Below are positions 1-64,000 of a stretch of DNA of 64,000 nt, in pieces. The stretch's first letter is position 1, and each line of letters begins with the position of its first letter. The translations under genes and the position numbers were made by a program. The notes below the pieces were generated by a model. That model made no database searches, was not told the origin of the DNA, and was given only the letters and a program-made list of their open reading frames with translations. The DNA comes from Nocardiopsis terrae (GTDB taxonomy: Bacteria; Actinomycetota; Actinomycetes; Streptosporangiales; Streptosporangiaceae), in NCBI RefSeq assembly GCF_014651695.1, contig NZ_BMXJ01000009.1:124001-188000 (forward strand), in the 5' to 3' direction.

Positions 1-1723
1 CCTCGCCGGCCGGGTCACCCTCACGCTGTGGGGCGGGCCCGTCTCCGTTGCTCTCCCGGGGGGCGACCGGATCGGACGCCGGAGCGGACTCCGTGTCCCC
101 ACGGGGCGTCGTTGCCTCAGGACCAGACGAAGCGTCGGCGGGGGCACCCGGCCCCTCGGCAGCGGGCAGGTCGGTAGTGGCGGAGTCCGGCCCCTGAACC
201 GAACCCTGCGCCGGGGCGGGGGTGTCCGAGGCCGGAGCCGAGAAGTCAGCAGCGGGTGTCGGGGGGTCGGCGGTGAACGTGGGTACCGTGTCCCCCCGGT
301 CTCCGGCAGCTGGTGGGTTTCCACCGCCGTCACCGGCCGCACCGAAGTTCGCGCCCTCACCCCCGGAAGCACTGATCGTGGTCGTCACACCGTCGCCGGA
401 CGAGAAGGTGCCGCCCCCGTCCCCGCTGAAGTCCGACGTCACACCACCTGCGTCGCCCTGAGCTGCGGCAGGTGAAGAGCTGTCCGGGGCAATGTCGTTG
501 GCCCCCATCGTGGAGCTCGCGGTGTCTCCCGTCGGTGAGGAGATGTTGGTTTCGGTGCCGGTGAGGCTGCCGTCGCCCCCCATGGCGGAGAACGCGTTGT
601 GGTCGTGCATCGCGCCAACAGCACCGCCGGGGGCGCCCGTGGCCGCTCCCATGAGCGCGGACTGCGCCAGGCTCTGCGCGCTGATGTCCTGCCCGGACGC
701 CACCTGGATCGTGACGTCGGCGGCGGTGCTCAGCGTCGCCTCACGTGCCGAACTCAGTCCGATGTCAGCGGCCAGGCTCGCGCCCGAGCTACCGCGCCAG
801 GTTCCCTGGTTGATGGCCGCGCGCGTCGTACTGGCGCTGCTCACCACGTTGCTGATGGTCGTTCCGGCGGTGCTGGCCCGCAGGGAGTTCGCCGCTCCGT
901 TGATCGCGGCACCGGCACGGCCGGAGTTCCGGGCGAGGAAGGAGGCGCCCATCCCCAGCATGGCTCCCCCCTTGATGACCGCGGCACCGGGGATCAGCGA
1001 GACGAGGTCCAGGGCGATCATGGTGATCGCCTCCATGTTCCACCCGAGTTTGTCCTTGCGGTGCAGGGAGGTGAGGGTGACGGCCAGCGCGGCCAGCGCC
1101 AGGGCGATACCGATCACGGGAACGAAGACGGCGACGATCCCCACCGCGACCATGACGACCGCATAGATGATCGGGTTGTCCTCGGTCCACTCGACGATGT
1201 TGTTCCACAGGTCCCAGGCTTTCTCCAAGCCGCCTCTCAGCAGCTCGTTGAGCTCACTGATGACCTCCGTCTCGACGGTGTCGAGCTCGGTGCGGTAGCC
1301 CGCCATCTCATCGAAGTAGAGGTCCCTGAGATTCTCCTTCTCCCAGTCGTCCTTGTCCTCGAGCTCGTCATAGGCAGCTTGGGCATTGATCACCAGCTGC
1401 TCGGTGGCGGGACGGAGCCTCTCCACGAGCTCGCTCCACTTGTCGAACGCGTCGGCTGCCTGACCGAAGGACTCAGCGGCGTCATCGAGCAGCTTCGGCA
1501 GCTGGCCGACGAGATCCTGAAGCGCGTCCACCGTCTCGCCCTTGCCGATATCGCCCGACTTGACGGCTCTCACGTCCTCGGAGGCTTCCTCACAGGCCTC
1601 AGCCAGCTGCTGGTAGTGGAAACGGAGCGAGTTTGCCGGGATGAAGGTCCACGGCACCGGGTCCGACTTCTCGCCCACCAGCGTGAACCAGTCCCAATCC
1701 CCGGAACGGTCAGTGTCGCTCAC
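1..1723 (-). CDS. large secreted/toxin-like protein of type VII secretion style (5' part; C-terminus outside window)
   Basis: The frame is open from a GTG at 1723 to the window edge, about 574 residues. GGAGA lies about 13 nt upstream of the GTG. The first ~180 residues are predicted helical and charged, resembling an elongated WXG100/ESX-type secreted domain. Next come long hydrophobic stretches (around residues 185-220, with IIYAVVMVAVGIVAVFVPV) and an Ala/Ser-rich segment. From about residue 370 it is Gly/Ser/Thr/Pro/Asp-rich and probably disordered. This order is typical of polymorphic-toxin carrier proteins exported by ESX-like systems in actinomycetes, where a toxin domain sits at the far C-terminus. 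That end is not visible, so toxin activity is an inference. It is divergent from a LysM-like membrane protein at 1945, a neighbour type I associate with such loci. Confidence 0.6.
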   Translation of the reverse strand, partial: MSDTDRSGDWDWFTLVGEKSDPVPWTFIPANSLRFHYQQLAEACEEASEDVRAVKSGDIGKGETVDALQDLVGQLPKLLDDAAESFGQAADAFDKWSELVERLRPATEQLVINAQAAYDELEDKDDWEKENLRDLYFDEMAGYRTELDTVETEVISELNELLRGGLEKAWDLWNNIVEWTEDNPIIYAVVMVAVGIVAVFVPVIGIALALAALAVTLTSLHRKDKLGWNMEAITMIALDLVSLIPGAAVIKGGAMLGMGASFLARNSGRAGAAINGAANSLRASTAGTTISNVVSSASTTRAAINQGTWRGSSGASLAADIGLSSAREATLSTAADVTIQVASGQDISAQSLAQSALMGAATGAPGGAVGAMHDHNAFSAMGGDGSLTGTETNISSPTGDTASSTMGANDIAPDSSSPAAAQGDAGGVTSDFSGDGGGTFSSGDGVTTTISASGGEGANFGAAGDGGGNPPAAGDRGDTVPTFTADPPTPAADFSAPASDTPAPAQGSVQGPDSATTDLPAAEGPGAPADASSGPEATTPRGDTESAPASDPVAPRESNGDGPAPQREGDPAGE

Positions 1724-1944
1724 GTCGTTTCTCGCTCTCCTTGTCCCGCTGGCTTCCCGGCACGCGCACGGCCGCATACCGCCTCGCGGCCCTCGACCCG
1801 TCCGGTATGGAGTACGGCGGTCAAAGCTCTCGAGTTCAATGAAAAACATGGCACGGCCATCGAGGCCGGATGAACCCTGGCAAACTCACACACGTACTCT
1901 CCAACAGGGCGTGGAGGCTCGGGGCACGATACGGGAGCGGCGGA

Positions 1945-3618
1945 GTGACAAGAAGAGCAAGACTGCGGTTCGGGGCGGTGGTGACGGGCATCGTGATGCT
2001 CTCTTCGCCATTGTTGTGGCCCGCGGCCCCAGCCTCCGCCGAACCCGTACCGGTCGACCCCTACGCCAACTGCCCGACCCTCATCTACTACACGGTCCCG
2101 GAAGCCTCGGGCGGGTTGTTCGAGATCGCCGAGACGGTCCTGGGAGACCCCGTCCGGGCATCGGAGATCTACGAGTACACCCAGGGCCGTGTCCAGCCGG
2201 ACGGCGGCGCCCTCACCAGTGACCAGGAGCTACGGCCGGGCTGGCACCTGATCATGCCGTGGGACGCTGCGGGAGAAGGGGTTCTGGAAGGGCAGGACCC
2301 GTTGTGTGTGGCGGCCGTGGACGCGGCGCTGGCGCAGGGGTCGACCCCGCCAGCCCCGCCTGCCCCGCCCCCTAAGCCGGAGGAGGAGCCCTCGGAGTCA
2401 CCGTCTCCGACGGCGGAACCGAGCGAGGAGGCCTCGGGCGGTTTCTTCACTCCGGGCTCCACCCGGCCGAACATCAACCCCAAGTACCTGGCCATCGGTC
2501 TGTCCGTGCTGGTGACCCTGACCGTCTTCGCGCTGTTCTGGCAACCCATCCTGCGTGGTGTCTCGTGGCCCTTCCGGAGGATCGCCGCCCTGCCCTGGCG
2601 GGTCCCGAAACCGCCCCGTTTCGTCAGGACTCTGCGGCGCGAACGGCGCCGCAGAGACGCCTCGGACGTGATCGCTGCGGACCGGGGCGCTGCCAAGCGG
2701 GCCAACATCGCCTTCGCTGAACTTCTGAGCGCCCCGGCTGAGGTCCCCGCGCGACCGGTGGCGGTGTTCACCGCGCCTCGGATGATCACCGTTCTGGTCC
2801 CCGCGAACTCCACACCCCCGGCCGCTTCCTGGCGGGTTCTGCGACCGACGGTGTGGCGGCACTCCCGAAGCAAGTCCGCGACCTCGGCCGTGCGGTTCAA
2901 CACCACCACCCACACCGGCCTGGGCCTGGTCACCCAAGGTCTCCTCGTCAGCATGGGCATCATCGAGCGCCCCGTTGGGGGCGAGCAGGTCTTCGTGGAC
3001 TTCATGCGGCTGAAAGGGCTGCTGACGATCGGCGGACACCAGAGGACAGCAGTGGAGGCGCTGGAGATAGCCGCCGACGGGCTACGCGAATGCGGGCTGG
3101 GGGTGCGGGAGCTGGAACGCGGCGAGCCGTTGCGTGCGGCCCTGCGCAAGGACCTCACGCCGCCCCCGGGCCTGGAACCCGCACCCATGAGCGGGCGGTC
3201 CGGCCTCCGCGAGATCCGCCGGGTGGTGCTGCTCCCGCGCCCGCTGCGGAGCGAGGACGAGGACGTGTTGCCGCTCCTGCCCGAGGACACGCTGGTCCTG
3301 GCGCAGGGGGAGTCCAGGTACGCGCACTGGCACTGGACCGTGACTGAGGACGGCGTCATGGACACCGGCCCGCTGGGGGTGACGGTCACGTTGCGCAGTT
3401 CACGGGCGCGAGAGCGCAAGCGAGCGGTCAGGCTGAGCGGGCAGCGGCCGCGCGACTCGACCGTAAGGGACAAGGCACGGGACCAGAATGAGCGGGGTAG
3501 GCGCGGCGATCCGGGACGACGTGATCCGAGGAGAGCCGCAGGCGATCATGCTTCCCGGCCCCGGCCAGGGCGGCCCCCGCAGGCTGCGGGGCAGAGCGGA
3601 CCCGCGGGACGCCGGTAA
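1945..3618 (+). CDS. LysM-like, signal-peptide membrane protein (T7SS-associated type)
   Basis: 557 residues from the GTG at 1945, chosen because GGGAG sits 7 nt upstream and a classical signal peptide follows at once (MTRRARLRF, hydrophobic core, cleavage near APASA, residue 32). An in-frame ATG at 1870 would add 25 residues with a poorer site. A LysM-like module follows (YYTV, LFEIAETVLGD, EIY, LRPGWHLIMP). A Pro/Glu linker and one transmembrane helix around residue 180 (YLAIGLSVLVTLTVFALFW) lead to a basic cytoplasmic region of about 350 residues. The last ~60 residues are Arg/Pro-rich and probably disordered. The layout suggests a cell-wall-binding outside and a cytoplasmic partner-binding inside. 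Divergent pairing with the toxin-like gene suggests a role around type VII secretion; I cannot assign a biochemical activity. Confidence 0.65.
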   Translation: MTRRARLRFGAVVTGIVMLSSPLLWPAAPASAEPVPVDPYANCPTLIYYTVPEASGGLFEIAETVLGDPVRASEIYEYTQGRVQPDGGALTSDQELRPGWHLIMPWDAAGEGVLEGQDPLCVAAVDAALAQGSTPPAPPAPPPKPEEEPSESPSPTAEPSEEASGGFFTPGSTRPNINPKYLAIGLSVLVTLTVFALFWQPILRGVSWPFRRIAALPWRVPKPPRFVRTLRRERRRRDASDVIAADRGAAKRANIAFAELLSAPAEVPARPVAVFTAPRMITVLVPANSTPPAASWRVLRPTVWRHSRSKSATSAVRFNTTTHTGLGLVTQGLLVSMGIIERPVGGEQVFVDFMRLKGLLTIGGHQRTAVEALEIAADGLRECGLGVRELERGEPLRAALRKDLTPPPGLEPAPMSGRSGLREIRRVVLLPRPLRSEDEDVLPLLPEDTLVLAQGESRYAHWHWTVTEDGVMDTGPLGVTVTLRSSRARERKRAVRLSGQRPRDSTVRDKARDQNERGRRGDPGRRDPRRAAGDHASRPRPGRPPQAAGQSGPAGRR

Positions 3619-3647
3619 AACTCCCGGCGGGATTGGGATCCCACGGC

Positions 3648-4199
3648 TTACCCGGAGAGCGTGCCGCGCAGTTCGCGCCAGCTCTGGCGTCGCATCAGGC
3701 GGACGGCGTGGTGCAGCCGGGATTTGACGGTGCCCTCCGGTACCGAGAGGTACCGGGAGATCGTCCGGATGTCGAGGTCGCGCAGGTAGTAGAGCTCGAT
3801 CACCTGTCGGTGCCGGGGACCGAGGAGACCCATCACCGCGCGGGCGGTGACGCGGTCCAACACGTACCTGTCGTGTTCCTCGGCCACGGCCCGCTCCGCG
3901 AGGTTCGAGGACGTGTCACACAGGATCTCCTCGGGGCGGGCGCGGCGGGCCCGGTTGGTGTCGATCGCCAGGCGCCTGGCGACTGTGCGCAACCAGGGAC
4001 CGAGGTCCTGGACGTCTCCGACCAGCTTGGGCCACGACCTCCAGGCGCGGACCATCACCTCCTGGGCCAGGTCCTCGGCGCCGTGTCGTCCGACGTCCGT
4101 GCGGGCCATGAGGAAGGCGACGAGTGTGTCGAAGTGCGCCAGAAACAAGTCGTGGAACTCAGGGCTGTCCGGCCTTTCGGAACTACCCTCAGCAGCCAT
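3648..4199 (-). CDS. ECF-type RNA polymerase sigma factor
   Basis: 183 residues. Start ATG at 4199 has GGAGG 6 nt upstream and the first residues are MAAEGSSERPDSPEF. Region 2 spans about residues 15-80 (FDTLVAFLMAR, AEDLAQEVMVRAWRSWPKL, WLRTVARRLAIDTNRARRARPEE). Region 4 spans about residues 120-175 (LGPRHRQVIELYYLRDLDIRTI, VPEGTVKSRLHHAVRLMRR). Size and both domains match a normal ECF sigma factor. No recognisable anti-sigma gene is adjacent. The only nearby same-strand gene is the lipoprotein upstream at 4504, separated by about 300 bp that includes a hairpin, so a common transcript is doubtful. Target promoters cannot be read from the window. Confidence 0.88.
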   Translation of the reverse strand: MAAEGSSERPDSPEFHDLFLAHFDTLVAFLMARTDVGRHGAEDLAQEVMVRAWRSWPKLVGDVQDLGPWLRTVARRLAIDTNRARRARPEEILCDTSSNLAERAVAEEHDRYVLDRVTARAVMGLLGPRHRQVIELYYLRDLDIRTISRYLSVPEGTVKSRLHHAVRLMRRQSWRELRGTLSG

Positions 4200-4352
4200 C
4201 GAAAACCTCCGGGAGGCGGGGGGAAGATTCCGCGAAGGGAACCTGTCTTCCGGTACACACCTCCATGGGACATCGCTGGACGTCCCTTGGTTCTCACGCG
4301 TCCGGTGCCAAAAGACACGACTTCTGCGGCGGGGTGGGTTTCCACAGGCCAT

Positions 4353-4375
4353 CCCGGTTTCCGGGGGGAACCGGG
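4353..4375 (-). terminator. hairpin between lipoprotein and sigma gene
   Basis: A GC-rich inverted repeat, CCCGGTTTCC against GGGAACCGGG with one wobble pair and a tiny loop. It lies about 130 nt past the lipoprotein stop and about 150 nt before the sigma start. It has no U-tract, as is usual in actinomycetes. The rest of 4200-4503 holds no gene that I can see. Confidence 0.4.
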
Positions 4376-4503
4376 GAGGAGGAATGTGCCACCGATCACC
4401 CATGGCGCGCCCGTGGGGCCCGCCGGACGGACGACGGGTGTTCACCGGAGCGCGACCCTCGTGTGATCTGGGGGAGGGGCCGATCGACGTGTTGGTGGGG
4501 CCG

Positions 4504-6036
4504 TCAGCTGGCGTCGTCGGAGGGGACGCCGTCCTCGGGGGGCTCGGAGCCGTCAGTGCGCTCCTCCGCGTCCCCGCTGTCCTCTTCCTCCGGCTCGGGC
4601 TCGGGGCCGAAGACGAACCGCTGGCGGTCCTGGACGAGGATGGCGTGCCCGGTGTCGGTGACCGCCTCCACGTACGCGGAGAGGTCCTCACCGACCACGT
4701 CCATGGTCTCGGCGTCCAGCACCAACTGCGGGTCGCCCTCCTCGTTGGAGCGCAGGTCTCCGTAGATCAGGCCGCCGTGCGCGAAGGCCGGTGAGATCGA
4801 ACCGGCCTCCTCCTCCAGACCCCAGCGGACCTCGCCCGCGACCAGGTCCACGGCGACGAACGTGGCCTCACCGCTGGCCTGCGGCAGCAGCAGGGTCGCG
4901 GTGTCGGTGTCGTAGAGGCTGCCCGGAGCCCCGGCCTCGTCGAACTTCCGGGAGACCGGGTTGGTCCCCGCCTCCTCCAGGGTCCACAGCGGGGTGCCGT
5001 CGGCGGCGTCGTGCGCGGACAGGATCGAGGGCGCCTCGGGCTGGGCCCAGCGCAGCAGGACCACGTCCGGTCCGGCCCCGTCCCCCTCACCGTCCTCCTC
5101 CTCGGCCTCTTCACCCTCGGGTTCGGGCGCCCGGAAGACACCGAGGACCTGCGGTACCGAGACCGGCGCGGTGGCGGGCAGGTCCAGCTCCTCGTCGTCC
5201 GCGCTCGCGGACCACAGGTGCTCTCCGGCCTCCTCGGGGTCCAGGGAGTGGGCGTGCAGGGCCGAATCGCCGGAGTCCAGCAGCACGGTGTCGTCCCAGA
5301 CTGCCACCGGAACACCGAGGCGCCCGGCCTCCTGGCCGGCTTCGTCCGCGTCCTCCTCGGGCTCCTCGGCCCCGGTGTCCTCTTCGGTGCCGGTGCCCTC
5401 CGGGGCCTCCGGGTCCCCCTCGTCCTCGTCCTCCTCCGGCTCCGGCTCCGGCTCCGGCTCGAAGGTGTAGGACCACAACTCGCCGCCGTCGGTGTCCAGG
5501 ACGGAGTAGTCGCCGTAGGGCTCCTCCGTGCTCCACTCGGCCGGGCGGCGCACCGCCACCCCGTCGAGGTAGGCGTCACCGGGTTCGTCCGGCTCCCAGC
5601 GGGTCTCACCGTCCGCTCCCAGGGCGAAGGGGGCGCCGTCACCGTCCGCCATGAGCAGGACGGTCTCACCCGCCGAGTCGACGTCGAACCCGCGGAAGCG
5701 CGCCTGCCCCTCCCAGAGGGTCTCGCCGGTGGCCGCGTCGTGCAGCAGGTGGCGGTCCTCGCCTCCGGAGCTGATCAGGAAGGCCCCGCCGACGGGGCTG
5801 ATGCGCACGCCCAGGGGGTCGTCGAGGAGGTCGTGGACCTCGGCTCCGTCACCGTGCAGGTAGCGCAGGACGTCGCCCTCGATGCCGGGGGGTGCCTCGC
5901 CCGCGAAGGAGGTGGGGACCGGGGAGGGCTCCTCCTCGGGAGCGGGTGCGGGCGGTTCGGGGTCCTCGGTGCACCCCGCGACCAGCAGCACCGCAAGGCC
6001 ACAGGTCAGGGCCTGGGGCACGCGTGAGCTGCGCAT
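4504..6036 (-). CDS. lipoprotein with predicted PQQ-like/beta-propeller domain and acidic insert
   Basis: 510 residues starting MRSSRVPQALTCGLAVLLVAGC. The lipobox LVAGC puts the lipidated Cys at residue 22, so the mature protein is membrane-anchored outside the cell. After a Pro/Glu-rich tether there are repeated blade-like segments: HDAATGETLWEGQ, DTDGGELWSYTF, SAHDAADGTPLWTL, VDLVAGEVRWGLE and VLDAETMDVV. This is the pattern of PQQ/WD40-like propellers that read out values along a chain. An extremely acidic run of Glu/Pro/Asp (about residues 192-235) interrupts the propeller between two blades. The function is unknown; such lipoproteins often act as extracytoplasmic sensors or assembly factors. 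The C-terminus is again acidic. Confidence 0.7.
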   Translation of the reverse strand: MRSSRVPQALTCGLAVLLVAGCTEDPEPPAPAPEEEPSPVPTSFAGEAPPGIEGDVLRYLHGDGAEVHDLLDDPLGVRISPVGGAFLISSGGEDRHLLHDAATGETLWEGQARFRGFDVDSAGETVLLMADGDGAPFALGADGETRWEPDEPGDAYLDGVAVRRPAEWSTEEPYGDYSVLDTDGGELWSYTFEPEPEPEPEEDEDEGDPEAPEGTGTEEDTGAEEPEEDADEAGQEAGRLGVPVAVWDDTVLLDSGDSALHAHSLDPEEAGEHLWSASADDEELDLPATAPVSVPQVLGVFRAPEPEGEEAEEEDGEGDGAGPDVVLLRWAQPEAPSILSAHDAADGTPLWTLEEAGTNPVSRKFDEAGAPGSLYDTDTATLLLPQASGEATFVAVDLVAGEVRWGLEEEAGSISPAFAHGGLIYGDLRSNEEGDPQLVLDAETMDVVGEDLSAYVEAVTDTGHAILVQDRQRFVFGPEPEPEEEDSGDAEERTDGSEPPEDGVPSDDAS

Positions 6037-6154
6037 TGACGGTCTCTCCCCACGAAACGATGACGTTCACGGCAAATCCTAAGCCGGGAAACGGTCGGGT
6101 GGGTACACAGGGCCGACCACTCGTTACCGCTCTGTGTACGCGCCACCCGCGCTT

Positions 6155-6787
6155 TCAGGGGCCGGTTTCTGGTTCCACCTCGACGACCGTGGTGCCCCTC
6201 ACCTCGAAGGCTGCCCTGCCGCCGGTCAGCTCGGCCAACCGGATCTCGAAGCCGGGCAGGTCGGCCTCGGGGAGCGCCACCTCGATGCGGACCCGGTCCT
6301 CGTAGGCGACCTCCCGGACTGTGAGGGAGGAGTCGCGCAGGTCGCTCTCCAGCCGCCCGCCCAGGACGTAGTCGGCGAACACGTCCACCACCAGCAGTTG
6401 ACGGCGCTCCAGCAGCCCGAACTCCTCGACCGCGGCGGACACCGAGTTCCCGTAGGCGCGGATGAGGCCGCCCGCCCCGAGTTTGGTCCCGCCGAAGTAG
6501 CGGGTGACCACGGCGACGGTGTCGGTGATCCTGCGGTGGCGCAGTACCTCCAGCATGGGAACACCCGCGGTCCCGGCGGGTTCTCCGTCGTCGCTGGAGC
6601 GCTGCACCGCGCCGTCGTCGCCCAGCACGTAGGCGGTGCAGTTGTGGTTGGCGCCCCAGTGCTCCTTGCGGCGCGCGGCGATGAACGCGCGGGCGGCGTC
6701 CTCACTGTCCACTCTGGCCATGGCACAGATGAACCGGGACTTCCTGATCTCGGTCTCGTGTTCGCCGCCGCGTCTGATCGTTCGCAT
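6155..6787 (-). CDS. YigZ/IMPACT family protein
   Basis: 210 residues. The N-terminal UPF0029 domain contains RKSRFICAMA, the block GEPAGTAGVPMLEVL and VTRYFGGTKLGAGGLIRAYG, the diagnostic signature of the YigZ/IMPACT family. A C-terminal ferredoxin-like DUF1949-type domain follows (about residues 140-205). The family binds ribosomes or affects translation under stress in some organisms; the bacterial role is not settled. It is a single gene, divergent from the regulator at 6873. Confidence 0.9.
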   Translation of the reverse strand: MRTIRRGGEHETEIRKSRFICAMARVDSEDAARAFIAARRKEHWGANHNCTAYVLGDDGAVQRSSDDGEPAGTAGVPMLEVLRHRRITDTVAVVTRYFGGTKLGAGGLIRAYGNSVSAAVEEFGLLERRQLLVVDVFADYVLGGRLESDLRDSSLTVREVAYEDRVRIEVALPEADLPGFEIRLAELTGGRAAFEVRGTTVVEVEPETGP

Positions 6788-6872
6788 GTCGCCTGTTCAG
6801 CAGGGGTCGTGGTGGGCCGCACCAGTCTGCCATCCCGGCGGGGGCCGGGCTCTCCCGGAGCACAATGGGGAC

Positions 6873-7550
6873 ATGGACGACTCCACGATCGACGCCGCCC
6901 GGGCCCTCGGCGACCCCCTGCGGCGCAGGCTGTACAACTACGTCGCGGACTCGGGGGAGGAGGTCGGGCGGGGCCAGGCCGCAGAGGCGCTCGGAATCCA
7001 GCGCACGCTGGCCGCACACCACCTGGACCGGCTGGCGGAGGCGGGCCTGCTGGAGGTGGTCCGGCGCAAGGTGAGCGGCCGCGAGGGGCCGGGGTCGGGC
7101 CGGCCGGCCAAGCTGTACCGGCGTTCGGTGCACGAGGTCTCGATCCAGTTGCCGCCACGCGACTACGAACTGGCCGCCCGGGTGCTGGCCGAGGCGGTGG
7201 AACGGCACGGTGCGGAGGAGTCCCTGCACGCGGCGGCCCGGGAGGAGGGACGGCGGATCGGCGCGGCCACCGAGGCGGGGTCGGTGCTGGAACTGCTGCG
7301 TACGCGGGGTTACGAGCCCGAGGCCGGCCCCGAGGGGGAGGCGGACGGGTCCGGGTTCCGGCTGCGCAACTGCCCGTTCCACCGGCTGGCCCGGGACTTC
7401 CCGCCGCTGGCCTGCGGACTCAACCTGGAACTGGTGCGGGGCATGCTCGCCGCCCGCGCCGAGGCCCGGGGGGAGGAGGCCGCCGAGGCCCGGCTGGCCC
7501 CGGAATCCGGTCGGTGCTGCGTGGTCATTTCCAAAAACAATGATTCTTGA
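6873..7550 (+). CDS. winged-helix regulator with C-terminal Cys metal/Fe-S motif (SufR-like)
   Basis: 225 residues; ATG at 6873 with GGAG about 12 nt upstream. The N-terminal ArsR/DeoR-like winged helix (residues 5-85) contains ALGDPLRRRLYNYVADSG and QRTLAAHHLDRLAEAGLLEVV, followed by GRPAKLYRRS. The C-terminal ligand domain carries NCPFHRLARDFPPLACGLN and GRCCVVI: two Cys about 15 residues apart followed by a CC pair. This spacing recalls the iron-sulfur-sensing C-terminus of SufR-type regulators, but no suf genes are present. It sits 32 bp upstream of a DUF3291 gene on the same strand, so the two probably form an operon under its own control. Confidence 0.72.
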   Translation: MDDSTIDAARALGDPLRRRLYNYVADSGEEVGRGQAAEALGIQRTLAAHHLDRLAEAGLLEVVRRKVSGREGPGSGRPAKLYRRSVHEVSIQLPPRDYELAARVLAEAVERHGAEESLHAAAREEGRRIGAATEAGSVLELLRTRGYEPEAGPEGEADGSGFRLRNCPFHRLARDFPPLACGLNLELVRGMLAARAEARGEEAAEARLAPESGRCCVVISKNNDS

Positions 7551-7582
7551 CATAGAAACCGGGGTCATGGTGTCCTGACCCC

Positions 7583-8071
7583 ATGAGCACCCCCTCACCC
7601 CACCCCTCGTTCCATCTCGCCCAGATCAACGTCGGCCTGCTCAAGGAGCCCCTGGACCAACCCTCGATGTCGGGGTTCACCGATCTCCTCGAACCGGTCA
7701 ACGCCCTGGCCGACCGCTCCCCCGGCTTCGTGTGGCGGCTGGTCGAGGAGGGGGAGCCGGACGCGACGAAGATGCGGCCGTTCGGCACCGAGGTCCTGGT
7801 GAACCTCTCGGTGTGGGAGACGGTGGAGTCGCTGTGGGATTTCACCTACCGGACCGAGCACCTGGAGCTGTTGCGCCAGCGCAGGGACTGGTTCCACCGG
7901 TTCTCCGGCGCCCATCTGGCGCTGTGGTGGATTCCTGCTGGTACCGTCCCCACACCGGAGGAGGGCGGACAGCGCCTGGAAACCCTGCGCGCCAAGGGCC
8001 CCGGCCCCGATGCGTTCACGCTCAGGGACCCCTTCGACCCTCCGGCCACACCACAGTTCTCGCACCCGTAG
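7583..8071 (+). CDS. DUF3291 domain protein
   Basis: 162 residues. The sequence FHLAQINVGLLKEPLDQPSM near the start, FVWRLVEEGEPDA, LVNLSVWETVESLWDFTY and HLALWWIPAG are characteristic of DUF3291, a heme-free dimeric alpha/beta-barrel-like family with no proven reaction. The gene follows the Cys-type regulator by 32 bp and probably shares its transcript. No clear Shine-Dalgarno precedes the ATG at 7583. A TTGACA lies at 7547-7552, but I could not find a convincing -10 at the right distance. Confidence 0.8.
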   Translation: MSTPSPHPSFHLAQINVGLLKEPLDQPSMSGFTDLLEPVNALADRSPGFVWRLVEEGEPDATKMRPFGTEVLVNLSVWETVESLWDFTYRTEHLELLRQRRDWFHRFSGAHLALWWIPAGTVPTPEEGGQRLETLRAKGPGPDAFTLRDPFDPPATPQFSHP

Positions 8072-8137
8072 TTATCTGACACACACTTTGGGTAACGTTG
8101 CGGGCATCCACAGCAACAAACACCCGGGAGTCCCGAG

Positions 8138-8755
8138 ATGCGCATTACGCCAACGGCCGCCGGTCTGGCCCTGACCGCCCTTCTCGCCACCGGCTGCGCC
8201 CAGGGAACACCCTCCACCAACGACGGATCGGCCGCCACGGACAGCCCTGCGGCCCAGCCCACCACCGCCCCGAGCGTGACCGCCTCGACCTTCCTCCCCC
8301 CGGGGCAGGGCGCCGGGGCGGTCACCTACGACGAGACCGCCGTCCCCGAGGGCGCCACCGCGGACGTCCAGGTCCGTGTCCAGGAGGGCTCCACCTTCGT
8401 ACAGTTCACCGGGACCGGTCTGGAGGCGGACCGGGACTTCGGCGCCCACGTGCACACCGACAGGTGCGGCGACGACCCCGGCGACGCCGGACCGCACTAC
8501 CAGAACGAGGCCGACCCCGAGGCCGCGGAGGGCGAGCCCTCCAGCGACCCCGAGTACGCCAACCCCGAGAACGAGGTCTGGCTGGACATGACCACCGACG
8601 ACAGCGGAAACGCCTTCGTCACCGCCACCGTCGACTGGGAGTTCCGCGAGGGCGAGGCGCAGTCCCTGGTCCTGCACGACGAGCACACCGCCACCCACGA
8701 GGGCCACGCGGGCAGCGCGGGCGACCGCCTGGCCTGCGTGACCGTCGAGTTCTAG
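8138..8755 (+). CDS. SodC-like superoxide dismutase lipoprotein, apparently copper-only
   Basis: 205 residues. The signal ends in lipobox LLATGC (Cys20), so the protein is lipid-anchored outside the membrane. A Thr/Pro/Ala-rich tether precedes a Cu/Zn-SOD beta-barrel. Likely copper ligands are H104 and H106 (GAHVH), H120 (GPHYQ) and H180 (LHDEH). The active-site Arg (R197 in GDRLAC) and a probable disulfide C110-C200 are kept. The loop that normally holds the two extra zinc His residues (about 121-149) has no His and is Glu/Asp/Pro-rich. This suggests a zinc-free enzyme like the mycobacterial SodC group. It would protect the envelope from superoxide. It stands alone as a single gene. Confidence 0.8.
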   Translation: MRITPTAAGLALTALLATGCAQGTPSTNDGSAATDSPAAQPTTAPSVTASTFLPPGQGAGAVTYDETAVPEGATADVQVRVQEGSTFVQFTGTGLEADRDFGAHVHTDRCGDDPGDAGPHYQNEADPEAAEGEPSSDPEYANPENEVWLDMTTDDSGNAFVTATVDWEFREGEAQSLVLHDEHTATHEGHAGSAGDRLACVTVEF

Positions 8756-8818
8756 GGGCCCGGCCCCGGGTCCCGGTGTCGGCGCGCGGGGCGCACGGGG
8801 CCGGAGAGGCACCGGAAC

Positions 8819-9526
8819 TCAGTCCGGCAGGACCCGGCGCAGGACGACCTTCTCCGCGAGCGCCCAGGCGGTCGAGGCGAACAGGTAGAGCCCGGCCGCC
8901 AACGGTACGAACACGGCGACGGCGACCGTCGTGAACGGCATGTAGGACAGCGCCCCGAGCATCGGGGACCGCACCGGGCCGTTCCTCGTCATCGGCAGGA
9001 CCACGTAACGGCGGTTGGCCCAGGCCACCAGGGCCAGCAGCGCGAGGAGTACGGCGAAGACGGGTGCGACGAGGACTCCTTCGGCGCTGGAGACGAGGGT
9101 GGAGCCCAGCTCGACGCCGCCGAAGGTGTGCGCGAGCAGCGGCTCCTCACCGGCGCCGGCACCGACGAACAGCCCGTACAGGGCGATGACCAGCGGGATC
9201 TGAGCCAGCCCCGGCAGGCAGCCGGCCAGCGGGGAGGTTCCCGCCTCGACGTAGACCCTGCGCTGTTCGGCGACCATCCGTTCCGGGTTCCCCCCGTGGC
9301 GTTCGGAGATCTCGGCCAGCCGGGGCGCGAGCCGGGCGCGCTGCTTCTCCGCCCGCACCTGGGCCACCCCCAACGGCAGCAGGAGGAGCCGGACGGCGAC
9401 GGTCAGCGCGAGGACCGCCAGCCCGGCGGCCAGGGCTCCGGTGAGCGGGGTGAGTATGCCGGTCAGTGCGGCGAGAACAGCGGAGAGCAGGTTGATGGCG
9501 GCCGCGATCGGCCCGAGGGTGTACAA
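8819..9526 (-). CDS. YidC/Oxa1 family membrane insertase (short paralogue)
   Basis: 235 residues, about five membrane segments. The first hydrophilic-groove Arg is kept in VAVRLLLLPLGVAQ, followed by the cytoplasmic helical hairpin (KQRARLAPRLAEISERHGG). LAGCLPGLAQIPLVIALYGLF and PFTTVAVAVFVPLAAGLYLFAS match YidC core segments. It lacks a long C-terminal tail and is not next to rpmH/rnpA, so it is probably a secondary insertase. It lies about 100 bp downstream of a DUF6412 gene on the same strand, a pairing I know from other actinomycetes, and the two probably form an operon. Confidence 0.85.
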   Translation of the reverse strand: MYTLGPIAAAINLLSAVLAALTGILTPLTGALAAGLAVLALTVAVRLLLLPLGVAQVRAEKQRARLAPRLAEISERHGGNPERMVAEQRRVYVEAGTSPLAGCLPGLAQIPLVIALYGLFVGAGAGEEPLLAHTFGGVELGSTLVSSAEGVLVAPVFAVLLALLALVAWANRRYVVLPMTRNGPVRSPMLGALSYMPFTTVAVAVFVPLAAGLYLFASTAWALAEKVVLRRVLPD

Positions 9527-9624
9527 GGTGAGGCCCTTCGTCCGGATGGGGTGTTCAGACGTCGGGCCGCTCGGAGCCGCGGCGCGGCGGGGGCGTGTCG
9601 TGGGACACCGCCCCGGAGCGCGGG

Positions 9625-9924
9625 TCAGCGAGCGGCCGGAAGGGCCGCTCCCGGTGCCCTGGGACGCGGTCTGCCCGCCGCGTCGGGGTCACACAGGGTG
9701 AGGACCGGAAGCTTCCTCGATCTGCGGCGCATCGCGTGCGCCGTGCCGGTGGCGGTGTCACCGACCGGCCACGGGGCCGTGCCGCGCAGGGCCATCCAGG
9801 CCAGGGCCGCGCCGACCGCCACGACCAGGAGGGTCAGGGCCCCGCCCGGCATGCCGGGCAGCGGAAGGTCGGCGGGCAGGAAACCGAAGGTGAGGAACTC
9901 CAGGAACGGCAGCAGGTACTGCAC
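9625..9924 (-). CDS. DUF6412-type small membrane protein
   Basis: 99 residues from the GTG at 9924, preceded by GGGAGG 6 nt upstream. The N-terminus MQYLLPFLEFLTFGFLPADL and the following hydrophobic segment ALTLLVVAVGAALAWMAL indicate a short membrane protein with one or two helices. The C-terminal 40 residues are basic and Pro-rich. It is placed just upstream of the YidC paralogue, so it may be an accessory or substrate of it (inference from position only). Confidence 0.6.
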   Translation of the reverse strand: MQYLLPFLEFLTFGFLPADLPLPGMPGGALTLLVVAVGAALAWMALRGTAPWPVGDTATGTAHAMRRRSRKLPVLTLCDPDAAGRPRPRAPGAALPAAR

Positions 9925-10170
9925 GCGCGTCCTCCCTCCCCGTCCGGTGGAACCGATCGTACCCAGACGGCACCAAGCCGACAAAGTCCCCGTTCACCCC
10001 AGGGAGAAATCCGCCGACACTCCGCCGCCGGTCCCCTCCATTCACGTGATCCTGTAGCTAAATGACACAGAGTAGCCAACTCCGTACTCGGCGGCGCCTT
10101 CTGCGCCCGGCCGCGTCCTGAGTACCTGTGTCTTGAGGGCTCGTGTGAGCCCGGTGAAGAGGGGAATCCC

Positions 10171-10482
10171 GTGCCGATCCGCCCTGCGAACCTTGCCACC
10201 ATGTCCGCCACCATCGCCGGAGCCATCTCGGGGATGTCGAGCAAGGAGGAGGAGACCGCGCCGGTCCGCGTCACCTTCGAGTCCGGACACGAGCAGACCG
10301 TGGAGAACGGCGGCTGCCGCGTCCTGGAGACCGGCCAGGGCGGGGTCGTCGAGATCGACGGCGAGTCCCGGTTCGCCCTCTTCGCGGGCACCAGCTGTCA
10401 GGGCAGCCGCACCCTGGCCTCCGGGAACGGCTCCGTGCGCTTCGGCACCCCGGTCCTGGCCGGGGCCATCGTCATCGGCTGA
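10171..10482 (+). CDS. hypothetical protein (103 aa)
   Basis: GTG start at 10171 with an AGGGG-like site. The first ~25 residues are Ala/Met-rich (LATMSATIAGAISGMSS) but not a convincing signal peptide. The rest looks beta-rich, with two Cys (GGCRVL and GTSCQG) that could pair, and repeated Gly-turns (ETGQGGVVEIDGESRF, ASGNGSVRFG). Codon use fits the genome, which supports a real gene. I do not recognise the family, and the neighbours are transcribed the other way. Confidence 0.5.
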   Translation: MPIRPANLATMSATIAGAISGMSSKEEETAPVRVTFESGHEQTVENGGCRVLETGQGGVVEIDGESRFALFAGTSCQGSRTLASGNGSVRFGTPVLAGAIVIG

Positions 10483-10528
10483 ACCGGCCCGCGGCCGCCG
10501 GCGCGGACACGGTGCCTGTTTCCCGCCC

Positions 10529-11434
10529 TCAGAGCCCCGGTTCCCGGGGCACGCTCTCGAGGGTGTCGCCGCGCGAACGGAGGACCTCGCCCGCGGCCGC
10601 GTGGCCCAGAGCGAGGCGGCGGTCGGCGGGCAGGCCCTTCAGCAGGCCGGACAGGTACCCGGCGGCGAAGGCGTCGCCCGCACCGACCTCCTCCACGACC
10701 TCGACCGGCGGAGCGGGCACGAAGACCGTCTCCGCCCCGTCGAAGCACGTCGCCCCGTGCGCGGCGTCCTTGACCACCAGGGTCGGCACCTCCGGAAGGA
10801 CCGCGCGGACGTCCTCCGCGGCGGGGGTGCCCCACAGGCGTTCGGCCTCGTCACGGCCGACGAACACCACGTCGGCCCGGCGCGCCAGGTCCAGCAGCAC
10901 CGGCCCGGCCTCGCGTGCGGCCCACAGGGCGGGCCGGTGGTTGACGTCGAAGGAACGCAGCGCGCCGTTGCCGGAGCGCCGGTCGAGCAGGTACTCGACC
11001 AGGGTGGCGCAGCGGGCGGACAGCGCCGGGGTGATCCCGGACAGGTGCACCAGTCGAGGACCCCGGGACCACACCTTCTCCGCGTCCGCGGCGGACATCG
11101 TCGAGGCCGCCGACCCCCGCCGGTAGTACAGGACCCCCGCCCCTCCGGGTGCGGTGTCCTTCACGTACAGGCCGGTGGGGTGTTCGGGGTCCACCTCCAC
11201 CCCGCGCACGTCGACCCCGCTGCGGGCGACGGCGCCGGTGACGATCCGGCCGAAGGGGTCGTCGCCGACCCGGCTCACCCAGGCGGCGCGGTGTCCGAGC
11301 CGGGCCAGCGCCACGGCGGTGTTCGACTCCGCCCCGCCGGTGCCCACGCTCAGCCGACTCCCCTCCGCCAGGGCCTCGGGTGAGGTGAGCACGGCCATGG
11401 TCTCGCCGACGCAGACCGCGTCGATCCCGCTCAT
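10529..11434 (-). CDS. PfkB-family sugar kinase, 2-keto-3-deoxygluconate kinase-like
   Basis: 301 residues. The start has the PfkB pattern DAVCVGETMAVLT and GTGGAESNTAVALARLG. The C-terminal signature VEEVGAGDAFAAGYLSGLL contains the catalytic Asp of GAGD. YYRRGSAASTMS and HLSGITPALS resemble 2-keto-3-deoxygluconate kinases. The ATG overlaps the stop of the upstream deacylase gene (ATGA at 11431-11434), so the two are translationally coupled. With a D-amino-acid deacylase and RidA next door, a role in breaking down an N-acylated aminosugar acid is plausible: deacylation, ammonia loss to 2-keto-3-deoxygluconate, then phosphorylation. A dehydratase and an aldolase are not visible here. The substrate is therefore inferred. 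Confidence 0.8.
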   Translation of the reverse strand: MSGIDAVCVGETMAVLTSPEALAEGSRLSVGTGGAESNTAVALARLGHRAAWVSRVGDDPFGRIVTGAVARSGVDVRGVEVDPEHPTGLYVKDTAPGGAGVLYYRRGSAASTMSAADAEKVWSRGPRLVHLSGITPALSARCATLVEYLLDRRSGNGALRSFDVNHRPALWAAREAGPVLLDLARRADVVFVGRDEAERLWGTPAAEDVRAVLPEVPTLVVKDAAHGATCFDGAETVFVPAPPVEVVEEVGAGDAFAAGYLSGLLKGLPADRRLALGHAAAGEVLRSRGDTLESVPREPGL

Positions 11435-13029
11435 CGGCGGCTCCTGCGAATCGACCGGCCGGGCAGGCGGTCGGTGCGCCTGCCGTCCCGGAGGGTGAAC
11501 TCACCGGCGAGCATGACGTGTTCGACGCCCACCGGGGTGCGGCGCGGGTCCTCGTAGGTGGCCCGGGCGTCCACGGTGTCGGGGTCGAACACGACGAGGT
11601 CGGCGACGGCGCCGAGCTGGATGGACCCCCGGTCGGTGAGGCCGAGCCGTTGGGCGGGGCGCGAGGTCAGGTGGCGGACGCACTCCTCCAGGCTGAGGAT
11701 GCCGAGTTCGCGCACGTAGTGGCCCAGGTAGCGGGGGAAGGTGCCCCAGCCCCGGGGGTGCGGCCGGTCGCCGACGAGGATGCCGTCGCTCCCGGCGGTA
11801 TGGGCGCTGTGCCGCATGATCGCGCGGATGTTCTCCTCGTTGCCGACCTGGAGGAGGCAGCCGCTGCGGAGTTCGTCGGCGACCAGCAGGTCGGCGTACA
11901 CCCGTCCCGGGGCCTCACCGCGCTGTTCGGCGAGGTCGGCGATGGAGGAGCCCACGGCCCAGGAGAGCCCGGGGTCCGCGGTCCCGGTGACGACGAGGGT
12001 GCTCCAGTCCATCGGGATGCCGTGGTTGCCGTCGGTGCCCTCCGCCTCGATCTCGTGCAGGATGCGGGCCCGGGTGTCGGGGTCGCGCAGGCGGTCGAGC
12101 GCGGCGGCGGTCCCGCCCTCCTGGGACCAGCTCGGCAGCGGGGCACCGAGGTAGGTGGCGCTGGCCCGGTAGGGGTAGCTGTCGAGGGTGACGTCGAGGC
12201 CGTACCGGACGGTGGCCTCGTCGATGGCGTCGAGGACCTCGGGGGCCCGACCCCGGTTCTGCGGGAAGTTGACGTGGCAGTGCGCGAGGTGGAGGGGCAC
12301 GTGGGCGCGGCGGGCCACGTCCAGGCACTCCTGGTAGGACTCCACGACCCTGGAGCCGTAGTTGCGGTGGTGGGGACAGTAGTAGCCGCCCGCCGCGCGG
12401 ACGGGTTCGAGGAGGGCGACGATCTCGTCGTCGTCGGCGTACATGCCGGGGGTGTAGGTCAGGCCGGAGGAGAGCCCGTGCGCGCCGTCGGCCATGCCCC
12501 GGGCGACGAGGGCGCGCATGCGGTCGACCTCGGATTCCGTGGCGGGCCGGTCGTCGTTGCCCACCACCGCCATCCGGACGTTGCCCTGGGGGACGAGGTA
12601 GGCGGCGTTGGTCGGGGAGCCGCGGTCGATCCGGTCGAGGTACTCGCCGACCGTGCGCCAGGAGTGGTCGAGTTCCGGTGTCCCGTTCCAGGCGGCGATC
12701 TGTTCGCGGACGGGTTCGACGGTGCCGTCGGTGACGGGGGCGTAGCCGAGCCCGTCCTGGCCCAGCACCTCCAGGGTGACGCCCTGACAGACCTTGGCCT
12801 CGTGGGCGGGGTCGGCGAGCAGGGCGAGGTCGGAGTGGGCGTGCATGTCGATGAACCCGGGGGATACCGCGAGCCCGGTCACGTCGATCACGTTTCCGGT
12901 GGTTCTGGCGCTTCCCGGCGGGACGATATGGCTGATGCGGCCGTTGCGCAGGACGAGGTCGGCGAGGCGGGAGGGGCCGCCGCTGCCGTCGATCACCCGT
13001 CCTCCGGCGAGTACGGTCTCGGGCTGCAC
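11431..13029 (-). CDS. N-acyl-D-amino-acid deacylase (D-aminoacylase, amidohydrolase family)
   Basis: 532 residues from the GTG at 13029, which has GGAGG 4 nt upstream and starts MQPETVLAGGRVIDG, the usual amidohydrolase beginning. Metal-site features are DMHAHSDLALL (HxH) and, further on, HHRNYGSRVVESYQE and VPLHLAHCHVNF. LDSYPYRASATYL, HPRGWGTFPRYL and the C-terminal TYEDPRRTPVGVEHVMLAGE are typical of D-aminoacylases. The enzyme would hydrolyse N-acyl-D-amino acids or N-acyl aminosugar acids in the cytoplasm. It is coupled to the PfkB kinase by a 4-bp overlap and divergent from ridA across a palindromic site. Confidence 0.87.
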   Translation of the reverse strand: MQPETVLAGGRVIDGSGGPSRLADLVLRNGRISHIVPPGSARTTGNVIDVTGLAVSPGFIDMHAHSDLALLADPAHEAKVCQGVTLEVLGQDGLGYAPVTDGTVEPVREQIAAWNGTPELDHSWRTVGEYLDRIDRGSPTNAAYLVPQGNVRMAVVGNDDRPATESEVDRMRALVARGMADGAHGLSSGLTYTPGMYADDDEIVALLEPVRAAGGYYCPHHRNYGSRVVESYQECLDVARRAHVPLHLAHCHVNFPQNRGRAPEVLDAIDEATVRYGLDVTLDSYPYRASATYLGAPLPSWSQEGGTAAALDRLRDPDTRARILHEIEAEGTDGNHGIPMDWSTLVVTGTADPGLSWAVGSSIADLAEQRGEAPGRVYADLLVADELRSGCLLQVGNEENIRAIMRHSAHTAGSDGILVGDRPHPRGWGTFPRYLGHYVRELGILSLEECVRHLTSRPAQRLGLTDRGSIQLGAVADLVVFDPDTVDARATYEDPRRTPVGVEHVMLAGEFTLRDGRRTDRLPGRSIRRSRR

Positions 13030-13120
13030 TGTTCCTCCGTTCGGGGTCCCCGGCGCCCGGTGCGGCGAGACTTCCGCCGACGTGCCGGTGTGGCCCAAGA
13101 TACGCTGCGCGAAAGAAAAT

Positions 13121-13137
13121 TGGTAACTTTGTTGCCA
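13121..13137. promoter_or_regulatory. palindromic operator candidate between deacylase and ridA
   Basis: TGGTAAC-TTT-GTTGCCA is a near-perfect inverted repeat (one mismatch in seven pairs). It lies in an AT-richer patch in the divergent 13030-13217 interval, 91 bp from the deacylase start and 80 bp from ridA. Shape and place fit a GntR/RpiR/LacI-type repressor site controlling both directions. No matching regulator gene lies next to it. Confidence 0.5.
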
Positions 13138-13217
13138 GTAAATGTGTTCCGCCGCCGGTGGATCAGCACGGGCACCGGCACGCGCAGGTGCACACCAGAC
13201 CCGACCGAAGGAGTCAC

Positions 13218-13598
13218 ATGTCCAAGAAGGCGGTCCGGACCGACAGGGCCCCCGCTCCGGCCGGGGCCTACAGCCAGGGCGTCGTGGCGGGCGGGTTCCT
13301 GTACACGGCCGGGTTCGGTCCCCAGGACCCCGAGACCGGGCGGGTCGCGCCGACCGTGGGTGAACAGACCGCCCAGGTACTGGCCAACGTCTCCGCCGTA
13401 CTCGCCGAACACGGCCTCACCCTCGACGACGTCGTCAAGGCCACCGTCCACCTGGAGAACCTCAAGGCGGACTTCCCGGAGTTCAACGCCGTCTACGAAC
13501 AGCACTTCACCGCCCCCTACCCGGTGCGGACCACCGTGGGCTCGGACCTGGCGAACATCCTCGTCGAAATCGACGTCGTCGCCAAGCTCCGCGACTGA
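13218..13598 (+). CDS. RidA family enamine/imine deaminase
   Basis: 126 residues; ATG at 13218 with AAGGAG 6 nt upstream. Family blocks are present: PAPAGAYSQGVVAGGFLYTAG, TAQVLANVSAVLAEHGLTLDDVVKATVHL and PVRTTVGSDLANILVEIDVVAKL. The Arg in PVR corresponds to the catalytic Arg of true RidA proteins, and the Glu in VEID is also kept. Imine deaminase activity is therefore likely. RidA removes reactive enamines or imines made by PLP-dependent ammonia-lyases. Its divergence from the deacylase operon fits a pathway that releases ammonia from a D-amino or aminosugar acid. Confidence 0.88.
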   Translation: MSKKAVRTDRAPAPAGAYSQGVVAGGFLYTAGFGPQDPETGRVAPTVGEQTAQVLANVSAVLAEHGLTLDDVVKATVHLENLKADFPEFNAVYEQHFTAPYPVRTTVGSDLANILVEIDVVAKLRD

Positions 13599-13618
13599 CG
13601 ACACTCCGGACCCCTGAC

Positions 13619-13662
13619 GGACCGGCCGCTCCGACAAGCGGTTGCACCGGGGCGGCCGGTCC
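13619..13662. terminator. bidirectional terminator between ridA and methyltransferase
   Basis: GGACCGGCCGC (13619-13629) pairs perfectly with GCGGCCGGTCC (13652-13662), an 11-bp stem around a 22-nt loop. It lies between two convergent genes. Confidence 0.6.
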
Positions 13663-13675
13663 CCCTGACCACTAC

Positions 13676-14326
13676 CTACCCGAGACGGCGCGCCCTGACC
13701 ACCAGGTCGTGCACGGTGTGGGTGGTGCCGTCCAGGGTCTGCTCCCCCGGCCGGGCCTCGTCGACGAGCACCTCCCACTCCCCCTCGGCGAGCGCGGCGA
13801 CCACCTCCCCACCCCCGTAGAACAGCTCGGGGTCCGGCGGACGCGGCACCCCCCTCTCCAGGTCGCTGGGGTGGTGCGCGACCACCAGGAGCTCACCGCC
13901 GGGCGCCACCGCGGCGGCCAGGCCCGCGAACAACCGCGCCCGGGGTTCCGGGCGGAGGTGCATGAACTGGGCCGTGACCAGGTCGAACCCGGGCGTCGGC
14001 GGAGACCACCGGGTCACGTCCGCCTCCAGCCAGGTAATCCGTTCCGCGACGTCCGGCGCCCGCTCGGCGGCGTGCGCCGCGGCCCGGTCCAGCGCCACGA
14101 ACGAGATGTCGACCGCGGTCACCCGCCATCCCCGTTCGGCCAACCACAGCGCGTCCGCGCCCTCGCCGCTGCCGACGTCCAGCGCCCTCCCCGGGGACAG
14201 CCCCCCGGCCTCCGCCACCAGGTGCCGGTTGGGCCTCCCGCTCCAGATCCGCTCACCGGAGCGGTACCGCTCGTTCCAGAAGTCCTCGCCCATCTCCTCG
14301 GGCAGGGACTCGTGTTCGTGGGTCAT
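13676..14326 (-). CDS. class I SAM-dependent methyltransferase (TehB/thiopurine type)
   Basis: 216 residues; ATG at 14326 preceded by GGAGGTGG 7 nt upstream. Near the N-terminus DFWNERYRSGERIWSGRPN is a typical opening of this group. The SAM-binding motif I is ALDVGSGEGADALWLAERGW followed by VTAVDIS. Later motifs are ITWLEADVTRW, FDLVTAQFMHL and APGGELLVVAHHP. The enzyme is cytoplasmic and of small-molecule type; the acceptor is unknown. It appears to be monocistronic, convergent with ridA. Confidence 0.85.
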   Translation of the reverse strand: MTHEHESLPEEMGEDFWNERYRSGERIWSGRPNRHLVAEAGGLSPGRALDVGSGEGADALWLAERGWRVTAVDISFVALDRAAAHAAERAPDVAERITWLEADVTRWSPPTPGFDLVTAQFMHLRPEPRARLFAGLAAAVAPGGELLVVAHHPSDLERGVPRPPDPELFYGGGEVVAALAEGEWEVLVDEARPGEQTLDGTTHTVHDLVVRARRLG

Positions 14327-14508
14327 GTGCCGTCCACCTCCGCCTCTCACTCTGCTCAGTGGCGGCGGGCCGAGCGAGCTCCCTTGCCGGAACGGCAAAA
14401 AGCGAGGCATCCGCCCTGGGACTCAGGAAAAACCCGGAACAACACATCCGCCACATGTCATCCCATTGACCGTCCATACCCCCACGAGAACAGCTCATAG
14501 AGGTCCAC

Positions 14509-14829
14509 ATGATCATCTGGAACGGCTGGGGAATTCTCGTCGTCCTCATCACGGCGGTCTTCACCGTCCCCCTCGGCTTCCTCGCAGCCGAAGTCCTGGG
14601 CAGCGACTCCGCGGGCCTCGGCGCGGGCGCGGGCCTCGTCCTCGGCGCCGTGGGCGTCTACTTCGCCGGCAGGAAGCTGAACGCGCCCAGGCAGGGCTTC
14701 CACCCCGCCACCGGCCAGCCGGTGGAGTACCGCAACGCGCACACGTTCTTCTTCGTGCCGATGCAGTACTGGGCGTTCGTCCTGCCGATCGGCGGCGTCG
14801 CCGCGGCGATCAGCGCCCTGCCGCTCTAG
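14509..14829 (+). CDS. small integral membrane protein (106 aa), function unknown
   Basis: Three predicted membrane helices: ILVVLITAVFTVPLGFLAAEVL, a Gly/Ala-rich segment LGAGAGLVLGAVGVYFAG, and MQYWAFVLPIGGVAAAISAL. Between helices 2 and 3 lies a conserved-looking polar loop with PATGQPVEYRNAHTFFFVP. Codon bias is normal. Similar small proteins of this size occur widely in streptomycete-type genomes, without a known role. Confidence 0.65.
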   Translation: MIIWNGWGILVVLITAVFTVPLGFLAAEVLGSDSAGLGAGAGLVLGAVGVYFAGRKLNAPRQGFHPATGQPVEYRNAHTFFFVPMQYWAFVLPIGGVAAAISALPL

Positions 14830-14912
14830 GACCCCCGAAGGGACCGGGACGCCTCGTCCCGCAGGGCCCCGCCCCTCTCCCGCCCCGGGAGGGCCGGGGC
14901 CCTCACGTTCGG

Positions 14913-14940
14913 CGGCCGCCCGTCCCAGGAGGGGCGGCCG
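14913..14940. terminator. hairpin between convergent small membrane protein and TetR genes
   Basis: CGGCCGCCC (14913-14921) pairs with GGGCGGCCG (14932-14940): a 9-bp stem with a 10-nt loop, placed between two convergent stops. Confidence 0.55.
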
Positions 14941-14970
14941 GGCCCGGGACCGGCCCGAGGCCCGGGCGCC

Positions 14971-15573
14971 CTACTCAGGGGGGTCGAAGTCCTTGAGGCA
15001 CAGTTCCAACAGGGCCAGCACCCGCTCCTTGAGCTGCTCGCGGTCGTGCGCACGCAGGGCGGTCGCACCCTCCACCCGCCGGACCCGGCCCACCCCCATC
15101 AGCACGGCGGCGACCAGGGAGGCGTGCACACGCGCGTCCCTGCCGCCCAGGTAGGCGGCGAGGGGCTCGATCAACGCGCTCTTGAGCCGCCCCTGGTAGA
15201 CCGCCTGGAGGTCGGGGTCGCCGGCCGAGTCGTCCAGCGACAGCTGGAGCGGGCTCCCCTCGCCGTGCAGCCGGCTGACCGAGTGTTCGGCCAACCGCTC
15301 CGTCAGCCCCTCCGGCGGCCCCTCCTCGATCAGTCTGGGGAAGACGCCGTCCTCGCGCAGGATCTCGGTGAGCAGTCCGGCCTTGGACCCGAAGTAGCGG
15401 TTGATCAGGGCGACGTTCACCCCCGCGTGCGAAGCGATCTTGCGGGAGGAGACCGCCCCGTACCCCTCGCTGGTGAACAGCACCTTCGCGCTGGCGAGAA
15501 TTCGTTCCCTGGTCGCCTCACGGCCACGCACCGGCGCCCCGGCACCGCCTCCGGTCCTGTCCGGACGGTCCAT
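14971..15573 (-). CDS. TetR family transcriptional regulator
   Basis: 200 residues from the ATG at 15573 (AGGGG 7 nt upstream); a GTG two codons earlier is also possible. The TetR helix-turn-helix is at about residues 18-65: TRERILASAKVLFTSEGYGA, SSRKIASHAGVNVALINRYF, GSKAGLLTEIL. The helical ligand domain follows. It is divergent from the MFS exporter at 15766, and a short palindrome overlaps that gene's -35 box. The simple reading is a local efflux repressor relieved by the pump's substrate. Confidence 0.87.
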   Translation of the reverse strand: MDRPDRTGGGAGAPVRGREATRERILASAKVLFTSEGYGAVSSRKIASHAGVNVALINRYFGSKAGLLTEILREDGVFPRLIEEGPPEGLTERLAEHSVSRLHGEGSPLQLSLDDSAGDPDLQAVYQGRLKSALIEPLAAYLGGRDARVHASLVAAVLMGVGRVRRVEGATALRAHDREQLKERVLALLELCLKDFDPPE

Positions 15574-15670
15574 CTGCACACCCCTTGGTGGCCGCGGTCT
15601 GGCTTTCAGGTTTCCAGGTTGGCACCTCGGTGCACCCGGCGCATACCGGAAGGGGCGTAGAGATACCGAT

Positions 15671-15699
15671 TTGACAGGTCAACAGCGTTTACATATACC
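15671..15699 (+). promoter_or_regulatory. sigma-A-type promoter with overlapping TetR operator candidate
   Basis: TTGACA (15671-15676), a 17-nt spacer and TATACC (15694-15699) form a good housekeeping promoter reading toward the MFS gene. TTGAC-AG-GTCAA (15671-15682) is a perfect 5+5 palindrome covering the -35 box, a position where a bound repressor would block polymerase. Confidence 0.65.
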
Positions 15700-15765
15700 T
15701 GAGGTGGATGCTTGCCCCCGGTGTGTGTGCCGTGGGGCTTTCGTGCGTCCGGAATCGGGGGCCTC

Positions 15766-17478
15766 ATGGAACAGTCGGTACGCGGGAGAACCAAGCCACG
15801 GAAACCGTCCCGGATCCCCGGGCCCCCTCCCCCACAGGCGTCCCGGCTCCCCGCCGGACCGGCCGAGCCCGCGCCCGAGTACCCCCCGCGGCGGGTCGTG
15901 CGCCGGATCATGGTCGGCCTCGTCCTGGCGATGCTGACCTCGATGCTCACCAACTCGATCATCGGCACCGCCCTGCCGACGATCATGGGCGAGCTCGGCG
16001 GCCAGGACCGGTTGGCCTGGGTCGCCACGGCCGCCCTGTTGACCATGACCGCGTCCACACCGGTGTGGGGCAAGCTCTCCGACCTCTGGGGACGCAAACT
16101 CCTCTTCCAGATCGCCCTCGGCGTCTTCATCGCCGCCTCGCTCGCCGCCGGGTTCGCCCAGGACATCAACTGGCTGATCGCCGCCCGCGCCCTCCAGGGA
16201 CTGGGCGTCGGCGGCCTGGCCACCCTGCCCAACATCATCCTCGGCGACGTCGTCTCCCCCCGGGAGCGCGGCCGCTACAGCGGGCTGATCGGCATGGTCT
16301 TCGGCGTCTCCACCGTGCTCGGCCCCCTGGTCGGCGGTTTCCTCGTCGACAGCCCGCTCGGCTGGCGCTGGTGCTTCCTCATCACCGTTCCGCTCGCCGT
16401 GGTGGCGTTCTGCGTCATCCAGTTCATGTTCCGGATGCCGTTCACCCCGCGCCACAAGCCGTCCGTGGACTGGCTGGGGGCCGGTCTGATCTTCAGCGCC
16501 GCCAGCACGGTGATCGTCCTGATCAGCCTGGGCGGCACCCAGATCCCGTGGAACTCCCCGGCCGCGTACGCCATGGGCGCCGCCTCGGTGCTGCTGACCG
16601 CCGCCGCCGTCCTGGTCGAGCGCCGCGCGAAGGAACCGATCATCCCCGCCCGCCTGTTCCGCGACCGCACCTTCGTGCTGGCCTCGGTCGGCTCGGTGGC
16701 CGTGGGCATGATGATGTTCGGCCTGATCATCTACATGCCGCAGTACCTCCAGATGGTCCACGGCATGAGTCCGACCGTGTCCGGCCTGATGACCCTGCCC
16801 CTGGTGGGCTCGTTCCTGGTCACCTCGATCGGTTCCGGCTTCGCGGTGAGCGGGACCGGCCGGTGGAAGGCCTACCCGGTCGTCGGCATGGTGCTGTGCG
16901 TGCTCGGGTTCACCGTGCTGAGCCTGGCCCAGGTCGACCCCGGGCTGACCACGGTCGTCGCGGGGCAGATACTCGTGGGCCTCGGTTTCGGGCTCAACAT
17001 GCAACTCCTGCTGCTGGCCACCCAGAGTTCACTACCCGTGCGGGACCTCGCCTCCGGGACCGCCTCGGTCACCTTCTTCCGCAACCTGGGCGGTGCCGTG
17101 GGCGTGGCGGCCTTCGGCGCGGTGATGGTGAGCCGGCTCAACAGCGAACTCGCCGCCGCCGCCACCGCCGCACGGGAGCGCCTGGCCGTCGACGCCGCGA
17201 ACGGCACCGACTCCGGCGCCGAGGCGCTGGCGACCGGCCTGGAGGAGGCGGCCGATTCGGCGCAGGGCTCTCCGGAGCTGGTGCACTCGCTGCCCGAACC
17301 CGTACGCGAGGTGATCGTGGGCGCCTTCGACCACGCGATGCAGGGCGTGTTCGTGGCCGGGATCCCCGTCGCGGCGCTGGGCCTGGTGGCGGTGTCGTTC
17401 ATGAGGGGTGTGCCGCTGCGCGGCGGTCCCAGGAGGACGACGTCGGCCGGCGAAGCCGTGCCGGGGACTCAGAGGTAG
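15766..17478 (+). CDS. MFS drug exporter, DHA2/EmrB-QacA family (14 TM)
   Basis: 570 residues from the ATG at 15766, following a Pro/Arg-rich cytoplasmic start. In-frame upstream codons (TTG at 15712, near GAGGTGG) are possible. Helix 1 carries VLAMLTSMLTNSIIGTALPTIM. Loop 2-3 has the family motif GKLSDLWGRKLLFQIAL. The motif C-like GLIGMVFGVSTVLGPLVGGF marks a drug:proton antiporter. About 14 membrane segments follow. A large loop (about residues 460-510) and a C-terminal GAFDHAMQGVFVAGIPVAALGL are typical of DHA2 pumps. It probably exports a toxic compound under the divergent TetR. The last 10 bp overlap the convergent GNAT gene. Confidence 0.88.
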   Translation: MEQSVRGRTKPRKPSRIPGPPPPQASRLPAGPAEPAPEYPPRRVVRRIMVGLVLAMLTSMLTNSIIGTALPTIMGELGGQDRLAWVATAALLTMTASTPVWGKLSDLWGRKLLFQIALGVFIAASLAAGFAQDINWLIAARALQGLGVGGLATLPNIILGDVVSPRERGRYSGLIGMVFGVSTVLGPLVGGFLVDSPLGWRWCFLITVPLAVVAFCVIQFMFRMPFTPRHKPSVDWLGAGLIFSAASTVIVLISLGGTQIPWNSPAAYAMGAASVLLTAAAVLVERRAKEPIIPARLFRDRTFVLASVGSVAVGMMMFGLIIYMPQYLQMVHGMSPTVSGLMTLPLVGSFLVTSIGSGFAVSGTGRWKAYPVVGMVLCVLGFTVLSLAQVDPGLTTVVAGQILVGLGFGLNMQLLLLATQSSLPVRDLASGTASVTFFRNLGGAVGVAAFGAVMVSRLNSELAAAATAARERLAVDAANGTDSGAEALATGLEEAADSAQGSPELVHSLPEPVREVIVGAFDHAMQGVFVAGIPVAALGLVAVSFMRGVPLRGGPRRTTSAGEAVPGTQR

Positions 17479-17930
17479 CGGCGCAGGCCCGCGGACGACT
17501 CGTCGAAGCCCAGGGAGGCGTAGAAGCGGTGCGTCCCCTGGTGGACCTCGTAGGAGAGCAGCTCGACCTTGTAGCAGCCCGCACGCGTGGCGCGGTCCAG
17601 GGCGTCCTCCATGAGTGCCCGGCCGATGCCCTGGAGCCTGGTCTCGGGATCGACGACGAGGTTGTCGACCACCGCCCAGGGCTGGGCGTCGTGGGTCAGG
17701 TTGGCCACCACCAGCAGGTCCAGGGTCCCGATGATCTGCCCTCTGCGCTCCGCCACGAGGACGGTGCGGTCGGGGTCGTTCTCCATCCGGGTCCAGGCGC
17801 GTACAGCCGCTGAGGACATGCGAACGTGCGCGCTCTGCGTATGGGTGGTGTCACCGAGGTCGCGTAGGAGACGCAGGATCGCACCGAGGTCAGACCGTAT
17901 GGCCGCGCGTATCATCATGGCTGTCGGCAT
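17469..17930 (-). CDS. GNAT family N-acetyltransferase
   Basis: 153 residues. The fold is recognisable from IRAAIRSDLGAILRLLRDLG at the start, VLVAERRGQIIGTLDLLVV, the acetyl-CoA-binding stretch VVDNLVVDPETRLQGIGRALM, and the C-terminal GCYKVELLSYEVHQGTHRFY and SLGFDES. The acceptor substrate is unknown. It is convergent with the MFS gene (10-bp overlap) and probably monocistronic. The start at 17930 is the first of three nearby ATGs and none has a strong ribosome site. Confidence 0.85.
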   Translation of the reverse strand: MPTAMMIRAAIRSDLGAILRLLRDLGDTTHTQSAHVRMSSAAVRAWTRMENDPDRTVLVAERRGQIIGTLDLLVVANLTHDAQPWAVVDNLVVDPETRLQGIGRALMEDALDRATRAGCYKVELLSYEVHQGTHRFYASLGFDESSAGLRRYL

Positions 17931-17987
17931 CGTAGCCGACAGCCTGCGACAAGGCGGACGTCACCCCACAACTGACCACAAAGCACC

Positions 17988-18045
17988 GGGGCGGGACCGG
18001 TCTGGTCCCGCCCCCGTATCGTGACGGGCGGAGCTCCGCCCGTCA
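17988..18045. terminator. double hairpin after the DivIVA gene
   Basis: First hairpin: GGGGCGGGACC (17988-17998) pairs with GGTCCCGCCCC (18004-18014), an 11-bp stem with a 5-nt loop. Second: a perfect 24-nt palindrome at 18022-18045 (TGACGGGCGGAG and its complement) that includes the TGA stop of the DivIVA gene. Together they look like a strong terminator for the minus strand. Confidence 0.65.
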
Positions 18046-19320
18046 GGGCTTACGGATGACCCGAACGCCCTCGTCGCCCATGGGCGGCTGCTGAGGACCC
18101 TCCGGTCGCCGGTAGACACCGGTGATGCCCGGGTCACCGCCGTCCTCGTCGGCGGGCGGGACCGCCGGGGGCTGCTGCGGACCGCTCTGCTGCTGGTGGG
18201 CCTGCGGCTGTCCGCCCGGGGCCGGGCCGGTGAAGCGGGCGCCCTGCGGGGGCTGCGCGGCCGCGGTCCTGGGGTCGCCGCCCTTGCCCTCGTCCTGCTG
18301 CGCCTCCGGCTTCGGGCCCTCCTGCTTGGCCTGGTCGGGCTTGGGTACCGGCTTGATGCGCACCGTCGCCTCGTCCGACTCCTGCTGGAGCGGGGGAAGC
18401 TTGGCGGTGGCCTCGTCCTTCTCCGGCTGTGCAGCGGGCTTGGCGGCCTCAGGAGCCCTGTTCTCCGAACCCTTGTTCTCAGCGGTCTTGTTCTCCGGAG
18501 CCCGGCCCTGGGCCGCCTTGTCCTCCGGGGCCCCGTTCTCCGGTGCCCTGCCCTCGGGCCTGGCTGCCGGCTTGGCCTGGCCGGGGTTCTGCTGGCCCGG
18601 GTTCTGCTGGCCGGAGTCGCGCTTCTCCCCGGGAGCCTCAGCCGGGGCGGACGCCGCGTCCTCGCGGGACAGGCCCGTCTCCAGGGCACCGGCCCGGTCC
18701 TCGGCCGCGACCAGGTCGGCCAGGGTGGAGTGCATGTCCTTCAGGCGGCGCAGCGCCTCGGCGTGCGTGGCCGTCAGTGTGGCCAGACGGCGGTCCGCCG
18801 TGTCGTGGATCTTCTTGGCCCTGGCCTCCGCCTCGCTCAGACGGCGGTCGCCCTCCTGCTTGGCCTGCTCCCGGAGCTGGTCCGCCTCCTTCTTGGCGCC
18901 GGCGACCATCTCGTTGGCCTCGGTGCGCGCGGAGGAGACGATCCGCTCGGCGTGCTCCTCGGAGTCCTTGCGGTGCTTGGCGACCTCTTCCTGGGCCTTC
19001 TTCTGGGCCTCCTTCACCTCGGCCTCGACCCGGGAGCGACGCTCCTTGGCCTCTTCCTCGGCTATCCGGAGGATCTCCGCCATGCGCTCGCTGATCTGCT
19101 CGTGCTCAGGTTTGACCTGGGCCTTCTCCCGAGCGATCGCGAGGTCGCGCTTGTACTGTTCCAGCTCGTCGTCCATCCGCTGGAGACGCTCGCGGAGGTC
19201 CTTGAACTGGTTGTCCATTCGGACGTAGTAGTCGTCGACGTGCGCCTTGTCGTAGCCGCCCTTGCGCACTGTCGGGAACCTGTCTTGCTGCAGTCCGCCG
19301 CCCGGCAACATATCGCTCAT
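18043..19320 (-). CDS. DivIVA-domain coiled-coil protein (cell-pole/wall growth type)
   Basis: 425 residues. The N-terminus has the DivIVA-like membrane-binding element FPTVRKGGYDKAHVDDYYVRM, then a long charged coiled coil (about residues 35-200) rich in KEAQKKAQEEVAKHRK-type heptads. The C-terminal ~200 residues are low in structure: Pro/Gln/Glu-rich with near-repeats of NPGQQ and of ENK/ENRAPE type, ending near EGVRVIRKP. DivIVA-family proteins organise polar growth and septation in actinomycetes. The long disordered tail resembles other filament-type actinobacterial coiled-coil proteins. This is probably a paralogue and not the wag31/divIVA gene, which normally lies in the ftsZ region. 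Confidence 0.78.
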   Translation of the reverse strand: MSDMLPGGGLQQDRFPTVRKGGYDKAHVDDYYVRMDNQFKDLRERLQRMDDELEQYKRDLAIAREKAQVKPEHEQISERMAEILRIAEEEAKERRSRVEAEVKEAQKKAQEEVAKHRKDSEEHAERIVSSARTEANEMVAGAKKEADQLREQAKQEGDRRLSEAEARAKKIHDTADRRLATLTATHAEALRRLKDMHSTLADLVAAEDRAGALETGLSREDAASAPAEAPGEKRDSGQQNPGQQNPGQAKPAARPEGRAPENGAPEDKAAQGRAPENKTAENKGSENRAPEAAKPAAQPEKDEATAKLPPLQQESDEATVRIKPVPKPDQAKQEGPKPEAQQDEGKGGDPRTAAAQPPQGARFTGPAPGGQPQAHQQQSGPQQPPAVPPADEDGGDPGITGVYRRPEGPQQPPMGDEGVRVIRKP

Positions 19321-19687
19321 GTGCCCTTCATGTCCTTAACACCGTTGACTGCGCGTCGCAGATGGTGAGAGTAGCCCCGTACCCATTTGTCACAGAAACA
19401 CCCGTCGGACCCGTGCAGTGAGGTTGGCCCGAGGATGCCTTTTCGTGCTCCGGTTCGGCGCGATGAGGGGCACCGGCCGAGAGCGGAGCGTAACGCCGTG
19501 GACACCGTCCAGACGACCAAGGTAGACACGCGCTGCGCCTGAGCGTCAAGAGTCCTGACAGGTACATCGCCGTGCGGACCCTGGTCACGTTCTTACTAAG
19601 GTATGCGCGATCATCCCCGTACGGGGGCAGAGCGGTCAACTTCCCGCACTCCGGCCCTCGGGGACCTACGTTTGAGAGGACCGTGAC
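19321..19687. other. divergent intergenic region, no gene seen
   Basis: 367 bp between the DivIVA and gamma-carbonic anhydrase genes; it must hold both promoters. It contains a perfect 12-nt palindrome CCCCGTACGGGG at 19615-19626. I could not place -35/-10 boxes with confidence. Confidence 0.4.
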
Positions 19688-20251
19688 ATGGGCAGCGCGA
19701 CGGACGGACCGGCGGCGGAACAGGCCCCCGGGCCGTGGATCGGCGGGGCTCCCTTCGGTGAACCGGAGATCCATCCCACCGCCTGGATCGCCCCCGGGGC
19801 GGTCGTGGTGGGACGCGTCCGGCTGGGCCCCCGGAGCAGTGTCTGGTACGGGTCGGTCCTTCGCGCCGACACCGAGGACATCGTGGTGGGTGAGCGGGTC
19901 AACATCCAGGACCAGTGCGGTCTGCACTCCGACCCCGGCCAGCCGGCGATCCTGCACGACGACGTGAGCCTGGGCCACAAGGCGATGGTGCACGGTGCGA
20001 TCGTGGAGGAGGGCGCGCTCATCGGCATCGGGGCGATCGTGCTGGGCGGCGCCCGGGTGGGCAGGGGCGCGCTGGTCGCCGCGGGCTCGCTGGTGCCGCC
20101 CGGCAAGACCGTCCCCCCGGACACCCTCTGGGCGGGCCTGCCCGGCAAGGTCGTCCGGGAACTGAACGACGACGACCGCCTCGTGCTGGAGCACACCCCC
20201 AGCGCCTACGCGGGCTACGCCGTCCAGCACCAGGACGTCACCTGGCGCTGA
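19688..20251 (+). CDS. gamma-class carbonic anhydrase family protein
   Basis: 187 residues; ATG at 19688 with AGGA upstream. It is a left-handed beta-helix built of hexapeptide repeats (AWIAPGAVVVGRVRLGPRSS, SVWYGSVLRAD, VVGERVNIQDQ). Three His that normally bind the metal are present in CGLH, SLGHKAMVHG. WAGLPGKVVREL and a short helix close the protein, as in YrdA/CaiE-like family members. It may hydrate CO2 or be a catalytically weak relative. It forms trimers in the cytoplasm (family knowledge). It appears to be a single gene. Confidence 0.87.
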   Translation: MGSATDGPAAEQAPGPWIGGAPFGEPEIHPTAWIAPGAVVVGRVRLGPRSSVWYGSVLRADTEDIVVGERVNIQDQCGLHSDPGQPAILHDDVSLGHKAMVHGAIVEEGALIGIGAIVLGGARVGRGALVAAGSLVPPGKTVPPDTLWAGLPGKVVRELNDDDRLVLEHTPSAYAGYAVQHQDVTWR

Positions 20252-20542
20252 CCCGCGCGCGTCCCCGGACCGCGTCCGCACAGCGGTCCCGTGCACCGGC
20301 CCCGCGACCATGGCCCTCTCGGGGGGAGCCTGCGCACCCCTCCCCCGAGGGGGCCACCGGCCTCTGGCTAACCCGGGTGGGCGGGCCACTGGTCCACAAG
20401 AGTCATGCGCCCCGGACGCCCCCGGACGTAACCTGGGGGTCCTCTCGCCCTGTGGGAACGGTTCCGTCGCGCCCGCGCCCACAACGCCCCGCGCAGGGGC
20501 TGCCGTCCTGTCCTGCGACGCCTTTGTCCCGGGAGGTGAGTG

Positions 20543-21040
20543 GTGGCGAGTACCCCGGGTCTGCGCAACCGTCTCCACGACCACGTCGCCCTGGACGAGA
20601 TCGAACTCTACGCCGAGGTCCTCATCGCCGTGGCCGACACCGACCACGCGCTCAGCCCCGCCGAGCTCGACCGGGCCCTCGGGCTCACCACGGGACCCGG
20701 GGCCTCCGCTCCCCCCGCGGTATCGGCGGAGGACGTCCACCCGCACGGCCCGCCGACAGGCGACCCCCCGGACGGCGAGGTCCAGGCCCCGCCCAGGCCC
20801 CGCGACCCCGCCCGTCCCGAAGAAGGGGCGCGAGGCGAAGAGCCGGAGGAGACGGCGCCGCGCGACCCCGGACCGCTGGAGGAGGTCAGCCAGGGCCGGC
20901 ACCCCGATCCCGCGGTGCCACCGCGTACCGGTCACCGCCCCGCGACCGTCGTCCTGCCCGCCCACGGCACCGGCTCCGACACCAGGCCGCCGCACCCCAG
21001 GTGCGAACCGTTCCTCCCCTGGTACGTCCGGCACACCTGA
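20543..21040 (+). CDS. hypothetical protein with conserved helical N-terminus
   Basis: 165 residues. GTG at 20543 is chosen because GGGAGG lies 6 nt upstream; a GTG one codon earlier is also open. The first 55 residues form a compact helical pattern (LRNRLHDHVALDEIELYAEV, LIAVADTDHALSPAELDRALGL), with the ALDEIELY...ALSPAELDRALGL layout recalling small streptomycete proteins of unknown function. The remaining 110 residues are Pro/Arg/Gly-rich and probably disordered. The role is unknown. The upstream 290 bp holds no gene that I can see. Confidence 0.5.
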   Translation: MASTPGLRNRLHDHVALDEIELYAEVLIAVADTDHALSPAELDRALGLTTGPGASAPPAVSAEDVHPHGPPTGDPPDGEVQAPPRPRDPARPEEGARGEEPEETAPRDPGPLEEVSQGRHPDPAVPPRTGHRPATVVLPAHGTGSDTRPPHPRCEPFLPWYVRHT

Positions 21041-21208
21041 GGGGCCCGGGCCGCCCGACCCGGGCCCGGCCCACCGCGGCACGCCCCGCTCCGGCCGGAA
21101 ACGGCCCGATCCGGCCACGTCGATCCCGCTCCGCGTGCGGTCGCACCGGGTACTGCCCCTCTGGGCCCCGGGGCCCGGGGAACGGCCAGCACCCTTTCAG
21201 GAGCCAGA

Positions 21209-21964
21209 ATGAACACAGCACCCGAACGGACCGCGCACGAGGAGGACAGCGCCTCCGGCGTCCGCCGCCGACGGCCTGACGAGAACGGCACCGACAGCAC
21301 CCGCCGTACCGCCCTCACGGTCGCTCTTGCGGTGACCTTTCTCTTTCTCCTGGTCACGGCGGTCGGTCTCATCTGGTTCCTCTCCGAACAGAACCCGGGG
21401 TCCGGCGCGGGGACCGCCCCGGCCGCCAGCGGGGACGAAAGCACCCAGGAGGCCGGGGAGGACGGTACCGCCGGTCCGGGCACGGGGCCCGACGGGGAGG
21501 GCGCCGTCACCGACCCCAGGGCGGGACTGGCCTACGACCTGCCCGGCGAGGGCTGGGAACGTCTCGGCGACGACCAGGTCCCGGCGGAGTACTCCTCGTA
21601 CGCGGTGTACGGGTCCGCGGACGACCCGGACGCGATCATCGTCACCGGGACCGAGGACCTCGGTTCCCTGGAACCCGTCGCGGTCTCCGGGGCCCGCATG
21701 GCCGTGGACATGGTCGACGACCTGGTCACCGACGGCGGCGACGTGTGGGCCGAACCGTCCGGGGAGACCGAGGTGGACGGCCTGCCCGCCTTCGGCGCCA
21801 CCATGGGCAGCGACTCCGGGAACGGTGCGGACGCCTACGGCCGGTTCCTGGTGGTCGAACTCGCCGGGGGCAAGGGCGCCTTCGTGCTCGGCCTCAACAC
21901 CGGCGGCACGGACGAGGCCACCGAGGGCATCGACGCCGCCCTCTCCTCGGTCAGGGTCCTCTGA
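21209..21964 (+). CDS. single-pass membrane protein with extracellular domain, function unknown
   Basis: 251 residues; ATG at 21209, with TCAGGAG 7 nt upstream. There is a short basic cytoplasmic start (about 35 residues), one membrane helix (TALTVALAVTFLFLLVTAVGLIWFL), an acidic Gly/Thr/Glu linker, then a ~150-residue extracellular domain starting at GLAYDLPGEGWERLGDDQVP. The domain resembles small extracytoplasmic domains of actinobacterial unknown proteins (a PsbP/LpqN-like fold is possible but not shown). It is convergent with the tandem histidine kinase, with a gap of 30 bp. Confidence 0.6.
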   Translation: MNTAPERTAHEEDSASGVRRRRPDENGTDSTRRTALTVALAVTFLFLLVTAVGLIWFLSEQNPGSGAGTAPAASGDESTQEAGEDGTAGPGTGPDGEGAVTDPRAGLAYDLPGEGWERLGDDQVPAEYSSYAVYGSADDPDAIIVTGTEDLGSLEPVAVSGARMAVDMVDDLVTDGGDVWAEPSGETEVDGLPAFGATMGSDSGNGADAYGRFLVVELAGGKGAFVLGLNTGGTDEATEGIDAALSSVRVL

Positions 21965-21994
21965 GCACGCCTGTCGGGCCGAAGGGCCGACGGA

Positions 21995-24652
21995 TCACAG
22001 CGGGATGATCGCGCGGAGCAGGAAGCCGCCGTCCCTGGTCCGGGACCCGGACAACGCTCCGCCGCCCAGGGCGACGCGCTCGGACAGGCCGGCCAGCCCG
22101 TTGCCGCCGGAGCGCTCCGCGCCCTCCCCCTTCGCACGGTCGTTGTGGACCTCCACGACCAACTGCCTCAGCCCGTCGTCGCCCTCCCGGGCGAGCGTGA
22201 AACTGATCTGGCACGCCTCGGCCTCACTGTGCCGCAGGACGTTCGTGCCGCCCTCACGCACCACCCAGGCGGCCAGTTCGGCGACCTCCGGCGGCAGCTC
22301 CAGCCCGTCCAGACCGGTGACCTCCGCCCTGGTACCGCCCGAGCCGAGGACGGCCGCGACCGCGTCCACCTCACCCCTCAGATCGACCTCCCGGTACCCG
22401 CTGACCGCGGACCTCACCTGTTGGAGCGCCTGACGGGCCAGGGCCTGGACCTCCGCGATCTCGGTGCCCGCCCGTTCGGGGGCCCGGTCCACGAGCCGCC
22501 CGGCCAGCTGGGCCTTGACCGACAGGGCCGAGAGGCTGTGCCCGAGCAGGTCGTGCATGTCCCGGGCGAACCGGAGCCTCTCCTGGGTCACCGCCAACCG
22601 GGCGCGGGCCCGCTGCCCGGCGACCGCCTCACGGCTGATGTCCCACAGCCAGACCGTGCCGAGCGTGGCTGTCACCTGGAGCAGCGCGGCGGCGGCCGCG
22701 GCCAGCCAGACCAGACCGTAGAGGAGGGGGTCGACCTCGCCCGGGTCGAAGAAGGTCGGGATCAGCGGCAGGGGGGACAGCAGGAGCAGGAGGGTGACCA
22801 GGAGCCCGGACCGGCGCGAGGTGAAGAAGATCCCGGTCCCCCACCAGACCCCGATCATGACCAGGGTCAGGATCGGGGAGCGCAGGAACACGGCTGCCGT
22901 CAGCAGCAGCACCACAGAGGTCCAGAAGAGCTTCGGGCTCGGCTGCCGGTTACCGCCCACCCGCTCCCGGAGCAGCCGGACCAGGAGGACGGCGACCGCC
23001 ACCGCCAGAGCCGTGCCCACCGCCGAACGCCACAACGGCACGCCGAGCTGGAGACTGATGAGGACGTCTCCGAAGGCCAGGGCGACCAGGATCAGGCCGT
23101 TCAGGCCGATCGTCCCCATGATGATGCGCCGGGCGATCCGGACCCGTCGGTCGTCGGCCGTGCCGCCGGGGTCGGCGCCCTCCCCCCGCAGGGCATCCGT
23201 TTCCGGGCCCTTCAGTGGAGGGGCGGCTGGCCCGGGGACATCCCCGCCGGGGTCCACGGCAGCTGTTGCGGCGGTGGACCCCGGCGGGGGCGCGTGCCCG
23301 GTCCGGCGGTCCGGTACGGCGATCGGGGCCGGGCCGCGCACACCGTCCTCCGGGAGGACCGGCCCGTCGGGCAGCGGGAGGGCGGCCCTGAGCAGGAAGC
23401 CGCCGTCATCGGTCCGGGCCGCCGTCAGGGTGCCCCCCGCCCCGTCGATCCGTTCGGTGAGCCCGGCCAGCCCGCTGCCGGAGTCCGCTCCGTCCCGCCC
23501 GCCCTTCCGGGCCCTGTCGTTGAACACCTCCACGACGACTTCCCGGCGCCCGTCCCCGGACGGCTCCAACACGGAGAAGGCGATCCGGCAGCGATGGGCA
23601 CGGCTGTGCCGCAGGACGTTCGTGCCGCCCTCACGCACCACCCAGGCGGCCAGGGCGGAGGTGTCCGACGGCAGCCGGAGGCCGTCGAGACCGGTGACGG
23701 TGGTGGCGGTCCCGTTGGCTTCCAGGACCGCGCGGACCGAGCGCACCTCGGTGCCGAGGTCGATGTCGCGGTACCCCCGGACCACCGAGCGCAGCTGCCG
23801 CAGTGTCGTCCTGGCCAGGTCGTGGACCCGGCCGACCTCCGCCTTCGCCTCTTCGGGATCGGTCCGCAGGAGCCCGCCGGCCCGCCGTGCGCCGAGTTCC
23901 AGCGAGCCGAGTTCGTGCCCCAGCAGTTCCCGGATGTCGTTGGTGAAGCGGAGCCGTTCCCCGTCCACCGCCAACCGGGCCCGGGCCTGCTCCCCCTCGA
24001 CCGCCTCCCGGATCCGGTCCCACAGCCAGACGGTGTACAGCAGGCTCAGCCACACGAGGAGGCCCCAGAGGACCGTGACGACGCCGTGCCCCAGCAGGCT
24101 GAGGAGGGAGACGTCCCGGGGCGAGACGAGAGCGCTCACCCACGGCAGTGCCGCCAGGAGGAGTGTGGGGGGCAGGAGCCGTCCCCTGGGCACCAGGCAG
24201 GCGACGATGGCCCACGTGCTGGCGCAGATGAAGAAGACGTTGGGGATGTACCACAGGAGGAGGGCGACCACGGCGAGCAGGGCGAACGTGCTCCGGTAGA
24301 GGCGCCGGTCCGGGGTCCGCGCCCCGTCCAGCCGGTCCCGGATCATCCGGAACGTCGCCGCCGAGCACAGGACCGCGGCGAGGAGCACCGCGAGGGCGCG
24401 GGCCGCGGTGAGCAGCTCCGGCTGGTCGGCCGGGGTCTCCAGCTCCGCCAGCAGCCCGGACGCGGCCCAGGTGGGGATCACCAGGGGGAAGAGCGCCGTA
24501 CTCCACAGGCACAGCGTCCGGGCCCGGCGGACCCTGCGGGTGAAGCGCCTGCTCGCCTCCGACGGGGAGAGCCCCTCCGCGTCCCCCGGACCGGGCCGGT
24601 TCCCGGGGCCGGGTGGCGCCGTCTCCACCGCACCAGCACCGTGGTTCACCAC
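21995..24652 (-). CDS. tandem (duplicated) sensor histidine kinase, first unit lacking phospho-acceptor His
   Basis: 885 residues; GTG at 24652 with GGGAGG 5 nt upstream. Two full kinase units lie in line. Unit 1: about five membrane helices (residues 45-210), a HisKA_3-type helix at 220-300 and an ATPase domain at 320-428 (REGGTNVLRHS, GSGLAGLTERI). Unit 2: membrane helices 505-670, HisKA_3 at 680-750 and ATPase at 780-885 (REGGTNVLRHS, GNGLAGLSERV). In unit 2 the phospho-site is intact (RFARDMHDLLGHSL, His700). In unit 1 the same place reads RFTNDIRELLGHEL, with Arg241 in place of His. So unit 1 can bind ATP but should not autophosphorylate in cis. No response regulator is adjacent. The next genes upstream encode an ABC exporter that it may control (inference). 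Confidence 0.85.
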   Translation of the reverse strand: MVNHGAGAVETAPPGPGNRPGPGDAEGLSPSEASRRFTRRVRRARTLCLWSTALFPLVIPTWAASGLLAELETPADQPELLTAARALAVLLAAVLCSAATFRMIRDRLDGARTPDRRLYRSTFALLAVVALLLWYIPNVFFICASTWAIVACLVPRGRLLPPTLLLAALPWVSALVSPRDVSLLSLLGHGVVTVLWGLLVWLSLLYTVWLWDRIREAVEGEQARARLAVDGERLRFTNDIRELLGHELGSLELGARRAGGLLRTDPEEAKAEVGRVHDLARTTLRQLRSVVRGYRDIDLGTEVRSVRAVLEANGTATTVTGLDGLRLPSDTSALAAWVVREGGTNVLRHSRAHRCRIAFSVLEPSGDGRREVVVEVFNDRARKGGRDGADSGSGLAGLTERIDGAGGTLTAARTDDGGFLLRAALPLPDGPVLPEDGVRGPAPIAVPDRRTGHAPPPGSTAATAAVDPGGDVPGPAAPPLKGPETDALRGEGADPGGTADDRRVRIARRIIMGTIGLNGLILVALAFGDVLISLQLGVPLWRSAVGTALAVAVAVLLVRLLRERVGGNRQPSPKLFWTSVVLLLTAAVFLRSPILTLVMIGVWWGTGIFFTSRRSGLLVTLLLLLSPLPLIPTFFDPGEVDPLLYGLVWLAAAAAALLQVTATLGTVWLWDISREAVAGQRARARLAVTQERLRFARDMHDLLGHSLSALSVKAQLAGRLVDRAPERAGTEIAEVQALARQALQQVRSAVSGYREVDLRGEVDAVAAVLGSGGTRAEVTGLDGLELPPEVAELAAWVVREGGTNVLRHSEAEACQISFTLAREGDDGLRQLVVEVHNDRAKGEGAERSGGNGLAGLSERVALGGGALSGSRTRDGGFLLRAIIPL

Positions 24653-24840
24653 GTCCGCCTCCCTGCGCCGTCAGTAGGTCGGTGCCGGGCGGTCCCGGCA
24701 GCGCTCCCCTTCACGTTAGAGCGCGGCGGGCCCTTCCGGGCGTTGTCCACAGCCCGGTCCTGTTCCGGCCCCGTCCCTCGGTACGGCCGTGCCGGGGCAC
24801 CCGGTACGGGGCGCCCCGGCGCGAGTGTTCCGGAACCGCC

Positions 24841-25683
24841 CTACGGCTGGCGGGGGTCCCACTTGAAGTAGCGGTGGACCAGCAGCGCCAGGACCACGAT
24901 CCACGCGAGCATCACGCCGATGGCCGGCAGGGCGCCGGTCCACAGGGCCGCGGTGCCGACCGCCTCGGCGCCCTCGACACCGCCGAAGACGTCGTAACCG
25001 GTGTAGGCGGCCTGGGCCATCTCGGCGGTCGGGGCGACCGGGAGGAACTGGGCGACCATGCGCACCGGCTCGGGCAGCAGGTCGAGCGGGAAGAAGACCC
25101 CGCCGGTGAGCAGCAGCGCCAGCATCGGGACCATCGAGAACATCTGCGCCGACTCGGCGTTGCGCACCAGCGGTGTGATCAGCAGGCCGACCAGGCTCAT
25201 GGCGGCGGCGCCCAGCAGCACCGCGACCAGCATCAGCACCGGGTCGGCGGGCACCCTGCCGCCGACGGCGATGACCAGCGCGGCGAGCAGCAGGGTGAAC
25301 AGGACGACGAGAGCCACCACCCCGCCGAAGATCGCCACCTGTGGAACCCCGCTCACCCGGAGCCGTTTGAGGACCAGGGACTCCCGCCGTGCGGCGAACA
25401 CGTTGGAGGGGTGTCCGATACCCAGCATCAGGCCGATTCCGAGGACGGCCGCGGCGAAGGAGAGGTCGCGGGTGGTGAAGTCGCCGAAGGCCGGGGTGCT
25501 GGGCACCGACGTCAGCGGCATGAACAGGACCAGCGGCATCACCAGGTACAGCCACGCGGTCTTGTACCGGACGAAGAGGGTGAACTCGGTACGGGTCAGG
25601 CGCAGGGTCTGCCGGAACCATCCCGGGGCGGTCCGTGTGCGGGCGGCCCCCCGGACCGGGGCCGGGGTGGTGGTCGTGGTCAT
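24841..25683 (-). CDS. ABC-2 type transporter permease (DrrB-like)
   Basis: 280 residues; ATG at 25683 with AGGAG 7 nt upstream, starting MTTTTTPAPVRG. Six membrane segments follow a basic cytoplasmic start (FRQTLRLTRTEFTLFVRYKT). The sequences LVMPLVLFMPLTSVPS, LLITPLVRNAESAQMFSMVP, LLLTGGVFFPLDLLPEPVRM and PVAPTAEMAQAAYTGY match the ABC-2 permeases of drug or lipid exporters. It lies 95 bp downstream of the ATPase gene on the same strand; the two make a DrrAB-type exporter. The tandem histidine kinase follows downstream. Confidence 0.87.
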   Translation of the reverse strand: MTTTTTPAPVRGAARTRTAPGWFRQTLRLTRTEFTLFVRYKTAWLYLVMPLVLFMPLTSVPSTPAFGDFTTRDLSFAAAVLGIGLMLGIGHPSNVFAARRESLVLKRLRVSGVPQVAIFGGVVALVVLFTLLLAALVIAVGGRVPADPVLMLVAVLLGAAAMSLVGLLITPLVRNAESAQMFSMVPMLALLLTGGVFFPLDLLPEPVRMVAQFLPVAPTAEMAQAAYTGYDVFGGVEGAEAVGTAALWTGALPAIGVMLAWIVVLALLVHRYFKWDPRQP

Positions 25684-25778
25684 CGGGTTTCTCCTGGGGT
25701 CTGGGCGGGGCCTCGCGGTGGGAGGCGGGTGGCCCCGGTGGGGCGGGTGGGCGGGTCGGCTCGCGCCGGACCCGGTTC

Positions 25779-26783
25779 TCACTCCGGGAGCGTGCCGGCG
25801 GTGTCGTCCGCCACCCGGAGGAACACGTCCTCCAGGGAGGCGCCGCGGACCTGGAGGTGCTGGAGGGTCGTCCCCTGTTCACGGGCCCACTCGAACAGGG
25901 CGGACACGGCGTGGTGGGCGCGGTCGGCGACCTCGCCGCCGGTGACCGTGTAGGTGGCCCACAGGGCCTGGTCCCGGGCCTGCACCCCGACCTCGGCCCC
26001 GTCGACCTCGGGCAGGTCGGCGGTGCGCACGTCGCTGGGGACCAGGAAGCTCACCCGGTCGCCCCAGCCCGCGAGGACTCCGGCCAGGGTGCCCTCCACG
26101 TGGACCCGGCCGCGGTGCATGATGGCGAGGCGGTCGGCGAGGCGCTCGGCCTCTTCCAGGTAGTGCGTGGTGAGCAGGATCGCGACTCCGCTCTCCTTGA
26201 GTTCGCTGATGAGCTTCCAGGTCTCGTTCCTGGCCTCGGGGTCCATGCCGGTGGTGGGCTCGTCGAGGTAGAGGACCTCGGGGTCGCTGATCAGGGCCAG
26301 CGCCAGGTCGAGTCGGCGCTTCTGGCCGCCGGAGAGCTGGCGGACGCGGAGTTTGCGCTTGTCGGTCAGGTCGACCAGCCCTAGGACCTCGTCGGCGTCG
26401 CGGGGGGCGGCGGCGAGATCGCTGGCGAGGCCGAGGTTCTCGTCCACGCTGAGGTCGTCCAGGAGTCCGCTGCCCTGGAGGACAGCGTTGGCGCGTTCAC
26501 GGACCCCGGCGGGCTGGTCGAAGGGGTCCCGGCCGAAGACCCGGGCGCTGCCGGAGCTGGGTCGGCGGAAGCCCTCCAGCGTCTCGATGGTGGTGGTCTT
26601 CCCCGCGCCGTTGGTGCCCAGGAGCGCGAAGAGCTCGCCGGGCCGGATCTCGAAGGAGACGCCCTTGACCGCCTCGAAGTCGCCGTAGTGCTGGTGGAGG
26701 TCACGGACGACCACCGACGGCCCGCCGGTCTGGGCGGGGTCCTGGTTCGCGGCGGCCGGTTCGGTGTTCGCTGTCGTCGTCAT
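25779..26783 (-). CDS. ABC transporter ATP-binding protein (DrrA-like)
   Basis: 334 residues; ATG at 26783 with GGGAG upstream. Walker A is GTNGAGKTTT (about residue 65), the signature is LSGGQKRRLDLALALI, Walker B is VLYLDEPTTGMD and the H-loop is TTHYLEEAERLADR. The C-terminal ~85 residues form the regulatory extension seen in DrrA-like proteins (VEGTLAGVLAGWGD and RGASLEDVFLRVADD). It energises the permease encoded 95 bp downstream. Such pairs export drugs, peptides or lipids; the substrate is not evident. Confidence 0.9.
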   Translation of the reverse strand: MTTTANTEPAAANQDPAQTGGPSVVVRDLHQHYGDFEAVKGVSFEIRPGELFALLGTNGAGKTTTIETLEGFRRPSSGSARVFGRDPFDQPAGVRERANAVLQGSGLLDDLSVDENLGLASDLAAAPRDADEVLGLVDLTDKRKLRVRQLSGGQKRRLDLALALISDPEVLYLDEPTTGMDPEARNETWKLISELKESGVAILLTTHYLEEAERLADRLAIMHRGRVHVEGTLAGVLAGWGDRVSFLVPSDVRTADLPEVDGAEVGVQARDQALWATYTVTGGEVADRAHHAVSALFEWAREQGTTLQHLQVRGASLEDVFLRVADDTAGTLPE

Positions 26784-27483
26784 GCCCCCAGGCTCCCGTG
26801 AACCGGTCCCCCGCCGACAGACGTTCCTGTCACCGTCCCGCGATGGCACTTCACCCGGCTCCGGTACTGACAAATGTCATCGGTCCGTCGGGCGTGGAAA
26901 CCCGGCTCTTCCGGGCCGCGATCCCCTTGCCGCGCGTGGTGGTGCGGCCGCGCCCGCACGTACCCCTTCTTCACCTCACGTGCGGGCGCGGTCGCGACCG
27001 CCTGCGGGTACGCGCCCGTCCCCTCACTACTCGCGTCGGGCGCGGCCCCTCGGCGGCTGTCAACTTTCTACACGAATCCTCCCGGACGCGTGGGCGGAAT
27101 GCGTCATTGCCCGGTGCACCGGAACGGCGGGTCCGCGCATTTGCCGCCTCTTTCCCGGGAAACATCACCCCGCGGGGTGTTTCGGCGCCAGGTGAGGCCG
27201 GGCGGGCGCTTCGGACAGCGCCCGAACACCGGAAAGAACCCCGCCTGAACAGTCACGACGACCCGAATGGCAGCCCCTTCACCGTCGCACCCCCGAGGGA
27301 GGGGAAAAGGGACTCCCGAACACCCGGCACGGAAAACAATTCGCCGGTAAAGCGAAACGGACAGGCGCACGGGCGGGAACGCTGCGAGCGGTTCCGGCGG
27401 GGGTGCAGGAGGAGCGATAGGTGCACGATAGCCGGGATCCGCATCATGGTCCCCGTCCGGAGAACCCCCTTGAAGGAGATCCC
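26784..27483. other. gene-free interval with five inverted repeats
   Basis: I find no credible gene in these 700 bp; open frames in all six frames lack coding bias or a start site. The stretch holds a dense series of hairpins: 26948-26991, 26988-27001, 27011-27044, 27151-27162 (TTTCCCGGGAAA) and 27166-27179 (CACCCCGCGGGGTG). It is also locally less GC-rich than its surroundings. It lies upstream of the ABC exporter operon (minus strand) and may hold a promoter with a structured leader, a small RNA, or decayed sequence. Confidence 0.45.
26948..26991. repeat. long perfect inverted repeat (14-bp stem)
   Basis: CCGCGCCCGCACGT (26948-26961) is exactly complementary to ACGTGCGGGCGCGG (26978-26991) around a 16-nt pyrimidine-rich loop. 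It is followed at once by the 14-nt palindrome GCGGTCGCGACCGC (26988-27001) and then by CGCGCCCG...CGGGCGCG (27011-27044). Its position about 165 bp upstream of the ABC ATPase start fits a leader or terminator element. Confidence 0.6.
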
Positions 27484-27645
27484 ATGCGTTCCCCCCGCCC
27501 CGCCCGAACCCTCGCAGCAGCCGTCGCCCCGGCTGACTCGCTCGTGCCCGGCACGGCCGCCGCCGGCGGGTATCGGGGCGGTGCACCCTGCTGCTCGGCT
27601 TCACCTTCGCGGCCTCCGAGGTCGTCCGGGGCAGCGGCCGCGTGA
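27484..27645 (+). CDS. short open frame, possibly the start of a decayed secreted protein
   Basis: 53 codons; ATG at 27484 with a good AAGGAG 6 nt upstream. The first 25 residues look like a damaged signal peptide (MRSPRPARTLAAAVAPADSL, then TAAAGG). After that the frame loses any protein-like character. In the -1 frame the DNA instead reads TLLLGFTFAASEVVRGSGRVKLRCP, which is more protein-like. The picture suggests a frameshifted remnant of a small exported protein. A protease-inhibitor-like ancestor is only a guess. Confidence 0.25.
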   Translation: MRSPRPARTLAAAVAPADSLVPGTAAAGGYRGGAPCCSASPSRPPRSSGAAAA

Positions 27646-27769
27646 AACTGCGCTGCCCGCTCCGTCCCGCGTTCGACGCCCATGACCCACCATCTGATCG
27701 TCCTGGGCTGACACCCGGCCCCGGCCGGGGAGCGGACCCGAGCCGTACGGTGCCCGGCCACACGGAAGG

Positions 27770-27798
27770 GGCGGGGTGCGCCGGGCACCCCGCCCCCT
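27770..27798 (-). terminator. strong hairpin terminator after etfD-like gene
   Basis: GGGGCGGGGTGC (27770-27781) pairs perfectly with GCACCCCGCCCC (27787-27798): a 12-bp stem with a 5-nt loop. It starts 38 nt beyond the stop of the minus-strand reductase gene. Confidence 0.7.
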
Positions 27799-27836
27799 AC
27801 CGTGTGCGGTGGTCCTTCGGAGGACCGCGTCAGCTC

Positions 27837-30056
27837 CTAGGCGTCAGCGGTCTCCTTGTCCTCACCGGACTCGGCCGGGCCCTCGTTCCTGATCGAACGG
27901 AGCAGCAGCTGGGAGACGTCGACGACCTCCAGCGACTCCTTGGCCTCGCCCGCGGACTTCTTCTCGTTGATCGCGTCGCCCAGCATGACCTGGCAGAACG
28001 GGCACGCGGTGGAGACGGTGTCCGGGTTGGTGGTCAGCGCTTCATCGACCCGCTCGGTGTTGATGCGCTTGCCGATCCGCTCCTCCATCCACATGCGGGC
28101 ACCGCCGGCGCCGCAGCAGAAGCCCCGCTCCTTGTGGCGGTGCATCTCCTGGGTCTTGACGCCGGGCACCTGCGCCATGATGTCGCGCGGAGGCGTGTAC
28201 ACCTTGTTGTGGCGGCCCAGGAAGCACGGGTCGTGGTAGGTGATGTTCTCGTCGATCGAGTTCACCGGGGTCAGCTGACCCTCGTCGACCAGCTTGGCCA
28301 GCAGCTGGCTGTGGTGGACGACCTCGTAGGTGCCGCCCAGCTGCGGGTACTCCTTGGCCAGGGTGTTGAAGCAGTGCGGGCAGCTGGCCACGATCTTGGT
28401 GACGCCCGCGTCGTTGAGCGTCTCCACGTTCTGCTGGGCCAGCATCTGGAAGACGTACTCCATGCCCAGGCGGCGCGCCGGGTCGCCGGTGCAGGCCTCC
28501 ATGCCGCCCAGGACCGCGAACTTGACGCCCGCGATGTCCAGCAGTTCGGCGATGGCCTTCGTGGTCTTCTTGGCGCGGTCCTCCAGGGCACCGGCGCAGC
28601 CGACCCAGAAGAGGTACTCGGTGCCCTCGGGCAGCTTGTCCTCGACGACCGGGACCTCGACCGGGTTCTCCTGGGAGGCCAGCTCCTCGATCCAGTCCAT
28701 CCGCCGGTCCTCGGCCATGCCCCACGGGTTGCCCTTGTTCTCAAGGTTCTTGAGCAGGGTGTTGGCCTCGGACGGGAAGTTGGACTCGACCATGACCTGG
28801 TAGCGGCGCATGTCCAGGATGTGGTCGATGTGCTCGATGTCCACGGGGCACTGCTCGACGCAGGCACCGCAGTTGGTGCAGGCCCACAGTTCGTCGGGGT
28901 GGATGACGCCGCCCTCCTCCTCGGTGCCGACCAGCGGCTTGTTGAGGAGTGCGAGGACGTCGACGCCCGCGTGGCTGTTGTCGGGAGCCTCGGCGAGGGT
29001 CTCCTCGGTGATGCCCTTGAGGAGGTACGGGGCCTTCTCGTAGGCGTGCGCCTGGAGGTCGAGGATGACCTTCTTCGGCGAGAGCGGCTTGCCGGTGTTC
29101 CAGGCGGGGCACTGCGACTGGCAGCGGCCGCACTCGGTGCAGCTGGTGAAGTCGAGGAGGCCCTTCCAGGTGAAGTCCTCCAGCTTGCCGGCGCCGAACG
29201 GGTCCTCGTCCGGGTCGGCCTCCTCGAAGTCGAGGGGCTTCTTGCCGGAGGAGTCCATCATCTGCTTGGCGCCGGCGAGGGTCGGGGACCCGTCGGCGTT
29301 GCGCTTGAAGAAGATGTTGAACGGCGCCACGAACCGGTGCCAGCCGATGCCCATGGTGAGGTTGAAGTACAGCACCACGAAGAACAGGTAGCTGATGATC
29401 AGCTTGAACGCGGCGACCAGTGCGATGGCGGGCTCGGCCACGGCGGCGTCGGTCGGCATGACCGCGCCCACGGCGTGGGAGACCGGGGTGGCCCAGGTCG
29501 GGAACGGGAAGTCCTCGAGGGCGACCTTGAGACCGCGGATCACGAAGATCGAGATCAGCAGGGCCCACAGGTAGGCCTCGACGTAGTACGCGGTCCAGGT
29601 CCTGGAGTTGAAGAACCTGGACTGCTTGCCCTTGCGGTGGGGGCCGTTCAGCAGGCGGTAGATCGTCAGGCCGACGATGCCCGCGAGGCTGGCCGCGGCG
29701 ATGATCTCGATGGCCAGGCCGTAGACGGCCCAGTCGTAGATCACCGGAAGCTTGAAGTGCGGGTCGAAGACCTCGCCCTGGGCCTCGACGACCGTGAAGA
29801 ACAGCAGCGGGAACGAGACCATCACGAACCAGTGGGCCACGCCGACCCACGGCCGCTTGAGCATCCTCGTGTGCCCGAGGATCTCGATGAGCGTCATCGT
29901 GAGCCGCTTGCCCAGCGACTCCGTGCGCTCCGGCTCCGCCGGTCGGCCCACACTCACAGTTCGCCAGATCTGGTAACCGCCCAGAGCGAACAAGGCAAGC
30001 GCGACCACGGCGAAGACCGAGGTGATGATGCCCAGCGTCAAGTACAGAGGATGCAT
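27837..30056 (-). CDS. membrane-bound Fe-S oxidoreductase, EtfD/heterodisulfide-reductase-like
   Basis: 739 residues; ATG at 30056 with GGGAGG 9 nt upstream, beginning MHPLYLTLGIITSVF. About five or six membrane helices with a NarI-like cytochrome-b character occupy residues 1-270. Two 4Fe-4S clusters follow (CTECGRCQSQCP and CTNCGACVEQCPVD). The C-terminal half has CCG-type cysteine domains (FWVGCAGALEDRAKKTTKAI, ASCPHCFNTLAKEYP, HDPCFLGRHNKVY, GFCCGAGGARMWMEE). The layout equals the actinobacterial protein known from M. tuberculosis as Rv0338c/EtfD, which passes electrons from the electron-transfer flavoprotein of fatty-acid beta-oxidation to menaquinone. That gene also lies near dnaK in mycobacteria, which supports orthology. 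No etfAB genes are in the window. Confidence 0.85.
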   Translation of the reverse strand: MHPLYLTLGIITSVFAVVALALFALGGYQIWRTVSVGRPAEPERTESLGKRLTMTLIEILGHTRMLKRPWVGVAHWFVMVSFPLLFFTVVEAQGEVFDPHFKLPVIYDWAVYGLAIEIIAAASLAGIVGLTIYRLLNGPHRKGKQSRFFNSRTWTAYYVEAYLWALLISIFVIRGLKVALEDFPFPTWATPVSHAVGAVMPTDAAVAEPAIALVAAFKLIISYLFFVVLYFNLTMGIGWHRFVAPFNIFFKRNADGSPTLAGAKQMMDSSGKKPLDFEEADPDEDPFGAGKLEDFTWKGLLDFTSCTECGRCQSQCPAWNTGKPLSPKKVILDLQAHAYEKAPYLLKGITEETLAEAPDNSHAGVDVLALLNKPLVGTEEEGGVIHPDELWACTNCGACVEQCPVDIEHIDHILDMRRYQVMVESNFPSEANTLLKNLENKGNPWGMAEDRRMDWIEELASQENPVEVPVVEDKLPEGTEYLFWVGCAGALEDRAKKTTKAIAELLDIAGVKFAVLGGMEACTGDPARRLGMEYVFQMLAQQNVETLNDAGVTKIVASCPHCFNTLAKEYPQLGGTYEVVHHSQLLAKLVDEGQLTPVNSIDENITYHDPCFLGRHNKVYTPPRDIMAQVPGVKTQEMHRHKERGFCCGAGGARMWMEERIGKRINTERVDEALTTNPDTVSTACPFCQVMLGDAINEKKSAGEAKESLEVVDVSQLLLRSIRNEGPAESGEDKETADA

Positions 30057-30581
30057 CGTCCGTGGCCTCCCATCCTGCTTTCGTCGTCCGGTGCGCCACA
30101 CACCGGAGGTCATCTTTGATGTTACTAGCGAGTAATAGCACGGCGACCATCGACCCTGGGCCTCGACGACCCGGCATCCGCGGCAGCCCCGCCCCTCCTG
30201 TCATCCATCGCCCGCGCGCGATCGGGCTGCGGGCCCCGTCGGCGCGAGTGCCAACCGTAGCCAGCCACAGCACAACAGAATCACTCGGGTGCACCGGAGT
30301 CTCCCCCGAACACACCACACGTCTCTATGTAAGCGGACAACGGAACGAACGGGGGACACCCGGGCATCGGTAGGTCCACCGGTCATGCCCCGCCCGCCCG
30401 GCACGGAGCCGCCCTCCCCCACCGCTCCCCCCGGGACAACCCCGAGAACCCCCGCGCACCCCTGGATTCCAGGTCAAGGATGTCCCGGAGTTGTCCCGGG
30501 GTTCGCCCATTTCCCAGGTGGAATCGGTCCAGGTCGGGAACATCCCGGCCCGGCCGCCCGTTGTCAGGGCGTAGGAAGTAA

Positions 30582-30602
30582 CTTGAGTCGGGTTGACTCA
30601 AC
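30582..30602. promoter_or_regulatory. HAIR element 1 (HspR operator)
   Basis: CTTGAGT-N7-ACTCAAC, 13 of 14 positions of the HspR inverted repeat CTTGAGT-N7-ACTCAAG. It lies just upstream of the -35 box of the dnaK promoter. Confidence 0.88.
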
Positions 30603-30606
30603 TGAC

Positions 30607-30635
30607 TTGACAGCCGCCACCCGACGAAGCAAACT
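30607..30635 (+). promoter_or_regulatory. dnaK operon promoter
   Basis: TTGACA (30607-30612), a 17-nt spacer and a weak -10 CAAACT (30630-30635). It sits between the two HAIR elements, so HspR bound at both sites would enclose it. Confidence 0.55.
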
Positions 30636-30654
30636 TACGTCTGAACGACTCAAC
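30634..30654. promoter_or_regulatory. HAIR element 2 (degenerate)
   Basis: CTTACGT-N7-ACTCAAC keeps the right half-site and differs at two positions of the left half. Its centre is 52 bp (about five helical turns) from HAIR 1, and it ends 19 nt before the dnaK ATG. Confidence 0.65.
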
Positions 30655-30673
30655 TTTGACGGAGGAAACAACC

Positions 30674-32530
<1,857 letters not shown>

Positions 32531-32573
32531 CCCGGGAGTCCGGTAAGAGCCGAGGAAGGAGGGAACGTCGGAC

Positions 32574-33308
32574 ATGGCGCTGTCGGACAAGAACAGCTCC
32601 GGCACCGGTGACGGTGACGAGAACCAGGGTCCGGTGATCCGCGACAACCGCAGGATCGACCCCGAGACCGGCGAGGTCCGGGACTCCGGGGCCGAGTCCG
32701 CCGAAGGGGAGGCCGCGACCGGGGAGGAGCCCGAGGTCGTCGAGGCCGAGGTCGATGACGTCCCGGAGGTTCCGGACACCCCGGAGTCGGTGGTGACCGA
32801 GGCGATCAACGCGGACGAGCGGGTCGTCGAGCTCACCAACGACATCAAGCGGGTCCAGGCCGAGTACGCCAACTACCGCAAGCGTGTCGAGCGCGACCGG
32901 GTGGCCGTCCGTGAGGCGGCCACCGCCCAGGTCGTCGGTGAACTGCTGCCGATCCTGGACGACATCGGCCGGGCCCGTGAGCACGACGAGCTCAACGGCG
33001 GGTTCAAGGCGGTGGGTGAGGCCCTGGAGGCCACGGCCACCAAGCTGGGCCTGGAGAAGTACGCGGAGCAGGGCGAGGAGTTCGACCCGAACATCCACGA
33101 GGCCCTCACCCTGGTCCCGGTCCCCAACATCTCCGTCCAGACGGTGATCGAGGTGTTCCAGCCCGGGTACCGCATGGGTGAGCGGGTTCTCCGCCCCGCC
33201 CGCGTGGTGGTCGGGGAGCCGATGGAGGGCACGGAGGCGGACAGCTCCGCCGACGGGTCCCCGGACTCCGCCGAGGCGAACGGCGAGAGCGGCGAGGACG
33301 ACAAGTAG
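32574..33308 (+). CDS. grpE: nucleotide exchange factor GrpE
   Basis: 244 residues; ATG at 32574 with GAAGGAGG upstream, 43 bp after dnaK. A long acidic, disordered N-terminus (about 75 residues, Glu/Asp/Gly-rich) precedes the coiled coil (LTNDIKRVQAEYANYRKRVE) and the GrpE domain (VVGELLPILDDIGRAREH, NIHEALTLVPVPNI, VFQPGYRMGERVLRPARVVV). The tail is again acidic. It releases ADP from DnaK. It is longer than the ~200-residue norm because of the two acidic tails, as is common in actinobacteria. Confidence 0.97.
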   Translation: MALSDKNSSGTGDGDENQGPVIRDNRRIDPETGEVRDSGAESAEGEAATGEEPEVVEAEVDDVPEVPDTPESVVTEAINADERVVELTNDIKRVQAEYANYRKRVERDRVAVREAATAQVVGELLPILDDIGRAREHDELNGGFKAVGEALEATATKLGLEKYAEQGEEFDPNIHEALTLVPVPNISVQTVIEVFQPGYRMGERVLRPARVVVGEPMEGTEADSSADGSPDSAEANGESGEDDK

Positions 33309-33456
33309 GAGCGGGTAACGCCCGTGAGCCTGGTGCGGCCGTGGCCGGCGTGAGAGCGTCGGTCACGGCCCCCGGGTCGCACCCCGGCCCCACCCGGCGC
33401 GGGGACACGTGAAAACATCGGACGCAACCGGCACCAGCGGGAGAAGGCACCAGTCG

Positions 33457-34617
33457 ATGAGCACCAAGGACTACCTGGAGAAGGACTACTACAAGGTCCT
33501 GGGAGTCTCAAAGACCGCCTCCAAGGACGAGATCAAGTCGTCCTACCGCAAGCTGGCCCGGGAGAACCACCCGGACGCCAACACCGGTGACCCCAAGGCC
33601 GAGGACCGCTTCAAGGAGATCTCCGAGGCGTACAACGTCCTGTCGGACGACAAGCGCCGCAAGGAGTACGACGAGGCGCGCTCGATGTTCGGCGGCTCCT
33701 ACCGTCCCGGCGGCGCCGGACCCGGCGGGTTCGACATGAGCGACATCTTCGGTCAGGGAACCGGGGGCGGCGGGGCCCCGGGCGGCGAGCGCCTGAGCGA
33801 CCTCTTCGGCGGTCTGTTCGGCAACCGCGGCCGAGCGGGTGAGTCCACCCGCCGCCGGCGCGGAGCCGACGTCGAGACCGAGGCCACACTGAACTTCCGC
33901 GAGGCCGCGGACGGGGTGACCCGTTCGTTCCAGCTGAGCAGCGAGGCCCCGTGCCCCACCTGCAAGGGCACGGGAGCACGCGCCGGCTCGGCCCCGCGCA
34001 TGTGCCCCAAGTGCAGCGGCACCGGGCACGACAGCACCAACCTGGGCGGCTTCTCGCTGTCCGAGCCGTGCAGCGAGTGCAAGGGGCGCGGCCTCGTGGT
34101 CGACGACCCCTGCCCCACCTGCACCGGCAGCGGGCGCGGCAAGAGCACCCGCACCATCCAGACCCGTATCCCCGCCGGCGTGTCCGACGGGCAGCGGATC
34201 CGACTCAAGGGCAAGGGCGCCCCCGGCGAGCACGGCGGCCCCAACGGTGACCTGTACGTCGTCGTCCATGTGAAGGGACACCCGGTGTTCGGCAGGAGCG
34301 GCGACAACATCACCATCACCGTGCCGGTGACGTTCCCCGAGGCCGCCCTGGGCGCCGAGGTCCGGGTCCCCACCCTCAGCGGGTTCCCGGTGACCGTGAA
34401 GGTACCGCCGGGCACCCAGAACGGGCGCACACTGCGGGTCCGCGGCAAGGGCGCCACCCGCAAGGACGGCACCACCGGCGACATGCTCGTCACCTTCGAG
34501 GTGGCGGTGCCGCAGAAACTCAACGACGACGCGCGCGAGGCGCTGGAGAAGTTCCGAGCGGCGACGTCGGACTACGACCCGCGCGACGGGCTCGAAGCGC
34601 GGGCGAAGGGCGCGTGA
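33457..34617 (+). CDS. dnaJ: molecular chaperone DnaJ (Hsp40)
   Basis: 386 residues; ATG at 33457 (AGAAGG upstream). The J-domain carries YYKVLGVSKTASKDEIKSSY and the HPD motif (ENHPDANTGD). A Gly/Phe-rich segment follows (GGFDMSDIFGQGTGGGG). Four zinc-finger repeats are complete (CPTCKGTG, CPKCSGTG, CSECKGRG, CPTCTGSG), then the C-terminal substrate domain. It delivers clients to DnaK and stimulates its ATPase. Its stop overlaps the GTG of hspR (GTGA), so the two are translationally coupled. Confidence 0.97.
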   Translation: MSTKDYLEKDYYKVLGVSKTASKDEIKSSYRKLARENHPDANTGDPKAEDRFKEISEAYNVLSDDKRRKEYDEARSMFGGSYRPGGAGPGGFDMSDIFGQGTGGGGAPGGERLSDLFGGLFGNRGRAGESTRRRRGADVETEATLNFREAADGVTRSFQLSSEAPCPTCKGTGARAGSAPRMCPKCSGTGHDSTNLGGFSLSEPCSECKGRGLVVDDPCPTCTGSGRGKSTRTIQTRIPAGVSDGQRIRLKGKGAPGEHGGPNGDLYVVVHVKGHPVFGRSGDNITITVPVTFPEAALGAEVRVPTLSGFPVTVKVPPGTQNGRTLRVRGKGATRKDGTTGDMLVTFEVAVPQKLNDDAREALEKFRAATSDYDPRDGLEARAKGA

Positions 34618-35159
34618 ACAACGTGAACGATCCTGCCTTCGGCGCCGACGCACCGGTCTACGTGATCTCGGTGGCCGCTGAGTTGGCCGGGATGCATCCG
34701 CAGACGCTGCGACAGTACGACCGGTTGGGTCTGGTCTCCCCCGGCCGTTCGTCCGGGCGGGGCCGCCGCTACTCCATGCGCGACGTACGGACGCTGCGTG
34801 AGGTGCAGCGCCTGTCGCAGGAGGAGGGCATCAACCTCGCCGGCATCAAGCGGATCCTGGAGCTGCAGGACGAGGTGGAGCAACTGCGCGAGCAGGTGTT
34901 CCACCTGGCCAACGAACTCGAGGCGGCCCGCCGGGCGGTGTCCCGGCGCGGCCGCCCGGCCCGCCCCGAGGGCGGACCGGTGCGCGGAGAGCTGGTGCGC
35001 CGCACCCGCGTCACGATCTTCAACACCGCGGAGCCCGAGGACGGACGCCCCGACCGGGGCGAGGGTCCGGGCGGTCAGGGCGGCCCGGGCGGTCAGGGCG
35101 GCCCGGGCGGACAGAGCGACCAGGACGAGCCGGGGACGGGCGGGCCCACCCGGGGCTGA
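34614..35159 (+). CDS. hspR: heat-shock repressor HspR (MerR family)
   Basis: 181 residues. GTG at 34614 overlaps the dnaJ stop. The MerR-type winged helix is VYVISVAAELAGMHPQTLRQ and RLGLVSPGRSSGRGRRYSMRD, followed by a coiled-coil segment (GIKRILELQDEVEQLREQVF). HspR normally binds HAIR sites with DnaK as co-repressor, giving feedback control of this operon. The C-terminus is extended by a Gly/Gln/Pro repeat (three GGQGGPGG-like units), longer than the usual ~150-residue protein. The C-terminal region that contacts DnaK in other species is near this tail. Confidence 0.95.
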   Translation: MNNVNDPAFGADAPVYVISVAAELAGMHPQTLRQYDRLGLVSPGRSSGRGRRYSMRDVRTLREVQRLSQEEGINLAGIKRILELQDEVEQLREQVFHLANELEAARRAVSRRGRPARPEGGPVRGELVRRTRVTIFNTAEPEDGRPDRGEGPGGQGGPGGQGGPGGQSDQDEPGTGGPTRG

Positions 35160-35244
35160 CAGGGTTCCGACCTTTCGACACGGGGCGCGTTCGGCCAACG
35201 AGCGTCACCCTGAGTGACAGTACTTGCGAACGGAGTCACCGGAG

Positions 35245-37872
<2,628 letters not shown>

Positions 37873-37912
37873 TCGGGTCGTAGGGGCCGGGGACGGCGCG
37901 GGGCCGCACCCA

Positions 37913-37942
37913 TCGGGGCGCGACCCCGCTCCCTCGCCCCGA
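37913..37942 (+). terminator. hairpin after clpB
   Basis: TCGGGGCG (37913-37920) pairs with CGCCCCGA (37935-37942) around a 14-nt loop, 40 nt past the clpB stop. It is a likely end of the heat-shock operon. Confidence 0.5.
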
Positions 37943-38087
37943 GGACGGTCGTGCCAACGGCCGCCGCGTCGGGGCGTGGTCGTGAGCGGCAGGGCCCGGA
38001 CGGGTCCCCGCTCTTCGTCGGTGAGCTCGGACCCGCGGCTCCCGGTCGCACACCGGCGTCGGAAGCCACGGATTCGAGCATCAGGAC

Positions 38088-38288
38088 CTAGTTCGGTTCC
38101 CAGACCCCGTTGGGGTCCCAGACCCCGTTCGGATCCCAGGTCCCGTTCGGATCCCAGGTCCCGTTGGGGTCCCAGGTCCCGGCTGCTTCGCCCGACACCT
38201 GGAAACCGTTCTCGTCGGCCGCGGCCACAGCCGAGGAGGCCAGGGCGATCCCGGCTCCGGCCAGCAGTGCCGCCGTCAGTGCGCGCAT
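38088..38288 (-). CDS. small secreted protein made of WDPNG hexapeptide repeats
   Basis: 66 residues; ATG at 38288 with GGGGG 8 nt upstream. Residues 1-23 are a clean signal peptide (MRALTAALLAGAGIALASSA, cleavage near VAAA). The mature part is only about 43 residues: a short acidic start (DENGFQVSGEAAG) and five hexads, three TWDPNG, one VWDPNG and a final VWEPN. Each hexad would put a Trp next to an Asp-Pro-Asn-Gly turn, possibly a small Trp-ladder or calcium-binding surface. It is a single gene, divergent from the EthD-type gene. The function is unknown. No peptide-modifying enzyme is adjacent, so a modified-peptide precursor role is not supported. Confidence 0.7.
   Translation of the reverse strand: MRALTAALLAGAGIALASSAVAAADENGFQVSGEAAGTWDPNGTWDPNGTWDPNGVWDPNGVWEPN
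38091..38177 (-). repeat. five 18-bp tandem repeats inside the small secreted protein gene
   Basis: Units of 18 bp differ mainly at the third codon positions (GGGACCCCAACGG, GGGATCCGAACGG and similar), each encoding one hexapeptide. The mix of identical and diverged units suggests expansion by slippage followed by selection on the protein. Confidence 0.8.
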
Positions 38289-38490
38289 GATGCGTTCCCC
38301 CTTTCTCTCCGGACCCCCTGTGAAGGGGCTCACACCAGTAGGACGCACCGACAGCGTTCCGTGTTCGCTGACACCCGGCATCGGCCAGGACCGTGCGCCC
38401 GCGGACCAAATGTGCTCTGGGCTCCCGGGTCTGGACCTTGCTGGGGCCACGCCGCCAGAACGGTGTGCCTCCACCGGGTAGGAACCCGCC

Positions 38491-39504
38491 ATGGGTGACG
38501 GGAAGCAGTTCGCGGGGGACACAGCACGACCGGACGAGGCACCGGCCGCCGAGCCGGGGGCCGGGGCCGACGGCGCGGGCACGGCCGGGCTCGAGAACGC
38601 CGCCGAACTGACCCTGTCGGCTTTCTGCTGGTGGCGGTCCGACCTCCCGCGGGAAGTCTGCGAGGACTACTGGCGCGACGTGCACGGGATCATGTTCGCC
38701 CGTGTCCCGGGCCTGTGGCAGCTACGTCAGTTGCGTCTGGGCGCCAACCGTCCCGACCTCTGGCCCGAGGCCCGAGGTGTCTCGTTCGAGGCGCCGGACG
38801 CGGCCCAGCCCCAGGGCCTGCCGCACGGGCTCTTCCGGTCCGAGGCCGACCTGGCCGCGTTCGCGGACCATCCGATGGCGCGGGAGACCATCCCAGAGGA
38901 CGCACACAACTTCCTCGGCCGAATCGGTGCCCAACTGTCGCCCCCGGGCGGCGGCCGCACCCTCCTCGACCGGAGCGACGCCCCCGCCGTGCAGGGCCCT
39001 CCCCACGTGCCGACGTTCGTGCTCTGCTTCGTCCCACGGGCCGGAGCCGCCTCGACCGAGGAGTTCCACCGCTACCTGGCCGAGCGCGTGGCGCGCCCGT
39101 GGAGCGGACGTCCGAGCGCCCTGCGGGTGCGCGTCGAGCCGCTCCCCCCTTACGCCCGTTCTGCGATGGGCTCGCCCGGTGTGCCGCACCAGTGGCCGAA
39201 CGACCAGACCTATCTCGGCTGGATCGAGTTGGCGGCACGTGACCGGGGCGCGGTCGGTGAACTCCTGGCGAGCACGGCCACCGGCGAACTCTCCGAACTG
39301 GTCCGAGCCGTCCACACGTACCCGGTCCGGGAGATCCACACGCTCATCCGCGCCGGGCGCCCCACGGAGGTCGGCCTGCGCGGCTACCCGGCGGTGCGGG
39401 CGATCACCGCCGCGGGCGCGGACAACCAGCGGGACGAGGACCTCCTGCACCACCTCTTCGGCGACGCCGTGCGCGGGCTGGACCAGCTCAGGCGGCGCCC
39501 CTGA
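38491..39504 (+). CDS. EthD-domain protein (dimeric alpha/beta-barrel type)
   Basis: 337 residues; ATG at 38491 with AGGA upstream. The first 40 residues are Gly/Ala-rich and disordered. The EthD-like signature DYWRDVHGIMFARVPGLWQL follows (about residues 60-80). A second, similar half starts near residue 170 (PTFVLCFVPRAGAASTEEFH), so the protein appears to be two EthD-type modules in tandem. EthD-family proteins bind small hydrophobic ligands or help oxidation reactions; the activity here is unknown. A hairpin follows the stop. Confidence 0.65.
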   Translation: MGDGKQFAGDTARPDEAPAAEPGAGADGAGTAGLENAAELTLSAFCWWRSDLPREVCEDYWRDVHGIMFARVPGLWQLRQLRLGANRPDLWPEARGVSFEAPDAAQPQGLPHGLFRSEADLAAFADHPMARETIPEDAHNFLGRIGAQLSPPGGGRTLLDRSDAPAVQGPPHVPTFVLCFVPRAGAASTEEFHRYLAERVARPWSGRPSALRVRVEPLPPYARSAMGSPGVPHQWPNDQTYLGWIELAARDRGAVGELLASTATGELSELVRAVHTYPVREIHTLIRAGRPTEVGLRGYPAVRAITAAGADNQRDEDLLHHLFGDAVRGLDQLRRRP

Positions 39505-39509
39505 ATCCA

Positions 39510-39539
39510 GCGGGACCCCGTGAGCCGTAGCGGTCCCGC
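39510..39539 (+). terminator. hairpin after EthD-type gene
   Basis: GCGGGACC (39510-39517) pairs with GGTCCCGC (39532-39539), an 8-bp stem starting 6 nt past the stop. Confidence 0.55.
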
Positions 39540-39646
39540 GCCCTACCGGGAGCATCCTGCCCCGGGGGCCCTCTCCTTGTGTCCTGGGCCCAGGAGTCCG
39601 CGTTGCGTACCGGGGCCCGCGCCCACGCCGGAAAGGACCGCCTGCC

Positions 39647-40243
39647 ATGACCGTGACCGAACACCCCTCGCCGAGACCCCCTGCTGAAAAGCTCAGCGTC
39701 GAACAGTTCGAGGTCATCGCCCGGGCCGCCGCCCGCGAGGACGTCACACTTGAGTACCTCAGCGGCAGGATGGAGATCCGCCCCGTGCCCGACAGCGACC
39801 ACAACGCGGTCCTCATGTGGTTGATGCGCCAGTTCATGACACAACGGGCGGACCTGGACCTGAACGTCACCGGCCAGGGCCTGAACGTGGACACCTACCG
39901 CAGGGGCCGGGTACGCCCGGACGGCATCCTCGCACCCGTGGACCACTTCGCCGGACAGGGCGAATGGGCCGGCCCACGGGGCGTGCTCGCCGTGGTCGAG
40001 GTGACGTCCTGGGACTTCGACACCAACGCTCGGGACCGCGTCGGGAAGGCGCGGGCCCATGCCCCCTCCGGGATCGGCGCCTATCTCCTCGTCGACCGTG
40101 ACGACGACAGCGTCACCGTACACAGCGAGCCGGACGGGGACCGCTACCGCAACATCGTCACGCTCGGCTACGGGCACACGGTCGAGATCCCCGGGGTCGG
40201 GATCACCCTGGACACGACCGGGCTCAAACGGTACGGCCGCTAG
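39647..40243 (+). CDS. Uma2 family (PD-(D/E)xK-type) endonuclease-like protein
   Basis: 198 residues; ATG at 39647. Family features: KLSVEQFEVIARAAA, LEYLSGRMEIRPVPDSDHNA, then the nuclease core RVRPDGILAP...VVEVTSWDF and NARDRVGKARAHAPSGIGAY. The D-(E)xT pair in RPDG and VEVTS plus the following Lys in VGKA fit a PD-(D/E)xK active site. The C-terminus reads IVTLGYGHTVEIPGVGITLD. Such genes (DUF820) are often present in many copies in actinomycetes; the role is unknown. It is monocistronic. Confidence 0.87.
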   Translation: MTVTEHPSPRPPAEKLSVEQFEVIARAAAREDVTLEYLSGRMEIRPVPDSDHNAVLMWLMRQFMTQRADLDLNVTGQGLNVDTYRRGRVRPDGILAPVDHFAGQGEWAGPRGVLAVVEVTSWDFDTNARDRVGKARAHAPSGIGAYLLVDRDDDSVTVHSEPDGDRYRNIVTLGYGHTVEIPGVGITLDTTGLKRYGR

Positions 40244-40285
40244 TCCATCCGGAGGGTCCCCGAGCGTCCGGGTTCGGGACCGGTC

Positions 40286-41272
40286 TCACAGTCCCAGGAC
40301 GCGGGCCTCGGTCCCGGGGTCCAGACCGACGCGCGGCCGGTCGGGGCGCTGGGGTGCCCCGCCGCCGACGGCGCGCAGCCAGTCCCAGGTGTCGGCGACG
40401 GTCTCCGCCACCGGGCGGCACCTCAGACCGGTGGCGAGCGCCCGGTCGACGTTGCCCTGGTGCAGGGTCCCGTGCAGTTCGCCCGGGGGCAGCCAGACCG
40501 GCAGCTCCCGCCATGGGGCGATCCCGGCCTCCTCGATCACCTCGGGGGAGGTCCAGCGGAACTCGGCGTCGGAGCCGGTGGCCTCCCGGCAGGCCTCCAG
40601 CAGGCCCGCCATGGTGGTGTGCCCGACCGGGCTGACCGTGTTGAACGGTCCGCCCAGCCCCTTCTCCGCCGCATCGAGGGTCCAGGCGGCGAGGTCGCGT
40701 GCGTCGACGTACTGGAGCGGCAGGTCGCGCGGCCCGGGCGCCAGGACCGCCCCGCCCCGGGCGATCCGGTTCAGCCACCAGGGCAGGCGACCGACGTTCT
40801 CGTGCGGGCCGAGGATGAGCCCGGCCCGCACGAACAGGGCGCGCCCGCCGAACACCGCCTCCGCGGCCAGTTCGCCGCCGCGCTTGGCCGTCGGGTAGTG
40901 GGTTCCGTCATCGTCGGGCGGGGCCTCCACCACCGGCGCGTCCTCATCCGCGCCCGGCGCGGTGGGCGAGGTGTACACGGAGCGGCTGGAGACATAGGAG
41001 TAGTGGCCGACGCGCCCCTCCAACAGGCGGGCCGCGTCGGCCACCGCGGACGGCGCGTCCGACCAGGTGTCGACGACCGCGTCCCACTCCCCCGCCGCCA
41101 GCTCGTCGAGACCGCCCTCCGCGGTGCGGTCGCCGCGGCGCACCTCCACCCCTTCGGGGGCGGGGTGGCGTCCCCGGTGGAAGACGGTGGTCTCCCAACC
41201 CCGGGCGAGCGCGTCCGCCACGACCGCCCGCCCCACGAACTCGGTACCGCCCAGAACCAGAAGTCTCCTCAT
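40286..41272 (-). CDS. NAD(P)-dependent epimerase/reductase (extended SDR)
   Basis: 328 residues; ATG at 41272 directly before RRLLVLGGTEFVGRAVVADA, the Rossmann motif GGTEFVG. The catalytic pair is probably the Tyr and Lys of HYPTAKRG (YxxxK). SYVSSRSVYTS and LPLQYVDARDLAAWTLDAAE are typical of this group. It resembles reductases of unknown substrate found next to housekeeping genes, and it is not part of the sugar cluster at the right end. It ends near 40286 opposite the Uma2 gene. Confidence 0.8.
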   Translation of the reverse strand: MRRLLVLGGTEFVGRAVVADALARGWETTVFHRGRHPAPEGVEVRRGDRTAEGGLDELAAGEWDAVVDTWSDAPSAVADAARLLEGRVGHYSYVSSRSVYTSPTAPGADEDAPVVEAPPDDDGTHYPTAKRGGELAAEAVFGGRALFVRAGLILGPHENVGRLPWWLNRIARGGAVLAPGPRDLPLQYVDARDLAAWTLDAAEKGLGGPFNTVSPVGHTTMAGLLEACREATGSDAEFRWTSPEVIEEAGIAPWRELPVWLPPGELHGTLHQGNVDRALATGLRCRPVAETVADTWDWLRAVGGGAPQRPDRPRVGLDPGTEARVLGL

Positions 41273-41365
41273 GCGGCCAGTCTCGCGGCCGGGGACCCCG
41301 AACACCAGGGTTGCCTGCTCACAGCAGAACCGGCATGCGGGGAGCCACCGTCGGGCCGTTCCGCG

Positions 41366-42202
41366 TCACCGCGGACCGAGAAAGCGCAGGAGCGCCTCCG
41401 CCGTCTCCTCCGGCGCGTCCTCGGGGAGGAAGTGGCCCGCACCGGCGATCCTCTCCTGGCGGGCCCCGGGGATGGCCGCGGCCAGTTCGTCCCCCATCGA
41501 GGCGGGCATCCAGCCGTCGTCCTCGCCCCACAGGACCAGGGTGGGTGCGGTGACCCGGTCCAGCCTCCGCACGGCCTCCTCGGTGTCGCGGAAACTGACC
41601 GCCGCGACCTGGTCGACCCAGCGCTGCTGGCCCCGGGCCCCGGCCCACGGCGCGAGGTAGGCGGCGGCGACCTCGTCGGACATCGGACGGCTGGTCGCGG
41701 TGTGCACGCGCGGGTTGACGATGTCGGCGAACACGCTCGGCTCCATGGTCGCGTAGACCTCCGCGTGCCGCTGCATGTGTTCGGTGAACCGGGTGTTCCA
41801 CGGGCCGATGACGGCCGCGTCCAGCAGGGCGAGCCGGTTCGCGGGGACGCCTTCGACGAGGTGGGCCCGCGTCACCACGCCGCCGCCGATGTCGTGGCCG
41901 ACCAGGCTCGGCGCCTCCAGGTTCCAGTGTTCGACGAGTTCGGCCAGGGTGCGGGCCTGCTGGGCGATCGACGGCGGTACCCCCGGGTCGGGGTGGGAGC
42001 AGCCGAAGCCGAGCATGTCCCAGACGTGCACGGTGTGCTGCCGGGCGAGGGAGGGGACGACCCCGCGCCAGAGGTAGGAGGAGGCCGGGGTCCCGTGGAC
42101 CAGGACCACGGGCGGGCCGTCCCCGAAGACCCCGGTGGCGACCTCGCCACCGGAGACGCGGACACGGTCGGTGAGCTGCCAGCTTTCGGTTCGGGTGGGC
42201 AC
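41366..42202 (-). CDS. alpha/beta hydrolase (haloalkane dehalogenase/epoxide hydrolase-like)
   Basis: 278 residues; GTG at 42202 with GGAGGT 5 nt upstream. The oxyanion motif VLVHGTPASSYLWRGVVP resembles haloalkane dehalogenases. The nucleophile elbow is LVGHDIGGGVV, so the nucleophile is Asp, not Ser. The Trp that follows the nucleophile in true dehalogenases is Ile here, so halide binding may be lost. The later acid and His are in VLWGEDDGWMP and AGAGHFLPEDAPEE. It may be a dehalogenase, fluoroacetate-type or epoxide hydrolase. It is divergent from a CGNR regulator with repeated operator-like sites between them. Confidence 0.8.
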   Translation of the reverse strand: MPTRTESWQLTDRVRVSGGEVATGVFGDGPPVVLVHGTPASSYLWRGVVPSLARQHTVHVWDMLGFGCSHPDPGVPPSIAQQARTLAELVEHWNLEAPSLVGHDIGGGVVTRAHLVEGVPANRLALLDAAVIGPWNTRFTEHMQRHAEVYATMEPSVFADIVNPRVHTATSRPMSDEVAAAYLAPWAGARGQQRWVDQVAAVSFRDTEEAVRRLDRVTAPTLVLWGEDDGWMPASMGDELAAAIPGARQERIAGAGHFLPEDAPEETAEALLRFLGPR

Positions 42203-42215
42203 AGCGGACCTCCAT

Positions 42216-42266
42216 GTAAGACTTATAATTGCCTTGCAACGCTTACGCTAACATGGAGTAAGACTT
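42216..42266. promoter_or_regulatory. operator repeats and promoter between hydrolase and CGNR regulator
   Basis: GTAAGACTT occurs twice as direct repeats, 42216-42224 and 42258-42266 (42 bp apart, four helical turns). An inverted GCTTAC lies between them at 42241-42246. A perfect -10 TATAAT (42224-42229) reads toward the regulator. The arrangement fits autoregulation by the CGNR protein plus control of the hydrolase. Confidence 0.6.
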
Positions 42267-42828
42267 GAAAATAGGTTTTAACGATTACACCCGGGGGGCT
42301 GCGCTGGCCACCGAGCTGGTCAACACCTCACCCCTGGTCCGCGAGGCCGGAGAGGTACTCGCCGATCCCGGGGCCCTGCGGGACTTCCTGTCCGAACACG
42401 GCGTCGACGGAGGCGAACCGGGGACCGACGACCTCGAAGAGGTGCTCTCCCTGCGGAGCCGACTGCGCGACATCCTGGAGACGGAGGACGAGGACGAGAC
42501 CGCCGAGGCCGCCAACGCCCTGGTCGCACGGGCGGGGGTCGGCCCCGCCCTGCACCGCGACGGTGACGGCCGGTGGCGGTGGTACGTCGGGACCGTGCCG
42601 GAGGCCCCCCTCGCGGACCGGCTGGCGGTGCTCGCCGGAACCGGCCTCCTCGGCGTCCTCGACGTGCTGGGCCACGGCCGGTTCCGGCACTGCGCCTCGT
42701 CCTCGTGCGAGGGAGTGTTCGTCGACACCAGCCGGGCGGGGCGGCGGCGCTACTGCACGCCGAGCCTGTGCGGTAACCGGCTCAACGTCGCGAACCACCG
42801 CGCCCGCCGGTCACCGGGACGACCGTGA
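42265..42828 (+). CDS. CGNR zinc-finger regulator (ABATE domain)
   Basis: 187 residues starting at TTG 42265 (GGAG 6 nt upstream), beginning MKIGFNDYTRGAALATELVN. The N-terminal ABATE-type domain covers about 120 residues. The C-terminal zinc finger is CASSSCEGVFVDTSRAGRRR then YCTPSLCGNRLNVANHRARR: four Cys and the CGNR motif itself. Members are thought to be DNA-binding stress or solvent-response regulators. Placement directly opposite the hydrolase gene, with direct repeats in the 62-bp gap, suggests it controls that gene and itself. Confidence 0.87.
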   Translation: MKIGFNDYTRGAALATELVNTSPLVREAGEVLADPGALRDFLSEHGVDGGEPGTDDLEEVLSLRSRLRDILETEDEDETAEAANALVARAGVGPALHRDGDGRWRWYVGTVPEAPLADRLAVLAGTGLLGVLDVLGHGRFRHCASSSCEGVFVDTSRAGRRRYCTPSLCGNRLNVANHRARRSPGRP

Positions 42829-42850
42829 CCCTGGCCGGTCGGGGACCGGA

Positions 42851-43627
42851 TCAGGCGAGGTCGCGCCGGGCCGTGGTGAACGAAGCGGCCAGGGAGGCCA
42901 GGACGGCGTACCCCACCAGGGCGAGGGCGGCCACCCACACCGGGAGGAACTGGCCCGGGTCGAACCCGAAGTCGGCGCTGCTGGTGCTGTAGAGCGAGGC
43001 GAGCGCGATACCCGGCATCCAGGAACCGATGGTCTGGACGACCTCGTTGGGGACCACCATGAACGCCGGCTCGACCATGAACACCCACAGCAGACAGGCG
43101 ACGACGGCGGCGACCTGGTTACGGACCAGGGCGCCGACCCCGACCCCGATCATCGTGTAGACGCCGTAGGCGGCGATCGTGCCGCCGACCACGCGCGGCA
43201 CCTCGTTGGCGGCCAGGTCCAGGGAACCGCCCGCGGACAGGATGGACGCGGCGACGGCGCTGCCGCCCAGGACCGCCACGGTCAGGCCGAAGCCGACCCC
43301 GACCAGGGCGGCGGTGACCAGCTTCGCCCCGATCACCCTGCCCCGTTCCGGGGTGACCAGGAAGGTGACGTTGACGGTGCGGTGCTGGTACTCGGTGGTG
43401 ACCATCAGGACACCGATGACCAAAGCGAACGTGGTGCCGTTGGCCAGCTGGGGCCAGGCCATCGCGCCGTACTCGGCGCTGTCCCGCCCCGGTCCGTGCT
43501 CCATCCCCGCGACGAAGAAGGTGCCGGCCAGCATCAGCCCGGTCCAGGCCAGGGCCGCGAGGAGCAGAATCCACCAGACGCGGGTGGTGAAGGTCTTGCG
43601 CAGTTCCGCCTTGAGGAGGGGAATCAC
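42851..43627 (-). CDS. ABC-2 type transporter permease
   Basis: 258 residues; MIPLLKAELRKTFTTRVWWILL begins a typical permease with about six membrane helices (LVIGVLMVTTEYQHRTVNVTFL, VVGGTIAAYGVYTMIGVGVG). The family also appears in bacteriocin- or drug-export operons. Its ATG (43625-43627) overlaps the stop of the ATPase gene, so the two are coupled. Confidence 0.87.
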   Translation of the reverse strand: MIPLLKAELRKTFTTRVWWILLLAALAWTGLMLAGTFFVAGMEHGPGRDSAEYGAMAWPQLANGTTFALVIGVLMVTTEYQHRTVNVTFLVTPERGRVIGAKLVTAALVGVGFGLTVAVLGGSAVAASILSAGGSLDLAANEVPRVVGGTIAAYGVYTMIGVGVGALVRNQVAAVVACLLWVFMVEPAFMVVPNEVVQTIGSWMPGIALASLYSTSSADFGFDPGQFLPVWVAALALVGYAVLASLAASFTTARRDLA

Positions 43628-44370
43628 TGGTCCGCACCGGCCTTTCCGAAGGTCATGGGCATCGACCCGGTCGAGGTGAGGCGGAGGAAGGCCTCGTGCA
43701 GGCTCTCGCCCTCCCTGGTGAGCTCAGCCAGCGCGCTCTGCTGGACGCTGCGCCCGCCCGCGATGATGACGACGTTGTCGACGGTCTGCTCGACCTCGGC
43801 GAGCACGTGGCTGGAGACCAGCACGGCGACCCCGCGTTCGTGGGCCTGATAGCGCAGGAAGCGGCGCAGCCAGTCGATGCCCTCGGGGTCCAGTCCGTTG
43901 GCGGGCTCGTCCAGGATCAGCACCTTCGGTTCGCCCAGCAGGGCCGCCCCCAGGGACAGGCGCTGGCGCATGCCCATCGAGTAACCGCCGACCCGTTTGC
44001 GGCCCGCCTCGGTCAGTCCGACCTCCTCCAGCACCTCGTCGGCGCGGGAGACGGGGATACCGGCGGCGTCGCACACGACCCGCAGGTGGTCGCGGCCCCT
44101 GCGCCCGGGGTGGAGGTTGGTGGCCTCCAGGACCGCGCCGACCTCGGTCAGCGGGTCGGGGATGTCGGTGTAGGCGCGCCCGTTGACCAGCCCCTCGCCG
44201 CTGTCCGGCCGGACCAGCCCGAGCAGGCAGCGCAGGGTGGTGGTCTTACCCGCCCCGTTGGGGCCGAGGAAGCCCGTGATCGTTCCGGGGTCGACGGTGA
44301 AGGAGACCCCGTCCACCGCTTTCTTCTTCCGGAAGGACTTTCTTATTTCCCTTATCTCAATCGCTGCCAT
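43624..44370 (-). CDS. ABC transporter ATP-binding protein
   Basis: 248 residues; ATG at 44370 with AAGGTGA upstream. Walker A is GPNGAGKTTTLRCLLGLV, the signature-type segment is YSMGMRQRLSLGAALL, Walker B is VLILDEPANGLDPEG, and the H-loop is SSHVLAEVEQ. It pairs with the permease next to it as an exporter. Upstream, 44371-44774 is gene-free. An in-frame ATG eight codons earlier (44394) is also open. Confidence 0.9.
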   Translation of the reverse strand: MAAIEIREIRKSFRKKKAVDGVSFTVDPGTITGFLGPNGAGKTTTLRCLLGLVRPDSGEGLVNGRAYTDIPDPLTEVGAVLEATNLHPGRRGRDHLRVVCDAAGIPVSRADEVLEEVGLTEAGRKRVGGYSMGMRQRLSLGAALLGEPKVLILDEPANGLDPEGIDWLRRFLRYQAHERGVAVLVSSHVLAEVEQTVDNVVIIAGGRSVQQSALAELTREGESLHEAFLRLTSTGSMPMTFGKAGADQ

Positions 44371-44774
44371 GCAACTCACCTTCGCCGGGGACATACTCAT
44401 CCAGTTCGTCCGTGAAAGAACGCTAACAGTGGTTTCTGCCGGTTCTCGTACCTGGCGAGGAATGCTGGACAGCGCGTCAGGACCTGACTTTCGCGGGTTC
44501 CTCCGACCCCGGATCCCCTGGTAGGCGAGGCCGCCATGACCACCGAGACGGGCCCGAACCCGCTGGCTCCCGAGGCACCCCACAACTTTCGATGTAATTC
44601 AGACAAGCTTTCGGTGTGCCCACCGAAGCGTTGACACAACGAAAGACAGGGACGCGGCGCCCGGCATCTCACCCCGCACCGAAAAAGGGTTCCGGGAAAT
44701 GGCCGGATCCGGACACGAGAAGCCGAGGGGGCCGAGGAGGCGGACGCGGCAACCGGCTTCGGCGGGCGTGGTCC
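44371..44774. other. gene-free interval with two inverted repeats
   Basis: 404 bp, no gene seen. TTCGGTG-TGCC-CACCGAA at 44610-44627 is a perfect 7-bp hairpin, followed at 44629-44641 by CGTT-GACAC-AACG. They may mark the end of the sigma-factor operon on the minus strand (stop at 44775) or the promoter of the ABC genes. Promoter boxes are not clear. Confidence 0.4.
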
Positions 44775-46028
44775 TCAGGGCCGTGCCCGCTCCAGCAGGA
44801 GTGCGCGTTCGCGTTCGTTGCGGGTGAGCTCGGCGGCCCGTCCGAACTCCGCGCGGGCCTCCTCGGCACGGCCCAGGCGTTCGAGCAGGTCGGCGCGGAC
44901 CGCCGGGAGCAGGTGGTAGCCGTTCAGGGTCCCGGAGTCGCGCAGGGCGTCGACGACGCCCAGTGCGGCGCCGGGACCGAGTGCCATCGACACGGCCACC
45001 GCCCGGTTGAGTTCGGCCACGGGGGATCCGGTGCGGCGGACCAGGGACTCGTACAGGGCGGTGATCCCGTACCAGTCGGTGTCCTCTGGCCGCAGGGCCA
45101 CCGCGTGTTTCGCGGCGATCCCGGCCTGGAGGGAGTAGACGCCCCGGGGGCGAGCGGGGTCCGCTGGAACCGAGCGCTCCAACGCGGCCAGCCCCCGGCC
45201 GATGAGCAGCCGGTCCCAGCGTGACCGGTCCTGTTCGGCGAGGGGGACGGGGTCGCCACCGGGACCGACCCGGGCGCGGAACCGGGAGGCCTGGAGTTCC
45301 ATCAGCGCGAGGAGCCCGTGCACCTCGGGTTCCTCGGGCAGCAGTTCCGCGAGGACCCGGCCCAGGCGCATGGCCTCCTCACACAGTTCCGGTCGCAGCC
45401 AGCGCTCACCCGACGTGGCCGTGTACCCCTCGTTGAAGACGAGGTAGACCACTTCCAGCACGGAGTCGACACGGGCGTCGCGGTCCTCGCCTGCGGGAAC
45501 CTCGAAGGGGACCCTCTTCCTGGCGAGGGTGCGCTTGGCGCGCACGATCCGCTGGGCGACGGTGGACTCGGGCACGAGGAAGGCGCGGGCGATCTCGTCG
45601 GTGGTCAACCCGCCGAGCAACCGCAGGGTGAGGGCGAGGCGGGCCTGTGCGGGCAGGACCGGGTGGCAGCACACGAACATCAGCTTGAGGAGGTCGTCAC
45701 CGTAGTCCTCCTCCAGGACGGCGTCGAACTCCGCCTGCCCGTCGTTCTCGGTGACCTCGCGCCCCAGCTCCACCATGCGCAGCCGGAAGCGCTCGTCCCG
45801 CCGCCAGCGGTCGAGGACGCGGCGCCGGGCGACCGTGGTCAGCCAGGCCCCGGGTTTGCGGGGAACACCCTCCTCCGGCCACTTCTCCAGGGCGCTGACC
45901 AGGGCGTCCTGCGTGAACTCCTCGGCCAGGCCGACGTCACCGACCATCCTGGTGAGCGCGGCGACCAGGCGGGCCGACTCGATCCGCCAGACCGCCTCCA
46001 CCTCGCGTTCGACACCGGTGTGGCCCAC
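44775..46028 (-). CDS. ECF42-type RNA polymerase sigma factor (long C-terminal domain)
   Basis: 417 residues, about twice a normal ECF factor. Regions 2 and 4 are in the first ~180 residues (ARLVAALTRMVGDVGLAEEF, QDALVSALEKWPEEGVPRKP, LLGGLTTDEIARAFLVPEST). The remaining ~230 residues are the helical, TPR-like extension typical of group ECF42, with the conserved LVFNEGYTATSGERWLRPEL. These sigma factors are usually linked to DGPF-domain proteins and regulate without a classical anti-sigma factor. A DGPF gene lies 42 bp upstream here. Targets are unknown. Confidence 0.9.
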   Translation of the reverse strand: MGHTGVEREVEAVWRIESARLVAALTRMVGDVGLAEEFTQDALVSALEKWPEEGVPRKPGAWLTTVARRRVLDRWRRDERFRLRMVELGREVTENDGQAEFDAVLEEDYGDDLLKLMFVCCHPVLPAQARLALTLRLLGGLTTDEIARAFLVPESTVAQRIVRAKRTLARKRVPFEVPAGEDRDARVDSVLEVVYLVFNEGYTATSGERWLRPELCEEAMRLGRVLAELLPEEPEVHGLLALMELQASRFRARVGPGGDPVPLAEQDRSRWDRLLIGRGLAALERSVPADPARPRGVYSLQAGIAAKHAVALRPEDTDWYGITALYESLVRRTGSPVAELNRAVAVSMALGPGAALGVVDALRDSGTLNGYHLLPAVRADLLERLGRAEEARAEFGRAAELTRNERERALLLERARP

Positions 46029-46069
46029 GGCACCATCCCAGCACCGCGGGCCGCACCGCGCAACAGGAT

Positions 46070-46507
46070 TCAGCCGTTCCGGCGCTCCTGCTCGGCACGC
46101 AGTTCGCGCTCGCGCTCCTTGAGCTCCTCGGGCATCCGGTCCAGGTCCTCCAGCTCACCGATCCGGCGCAGCTGGAGCTTGATCCCGGCGCCGCTGCCCT
46201 TCGGCGGATGCGGGCAGCGCCTGGCCCACTCCACGGCCTCCGCGCGCGAGGACACCTGGAGGACCCAGTACCCGGCGATGAACTCCTTGGCCTCGGTGAA
46301 GGGGCCGTCGGTGACGGACACCTCACCGTCGCGGAAGAGGATCTCGGCGCCCTCGGAGGTGGGTGCGAGCCCCTCACCGGTCAGCAGGACACCGGCCTTG
46401 GCCATCTCCTCGTTGTACCTGGCCATCTCCTCGTAGACCTCCGGGCCGATGTCGTAGGCGGCGGCCTCGTCCTCGGGAGTGGACATGATCGACATCAGGT
46501 AACGCAT
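46070..46507 (-). CDS. DGPF (YCII-related) domain protein
   Basis: 145 residues. The small dimeric alpha/beta-barrel fold of the YCII family is shown by MRYLMSIMSTPEDEAA, VLLTGEGLAPTSEGAEILFR, DGEVSVTDGPFTEAKEFIAG and YWVLQVSSRAEAVEWARRCP. The DGPF motif itself is present. In the ECF42 system such proteins are probably the partners or targets of the sigma factor encoded just downstream. The tail is a charged helix. Confidence 0.88.
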   Translation of the reverse strand: MRYLMSIMSTPEDEAAAYDIGPEVYEEMARYNEEMAKAGVLLTGEGLAPTSEGAEILFRDGEVSVTDGPFTEAKEFIAGYWVLQVSSRAEAVEWARRCPHPPKGSGAGIKLQLRRIGELEDLDRMPEELKERERELRAEQERRNG

Positions 46508-46656
46508 GGTGTTCGCCTCTCGTCGTGGAGGGTGTCTCCCCCGCTCTCACCAGTACGTCGAACGGGTCGGGCCCGGATCGACACCCCATCCTCCCTCCCC
46601 CCTTCTGAACAACGCTTTCATTCATGAAGCCAGGGTTGACGCGCAGGGCTCGCGGA

Positions 46657-48201
46657 TCAGGCCGGTTCCGTATCCACCGCTCCGGCCGGTCTCATGGCCT
46701 TCGGCGGGGTCGACGGAGGCCGCCAGCGGAGCCCGTCTCCGCTCGGCACGAGTCCCTCCGCGGTGACGGGGCGCTCGATCACCCTTCCCGTCTCCGCGGC
46801 CATCGCCGACGCCTGAAGCCGCAGCCCGGTCCCCATCACGTCGCCGACCACCTCGGAGGAGAAGATCGGGTTTCCCCCCGCCTGCGCCTGCGGCTGCGTG
46901 CGCCGCACGTCCTGGGAGAGCCTGGCCGAGGTGCTCGCCATCCTCCGCCGCACCTCCTCGGCCTGTGTGACGAGGTCCTGCGCGTCGGCGATCCCGCCGA
47001 CCAGCTCGACGAACGCCTCCGCGTCCGTGCGCCCGCACCCCGCGACGTTGCGCGCCTGCCAGAAGTAGGAGTCCTCGTCGGCGTTCATGTCGTAGAAGCC
47101 CACGAGGAACTCGTAGAAGAGCCCGTACTCGCGTCGGTAACGGGCCTCGAACTCACCGAACCCGGCTTGCTCGTCGAGCTCGCCGGCGAGGCAGCTGTTG
47201 ACGGACCGTGCCGACAGCAGCGCGCTGTAGGTCGCCAGGTGCACACCGGAGGAGAACACAGGGTCGACGAAGCACGCGGCGTCGCCGACCGCCACGTACC
47301 CCGGAGACCAGAAACGGTCATCGCAGTAGGAGTAGTCCTTGCGGACCCGGACCCGCCCGTAGGGGCCGCTCGTGACCCGCTCGACCCCTTCGAGGTTGTC
47401 CCGGACGGTCGGGCACTGGTCGATGAGCCCGCGCAGCGCGGCCGCCTTGTCCCCCTTGAGCAGCCCAGCCGCGGAGCGGTCCACGACGGCACCGACACTC
47501 GTCAGGTCATCGCCCAGCGGGATGTACCAGAACCATCCGTGCTCGAACGCGATCGACTGGATGTTCCCGCTGTTGGGCTCCGGGCGGCGCTTTCCGCCCG
47601 CGAAGTAGCCGTACACAGCGATGTTGCGGAAGAACTCCGAGTACCTCCGCCGGATCCCCAGCCTCCGGTGGCTCGTCCCGGTGCTGCCGGAGGCGTCGAC
47701 GACGTACTTCGCCGCCACCCGGTGTTCGGCACCGGACGCGTCGGCGTAGACCACACCTCGCACCCTGCCCCCGTCCAGCACCAGGTCCCGCACCTCGCAC
47801 CGCTCGCGTACATCCACCCCGTTCTCGCGGGAGTGGTCCAGGAGTATCTGGTCGAACCTCATCCGCTCCACCTGGAAGGCGTAGGAGGTGGAGCCCTCCA
47901 GTTTGCTGGACGTGCCGAAGGTGAAGTCCCAAGGCTCCTCACCGGCGCCCCACTTGAAGTGGCCGCCGCGCTTGACCGTGAACCCCGCCTCCTCGATCTT
48001 CTCGCTCACTCCGAGGATCCGGCACACTCCATGGACTGTGGAGGGCAGGAGCGACTCGCCGATCTGGTGGCGGGGAAAACTCTCCCGTTCAAGCAGGACG
48101 ACGCTGTGGCCGTCCTTGGCGATGAGGGTGGCCGCCGTGGAACCCGCCGGCCCTCCGCCGATGACGACCACGTCAACGGACTCCACACCATTTCCTCGCA
48201 T
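46657..48201 (-). CDS. FAD-dependent halogenase (phenolic/carrier-bound substrate type)
   Basis: 514 residues from the ATG at 48201 (GGGAGGAATTG directly upstream). The FAD motif is GGGPAGST (about residues 15-22). Halogenase-specific features: a conserved Lys83 in GHFKWG, WxWxIP at 223-228 (GWFWYIP), and FVDPVFSSG at 311-319 (the Fx.Px.Sx.G motif). The last ~120 residues form the C-terminal domain seen in variant-B halogenases that act on tyrosine- or phenol-type substrates held on a carrier protein. It probably chlorinates the aryl unit made by the lyase and ligase at 53.8-56.5 kb. It is transcribed away from the glycosyltransferase and needs a flavin reductase not seen here. Confidence 0.87.
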   Translation of the reverse strand: MRGNGVESVDVVVIGGGPAGSTAATLIAKDGHSVVLLERESFPRHQIGESLLPSTVHGVCRILGVSEKIEEAGFTVKRGGHFKWGAGEEPWDFTFGTSSKLEGSTSYAFQVERMRFDQILLDHSRENGVDVRERCEVRDLVLDGGRVRGVVYADASGAEHRVAAKYVVDASGSTGTSHRRLGIRRRYSEFFRNIAVYGYFAGGKRRPEPNSGNIQSIAFEHGWFWYIPLGDDLTSVGAVVDRSAAGLLKGDKAAALRGLIDQCPTVRDNLEGVERVTSGPYGRVRVRKDYSYCDDRFWSPGYVAVGDAACFVDPVFSSGVHLATYSALLSARSVNSCLAGELDEQAGFGEFEARYRREYGLFYEFLVGFYDMNADEDSYFWQARNVAGCGRTDAEAFVELVGGIADAQDLVTQAEEVRRRMASTSARLSQDVRRTQPQAQAGGNPIFSSEVVGDVMGTGLRLQASAMAAETGRVIERPVTAEGLVPSGDGLRWRPPSTPPKAMRPAGAVDTEPA

Positions 48202-48483
48202 CAATTCCTCCCATGAAGAACCGGTTCGGACATTCACCGATCAACCTGTGGCGACCAGTAAATACAAACCGGATACCTGTTCCAAATCAAGATCTCATCG
48301 TTTTCCGGGCCGACGAGAACCCCCCGGGGCCCGTCTCGCCGGCGGGACGGGCCCCGATCGCACGGCGAACACAGCGCGACCTCCGCCGGACAGGACCATC
48401 AAAGAACTCCGAGGCCCGCGGTCCGTGGCCACCCTGAACCGCCACGGCCGACGCGCACCCCCGTTGACTCCGGAGAACTCCGG

Positions 48484-48513
48484 TTGACAATCATTGGCGG
48501 GGTAACAGATAAA
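48484..48513 (+). promoter_or_regulatory. promoter of the glycosyltransferase operon, with a Zur/Fur-like box
   Basis: TTGACA (48484-48489), an 18-nt spacer and GATAAA (48508-48513). The -35 overlaps TGACAATCATTGGCG (48485-48499), which matches 10 of 12 fixed positions of the actinobacterial Zur-type site TGAnAATnATTnTCA. The rest of 48202-48608 holds no gene. Confidence 0.5.
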
Positions 48514-48608
48514 ATCCGGAACGTGATACCCCAAGGAAAGAACGGCAAAGGCCTTCCAGCGATCCGGATCCACATACCACAACCGCCGGCATGAGACGGA
48601 TGACTTCC

Positions 48609-49925
48609 ATGCGCGTTCTATTCACCAGTTACGCCGAGAAGACGCATTTCTTCACCATGGTCCCCCTGGCGTGGGCACTGCGCACAGCCGGCCACGACGT
48701 ACGCGTCGCCAGCCAGCCCGAGCTCGTCGACGCGATCACCTCCACTGGACTGCCCGCCGTCCCGGTGGGCCGGGACCACGGCATCAGCCGGGTCCTCGCG
48801 GCCTTCCCCCGCCTCCGCGAGAAGATCGGCGAGGGAAAGCTCCCGCCCTTCGACCGGGCGGACGCCCCGGACGAGGATCTGACCTGGGACTACCTGAGAT
48901 CGGGCTTCGACGACGTGGTGCTGAGCTGGTTCCGGATCATGAACGACCCGATGGTCGAGGACCTGGTCGGATTCGCCCGTTCGTGGCGGCCCGACCTGGT
49001 GATCTGGGAACCGGGGACCTTCGCGGCGCCGATCGCGGCCGAGGCGGTGGGGGCCGTCCACGCCCGCCTGCTGTGGTGCGTGGACTTCTACGGGCGCACC
49101 CGCTCGCTGTACACACGGCTCAGGGACCAGCAACCGCCCGGAGCCGCCGGGGACGCGCTCGCCACGTGGCTGGACCGCACCGCGCGCCGGCACGGAGCAC
49201 GCTTCAGCGAGACGATGACCCACGGCCACTTCACCATCGACCAGCTACCGCCCTCCCTGCGCATGAACACGGGCTACCGCTACGTCCCGATGCGCCACTC
49301 GGTCTTCAACGGGCGGTCGGTCATCCCGCCGTGGCTGTGGGCACCGCCAGAACGCCCCCGCGTCTGCCTCACCCTCGGGATGAGCGCGACCGAGCGGCTC
49401 GCGGGCTACTCGGTGTCGGTGGGTGAGCTGGTGGAGTCGCTCGCGGAACTGGACGCCGAGATCGTGGCGACCGTGGCGGAAAAGGAACAGGACGCCCTCG
49501 GAACACTGCCCGACAACGTACGCGTGGAAAGCTTCGTGCCCCTGCACGCCCTGCTCCCCCACTGCGACGCCGTCGTCCACCACGGCGGATTCGGCTCCAC
49601 CTTCACCGCCATCGCCTCAGGCACACCCCAGGTCGCGATCCCCCAACAGCTGGACGCGCCGTTCACGGCACGCCGGCTCGCCGCCCAGGGCGCCGGCATC
49701 CACCTGACCACCGCCCAGGCCACCGGCGACCGCGTCCGCGACGCCGTCACACGCCTGCTCACCGACCCCGCCTACCAACGCGGCACGGACCGCCTCCGGG
49801 CGGAGATGATGGCACAGCCCACTCCGAACGCCCTGGTCCCGTCGTTGGAGGCGCTGGTCGCGGAACACACGGGCGCCCGTACCGCGGCCCCGGTGTCCGG
49901 ACCCGTAGCGGTGAGAGAGGTATGA
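48609..49925 (+). CDS. activator-dependent glycosyltransferase (GT1, macrolide-type)
   Basis: 438 residues from the ATG at 48609, which gives the usual family start MRVLFTSYAEKTHFFTMVPLAWALRTAGHDV; in-frame ATGs at 48591 and 48600 are also possible. The N-terminal acceptor half carries ASQPELVDAITSTGLPAVPV, and YVPMRHSVFNGRSVIPPWLW is the hinge block of EryCIII/DesVII-type enzymes. The donor half has VVHHGGFGSTFTAIASGTPQ and IPQQLDAPFTARRL. It should attach a TDP-deoxysugar to the core product. Relatives often need a cytochrome-P450-like helper protein; none is visible. The stop overlaps the ABC ATPase start (ATGA). Confidence 0.88.
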   Translation: MRVLFTSYAEKTHFFTMVPLAWALRTAGHDVRVASQPELVDAITSTGLPAVPVGRDHGISRVLAAFPRLREKIGEGKLPPFDRADAPDEDLTWDYLRSGFDDVVLSWFRIMNDPMVEDLVGFARSWRPDLVIWEPGTFAAPIAAEAVGAVHARLLWCVDFYGRTRSLYTRLRDQQPPGAAGDALATWLDRTARRHGARFSETMTHGHFTIDQLPPSLRMNTGYRYVPMRHSVFNGRSVIPPWLWAPPERPRVCLTLGMSATERLAGYSVSVGELVESLAELDAEIVATVAEKEQDALGTLPDNVRVESFVPLHALLPHCDAVVHHGGFGSTFTAIASGTPQVAIPQQLDAPFTARRLAAQGAGIHLTTAQATGDRVRDAVTRLLTDPAYQRGTDRLRAEMMAQPTPNALVPSLEALVAEHTGARTAAPVSGPVAVREV

Positions 49926-50803
49926 GCGGGGTCGAACTCGACGGGGTGACCCTGCGCGACCAGGATGCGACCATCCTCGACCGCATCTCACTGCGGCTGG
50001 AGAGCGGAAGGGTCCACGGTGTCCTTGGCCCGAGCGGCGCCGGGAAGTCGAGCCTGTTGTCCCTGATCGCCGGCTTCTCGCCCGCCACGTGCGGCACGGT
50101 GCGCGTCGGCGGCCGACCGCTCGGCGTCGGCGGGGTGATCATCACCGAACAGGTCGGCCTCGTCCGCGGGCACCTGGTTCCCGACCCCGCCAGCAGGGTC
50201 GAGGACACCCTGGCCTTCACCGCGAGCCTGCGCTCCCATTGGTGCGACCAGGTGGCCCTGCGGCTCCTCGACCGCTTCAGGATCCCGCTCGGCGCACCGC
50301 TCTCCCGCCTGTCACAGGGGGAACTGTCCGCGGTCGGCACGGTCCTCGGCCTCGCCGCCCGGACACCGGTCACCCTCCTCGACGAGTGCTGCACCGGTAT
50401 GGACGCGAGGATGCGCGACGTGTTCCTCGACGAGCTCCTGGCCGACCTGATGGTGTATCCGCGCACCGTAGTCATCGCCACCCAGCTGATCCAGGAGGTC
50501 GGTCCGCTGTTCGACGACGTGGTCGTCCTCGACCGGGGCCGCGTTCTCCTCCATGAGCGGGTCGGCGACCTCCAGTCGCACGGCACGTGCGTCACCGGAG
50601 CCGTGGAACAGGTCGACGACCTCGTCCGCGGGCTCCCCCAGCTCGACGAACGGGAGCTCGGCCCGGCCAAGTCGGTCGTCGTGTACGGTCCGCTCAGCGA
50701 GGAGCGGCTCGCCCTGGCCCGGGAACTCGGTCTGGATCTGTCACCCATCGGATTGCCGGAGCTCATGGCCCACCTGGTCGAGGACACGCACGGGCCCCGT
50801 TGA
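49922..50803 (+). CDS. ABC transporter ATP-binding protein with altered H-loop
   Basis: 293 residues; ATG overlaps the glycosyltransferase stop. Walker A is GPSGAGKSS (about residue 38), the signature is LSQGELSAVG and Walker B is VTLLDECCTGMD. In the switch region the usual His is replaced by Gln (VIATQLIQEVG). The C-terminal ~80 residues are a helical extension. It probably pairs with the large permease at the right edge (62036-64000) as an exporter or self-resistance pump for the cluster product (inference). The H-to-Q change occurs in some weak or asymmetric ATPases. Confidence 0.82.
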   Translation: MSGVELDGVTLRDQDATILDRISLRLESGRVHGVLGPSGAGKSSLLSLIAGFSPATCGTVRVGGRPLGVGGVIITEQVGLVRGHLVPDPASRVEDTLAFTASLRSHWCDQVALRLLDRFRIPLGAPLSRLSQGELSAVGTVLGLAARTPVTLLDECCTGMDARMRDVFLDELLADLMVYPRTVVIATQLIQEVGPLFDDVVVLDRGRVLLHERVGDLQSHGTCVTGAVEQVDDLVRGLPQLDERELGPAKSVVVYGPLSEERLALARELGLDLSPIGLPELMAHLVEDTHGPR

Positions 50804-50892
50804 CGCGGGGAGCCCGCCCGCACCGTCCCCCGCTCCGCGGAAGGCCCACCCCTCCCCGGTCCCAGGGCCGGACTCCTCTCGGAGGTCCATCG

Positions 50893-51891
50893 ATGCAGGA
50901 TCCCCACGTGACCACGCCCGTCGCCCTCGGTGCGATCGGCTGCAGCGACATCGCCAGGCGCCGCACGCTGCCCGCCGTCACCGCCTCGGACGCGACCCGG
51001 CTCGTCTGCGTCGCCGCGCGTGATGTCCGGCGCGCCCGGAAGTACGCCGACGAGTTCGGGTGTGCGGCGGCGCGGAGCTACACGCACCTGCTCCAGCGCC
51101 CGGACGTGACCGCGGTCTACATCTCGCTTCCCGCCGCGCTGCACGCCGACTGGGCCGAACGGGCACTGCGGGCGGGCAAGCACGTCCTGGTGGAGAAGCC
51201 GCTCGCGACCGACGGAGCGCAGGCGGAGCGGCTCGCCCGAGTGGCGACCGACCTGGGTCTGGTCCTGATGGAGAACTTCGCGTTCGTCCACCACCGCCAG
51301 CACGCCGAGGTCGACCTCCGGGTGCGCCGGGGGGACATCGGCGCACCGCGCTCGTTCGCCGCGTCCTTCACCATCCCGCCTCGTCCCGCCGACGACATCC
51401 GGTACCGCGCCGACCTGGGCGGCGGCTCTCTGCTCGACAACGGGGTGTACCCGCTGCGAGCGGCCCTGCGCTTCCTCGGCCCCGGCCTCGATATCGCCGG
51501 GGCCGTGCTGCGCGAGGACCGCGACCGTGGGGTGGTCGTCTCGGGCAGTGCCCTCCTGGTGTCGCGGCAGGGAGTAAGCGCCCACCTGTCCTTCGGGATG
51601 GAGAACGCCTACAGCGCCTACTACCGGATCGAGGGCAGTACCGGATCGCTCGGCCTCGACCGCGCGTTCACCCCGCCGCCCGACCACCGCTGTGTCCTCA
51701 CCGTCCACGGCCCCGGGGGCGAGGAGCGGATCGCCATGCCCGCGGACGACCAGTTCGCCGCCATGGTCCGAGACTTCGCGGGTGCGGTGGCGCGCCCCGG
51801 CGCCACCGCACCCGCGTTGTCGGACTCGCTGCGGTTGTCGGCCCTCGTGGATCGGATCCGCGCCGAGGCCGTTTACGTGACCGTGCGGTGA
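50893..51891 (+). CDS. Gfo/Idh/MocA oxidoreductase, NDP-hexose 3-ketoreductase-like
   Basis: 332 residues; ATG at 50893 with TCGGAGG 7 nt upstream. The NAD(P) motif is GAIGCSDIARR and the catalytic EKP motif is VLVEKPLATDG (about residue 95). MENFAFVHHRQHAEV and GGGSLLDNGVYPLRAALRFL are typical of deoxysugar ketoreductases. In glycoside pathways this family reduces the 3-keto group left by the 2,3-dehydratase to give a 2-deoxy sugar. The last 19 bp overlap the convergent ABC gene. Confidence 0.85.
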   Translation: MQDPHVTTPVALGAIGCSDIARRRTLPAVTASDATRLVCVAARDVRRARKYADEFGCAAARSYTHLLQRPDVTAVYISLPAALHADWAERALRAGKHVLVEKPLATDGAQAERLARVATDLGLVLMENFAFVHHRQHAEVDLRVRRGDIGAPRSFAASFTIPPRPADDIRYRADLGGGSLLDNGVYPLRAALRFLGPGLDIAGAVLREDRDRGVVVSGSALLVSRQGVSAHLSFGMENAYSAYYRIEGSTGSLGLDRAFTPPPDHRCVLTVHGPGGEERIAMPADDQFAAMVRDFAGAVARPGATAPALSDSLRLSALVDRIRAEAVYVTVR

Positions 51892-53750
51892 GACCGCGGC
51901 GCCGACACGGCGCCGCCCACGACCGCCTCCTCCCGATCCTCCTCGAGCCCGGGGACCTCCTGGGCGACCAGGAACTGGGTGGAGGCCAGGTCCCGGTACA
52001 GACCGTCCCCGGCGACGAGTTCGTCGTGGGAGCCCACCGCGCGAATCTCCCCCTCCTCCATGACCACGATCCGGTCAGCCACCGTGACCGTGGACAGGCG
52101 GTGCGCGACGACCATCACCGTGGTCTCCTCGCGAAGGTCCTCCACGATCTCCCTGATCGCCATCTCGTTGTTCGCGTCCAGCTGGGAGGTCGCCTCGTCC
52201 AGCAGAAGCAGCCTCGGGCTACGCAGGAGCGCACGGGCGATGGCCACGCGCTGGCGTTCACCGCCGGACAGGGAGCTGCCGCGGTGGCCGACCTGCGTCT
52301 CCAGCCCCTTCGGCAGCCGCTCGACGAGGCCGCCCAGCCGTGTCTTGGCGATCACCCGGCCGATCTCCTCGTCACCGACGCCGCGCGCGCCCAGCGTCAG
52401 GTTCTCGCGCAGGGTCCCGGCCAGGACCGGGGCGTCCTGTTCCACGTAACCGATGACGGAGCGCAGTTCGGCCAGCGGCCACTCGCGGACGTCGCGCCCG
52501 TCCACCAGGACAGCGCCGGACTCGGGTTCGTAGAAGCGCTCCAGCAGGGCGAACACCGTCGACTTCCCGGCGCCGGAGGGACCGACGAACGCCGTCAGGC
52601 CGCGCGGGGGCACGTTGAAGCCGACCCCCCTGTGCACGAGTGGGCCGTTCTCGGTGTACCGGAAGACGACGTCCTCGAAAGCGACCCCGGCCGGCTCCGG
52701 ATCCTCCGCCCCCGCGGGCTCTGGGGGCCGGGCCAGGCCCGGTTCGGTGTCCAGCGACAGCACCTCGCGGATCCTGCTCAGGGCCGCGGCCCCGGCGTTG
52801 AAGTTGGCCGCGGCGCTGACCAGCGAACCCATGGGGGATACCAGGTAGAAGACATAGAGCAGGAAGGCGATCAGCGTACCCACGTCGGTGTCACCGGTGA
52901 CGACGCGCGCGCCGCCCACCCCCAGTACCGCGAGGAAGGTGAGCTGGACGGCGATACCCACCGCGGTCCCGTTGACGGCCTCCAGCAGGCCGACCCGCAG
53001 ACCGTGCTTCCAGGCGTTCCTCGCGGCCCGGTCCGAGGTGGTGATCTCCTCGTGCTCGGCGCCGGCGGCCTTGACCGTCCGGAAGGTACCGAGCGTACGC
53101 TCCAAGGACGCGTTGAGGTCGCCGACCTCCGACTGCACCTTGCCCGTGGCGGTCTGGATGTGCGGGACGATCATGCCGACGACCACGGCCGCGAGCGCGA
53201 GCACCCCCGCGGTCGCCCCGAGCAGGACCAGGTCGAGCGTGGCCATCATGATCAGGATCGCCACGACCACGACACCCCCGGTGACCGTCTCCACGAGGGC
53301 TTGGCTCACCACCGTCCGCAGCAGGGTGGTGTCCGTCGTGACCCGCGACATGAGATCGCCCGGGGAGTACTTCGAGGTCTCCGACAGCCGGAGCCGCAGC
53401 AGGCGGCCGAGCAGTCGGCGACGCGACTCCAGGACCACGGACTCGGCGATGCGTTGCAGGACGTAGTAGCCGATCGTGTTGAAGACCGCCGCCAGCACGA
53501 CTAGCAGGGTGAGGAACAACAGGGCGCGGTTGACCGCCTCCCCCGCGTCCAGGCCGTCGACCACCATCTTGGCGGCGACCGGCTGGACCACCGCCACCAG
53601 GCTGCCGAGCAGTGCGAAGAACCCGCCGAAGAACAGCAGGGACCTCTGGGGCCGCAGATACGAGAACATGTCCCGCCAGGCGGTCGCGCTGAGGACCGCA
53701 GCCCGGCCCTCCTGCTCCTCCTGGCCGTCTCCGGTCGTCTGTCGAGTCAT
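51873..53750 (-). CDS. ABC exporter, fused TMD-NBD (half-transporter)
   Basis: 625 residues. An ABCB-type membrane domain of six helices (residues 30-320: RPQRSLLFFGGFFALLGSLV, SKYSPGDLMSRVTTDTTLLR, LLYVFYLVSPMGSLVSAAAN) precedes a nucleotide-binding domain with GPSGAGKSTVFALLERFYEP, LSGGERQRVAIARALL and LLLLDEATSQLDANN. It would form a homodimeric exporter, likely for the cluster product or its toxic intermediates. Its own promoter must lie between 53751 and the strong hairpin of 53785-53821. Confidence 0.92.
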   Translation of the reverse strand: MTRQTTGDGQEEQEGRAAVLSATAWRDMFSYLRPQRSLLFFGGFFALLGSLVAVVQPVAAKMVVDGLDAGEAVNRALLFLTLLVVLAAVFNTIGYYVLQRIAESVVLESRRRLLGRLLRLRLSETSKYSPGDLMSRVTTDTTLLRTVVSQALVETVTGGVVVVAILIMMATLDLVLLGATAGVLALAAVVVGMIVPHIQTATGKVQSEVGDLNASLERTLGTFRTVKAAGAEHEEITTSDRAARNAWKHGLRVGLLEAVNGTAVGIAVQLTFLAVLGVGGARVVTGDTDVGTLIAFLLYVFYLVSPMGSLVSAAANFNAGAAALSRIREVLSLDTEPGLARPPEPAGAEDPEPAGVAFEDVVFRYTENGPLVHRGVGFNVPPRGLTAFVGPSGAGKSTVFALLERFYEPESGAVLVDGRDVREWPLAELRSVIGYVEQDAPVLAGTLRENLTLGARGVGDEEIGRVIAKTRLGGLVERLPKGLETQVGHRGSSLSGGERQRVAIARALLRSPRLLLLDEATSQLDANNEMAIREIVEDLREETTVMVVAHRLSTVTVADRIVVMEEGEIRAVGSHDELVAGDGLYRDLASTQFLVAQEVPGLEEDREEAVVGGAVSAPRSHRTVT

Positions 53751-53784
53751 GGGATACCTCCGTGCGTGTGCCGTAAGAACCGGT

Positions 53785-53821
53785 GCCGGTGGCCGCTCCG
53801 CGGCGCGGAGCGGCCACCGGC
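53785..53821 (-). terminator. very strong hairpin between the lyase and the ABC exporter gene
   Basis: GCCGGTGGCCGCTCCGC (53785-53801) is perfectly complementary to GCGGAGCGGCCACCGGC (53805-53821), a 17-bp stem with a 3-nt loop. It separates the ligase-lyase operon from the downstream ABC gene. Confidence 0.75.
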
Positions 53822-53831
53822 CGACCTGTGC

Positions 53832-55352
53832 TCAGGAGGACCGTTCCTCCTCCAGCCAGTCGGCCGCCGCGCGCGAGACCGCGTCCCGGGCGGCACGGAC
53901 CTCGGCGGCCAGCGGCCGGTCCCGGTCCAGGGGCGGCGAGACGCGCGCGAGCTCGTCCCACAGGCCGCCCCCGCTGGTTCCGCGTCCGGTGAGCGCCGAA
54001 TACTGGGTCAGGCCCAGCGCGAGCGACCCGATGGTCAGCCATGCCAGCTTCACGGCCTCGGAGACCGAGTTGGCGCCGTTCAGGGCCATGGGGACGTGGT
54101 CCTGGTTGCCGCCGTTGGTGGGCAGCGTCGTCAGAGAGGCGGGATAGCAGAGCTGGCGGATCTTGGCGACGAACGACGTGGCGCTGAGCTGGACCCCCGC
54201 CAGTCCGCTCCCGCTGCCCGGACGCGGGGTCAGCATCGGCGCCAGTTCGCCGTTGGTCGTGGGCGTGCACAGCAGGGACAGCTGGCGGTCGGCCAGGTAG
54301 GCGACCTGCTGCAGGCACAGCGCCGTCTGGTCCGAGCTCAGGCCCACCGGCATCGCATGGAAGTTCCCGCCGTGCAGGACCTCTCCCTCGAAGCAGATCG
54401 GGTTGTCGGTGGTGCCGTTGGCCTCCCGGCACAGCACCTGCTCGATGAAGTCGAGCTGGTCCTGCACCGCGCCGAGAATCTGCGGCACGCAGCGGACGCT
54501 GTACGGCTCCTGAAGGGGCCGGTCTGCTGCGCGCTCGGCCCCCGCCGGCAAGTCCGCGCGGATCCACTCGGCGACGGTGAGCTGGCCGCGCTGGCCGCGC
54601 ACGTGGGCGAAGCCGGGCTCGTAGGCCTCGGGGTTCGAGCCGAGCAGCCCGGCCATACGCGCGGTCAGGCCCGCCACGGCCCGCACCATCCGCGCCACCT
54701 CGGCGTGGTTGTGGACGGCCACGGCGAGGCCCACGCTGGTTCCGTTCACGAAGGCGAGCGCCTCCCGGGCCGGCCAGACGATCGGCTCCACGCCCAGGGC
54801 GCGCAGCGCCTCGGCGGCGGGCACGACCGTGAACGTGCCGTCCTCGGTCCTCTGCCAGGCCTCGCCGACACCGGCGTAGGCCAGGGCCGCGTGCGCCAGG
54901 GGCTGGAGGTCACCGCTGGCGCTGACCGTGCCCTCGCGCGGGATCACGGGCGTAAACCCGCGGTTCCACAGCTCCGCAAGACCGTCCCAGAAATCGGGTG
55001 AGACCCCGGAGTGGCCCTTGCGCATGCTGTTCAACCGGATCCACACGACGAGGCGGCACACCTCGGGGGCCAGCGGATCGCCCTGCCCGGTGCCCAGGTG
55101 CGCGATCAGGCCGCTGCCCTGCTGCTCGTGGGAGCTGTCGGCCTGGAAGGCCACCAGAGGTCCGAAGCCACGGGTGATCCCGTACACGTCCTGGTCCGAC
55201 GCCAGCGCCTTGGCCAGGACGTCCTGGCTCTCCTGCATCCGTTCACGGTCGCCCGGCCCGCACTCGGGCAGGGCGGCGTCCCATCCCGCCGCGCGGATGA
55301 CGGCGTCCAGGCTGTCGGCGGTGTTCTTCTCGGCGGTAACGGTAGTCGTCAC
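53832..55352 (-). CDS. MIO-type aromatic amino acid ammonia-lyase/aminomutase, tyrosine-type
   Basis: 506 residues. Ala145-Ser146-Gly147 in TVSASGDLQPLAH form the MIO cofactor. Tyr57 (DVYGITRGFG) is the catalytic Tyr. GTTDNP, YSVRCVPQILG and NQDHVPM are family blocks. The selectivity switch after LI is His85-Leu86 (GLIAHLGTG), as in tyrosine enzymes rather than the Ser-His of histidine lyases or Phe-Leu of phenylalanine lyases. It would turn tyrosine into p-coumarate or beta-tyrosine; sequence alone does not decide between lyase and mutase. Its ATG overlaps the stop of the ligase gene upstream (55349-55352). Confidence 0.88.
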   Translation of the reverse strand: MTTTVTAEKNTADSLDAVIRAAGWDAALPECGPGDRERMQESQDVLAKALASDQDVYGITRGFGPLVAFQADSSHEQQGSGLIAHLGTGQGDPLAPEVCRLVVWIRLNSMRKGHSGVSPDFWDGLAELWNRGFTPVIPREGTVSASGDLQPLAHAALAYAGVGEAWQRTEDGTFTVVPAAEALRALGVEPIVWPAREALAFVNGTSVGLAVAVHNHAEVARMVRAVAGLTARMAGLLGSNPEAYEPGFAHVRGQRGQLTVAEWIRADLPAGAERAADRPLQEPYSVRCVPQILGAVQDQLDFIEQVLCREANGTTDNPICFEGEVLHGGNFHAMPVGLSSDQTALCLQQVAYLADRQLSLLCTPTTNGELAPMLTPRPGSGSGLAGVQLSATSFVAKIRQLCYPASLTTLPTNGGNQDHVPMALNGANSVSEAVKLAWLTIGSLALGLTQYSALTGRGTSGGGLWDELARVSPPLDRDRPLAAEVRAARDAVSRAAADWLEEERSS

Positions 55353-56482
55353 GGCTTCACTCCTGTGTCGGGTGTGTGCGCGGGTTGGAGTCGGCGGGTC
55401 TTGCCCGTGGCGGACCGCTCGATGCGCTCCACCATGTGGACCCTGAACGGTCGGGGCCCCAGTTCCGCCGCCACGGAGGTGACCCGGGCGGGGGTGAGGT
55501 ACGGGGTGTCGGCGGCGGGAACGACGTAGAGGTCGAAGTGTTCGCCGACGGTGTCGTGCGTCACCGGCAGGGCGGCCAGATCAGCGCAGCGCAGGGCCGG
55601 CCGCAACCGGTCCTCGACGGTGTCGAGGCTGATCCTGCGCCCGTTGATCTTGACCAGCCGCTCGCGCCGCCCGGCGAAGCGGAAACCGCGGTCCCCGCTC
55701 GGTACGACGTGGTCGTCGAGCCGCCACCGGTCCGGCGGCCGCTGCCCGGGCACGCTCGCGAGGCGCGGACTACGGATCTCCAGCGGGCGCTCCCCCTCTC
55801 CGGCCGGCCCGTCCCAGTCGAACTCGGTGTCCTCCAGCAGATGCCAGTCCGGATCATCCGGCCCCCAGACGCGCTGGGCGACGCCGCCGGACTCCGTCGA
55901 CCCCAGGACCTCGATGGCACGCGCCCGCTCCGGGCCCAGGGCGTTCAGCAGCCGGGCTCCGGCCGGGGGGAGCGTCGCCGTGCTGTGCAGGAACGTGAGG
56001 TCGCGTGCCTCACGCAGCCACGGCGAACGCGGGCGCAGGAGCGAGAACGTCCACGGGATGGCGATCACGGCCCACCGGCGGTCGGGCGACGGGGGCATGC
56101 CGCAGTCGATTCCGGGCCGGTACCAGACCGGTACGCCGAGGCGGGCGGGGACCAGCACCGTGGCCAGCGCCCCGAACACGTGGCGGGGCGGGGCGAAAGA
56201 GAGGACCGCCTCCGGCCGGTAGGGCCGGAGCAGGTCCGCCAGGAGACCGGCCTCGGCCCAGAGCTGGTCGCGCGTGCGGCGCCAACACGTCCTGTCGCCG
56301 CTGGTGCCGGACGTCCACGTGTCGAGGTGGTCGGGAAGGGCACGGGCCACCAGCTCGGCCGGGTCCCGCCCGCACCAGTCGACCGTCCACGGGTGGTCCC
56401 GGGAGTCGGGAGCGGTGAAATCGGAGGCGAGCAACGCGGTCGGTGACAGTTCCTCGTACGGCAAGTCGAATCCTCGCTCCAT
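55349..56482 (-). CDS. short ANL-family adenylating enzyme (aryl-CoA ligase/carrier-loading type)
   Basis: 377 residues from the ATG at 56482 (AGGGGGAG 8 nt upstream). The ATP loop TSGTSGDRT lies at residues 57-65, about 110 residues earlier than in normal ANL enzymes, so most of the N-terminal subdomain is missing. The other core motifs are there: GSTESGG at 194-200, DRGFRFAGRRERLVKINGRR near 264-283 and the catalytic Lys361 in RSATGKTRR. It is coupled to the lyase and probably activates the aryl acid it makes (coumarate or beta-tyrosine). The short form is unusual. Confidence 0.82.
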   Translation of the reverse strand: MERGFDLPYEELSPTALLASDFTAPDSRDHPWTVDWCGRDPAELVARALPDHLDTWTSGTSGDRTCWRRTRDQLWAEAGLLADLLRPYRPEAVLSFAPPRHVFGALATVLVPARLGVPVWYRPGIDCGMPPSPDRRWAVIAIPWTFSLLRPRSPWLREARDLTFLHSTATLPPAGARLLNALGPERARAIEVLGSTESGGVAQRVWGPDDPDWHLLEDTEFDWDGPAGEGERPLEIRSPRLASVPGQRPPDRWRLDDHVVPSGDRGFRFAGRRERLVKINGRRISLDTVEDRLRPALRCADLAALPVTHDTVGEHFDLYVVPAADTPYLTPARVTSVAAELGPRPFRVHMVERIERSATGKTRRLQPAHTPDTGVKP

Positions 56483-57039
56483 CTCGTGTTCTCCCCCTTC
56501 CGCGGACGGGCGGCGCCGCTTCGGAACCGAGGAGGAAGGGTCGCGCGGAGAACGGTGGAATAGATGTGGCGGCGCCGTGACACCCTCGCGGCCTTCCGGC
56601 GACGACGGGCCCACTTATACATGCACCCCGGCGCCACGCAGACGAGCACACTTTCGAATAACACGGAAAACTCCACTCAATAAATTCGCGGACACCGTCG
56701 TCCGCACCCCGTGAATCCACAGCCCACGGACGTTCTCACGCCTTTCCCCGGGTATCGCCGCGCGCTGTGCCCGTCTCGCCGGCAGGACATCCGCGTCCCC
56801 GTCGTCCGCGGTCGGCGCCCTCGTGCGGGACCCGTCCCGTACCGGAGCGGCACCCGCTCCGCGCCGGAGGGCTCCGGCAGCCCGGGCTGTGAGCGCCGTG
56901 TGAATAACTGGTGATCCGAGGGCGGGAGTATCGGAACGTCCGCATCGGAGGAGCCCTGGAACCCGCCTCCCCCAGCCACGCGGACAGCTGAACAACACGT
57001 TCCGTAGTGCCTCCGAAACAAAGTTGAGCGAGATGACGC
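56483..57039. other. divergent regulatory interval, no gene
   Basis: 557 bp between the ligase (minus) and the LmbU-type gene (plus). It has a locally AT-richer patch (56615-56710) with a TATAAG-like -10 for the minus strand at about 56612-56617 but no matching -35. I find no credible open frame. It must hold both promoters and possibly regulator sites. Confidence 0.4.
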
Positions 57040-57717
57040 ATGGAAGCTGCCAACAGAAATCCCGCGGCGACGGCCACCGGCTCCAGAGCCGACAAGAAGA
57101 CATCCCCTATCCGCGACTCTGAGAAGAAAATGTCGCTGGACACCAAAGCCCTGACGAAGAGGACCTCCCTTTTCCTCCCCGAGGGCATGCCGATGGACGA
57201 ATGGCGCTACCTCGGTCAGCAGATCTTCGTCATCTCCGACTCCTCCGGATGGTGGTTGGGCGACTGGCTGGTGTACGGCCAGAGCCAGTACCCGGACCGG
57301 TACAAGATGGCGATCTCCGAGACCTCGCTCGGCTACCAGACCCTGCGCAACTACGCGTGGGTCGCACGACAGTTCTCCGTGCCCCGCCGACGGACCGGCC
57401 TGAGCTTCCAGCACCACGCTGAGGTGGCCGGGCTACCGGAGGAGGCACAGGACATGTGGCTCGACCGCGCCGAGCGGTTCCGGTGGTCCCGAAACGAGTT
57501 GCGCAGGCGCATCCGCAGCAGCGCGAGCATCAAGCGCGCGATCAGGGGCGAGGTTCCGGCACGGGTCGAGGTACAACTGCGCGCGGCAACCGAACAGCGC
57601 AACCTCTGGGAGAAGGCTGCCCGCAGCGAGGACAAGAACCTCACCGAGTGGATCGTCGGCATCCTCGACAGGGCCGCGACGGCCCTCGAAGACAGCCCGG
57701 ACCCGGACGATGGCTGA
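57040..57717 (+). CDS. LmbU-family transcriptional regulator
   Basis: 225 residues. The conserved core is nearly identical to the family pattern: YLGQQIFVISDSSGWWLGDW, LVYGQSQYPDRYKMAISETS, LGYQTLRNYAWVARQFSVPR, TGLSFQHHAEVAGLPEEAQD and WLDRAERFRWSRNELRRRIR. LmbU proteins activate antibiotic clusters such as that of lincomycin. The first ~35 residues are disordered. It is placed at the head of the sugar operon and divergent from the ligase-lyase operon, so it probably activates both sides. Confidence 0.92.
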   Translation: MEAANRNPAATATGSRADKKTSPIRDSEKKMSLDTKALTKRTSLFLPEGMPMDEWRYLGQQIFVISDSSGWWLGDWLVYGQSQYPDRYKMAISETSLGYQTLRNYAWVARQFSVPRRRTGLSFQHHAEVAGLPEEAQDMWLDRAERFRWSRNELRRRIRSSASIKRAIRGEVPARVEVQLRAATEQRNLWEKAARSEDKNLTEWIVGILDRAATALEDSPDPDDG

Positions 57718-57780
57718 CCGCGCGGCCCCCGCCTTCCCCCCACCCCCGCGACCAATCCCCTCACCTGGAGGTACAGCGCC

Positions 57781-58890
57781 ATGACCATCGCCGTCTGGGG
57801 CTACACGGACGAATACGAAAGCGAACGCTCCGAGATCCTTCAGGCCGTGGACACGGTCTTTCGATCCGGCCGCCTGGTTCTCGGTGAGCAGGTCAGCGGT
57901 TTCGAGGACGCGTTCGCCGCGTACCACGGGCTCGCGCACGGCACCGGCGTGGGCAACGGCACCGACGCACTGGTCCTGGCCCTGCGGGCCCTGGGTGTCG
58001 GCCCCGGCGACGAGGTGGTGACGGTGGCCAACACCGCCGCGCCCACAGTCGTGGCCATCGACTCGGTCGGGGCCGTCCCGGTGTTCGTGGACGTCCATCC
58101 GGACACCTACCTGATGGACGTGTCCGCGGTGGCCGACGCCGTCACCGAGCGCACCCGCTGCCTCCTGCCGGTGCACCTGTACGGACAGTGCGTCGACATG
58201 GAACCGCTGATGGCGGTCGCGGAGGAGCACGGTCTGCCCGTCCTGGAGGACTGCGCCCAGGCCCACGGTGCGCGGCGGCACGGCGTGGTGGCGGGAGCCC
58301 GCGGCAACGCCGCGGCCTTCTCCTTCTACCCGACCAAGGTCCTGGGCGCCTACGGCGATGCCGGGGCGGTGATCACGGGCTCCGACGATGTGCAGGCCGC
58401 CCTGCGCAGGCTGCGCTACTACGGGATGGAGCAGAGGTACTACGTCGTCTCGACTCCGGGCTACAACACCCGGCTCGACGAGGTGCAGGCCGCCATCCTG
58501 CGACGCAAGCTCGACAGGCTCGACGGGTACATCGCGCGCCGACGGGAGATCGCCGCCCGGTACGCCGAGGGGTTCGCCGGCACCGACCTGGTCCTGCCCG
58601 CCGTCGCCCCCGGCAACGACCACGTGTACTACCTCTACGTCGTGCGCCATCCGCAGCGGGACCGGATCATCAAGGAGCTCCACTCGTACGGCATCGAGCT
58701 CAACATCAGCTACCCCTGGCCCGTGCACACCATGGCGGGCTTCGAGCACCTGGGCTACGCCCCGGGCAGTCTCCCCGTGACGGAGGAGACGGCCGGGCAG
58801 ATCTTCTCCCTGCCCATGTACCCCTCGCTGCCACGGGAGTCGCAGGACCGGGTGATCGAGGCCCTGCGCACCGTCATGGCGGAGCTGTGA
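57781..58890 (+). CDS. DegT/DnrJ/EryC1 sugar aminotransferase (probable 3-aminotransferase)
   Basis: 369 residues; ATG at 57781 with TGGAGG upstream. Substrate and PLP motifs: [31 protein letters not shown], and the PLP-Lys in [18 protein letters not shown]. The [14 protein letters not shown] block is like EvaB/DnmJ-type enzymes that add the amino group at C-3 of a 2,3-dehydratase product. A 4-aminotransferase cannot be excluded. It is the first of four sugar genes in a row (57.8-62.0 kb). Confidence 0.87.
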
Positions 58891-58945
58891 ACCCCGAGGA
58901 GCCGGCCTCCCCCACGGCCCGACACCGAACCCACGGAGGAACCAG

Positions 58946-60364
58946 ATGACGCTCGACGCGGCCCTCGGCGCCGTCGCGGACCCGCTCACCCGCTCGGCCC
59001 TGGCACCGGCCTCCGACCACGACGCGGCCTTCGACGGGTGGTGGCGCGGCCGCGTCCTCGCCGGCGGGTTCCGCGTGGTCCCCGTACCCTTCGCCGAGCT
59101 GTCGCGGTGGGGCTTCGACCCCGTCTCGGGCGACCTCGGACACGACACCGGGGGGTTCTTCACCGTCCGAGGGCTGCGTGTCACACGCGGGGAGCACGGC
59201 GTCCACCACCAGCCCGTCATCGACCAGCCCGAGATCGGCGTCCTGGGCATCCTGGTGAAGGAGTTCGACGGCGTCCCCCACTGCCTGATGCAGGCCAAGA
59301 TGGAGCCGGGCAACGCCAACACCCTCCAGCTGTCCCCCACCGTCCAGGCCACCAGGAGCAACTACACCCGGCTGCACGAGGGGGCCGGGGTCCGGTATCT
59401 GGAGTACTTCAACGGAACCGTCCCGACCCGGGTCCTGTCCGACTCCCTGCAGTCGGAGCAGGGCGCGTGGTTCCTCGGCAAGTTCAACCGGAACATGGTC
59501 GTCATGACCGACGCCGAGGTCCCCGAGCACCCGGACTACCACTGGCTCACCCTGCGGCGGCTGCACTCCCTCCTGGCCACCGACAACCTGGTGAACATGG
59601 ACTCGCGCACGGTGCTCGGGTGCATGGACCTCGCCCTCGGGTCCGGAGACGGCGAGGAGGCCACACCGTTTCGCGGCGCCCTGGCTCGCTCCTACCGGCC
59701 GCCGGCCGGACCGGCCTCCCCTCCGGCCGCACGGCACACCCTGACCGAGGTCACGAGCTGGCTGGCCGACGCGCGCACGCGGTGCGGCTGGCGATCCAGG
59801 ACCGTCCCTCTCCGAGAGGTCCCGAACTGGCACCGGGGCGCGGACGAACTGGCCGACGGGTCCGGCCGCGACTTCCGCGTCATCGGGGTGCGGGTCGAGG
59901 CGGGCAACCGCGAGGTCACCAGCTGGCACCAGCCCCTGCTGGCCCCGCGCGGGGAAGGGATCGCGGTCTTCCTGGTCCGCCGTCTGAGGGGGGTGGCGCA
60001 CGTGCTCGTCCAGGCCCGACCCGAACCGGGCCTACGCGACTTCGTGGAGATGGCACCCTCCTACCAGCGTCCAGGCGGGATCAACGCCGCTGTCCCCGGG
60101 GAGCCGACCGCCGTCCGCACCGAGGCTCTCAGCACGGACCCCTCCCGCGTGCACTTCGACACGCTCCTGTCCGAGGAGGGCGGGCGCTTCCACCACGCGC
60201 AGACCCGCTACCGCGTGGTCGAGGCCTCGGACGCCCTGCCCGAGGACCCCGGGCCGGCGTTTCGATGGCTCGCCGTGCACCAGCTCATGGACCTGGTGCG
60301 GCACGGCCACTATCTCAACGTCGAGGCCCGCAGCCTCCTCGCGTGTCTGCACGGACTCCTCTAG
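58946..60364 (+). CDS. NDP-hexose 2,3-dehydratase
   Basis: 472 residues with the internal duplication typical of the family. Half 1 carries HHQPVIDQPEIGVLGILVKE and LMQAKMEPGNANTLQLSPTV. Half 2 carries SWHQPLLAPRGEGIAVFLVR and LVQARPEPGLRDFVEMAPSY. NTLQLSPTVQATRSNYTR is the diagnostic block. The enzyme (EvaA/TylX3 type) removes the C-2 hydroxyl of TDP-4-keto-6-deoxyglucose, committing the sugar to the 2-deoxy series. It lies in the four-gene sugar operon. TDP-glucose synthase and 4,6-dehydratase are not in the window. Confidence 0.93.
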   Translation: MTLDAALGAVADPLTRSALAPASDHDAAFDGWWRGRVLAGGFRVVPVPFAELSRWGFDPVSGDLGHDTGGFFTVRGLRVTRGEHGVHHQPVIDQPEIGVLGILVKEFDGVPHCLMQAKMEPGNANTLQLSPTVQATRSNYTRLHEGAGVRYLEYFNGTVPTRVLSDSLQSEQGAWFLGKFNRNMVVMTDAEVPEHPDYHWLTLRRLHSLLATDNLVNMDSRTVLGCMDLALGSGDGEEATPFRGALARSYRPPAGPASPPAARHTLTEVTSWLADARTRCGWRSRTVPLREVPNWHRGADELADGSGRDFRVIGVRVEAGNREVTSWHQPLLAPRGEGIAVFLVRRLRGVAHVLVQARPEPGLRDFVEMAPSYQRPGGINAAVPGEPTAVRTEALSTDPSRVHFDTLLSEEGGRFHHAQTRYRVVEASDALPEDPGPAFRWLAVHQLMDLVRHGHYLNVEARSLLACLHGLL

Positions 60365-60397
60365 GGAACCACTGAAACCAACGAAAGCAGGGCCACG

Positions 60398-61042
60398 GTG
60401 CGAAGCCGCCCCCTCGCCGTCCACGGCGCCCACCTGTTCACCCCCGACGTGTTCCCGGACCACCGGGGACTGTTCACCGCGCCCCACCAGAGAGAGCACT
60501 TCGAGGCCGCCACCGGCCACCGGCCGCCCCCCGTCGAGCAGCTGGCCTACAGCCACTCCCGGCGGGGGGTCGTCCGGGGCGTGCACTTCACTCGGACACC
60601 GCCGGGGATCGCCACCCTGGCCCACTGCCCGACGGGCACCGCCTTGGACCTGGTGGTCGACCTGCGGCTGGGATCGCCGACCTTCGGCCGGTTCGACACC
60701 GTCGTCCTCAGCCCCGACGACCGCTCCAGCGTCTACCTTCCGGTCGGGGTCGGACACGCCTTCGTCGCCTTGGAGGAGGACACCGTCATGTCCTACCTCC
60801 TCTCCGGCGGGTACTCCCCCGCCGACGAGAAGGCCGTCGACGTGTTCGACCCGGAACTGGGCCTCCCCCTTCCCGAGGGGATCACCCCGGTGGCGTCCGC
60901 CCGGGACCGGGACGCACCCTCCCTCGCCGAGTGCCGTGAGGCCGGGATCCTCCCCGACTACGCGGAGTGCCTCCGGGTCGAGCACGAACTGGTCGGCCCG
61001 CCGCCGGAACTCCCCGTCTCCCCTGCCCGGGGCGGGGAGTGA
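60398..61042 (+). CDS. dTDP-4-keto-6-deoxyhexose 3,5-epimerase family
   Basis: 214 residues; GTG at 60398. The cupin fold is clear from DVFPDHRGLFTAPHQREHF and the catalytic-His block SRRGVVRGVHFTRTPPG, then VVDLRLGSPTFGRFDTVVLS and YLPVGVGHAFVALEEDTVMS. It may act at C-5 only or at both C-3 and C-5, which would give an L-sugar. It is followed by the ketoreductase with a GTGA overlap. Confidence 0.9.
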   Translation: MRSRPLAVHGAHLFTPDVFPDHRGLFTAPHQREHFEAATGHRPPPVEQLAYSHSRRGVVRGVHFTRTPPGIATLAHCPTGTALDLVVDLRLGSPTFGRFDTVVLSPDDRSSVYLPVGVGHAFVALEEDTVMSYLLSGGYSPADEKAVDVFDPELGLPLPEGITPVASARDRDAPSLAECREAGILPDYAECLRVEHELVGPPPELPVSPARGGE

Positions 61043-62028
61043 CCTCCCCGCGCACGGTCGCGGTCCTCGGGGCGTCCGGGCTGATCGGTTCGGCCGTGGC
61101 CGACCTGCTCTCCCGGCGCCCCGTCGACCTGCGGCTGGTCGCGCGCCGAGCGGTCACTCCCCCCGCCGACGGGCCGGCACGGGTCCAGGTCCTCAGCGGG
61201 GACCTGACCGATCCCCGCTTCGCAGCCACAGCCGTGCAAGGCGCGGACGTCATCGTCCACCTGGTGTGCCACCGGGTGCCGGGCGCCAGCTGGAGGGTGG
61301 CAGAGGGCGACGCCCGCGCGGAGTCGGTGAACGTGGGAACGGTCCGTGCCGTCGTCGAAGCGCTGGGGCGGTCGGGTACCCGACCGCCCCCGGTCTGCGT
61401 CTTCGCCGGTTCGACCTCCCAGGCCGGAGCGGTTGCGGGCCGACCGCTCGACGGAACCGAGCCCGACCGGCCCACCTCCACCTACGACCGGCAGAAGCTC
61501 ACCGCCGAACGGCTGTTGAAGGACGCCACCGCGCGGGGCAAGGTCCGGGCGGTCTCACTCAGGCTGTCCACGGTCTTCGGCCCCGCCTCCTCGCCGACGG
61601 CGCACGACCACGGCCTGGTCTCGACGATGGCGCGCAGGGCCCTGGCCGGTTCCGCTCTCACCCTGTGGGGCAGCGGCCTCGTCGAACGGGACCTGTTGTA
61701 CACGGACGACGCCGCCCACGCCTTCGCGGCGGCGATCGACCACGCCGACGGCCTCGCGGGCGGTCACCACCCGGTCGGGGCCGGGAGCCCGGTCCGACTC
61801 AGCGACCTCTTCGGGAGGATCTCCCGGGCGGTCGCGGCGGCCACCGGCCAGCCGCCCGTGCCCGTCGTGCGGGAGGAGCCGCCCGGTCACACGGCCCCCA
61901 CCGACGCCGTCGGCGTCCGGATCGACCCCTCGCCCTTCGCCGCGGCCACGGGCTGGAGCCCTCGGGTGGGCTTGGACGAGGGGTTGCGCCGCACGGTCGA
62001 CCGCCTGATCCGTGCTTCCCAGGCGTGA
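61039..62028 (+). CDS. dTDP-hexose 4-ketoreductase (extended SDR)
   Basis: 329 residues from the GTG at 61039 overlapping the epimerase stop. The Rossmann motif is VLGASGLIGSAVADLL. The catalytic Tyr and Lys are in STYDRQKLTAE, the core is FAGSTSQAG, and SLRLSTVFGP and LYTDDAAHAFAAAIDHADG mark the C-terminal part. It would set the final C-4 stereochemistry. Together the operon order fits synthesis of a 3-amino-2,3,6-trideoxy sugar. Confidence 0.88.
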   Translation: MTSPRTVAVLGASGLIGSAVADLLSRRPVDLRLVARRAVTPPADGPARVQVLSGDLTDPRFAATAVQGADVIVHLVCHRVPGASWRVAEGDARAESVNVGTVRAVVEALGRSGTRPPPVCVFAGSTSQAGAVAGRPLDGTEPDRPTSTYDRQKLTAERLLKDATARGKVRAVSLRLSTVFGPASSPTAHDHGLVSTMARRALAGSALTLWGSGLVERDLLYTDDAAHAFAAAIDHADGLAGGHHPVGAGSPVRLSDLFGRISRAVAAATGQPPVPVVREEPPGHTAPTDAVGVRIDPSPFAAATGWSPRVGLDEGLRRTVDRLIRASQA

Positions 62029-62035
62029 TCCGTGC

Positions 62036-64000
62036 TCAGCCGACCGTGCTGTCGGAACGGTCCCCGCCCCGGTTCCCGTCCGTCTCCGGCGTGCTCTCAC
62101 CGGAGCCCGCCGCGGGAGCGGGGCCGAGCAGGATCCGACCGATCAGGTAGACCATGAACACACCGGCGGCGAGCATCACCAGGCTGCCGGGGACCTGCCA
62201 GGCACCGGGCAGGTACAGGGGCAGGTGCCAGCCGGGCTGACCGGCTCCGCCCAGGGACCGAAAGAGCGACGCGGCGCCCTGGTAGATCGGCAGCCAGAAC
62301 GTGCAGCCGAGCACTGCCAGCACGGCGCCGCGTCCTGACGACATGGACTCGACATTGCGCTCGATCCTGGTGACGAACGCCCATTCGGCCTCGGGCTTGT
62401 CCTCCTGCTCGTCCTCGGACTCCTCCTCGCCGTCGGCTCCGGCCGACGCACCCCAGCGCAGGGTGCCGAGCAGTTCCGGGCCCCGCTTCTCCAGCCGCCG
62501 GTAGGCGACCCGGCCCAGGCCCCAGCCGAGCAGGAGCCCCCACAGGACGCCCACGGCCGTCCCCGACCACATCAGGGCCGGGATCTCCAGGAAGTAGCCG
62601 GCAGCGGTGACGATCGTGGGGGGCACAGCCGTCACGATCATCAGGGGGAACATGACGTTGAACTGGGCCACGACGTCGCCCGAGTCCAGGGGGTTGCCCC
62701 CGTGCCGGTGCGGTTCGGGACCGGGGGCCGGCCAGGCGACGGCGAACAGGACGATGAGCCCGGCCCCACCGCCGACGAGCGCCGGAAGCGCCGCGGACAC
62801 CCACGGCAGCGCCCAGGACTGACCGGTCAGGACCATCCCGCCGAGAGAGACCAGTACCGCCGGCGGGACAAAGACCACGAGCCAGGCGATCTGGCGGCCG
62901 CGGACGTCACTGCGCTCGGCGCCGGGGGTGAGCAGCGTCTGCCAGAGCGCGCTGCCGTCCAGAGCGTAGATGTTCAGCGACATCAGGGCGGCCAGAGCGA
63001 TCGTGATGAGGCCGGACAGCGGAATCATGAACGTCAGTCCGACGAGCAGGCCCAGCGCGCAGATGAGGACCCCGGTCCACAGCGCGATGCGCAGTTCCAG
63101 CGCGCGCCGGGGGTCGGACCCCCAGGTCCGCAGTTCGCGGCCCACGACCGCGCCCAGCGGAGTGGAGGGAAGCGCCCCGACGATCAGGCCGCTGACACGG
63201 CGGCCGCCCCGGGAGGGGCGGGTCGTCGGTCTGGTGACGCGCTGGTGGATGAGCGCACTCCACCCCAGCAACAGAAGGACGTTGACCACGGCGAGTCCGG
63301 CGACGGCGCCGAGTGCCACCGCCCACCCGCCCTGCCCGGCCGCCTGGACGGCGGCCGCACCCCATCCGGAGGGAAGGGCGAGGACGAGCGTGCCGTAGGG
63401 AGCGGGCAGGCCCTGTGCCCAGATCTGCCCCAGGACGTCGCCGTGCTGGGAGGCCGCCTGGTAGAGCATGTACACGGAAAAGCCCGTGGCCAGGACCGCT
63501 GCGTACTGGACGGCCGTGATCTCGACGCCGATCCGGGTCCGCAGCGCCGCCCCGGTCAGGGCCATGACGAGGCGGGACGCCAGGACGGCGAAGACGACCT
63601 GGAGGGGCACCGCGATCAGTGCCACCAGAGCCGCGAGGAACCCGAAGCGGATGCCGAGCGTGAGCAGCGACAGGAACGCCGCGAGCGTGACGGGGACCGT
63701 CACACCGACGAACGAGGCGGCAAGCAGGCCCACGGCGACGGTCCGCGGCTGTATGGGCTCCAGGGCGAAGTACTCGGGCTTGAGGGACTCGTCGCCGCCG
63801 CCCGCACCCGAGGGGCCCACGATCCAGCCCAGCACCCACACGCCGACGACCGCGGCGAGCAGGGAGGGGGCCACCTCGATCGGGGCGAAGACCGAGATCG
63901 CGATCGTGGCCAGCGCCAGGGCGAGTCCGATAACCCCGCCCAGGGTCCGCCGGTTGCTCGACCCGTGGCGGAGCACCGACAGCTTCATCTGCACCATCAC
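62036..64000 (-). CDS. large ABC-2-type permease (probably complete or nearly so; start at window edge)
   Basis: At least 654 residues reading off the right edge; a possible ATG at 63988 begins MKLSVLRHGSSNRRTLGG. There are about 14 membrane segments in two halves of similar layout, with a long cytoplasmic acidic loop (EEESEDEQEDKPEAEWAFV) near residue 560. It resembles permeases such as those exporting lantibiotics and other metabolites (ABC-2 superfamily). It is convergent with the ketoreductase gene (8-bp gap). Its likely ATPase partner is at 49922-50803 (inference). Confidence 0.78.
   Translation of the reverse strand: MMVQMKLSVLRHGSSNRRTLGGVIGLALALATIAISVFAPIEVAPSLLAAVVGVWVLGWIVGPSGAGGGDESLKPEYFALEPIQPRTVAVGLLAASFVGVTVPVTLAAFLSLLTLGIRFGFLAALVALIAVPLQVVFAVLASRLVMALTGAALRTRIGVEITAVQYAAVLATGFSVYMLYQAASQHGDVLGQIWAQGLPAPYGTLVLALPSGWGAAAVQAAGQGGWAVALGAVAGLAVVNVLLLLGWSALIHQRVTRPTTRPSRGGRRVSGLIVGALPSTPLGAVVGRELRTWGSDPRRALELRIALWTGVLICALGLLVGLTFMIPLSGLITIALAALMSLNIYALDGSALWQTLLTPGAERSDVRGRQIAWLVVFVPPAVLVSLGGMVLTGQSWALPWVSAALPALVGGGAGLIVLFAVAWPAPGPEPHRHGGNPLDSGDVVAQFNVMFPLMIVTAVPPTIVTAAGYFLEIPALMWSGTAVGVLWGLLLGWGLGRVAYRRLEKRGPELLGTLRWGASAGADGEEESEDEQEDKPEAEWAFVTRIERNVESMSSGRGAVLAVLGCTFWLPIYQGAASLFRSLGGAGQPGWHLPLYLPGAWQVPGSLVMLAAGVFMVYLIGRILLGPAPAAGSGESTPETDGNRGGDRSDSTVG

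Follow-up and report, generated by a model that had tools for sequence, protein, structure and literature searches.

A probable saarvienin-type gene cluster in Nocardiopsis terrae and its predicted glycopeptide product

The window analysed here, a stretch of 64,000 nucleotides from Nocardiopsis terrae, carries in its right-hand part a phenolic-type halogenase, a tyrosine-type lyase, a discrete ligase, deoxysugar genes, a regulator and transporter genes (Table 1), which raises the question of what core synthase these genes serve and what they make. An earlier note on this DNA had taken them for a partial cluster with its core elsewhere, specifying a product with several sugars and a unit derived from tyrosine; all the gene types that it listed are found inside 46657-64000, the core genes follow farther along the contig, beyond the right edge of the window, and this general reading is upheld. 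The interval is the left third of a cluster of some 50 kb, which spans roughly 46.6-96.9 kb in window coordinates (170.6-220.9 kb of the contig, C9), the remainder lying off the right end. The cluster is real and represents a variant within an antibiotic family that was described only very recently. Judging from its genes, it is very probably of the saarvienin type, with the whole of the pathway proposed below, and its product is probably a sugar-decorated, chlorinated small peptide akin to saarvienin A, of predicted structure.

Table 1. Genes of the cluster that lie in the window, with strand and principal evidence
Feature	Position	Strand	Evidence
Flavin-dependent halogenase, CndH type	46657..48186	-	Pfam Trp_halogenase 232 bits; best PDB match CndH 3e1t, 519 bits
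GT1 glycosyltransferase, activator-dependent EryCIII type	48609..49925	+	TIGR04516 535 bits (cut-off 440)
ABC transporter ATPase	49922..50803	+	Pfam ABC_tran
Gfo/Idh/MocA oxidoreductase, predicted sugar 3-ketoreductase	50893..51891	+	Pfam
ABC exporter, fused membrane and ATPase domains	51873..53750	-	Pfam
MIO-type aromatic amino acid lyase family, predicted tyrosine ammonia-lyase	53832..55352	-	Pfam 393 bits
Short 4-coumarate-CoA-ligase-like adenylating enzyme	55349..56482	-	TIGR02372 54 bits (below cut-off 335)
LmbU-family regulator	57130..57717	+	NF038070 229 bits (cut-off 125)
Sugar aminotransferase AT1, predicted 3-aminotransferase for eremosamine/vancosamine	57781..58890	+	Pfam DegT 371 bits
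NDP-hexose 2,3-dehydratase	58946..60364	+	Pfam 455 bits
dTDP-sugar 3,5-epimerase	60398..61042	+	Pfam 153 bits
4-ketoreductase-like NAD-dependent epimerase family	61039..62028	+	Pfam 147 bits
Putative ABC permease, 657 aa	62036..64009 (window ends at 64000, 9 bases earlier)	-	ORF; hydrophobic segments by eye

Core and sugar genes

The NRPS genes begin 14 kb beyond the window edge and finish 29 kb beyond it, well within the approximately 60 kb in which the earlier note had allowed that no core gene might be found. There are two of them, of three and two modules, ending in a thioesterase, and their five adenylation domains, just outside the window, dispose of the idea that the short ligase substitutes for an NRPS adenylation domain. 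The same region encodes an MbtH protein, the TDP-glucose synthase and 4,6-dehydratase that the note had suggested seeking there, and three more glycosyltransferases, making four in the cluster (GT1-GT4). It also contains both 2,3-diaminopropionate (Dap) genes, SbnA (405 bits against an NCBIfam cut-off of 350) and SbnB (391 against 327), the latter being separated from SbnA here and 32-46% identical to its counterparts. Two scaffold gaps of 10 N each fall in the glycosyltransferase genes GT3 and GT4, the second of them breaking GT4, and the NRPS genes are spared.

Directly downstream of the second NRPS gene is an ornithine-carbamoyltransferase-like enzyme, 69% identical to one in the same position in the related genome G401. 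Both have HDLP in place of HCLP and have lost the SMG loop; the STRTR and HPTQ carbamoyl-phosphate motifs are kept in our enzyme, which scores 231 against the NCBIfam ornithine carbamoyltransferase cut-off of 281. The family match is shared with ornithine carbamoyltransferase; the predicted substrate is Dap or a Dap residue. The genome holds two further carbamoyltransferase homologues.

The sugar genes comprise an eremosamine-type set (AT1, 2,3-dehydratase, C-methyltransferase, epimerase and ketoreductase-like protein) and RfbH/AT2, a tetradeoxy-aminosugar branch. Among the transporters, the fused exporter is 54-55% identical over 95-96% of its length to counterparts in G401 and G353; the 657-aa protein at the window edge has no Pfam match and is followed by an ABC ATPase gene. 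In those genes of the cluster that were screened against Pfam, none of the P450 cross-linking enzymes typical of vancomycin-type glycopeptides turned up.

Relatives of the cluster

Among described systems, saarvienin A comes closest. This newly described ureido-bridged bis-Dap glycopeptide (PMC12171682) has its two Dap units joined via the ureido carbonyl and its eremosamine linked to the phenol; its cluster, BGC14 of Amycolatopsis sp. YIM10, is a proposed one, and a C-H condensation motif, six modules for five units and 'module skipping' have been published for its NRPS. The comparison was made through G401, which from its gene content we take to be the producer, and whose locus agrees with the published cluster in those features that were checked, except that the halogenase-coupled methyltransferase of the paper was not identified in it. 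The G401 counterparts agree with our cluster module by module at 32-73% protein identity. The earlier note had named a closely matching, fully characterised cluster as a refutation of its reading; this is true in part, the match being to a proposed cluster at this level of identity.

Both systems have a two-protein NRPS whose second protein has two modules and the C-H condensation motif, two Dap genes, an aromatic lyase with an AMP-binding protein, eremosamine genes, four glycosyltransferases and a halogenase. However, the first NRPS protein has three modules here as against four for saarvienin, and the halogenase is of the CndH type instead of a tryptophan halogenase (497 aa in G401) coupled with a methyltransferase. 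The RfbH/AT2 branch and an extra ABC exporter are found only in our cluster, the M3 and M5 codes differ, and the MaoC-SDR and flavin monooxygenase of G401 have no match among the 33 window-region proteins compared. A literature search on the features of the cluster family returned the saarvienin paper alone (PMC12171682). A separate search on vancosamine, forosamine, Dap and NRPS together returned no paper, and for the glycocinnamoylspermidines (cinodine) nothing on biosynthesis was among the matches listed. A viomycin- or capreomycin-type peptide, also with Dap and a carbamoyltransferase, was considered and provisionally set aside.

Across the relatives, the lyase, the ligase and most of the eremosamine genes are present in all nine loci compared (AT1 at 70-74% identity, the ligase at 44-50%), the Dap genes and carbamoyltransferase in seven of the eight NRPS loci (the compared part of the G353 locus having no SbnA, SbnB or carbamoyltransferase), Gfo/Idh/MocA homologues in six of these eight, and a C-H or F-H condensation domain in all eight sets read. 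The halogenase, M0, M3, M5 and the sugars vary. Together, the variant and its relatives form a comparative set that displays the constant and variable parts and opens both the source of the urea bridge and the number of modules to direct testing.

Could the locus instead be two unrelated clusters that happen to adjoin, the left one making a coumaroyl oligosaccharide as in saccharomicin and the right one a Dap peptide by NRPS? The saccharomicin (sam) cluster of Saccharothrix espanaensis (PMC3469384) does share the lyase (64% identity) and ligase (47%), and its genome, G435, shares in addition LmbU, RmlA, eremosamine-type sugar genes and EryCIII-type glycosyltransferases; the 60 kb compared there, which end inside the sam cluster, have no match to the NRPS, Dap, carbamoyltransferase or halogenase genes. 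The sam cluster has ten glycosyltransferases (PMC3469384), as against four plus a five-module NRPS here. The ligase occurs in 28 of the 345 genomes of the order sample (our own counted), several of the mapped neighbourhoods having a stand-alone adenylation domain only, and G145 has Dap genes, carbamoyltransferase and NRPS with neither lyase nor ligase. Nevertheless, both halves stand together in G401, G312, G044, G042, G040 and G353 and, in more divergent form, in G346, and sugar and glycosyltransferase genes lie on either side of the NRPS in our cluster, so that a chance juxtaposition seems quite improbable. In G125 the two halves are on separate contigs.

The phenolic unit

The lyase and ligase genes overlap by 4 bases, and the pair recurs in clusters of the saarvienin type as well as in the saccharomicin genome. 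The ligase is a weak AMP-binding match (14.5 bits, Pfam cut-off 29.9), with 4-coumarate-CoA ligase as its best NCBIfam family and 46% identity to the G401 gene. An 86-aa protein just under the Pfam cut-off is the probable carrier of this set. The lyase has His-Leu at the position associated with substrate selectivity in this family.

The earlier note had proposed a halogenated tyrosine-derived unit and likened the gene set to clusters that attach chlorinated beta-tyrosine. The tyrosine origin of the unit stands, while beta-tyrosine is disfavoured by the overlap with a coumarate-ligase-like gene and by the recurrence of the pair. It was nonetheless considered that the MIO enzyme might be a tyrosine aminomutase, so that the product would carry beta-tyrosine in chlorinated form, like kedarcidin or C-1027 but without the enediyne. 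The halogenase is of the phenolic kind, the mutase and tyrosine-lyase family scores are nearly equal (231 and 234), and a PDB search with the single sequence places solved tyrosine aminomutases (196 bits) ahead of the lyase 2o6y (182), and histidine lyases ahead of both. However, all family scores are far below their cut-offs (501 for the mutase), no lyase or mutase cut-off being reached, and the family profile reverses the order (histidine lyases 281, 2o6y 260, mutases 240). Sequence scores alone are thus indecisive between lyase and mutase. p-Coumarate is the likelier unit, because the enzyme is 64% identical to one adjoining the ligase in the saccharomicin genome, which fits Sam8, reported as a tested tyrosine ammonia-lyase of that cluster (PMC3469384). 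With contig C9 also free of ketosynthases, we regard the aminomutase as quite unlikely. The analogy to an enediyne core of the C-1027 or kedarcidin type fails: the genome has 23 ketosynthase matches and not one is on C9, so that the cluster lacks the iterative PKS of an enediyne.

The halogenase, whose same-strand neighbour encodes a YCII protein, has no match at E 1e-8 in the nine compared loci. Its main match to CndH, a chondramide biosynthesis enzyme, covers residues 3-408. None of the adenylation codes in this NRPS is one known to specify tyrosine, and for this reason the predicted target of chlorination is probably the lyase-derived phenol.

Assembly line and proposed pathway

The first NRPS protein opens with an adenylation domain, M0 and C1 being absent here and present in all six other sets read; it is 41-55% identical to the genes of G401, G312, G044, G040 and G353. 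The second (C-A-T-C-A-T-TE, 2400 aa) is 54-60% identical to the genes of the same five, the G353 match spanning 64% of its length. Read against a GrsA fragment, the adenylation codes match position by position in seven clusters: in the others, the M1 code is 0-1 residues apart from ours, the M2 code is identical in four of six (one change in G401, three in G353), and the M4 code differs by 1-4 residues with D(V/F)WN(V/I)...H kept; for M5, one position differed between alignments. The last condensation domain has C-H-x-x-L-D-G (CHAVLDG at residue 1254), its first His replaced by Cys, and forms a single clade with six others (100/100 support).

The missing first module and N-terminal condensation domain could mean that the assembly line is broken and the cluster decayed or silent, with no product. 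This is quite unlikely and the least probable of the alternatives: A-T loading modules are a normal NRPS feature, both NRPS genes have open frames, the Ser is retained in each of the five carrier domains and the second His and the Asp in each of the four condensation domains, the Cys at the usual Ser position of the thioesterase recurs in the seven other sets read (eight of eight), and neither scaffold gap is in the NRPS.

For the saarvienin-type cluster we propose the following pathway. The lyase would convert tyrosine to p-coumarate, which the ligase would activate and load onto the 86-aa carrier, and the halogenase would chlorinate the phenol, probably on the carrier-bound substrate. The NRPS would link M1-M5, M2 and M4 taking Dap or carbamoylated Dap (beta-ureidoalanine), with the carbamoyltransferase giving the one-carbon unit of a urea that bridges the side chains of both Dap residues. 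The peptide would be capped by the aryl unit in a putative joining step, and the glycosyltransferases would assemble on its phenol a short chain of an eremosamine/vancosamine-type L-sugar and a forosamine-type 4-amino-tetradeoxysugar, before secretion by the ABC exporters; halogenation, acylation and glycosylation would presumably follow one another in the sequence given here. Since both the tryptophan halogenase and the first module are absent, the peptide must differ from saarvienin. Residue assignments are uncertain, because the six modules of saarvienin do not correspond in a simple way to its five units.

A more specific joint reading, which we offer tentatively and hold to be rather doubtful as a whole, is that the urea bridge comes from carbamoyl phosphate via a repurposed ornithine carbamoyltransferase, that the chlorine, once on tryptophan, is now carried by the coumaroyl cap, and that the N-terminal module is naturally absent. 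The repurposed enzyme would carbamoylate Dap, M2 (with its Gln-like code) would load the beta-ureidoalanine, and the ring would close onto the M4 Dap, possibly at the divergent condensation domain of the C-H type or at the thioesterase with Cys, both common to all sets read. The absent module would then be the one that the saarvienin structure leaves unexplained, and the published 'module skipping' would sit at the N-terminal end and not at the C-H domain.

The cluster and its surroundings

The window (G000:C9:124001-188000, on a contig of 259,025 bases in a genome of 6.0 Mb) holds the left part of a saarvienin-like glycopeptide gene cluster. This cluster is real, near-complete and belongs to a very young antibiotic family, within which its halogenase, assembly line and sugar set are distinct. 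Genes were called by a codon-usage script on the window and fetched flanks; every gene listed in the earlier note was found. None of the genome's 23 ketosynthases lies on contig C9. No published description of this variant was apparent among the papers listed in literature searches.

Genes to the right of the window. Coordinates extend the window numbering (contig position = +124000); starts are approximate; L numbers are fetched loci.
Product	Coordinates	Strand	Remark
ABC ATPase	63997-64605	-	actual start probably upstream of that given
SbnB	65118-66167	+	391 bits, cut-off 327
GT2	66172-67503	-	L004:6172-7503
AT2, TlmJ-like aminotransferase	67524-68657	-	PDB 5uid, 483 bits
Methyltransferase	68654-69403	-	
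RfbH-type 3-dehydrase	69427-70728	-	658 bits, cut-off 423; PDB 3bcx, 513 bits
SDR	70828-71646	-	
Probable carrier protein, 86 aa	71652-71912	-	PP-binding 19.3 bits, slightly under cut-off 20.8
4,6-dehydratase	71943-72935	-	421, cut-off 365
Thymidylyltransferase	72959-73843	-	396, cut-off 361
GT3	74255-75523	+	L004:14255-15523; contains scaffold gap
C-methyltransferase	75595-76827	+	
OTC-like carbamoyltransferase	76856-77779	-	
NRPS2	77910-85112	-	C-A-T-C-A-T-TE
NRPS1	85120-93267	-	A-T-C-A-T-C-A-T
MbtH	93373-93576	-	
SbnA	93685-94683	-	405 bits, cut-off 350
GNAT	94748-95317	-	slightly under Pfam cut-off
GT4	95581-96859	+	L010:2581-3859; interrupted by scaffold gap

There are two 10-base N gaps, one within each of the glycosyltransferase genes GT3 and GT4. 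These two, GT1 (window 48609-49925) and GT2 are paralogues that have exact nucleotide runs in common, the longest 104-180 bases per pair; the runs are a sign of recent recombination among the four genes, and may be the cause of both gaps. Just left of the cluster region, hsp70, grpE, dnaJ and clpB chaperone genes stand consecutively (window 30674-37872), a row suggesting that the biosynthetic cluster adjoins the core chromosome. To the right of GT4, a SARP/AfsR-type regulator (L010:4976-7876) may be either a cluster member or a marker of its edge.

Relatives and the saarvienin cluster

In an order sample of 345 genomes, 28 carry the ligase, the window's own genome among them; in the Amycolatopsis sample 10/80 do (E 1e-60). 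A genome scan retained at least 78 ligase loci, of which 58 were mapped, together with 20 neighbourhoods from the order sample; in 18 of these 20 the lyase adjoins the ligase. The ligase neighbourhoods vary, some having a stand-alone A domain only and others an NRPS resembling that of the window's cluster.

Nine larger loci were compared (G401, G312, G044, G042, G040, G353, G125, G346 and the saccharomicin genome G435). All nine carry the lyase, ligase, aminotransferase AT1, 2,3-dehydratase, epimerase, C-methyltransferase, RmlA and GNAT; the ketoreductase occurs in eight. MbtH is found in all eight NRPS-bearing loci, and the 2,3-diaminopropionate (Dap) enzymes SbnA and SbnB, with the carbamoyltransferase, in seven of them, the exception being G353 in the part of its locus compared. 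Searched against the nine loci at E 1e-8, the halogenase, permease, ABCa, ABCb and SDR of the window's cluster had no match; all matches to its AT2 and RfbH were distant (25-33%). Other fetched loci contain relatives of RfbH (70-77%; L033/L054, L035/L060, L040/L059), ABCa (51%; L058) and SDR (45%; L099), and halogenase matches of 28-32% (L098, L125, L127). Divergent relatives from Streptomyces abikoensis (L162-L164) and S. rhizoryzae (L080) have the same lyase, ligase and carbamoyltransferase with different NRPS codes; in the former there are also Dap genes in the vicinity, and seven adjacent glycosyltransferases.

Saarvienin A is HHPP-DAPA-(beta-Me-Cl-Trp)-DAPA-Phe, with a urea carbonyl linking the DAPA side chains and five sugars on the HHPP phenol, eremosamine first (PMC12171682). 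The cluster proposed for it has NRPSs of four and two modules, the latter with one condensation motif in which Cys replaces the first His, along with Dap genes, a lyase and an AMP-binding protein, four glycosyltransferases, and a Trp halogenase coupled with a methyltransferase (PMC12171682). In the features compared, the G401 locus is alike: NRPSs of 4189 and 2407 aa, a CHAILDG motif, four glycosyltransferases, SbnA/B and a Trp halogenase of 497 aa (447 bits). Among the genes scanned there, which cover all but the small one adjoining the halogenase, the halogenase-coupled methyltransferase was not identified. Identities between the G401 genes and those of the window's cluster range from 32% for the carrier to 73% for MbtH, and we infer from gene content that G401 would be the saarvienin producer or close kin.

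The assembly line

A-domain codes were compared in seven clusters (the window's, G401, G312, G044, G040, G353 and G125). The M1 code is DLTKVGSVAK or a one-residue variant, and that of M2 is DAWQFATIDK in five, DAWQLATIDK in G401 and DAWQYAGIEK in G353. M4 is D(V/F)WN(V/I)xxxHK in all seven, with one to four residues different from the window's, and M3 and M5 are variable. The window's M3 (DVDEVSTVTK) is near the DVDENGTVTK of G040 and G353; its M5 is DILQFGLVWK (DILQFGLVSK in a first alignment). We take the M2, M4 and M5 codes to be similar to those for Gln, Thr and Gly, respectively. Because M2-M5 of G401, set in register with saarvienin, are Dap-Trp-Dap-Phe, M2 and M4 would be the Dap positions. 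In genome G145, where the NRPS arrangement is different, the M2 code recurs together with codes like that of M4, close to SbnA, SbnB and carbamoyltransferase genes; this fits a Dap meaning. Its locus (G145:C22, ~2.62-2.65 Mb; L210-L211), with Dap, carbamoyltransferase and NRPS genes and DVWNVAMVHK twice, had no lyase or ligase match within the 80 kb mapped and is a different, Dap-rich peptide cluster.

The T domains of the window's NRPSs have their Ser in 5/5 cases. The last condensation domains of seven clusters group in a single clade (100/100), whose branch is long (2.39 changes per column); the motif is C-H in six and F-H in G044, and likewise F-H in the G042 piece. The second His, presumably the catalytic one, is retained in 8/8. 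The C-H domain could be read as the mark of a skipped module, but this is doubtful, since saarvienin has the M5 residue (Phe) in this register. In G353 (L202, Amycolatopsis anabasis) no A domain was found in M5, the last module being C(CH)-T-TE; this would mean either loading of its residue in trans or skipping of the module. As for the modules left uncounted in the family, they are more likely to be at the N-terminal end. The N-terminal C domain has lost its second His in G401 (HQSAGG) and G125 (HQSAGD). Module M0 and condensation domain C1 are missing from the window's cluster and present in all six other sets, where M0 is not plainly dead because C1 retains HH and Asp (HHxxxDD).

The TE has Cys at the usual Ser position (GWCxxx), with Asp and His retained, in all eight sets (the NRPS2 end, L009:1910-9112, and those of G401, G312, G044, G042, G040, G353 and G125). 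This Cys-type TE is a mark common to the family, and the saarvienin paper passages contain no mention of it (PMC12171682). Two further carbamoyltransferase homologues in the genome both lie on contig C6; since homologues also occur in 34/341 genomes of a family-level sample (E 1e-60), the enzyme is not peculiar to this cluster type. The cluster's own enzyme retains STRTR and HPTQ, has HDLP in place of HCLP and lacks the SMG loop (motif meanings as we assume them), a pattern found also in its 69% identical G401 counterpart. Among 19 carbamoyltransferase loci mapped, six adjoin an NRPS2-like end at 48-54% identity (including G145, arranged differently) and another six at 38-41%.

The phenol and the sugars

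The lyase protein falls under every cut-off of the NCBIfam lyase and mutase models, histidine lyase scoring highest (333), then tyrosine lyase (234) and mutase (231). Histidine lyases also came first in PDB searches, followed with the single sequence by mutases (196 bits) above 2o6y (182), which we take to be a tyrosine lyase, and with the family profile by 2o6y (260) above mutases (240). At the position of Ser-His in the solved histidine lyase, the family has His-Leu, presumably a tyrosine mark. The counterpart in G435 is 64% identical and adjoins the ligase; sam8 together with sam5 takes tyrosine via coumarate to caffeate, according to the published account (PMC3469384). Overall, the MIO enzyme is likely a lyase.

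The ligase gene overlaps that of the lyase by 4 bases; its product is hardly recognised in Pfam (14.5 bits), the nearest model being 4-coumarate-CoA ligase (54 bits, cut-off 335). The halogenase belongs to the FAD-dependent type; by a wide margin its best solved relative is CndH (3e1t; 519 bits), followed by CmlS (257 bits). Because none of the five A-domain codes of the window's cluster has what we take to be an aromatic look, the substrate of the halogenase is likely the lyase-derived phenol.

Consistent with the eremosamine/vancosamine route are AT1, the 2,3-dehydratase and the C-methyltransferase, and likewise the epimerase and the ketoreductase. The RfbH-type dehydrase, TlmJ-like aminotransferase, Gfo/Idh reductase and methyltransferase would fit a forosamine-like sugar, by what we assume to be an analogy with the spinosyn genes. 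Alternatively, this last enzyme could act on eremosamine, giving the N-methylated sugar as in saarvienin.
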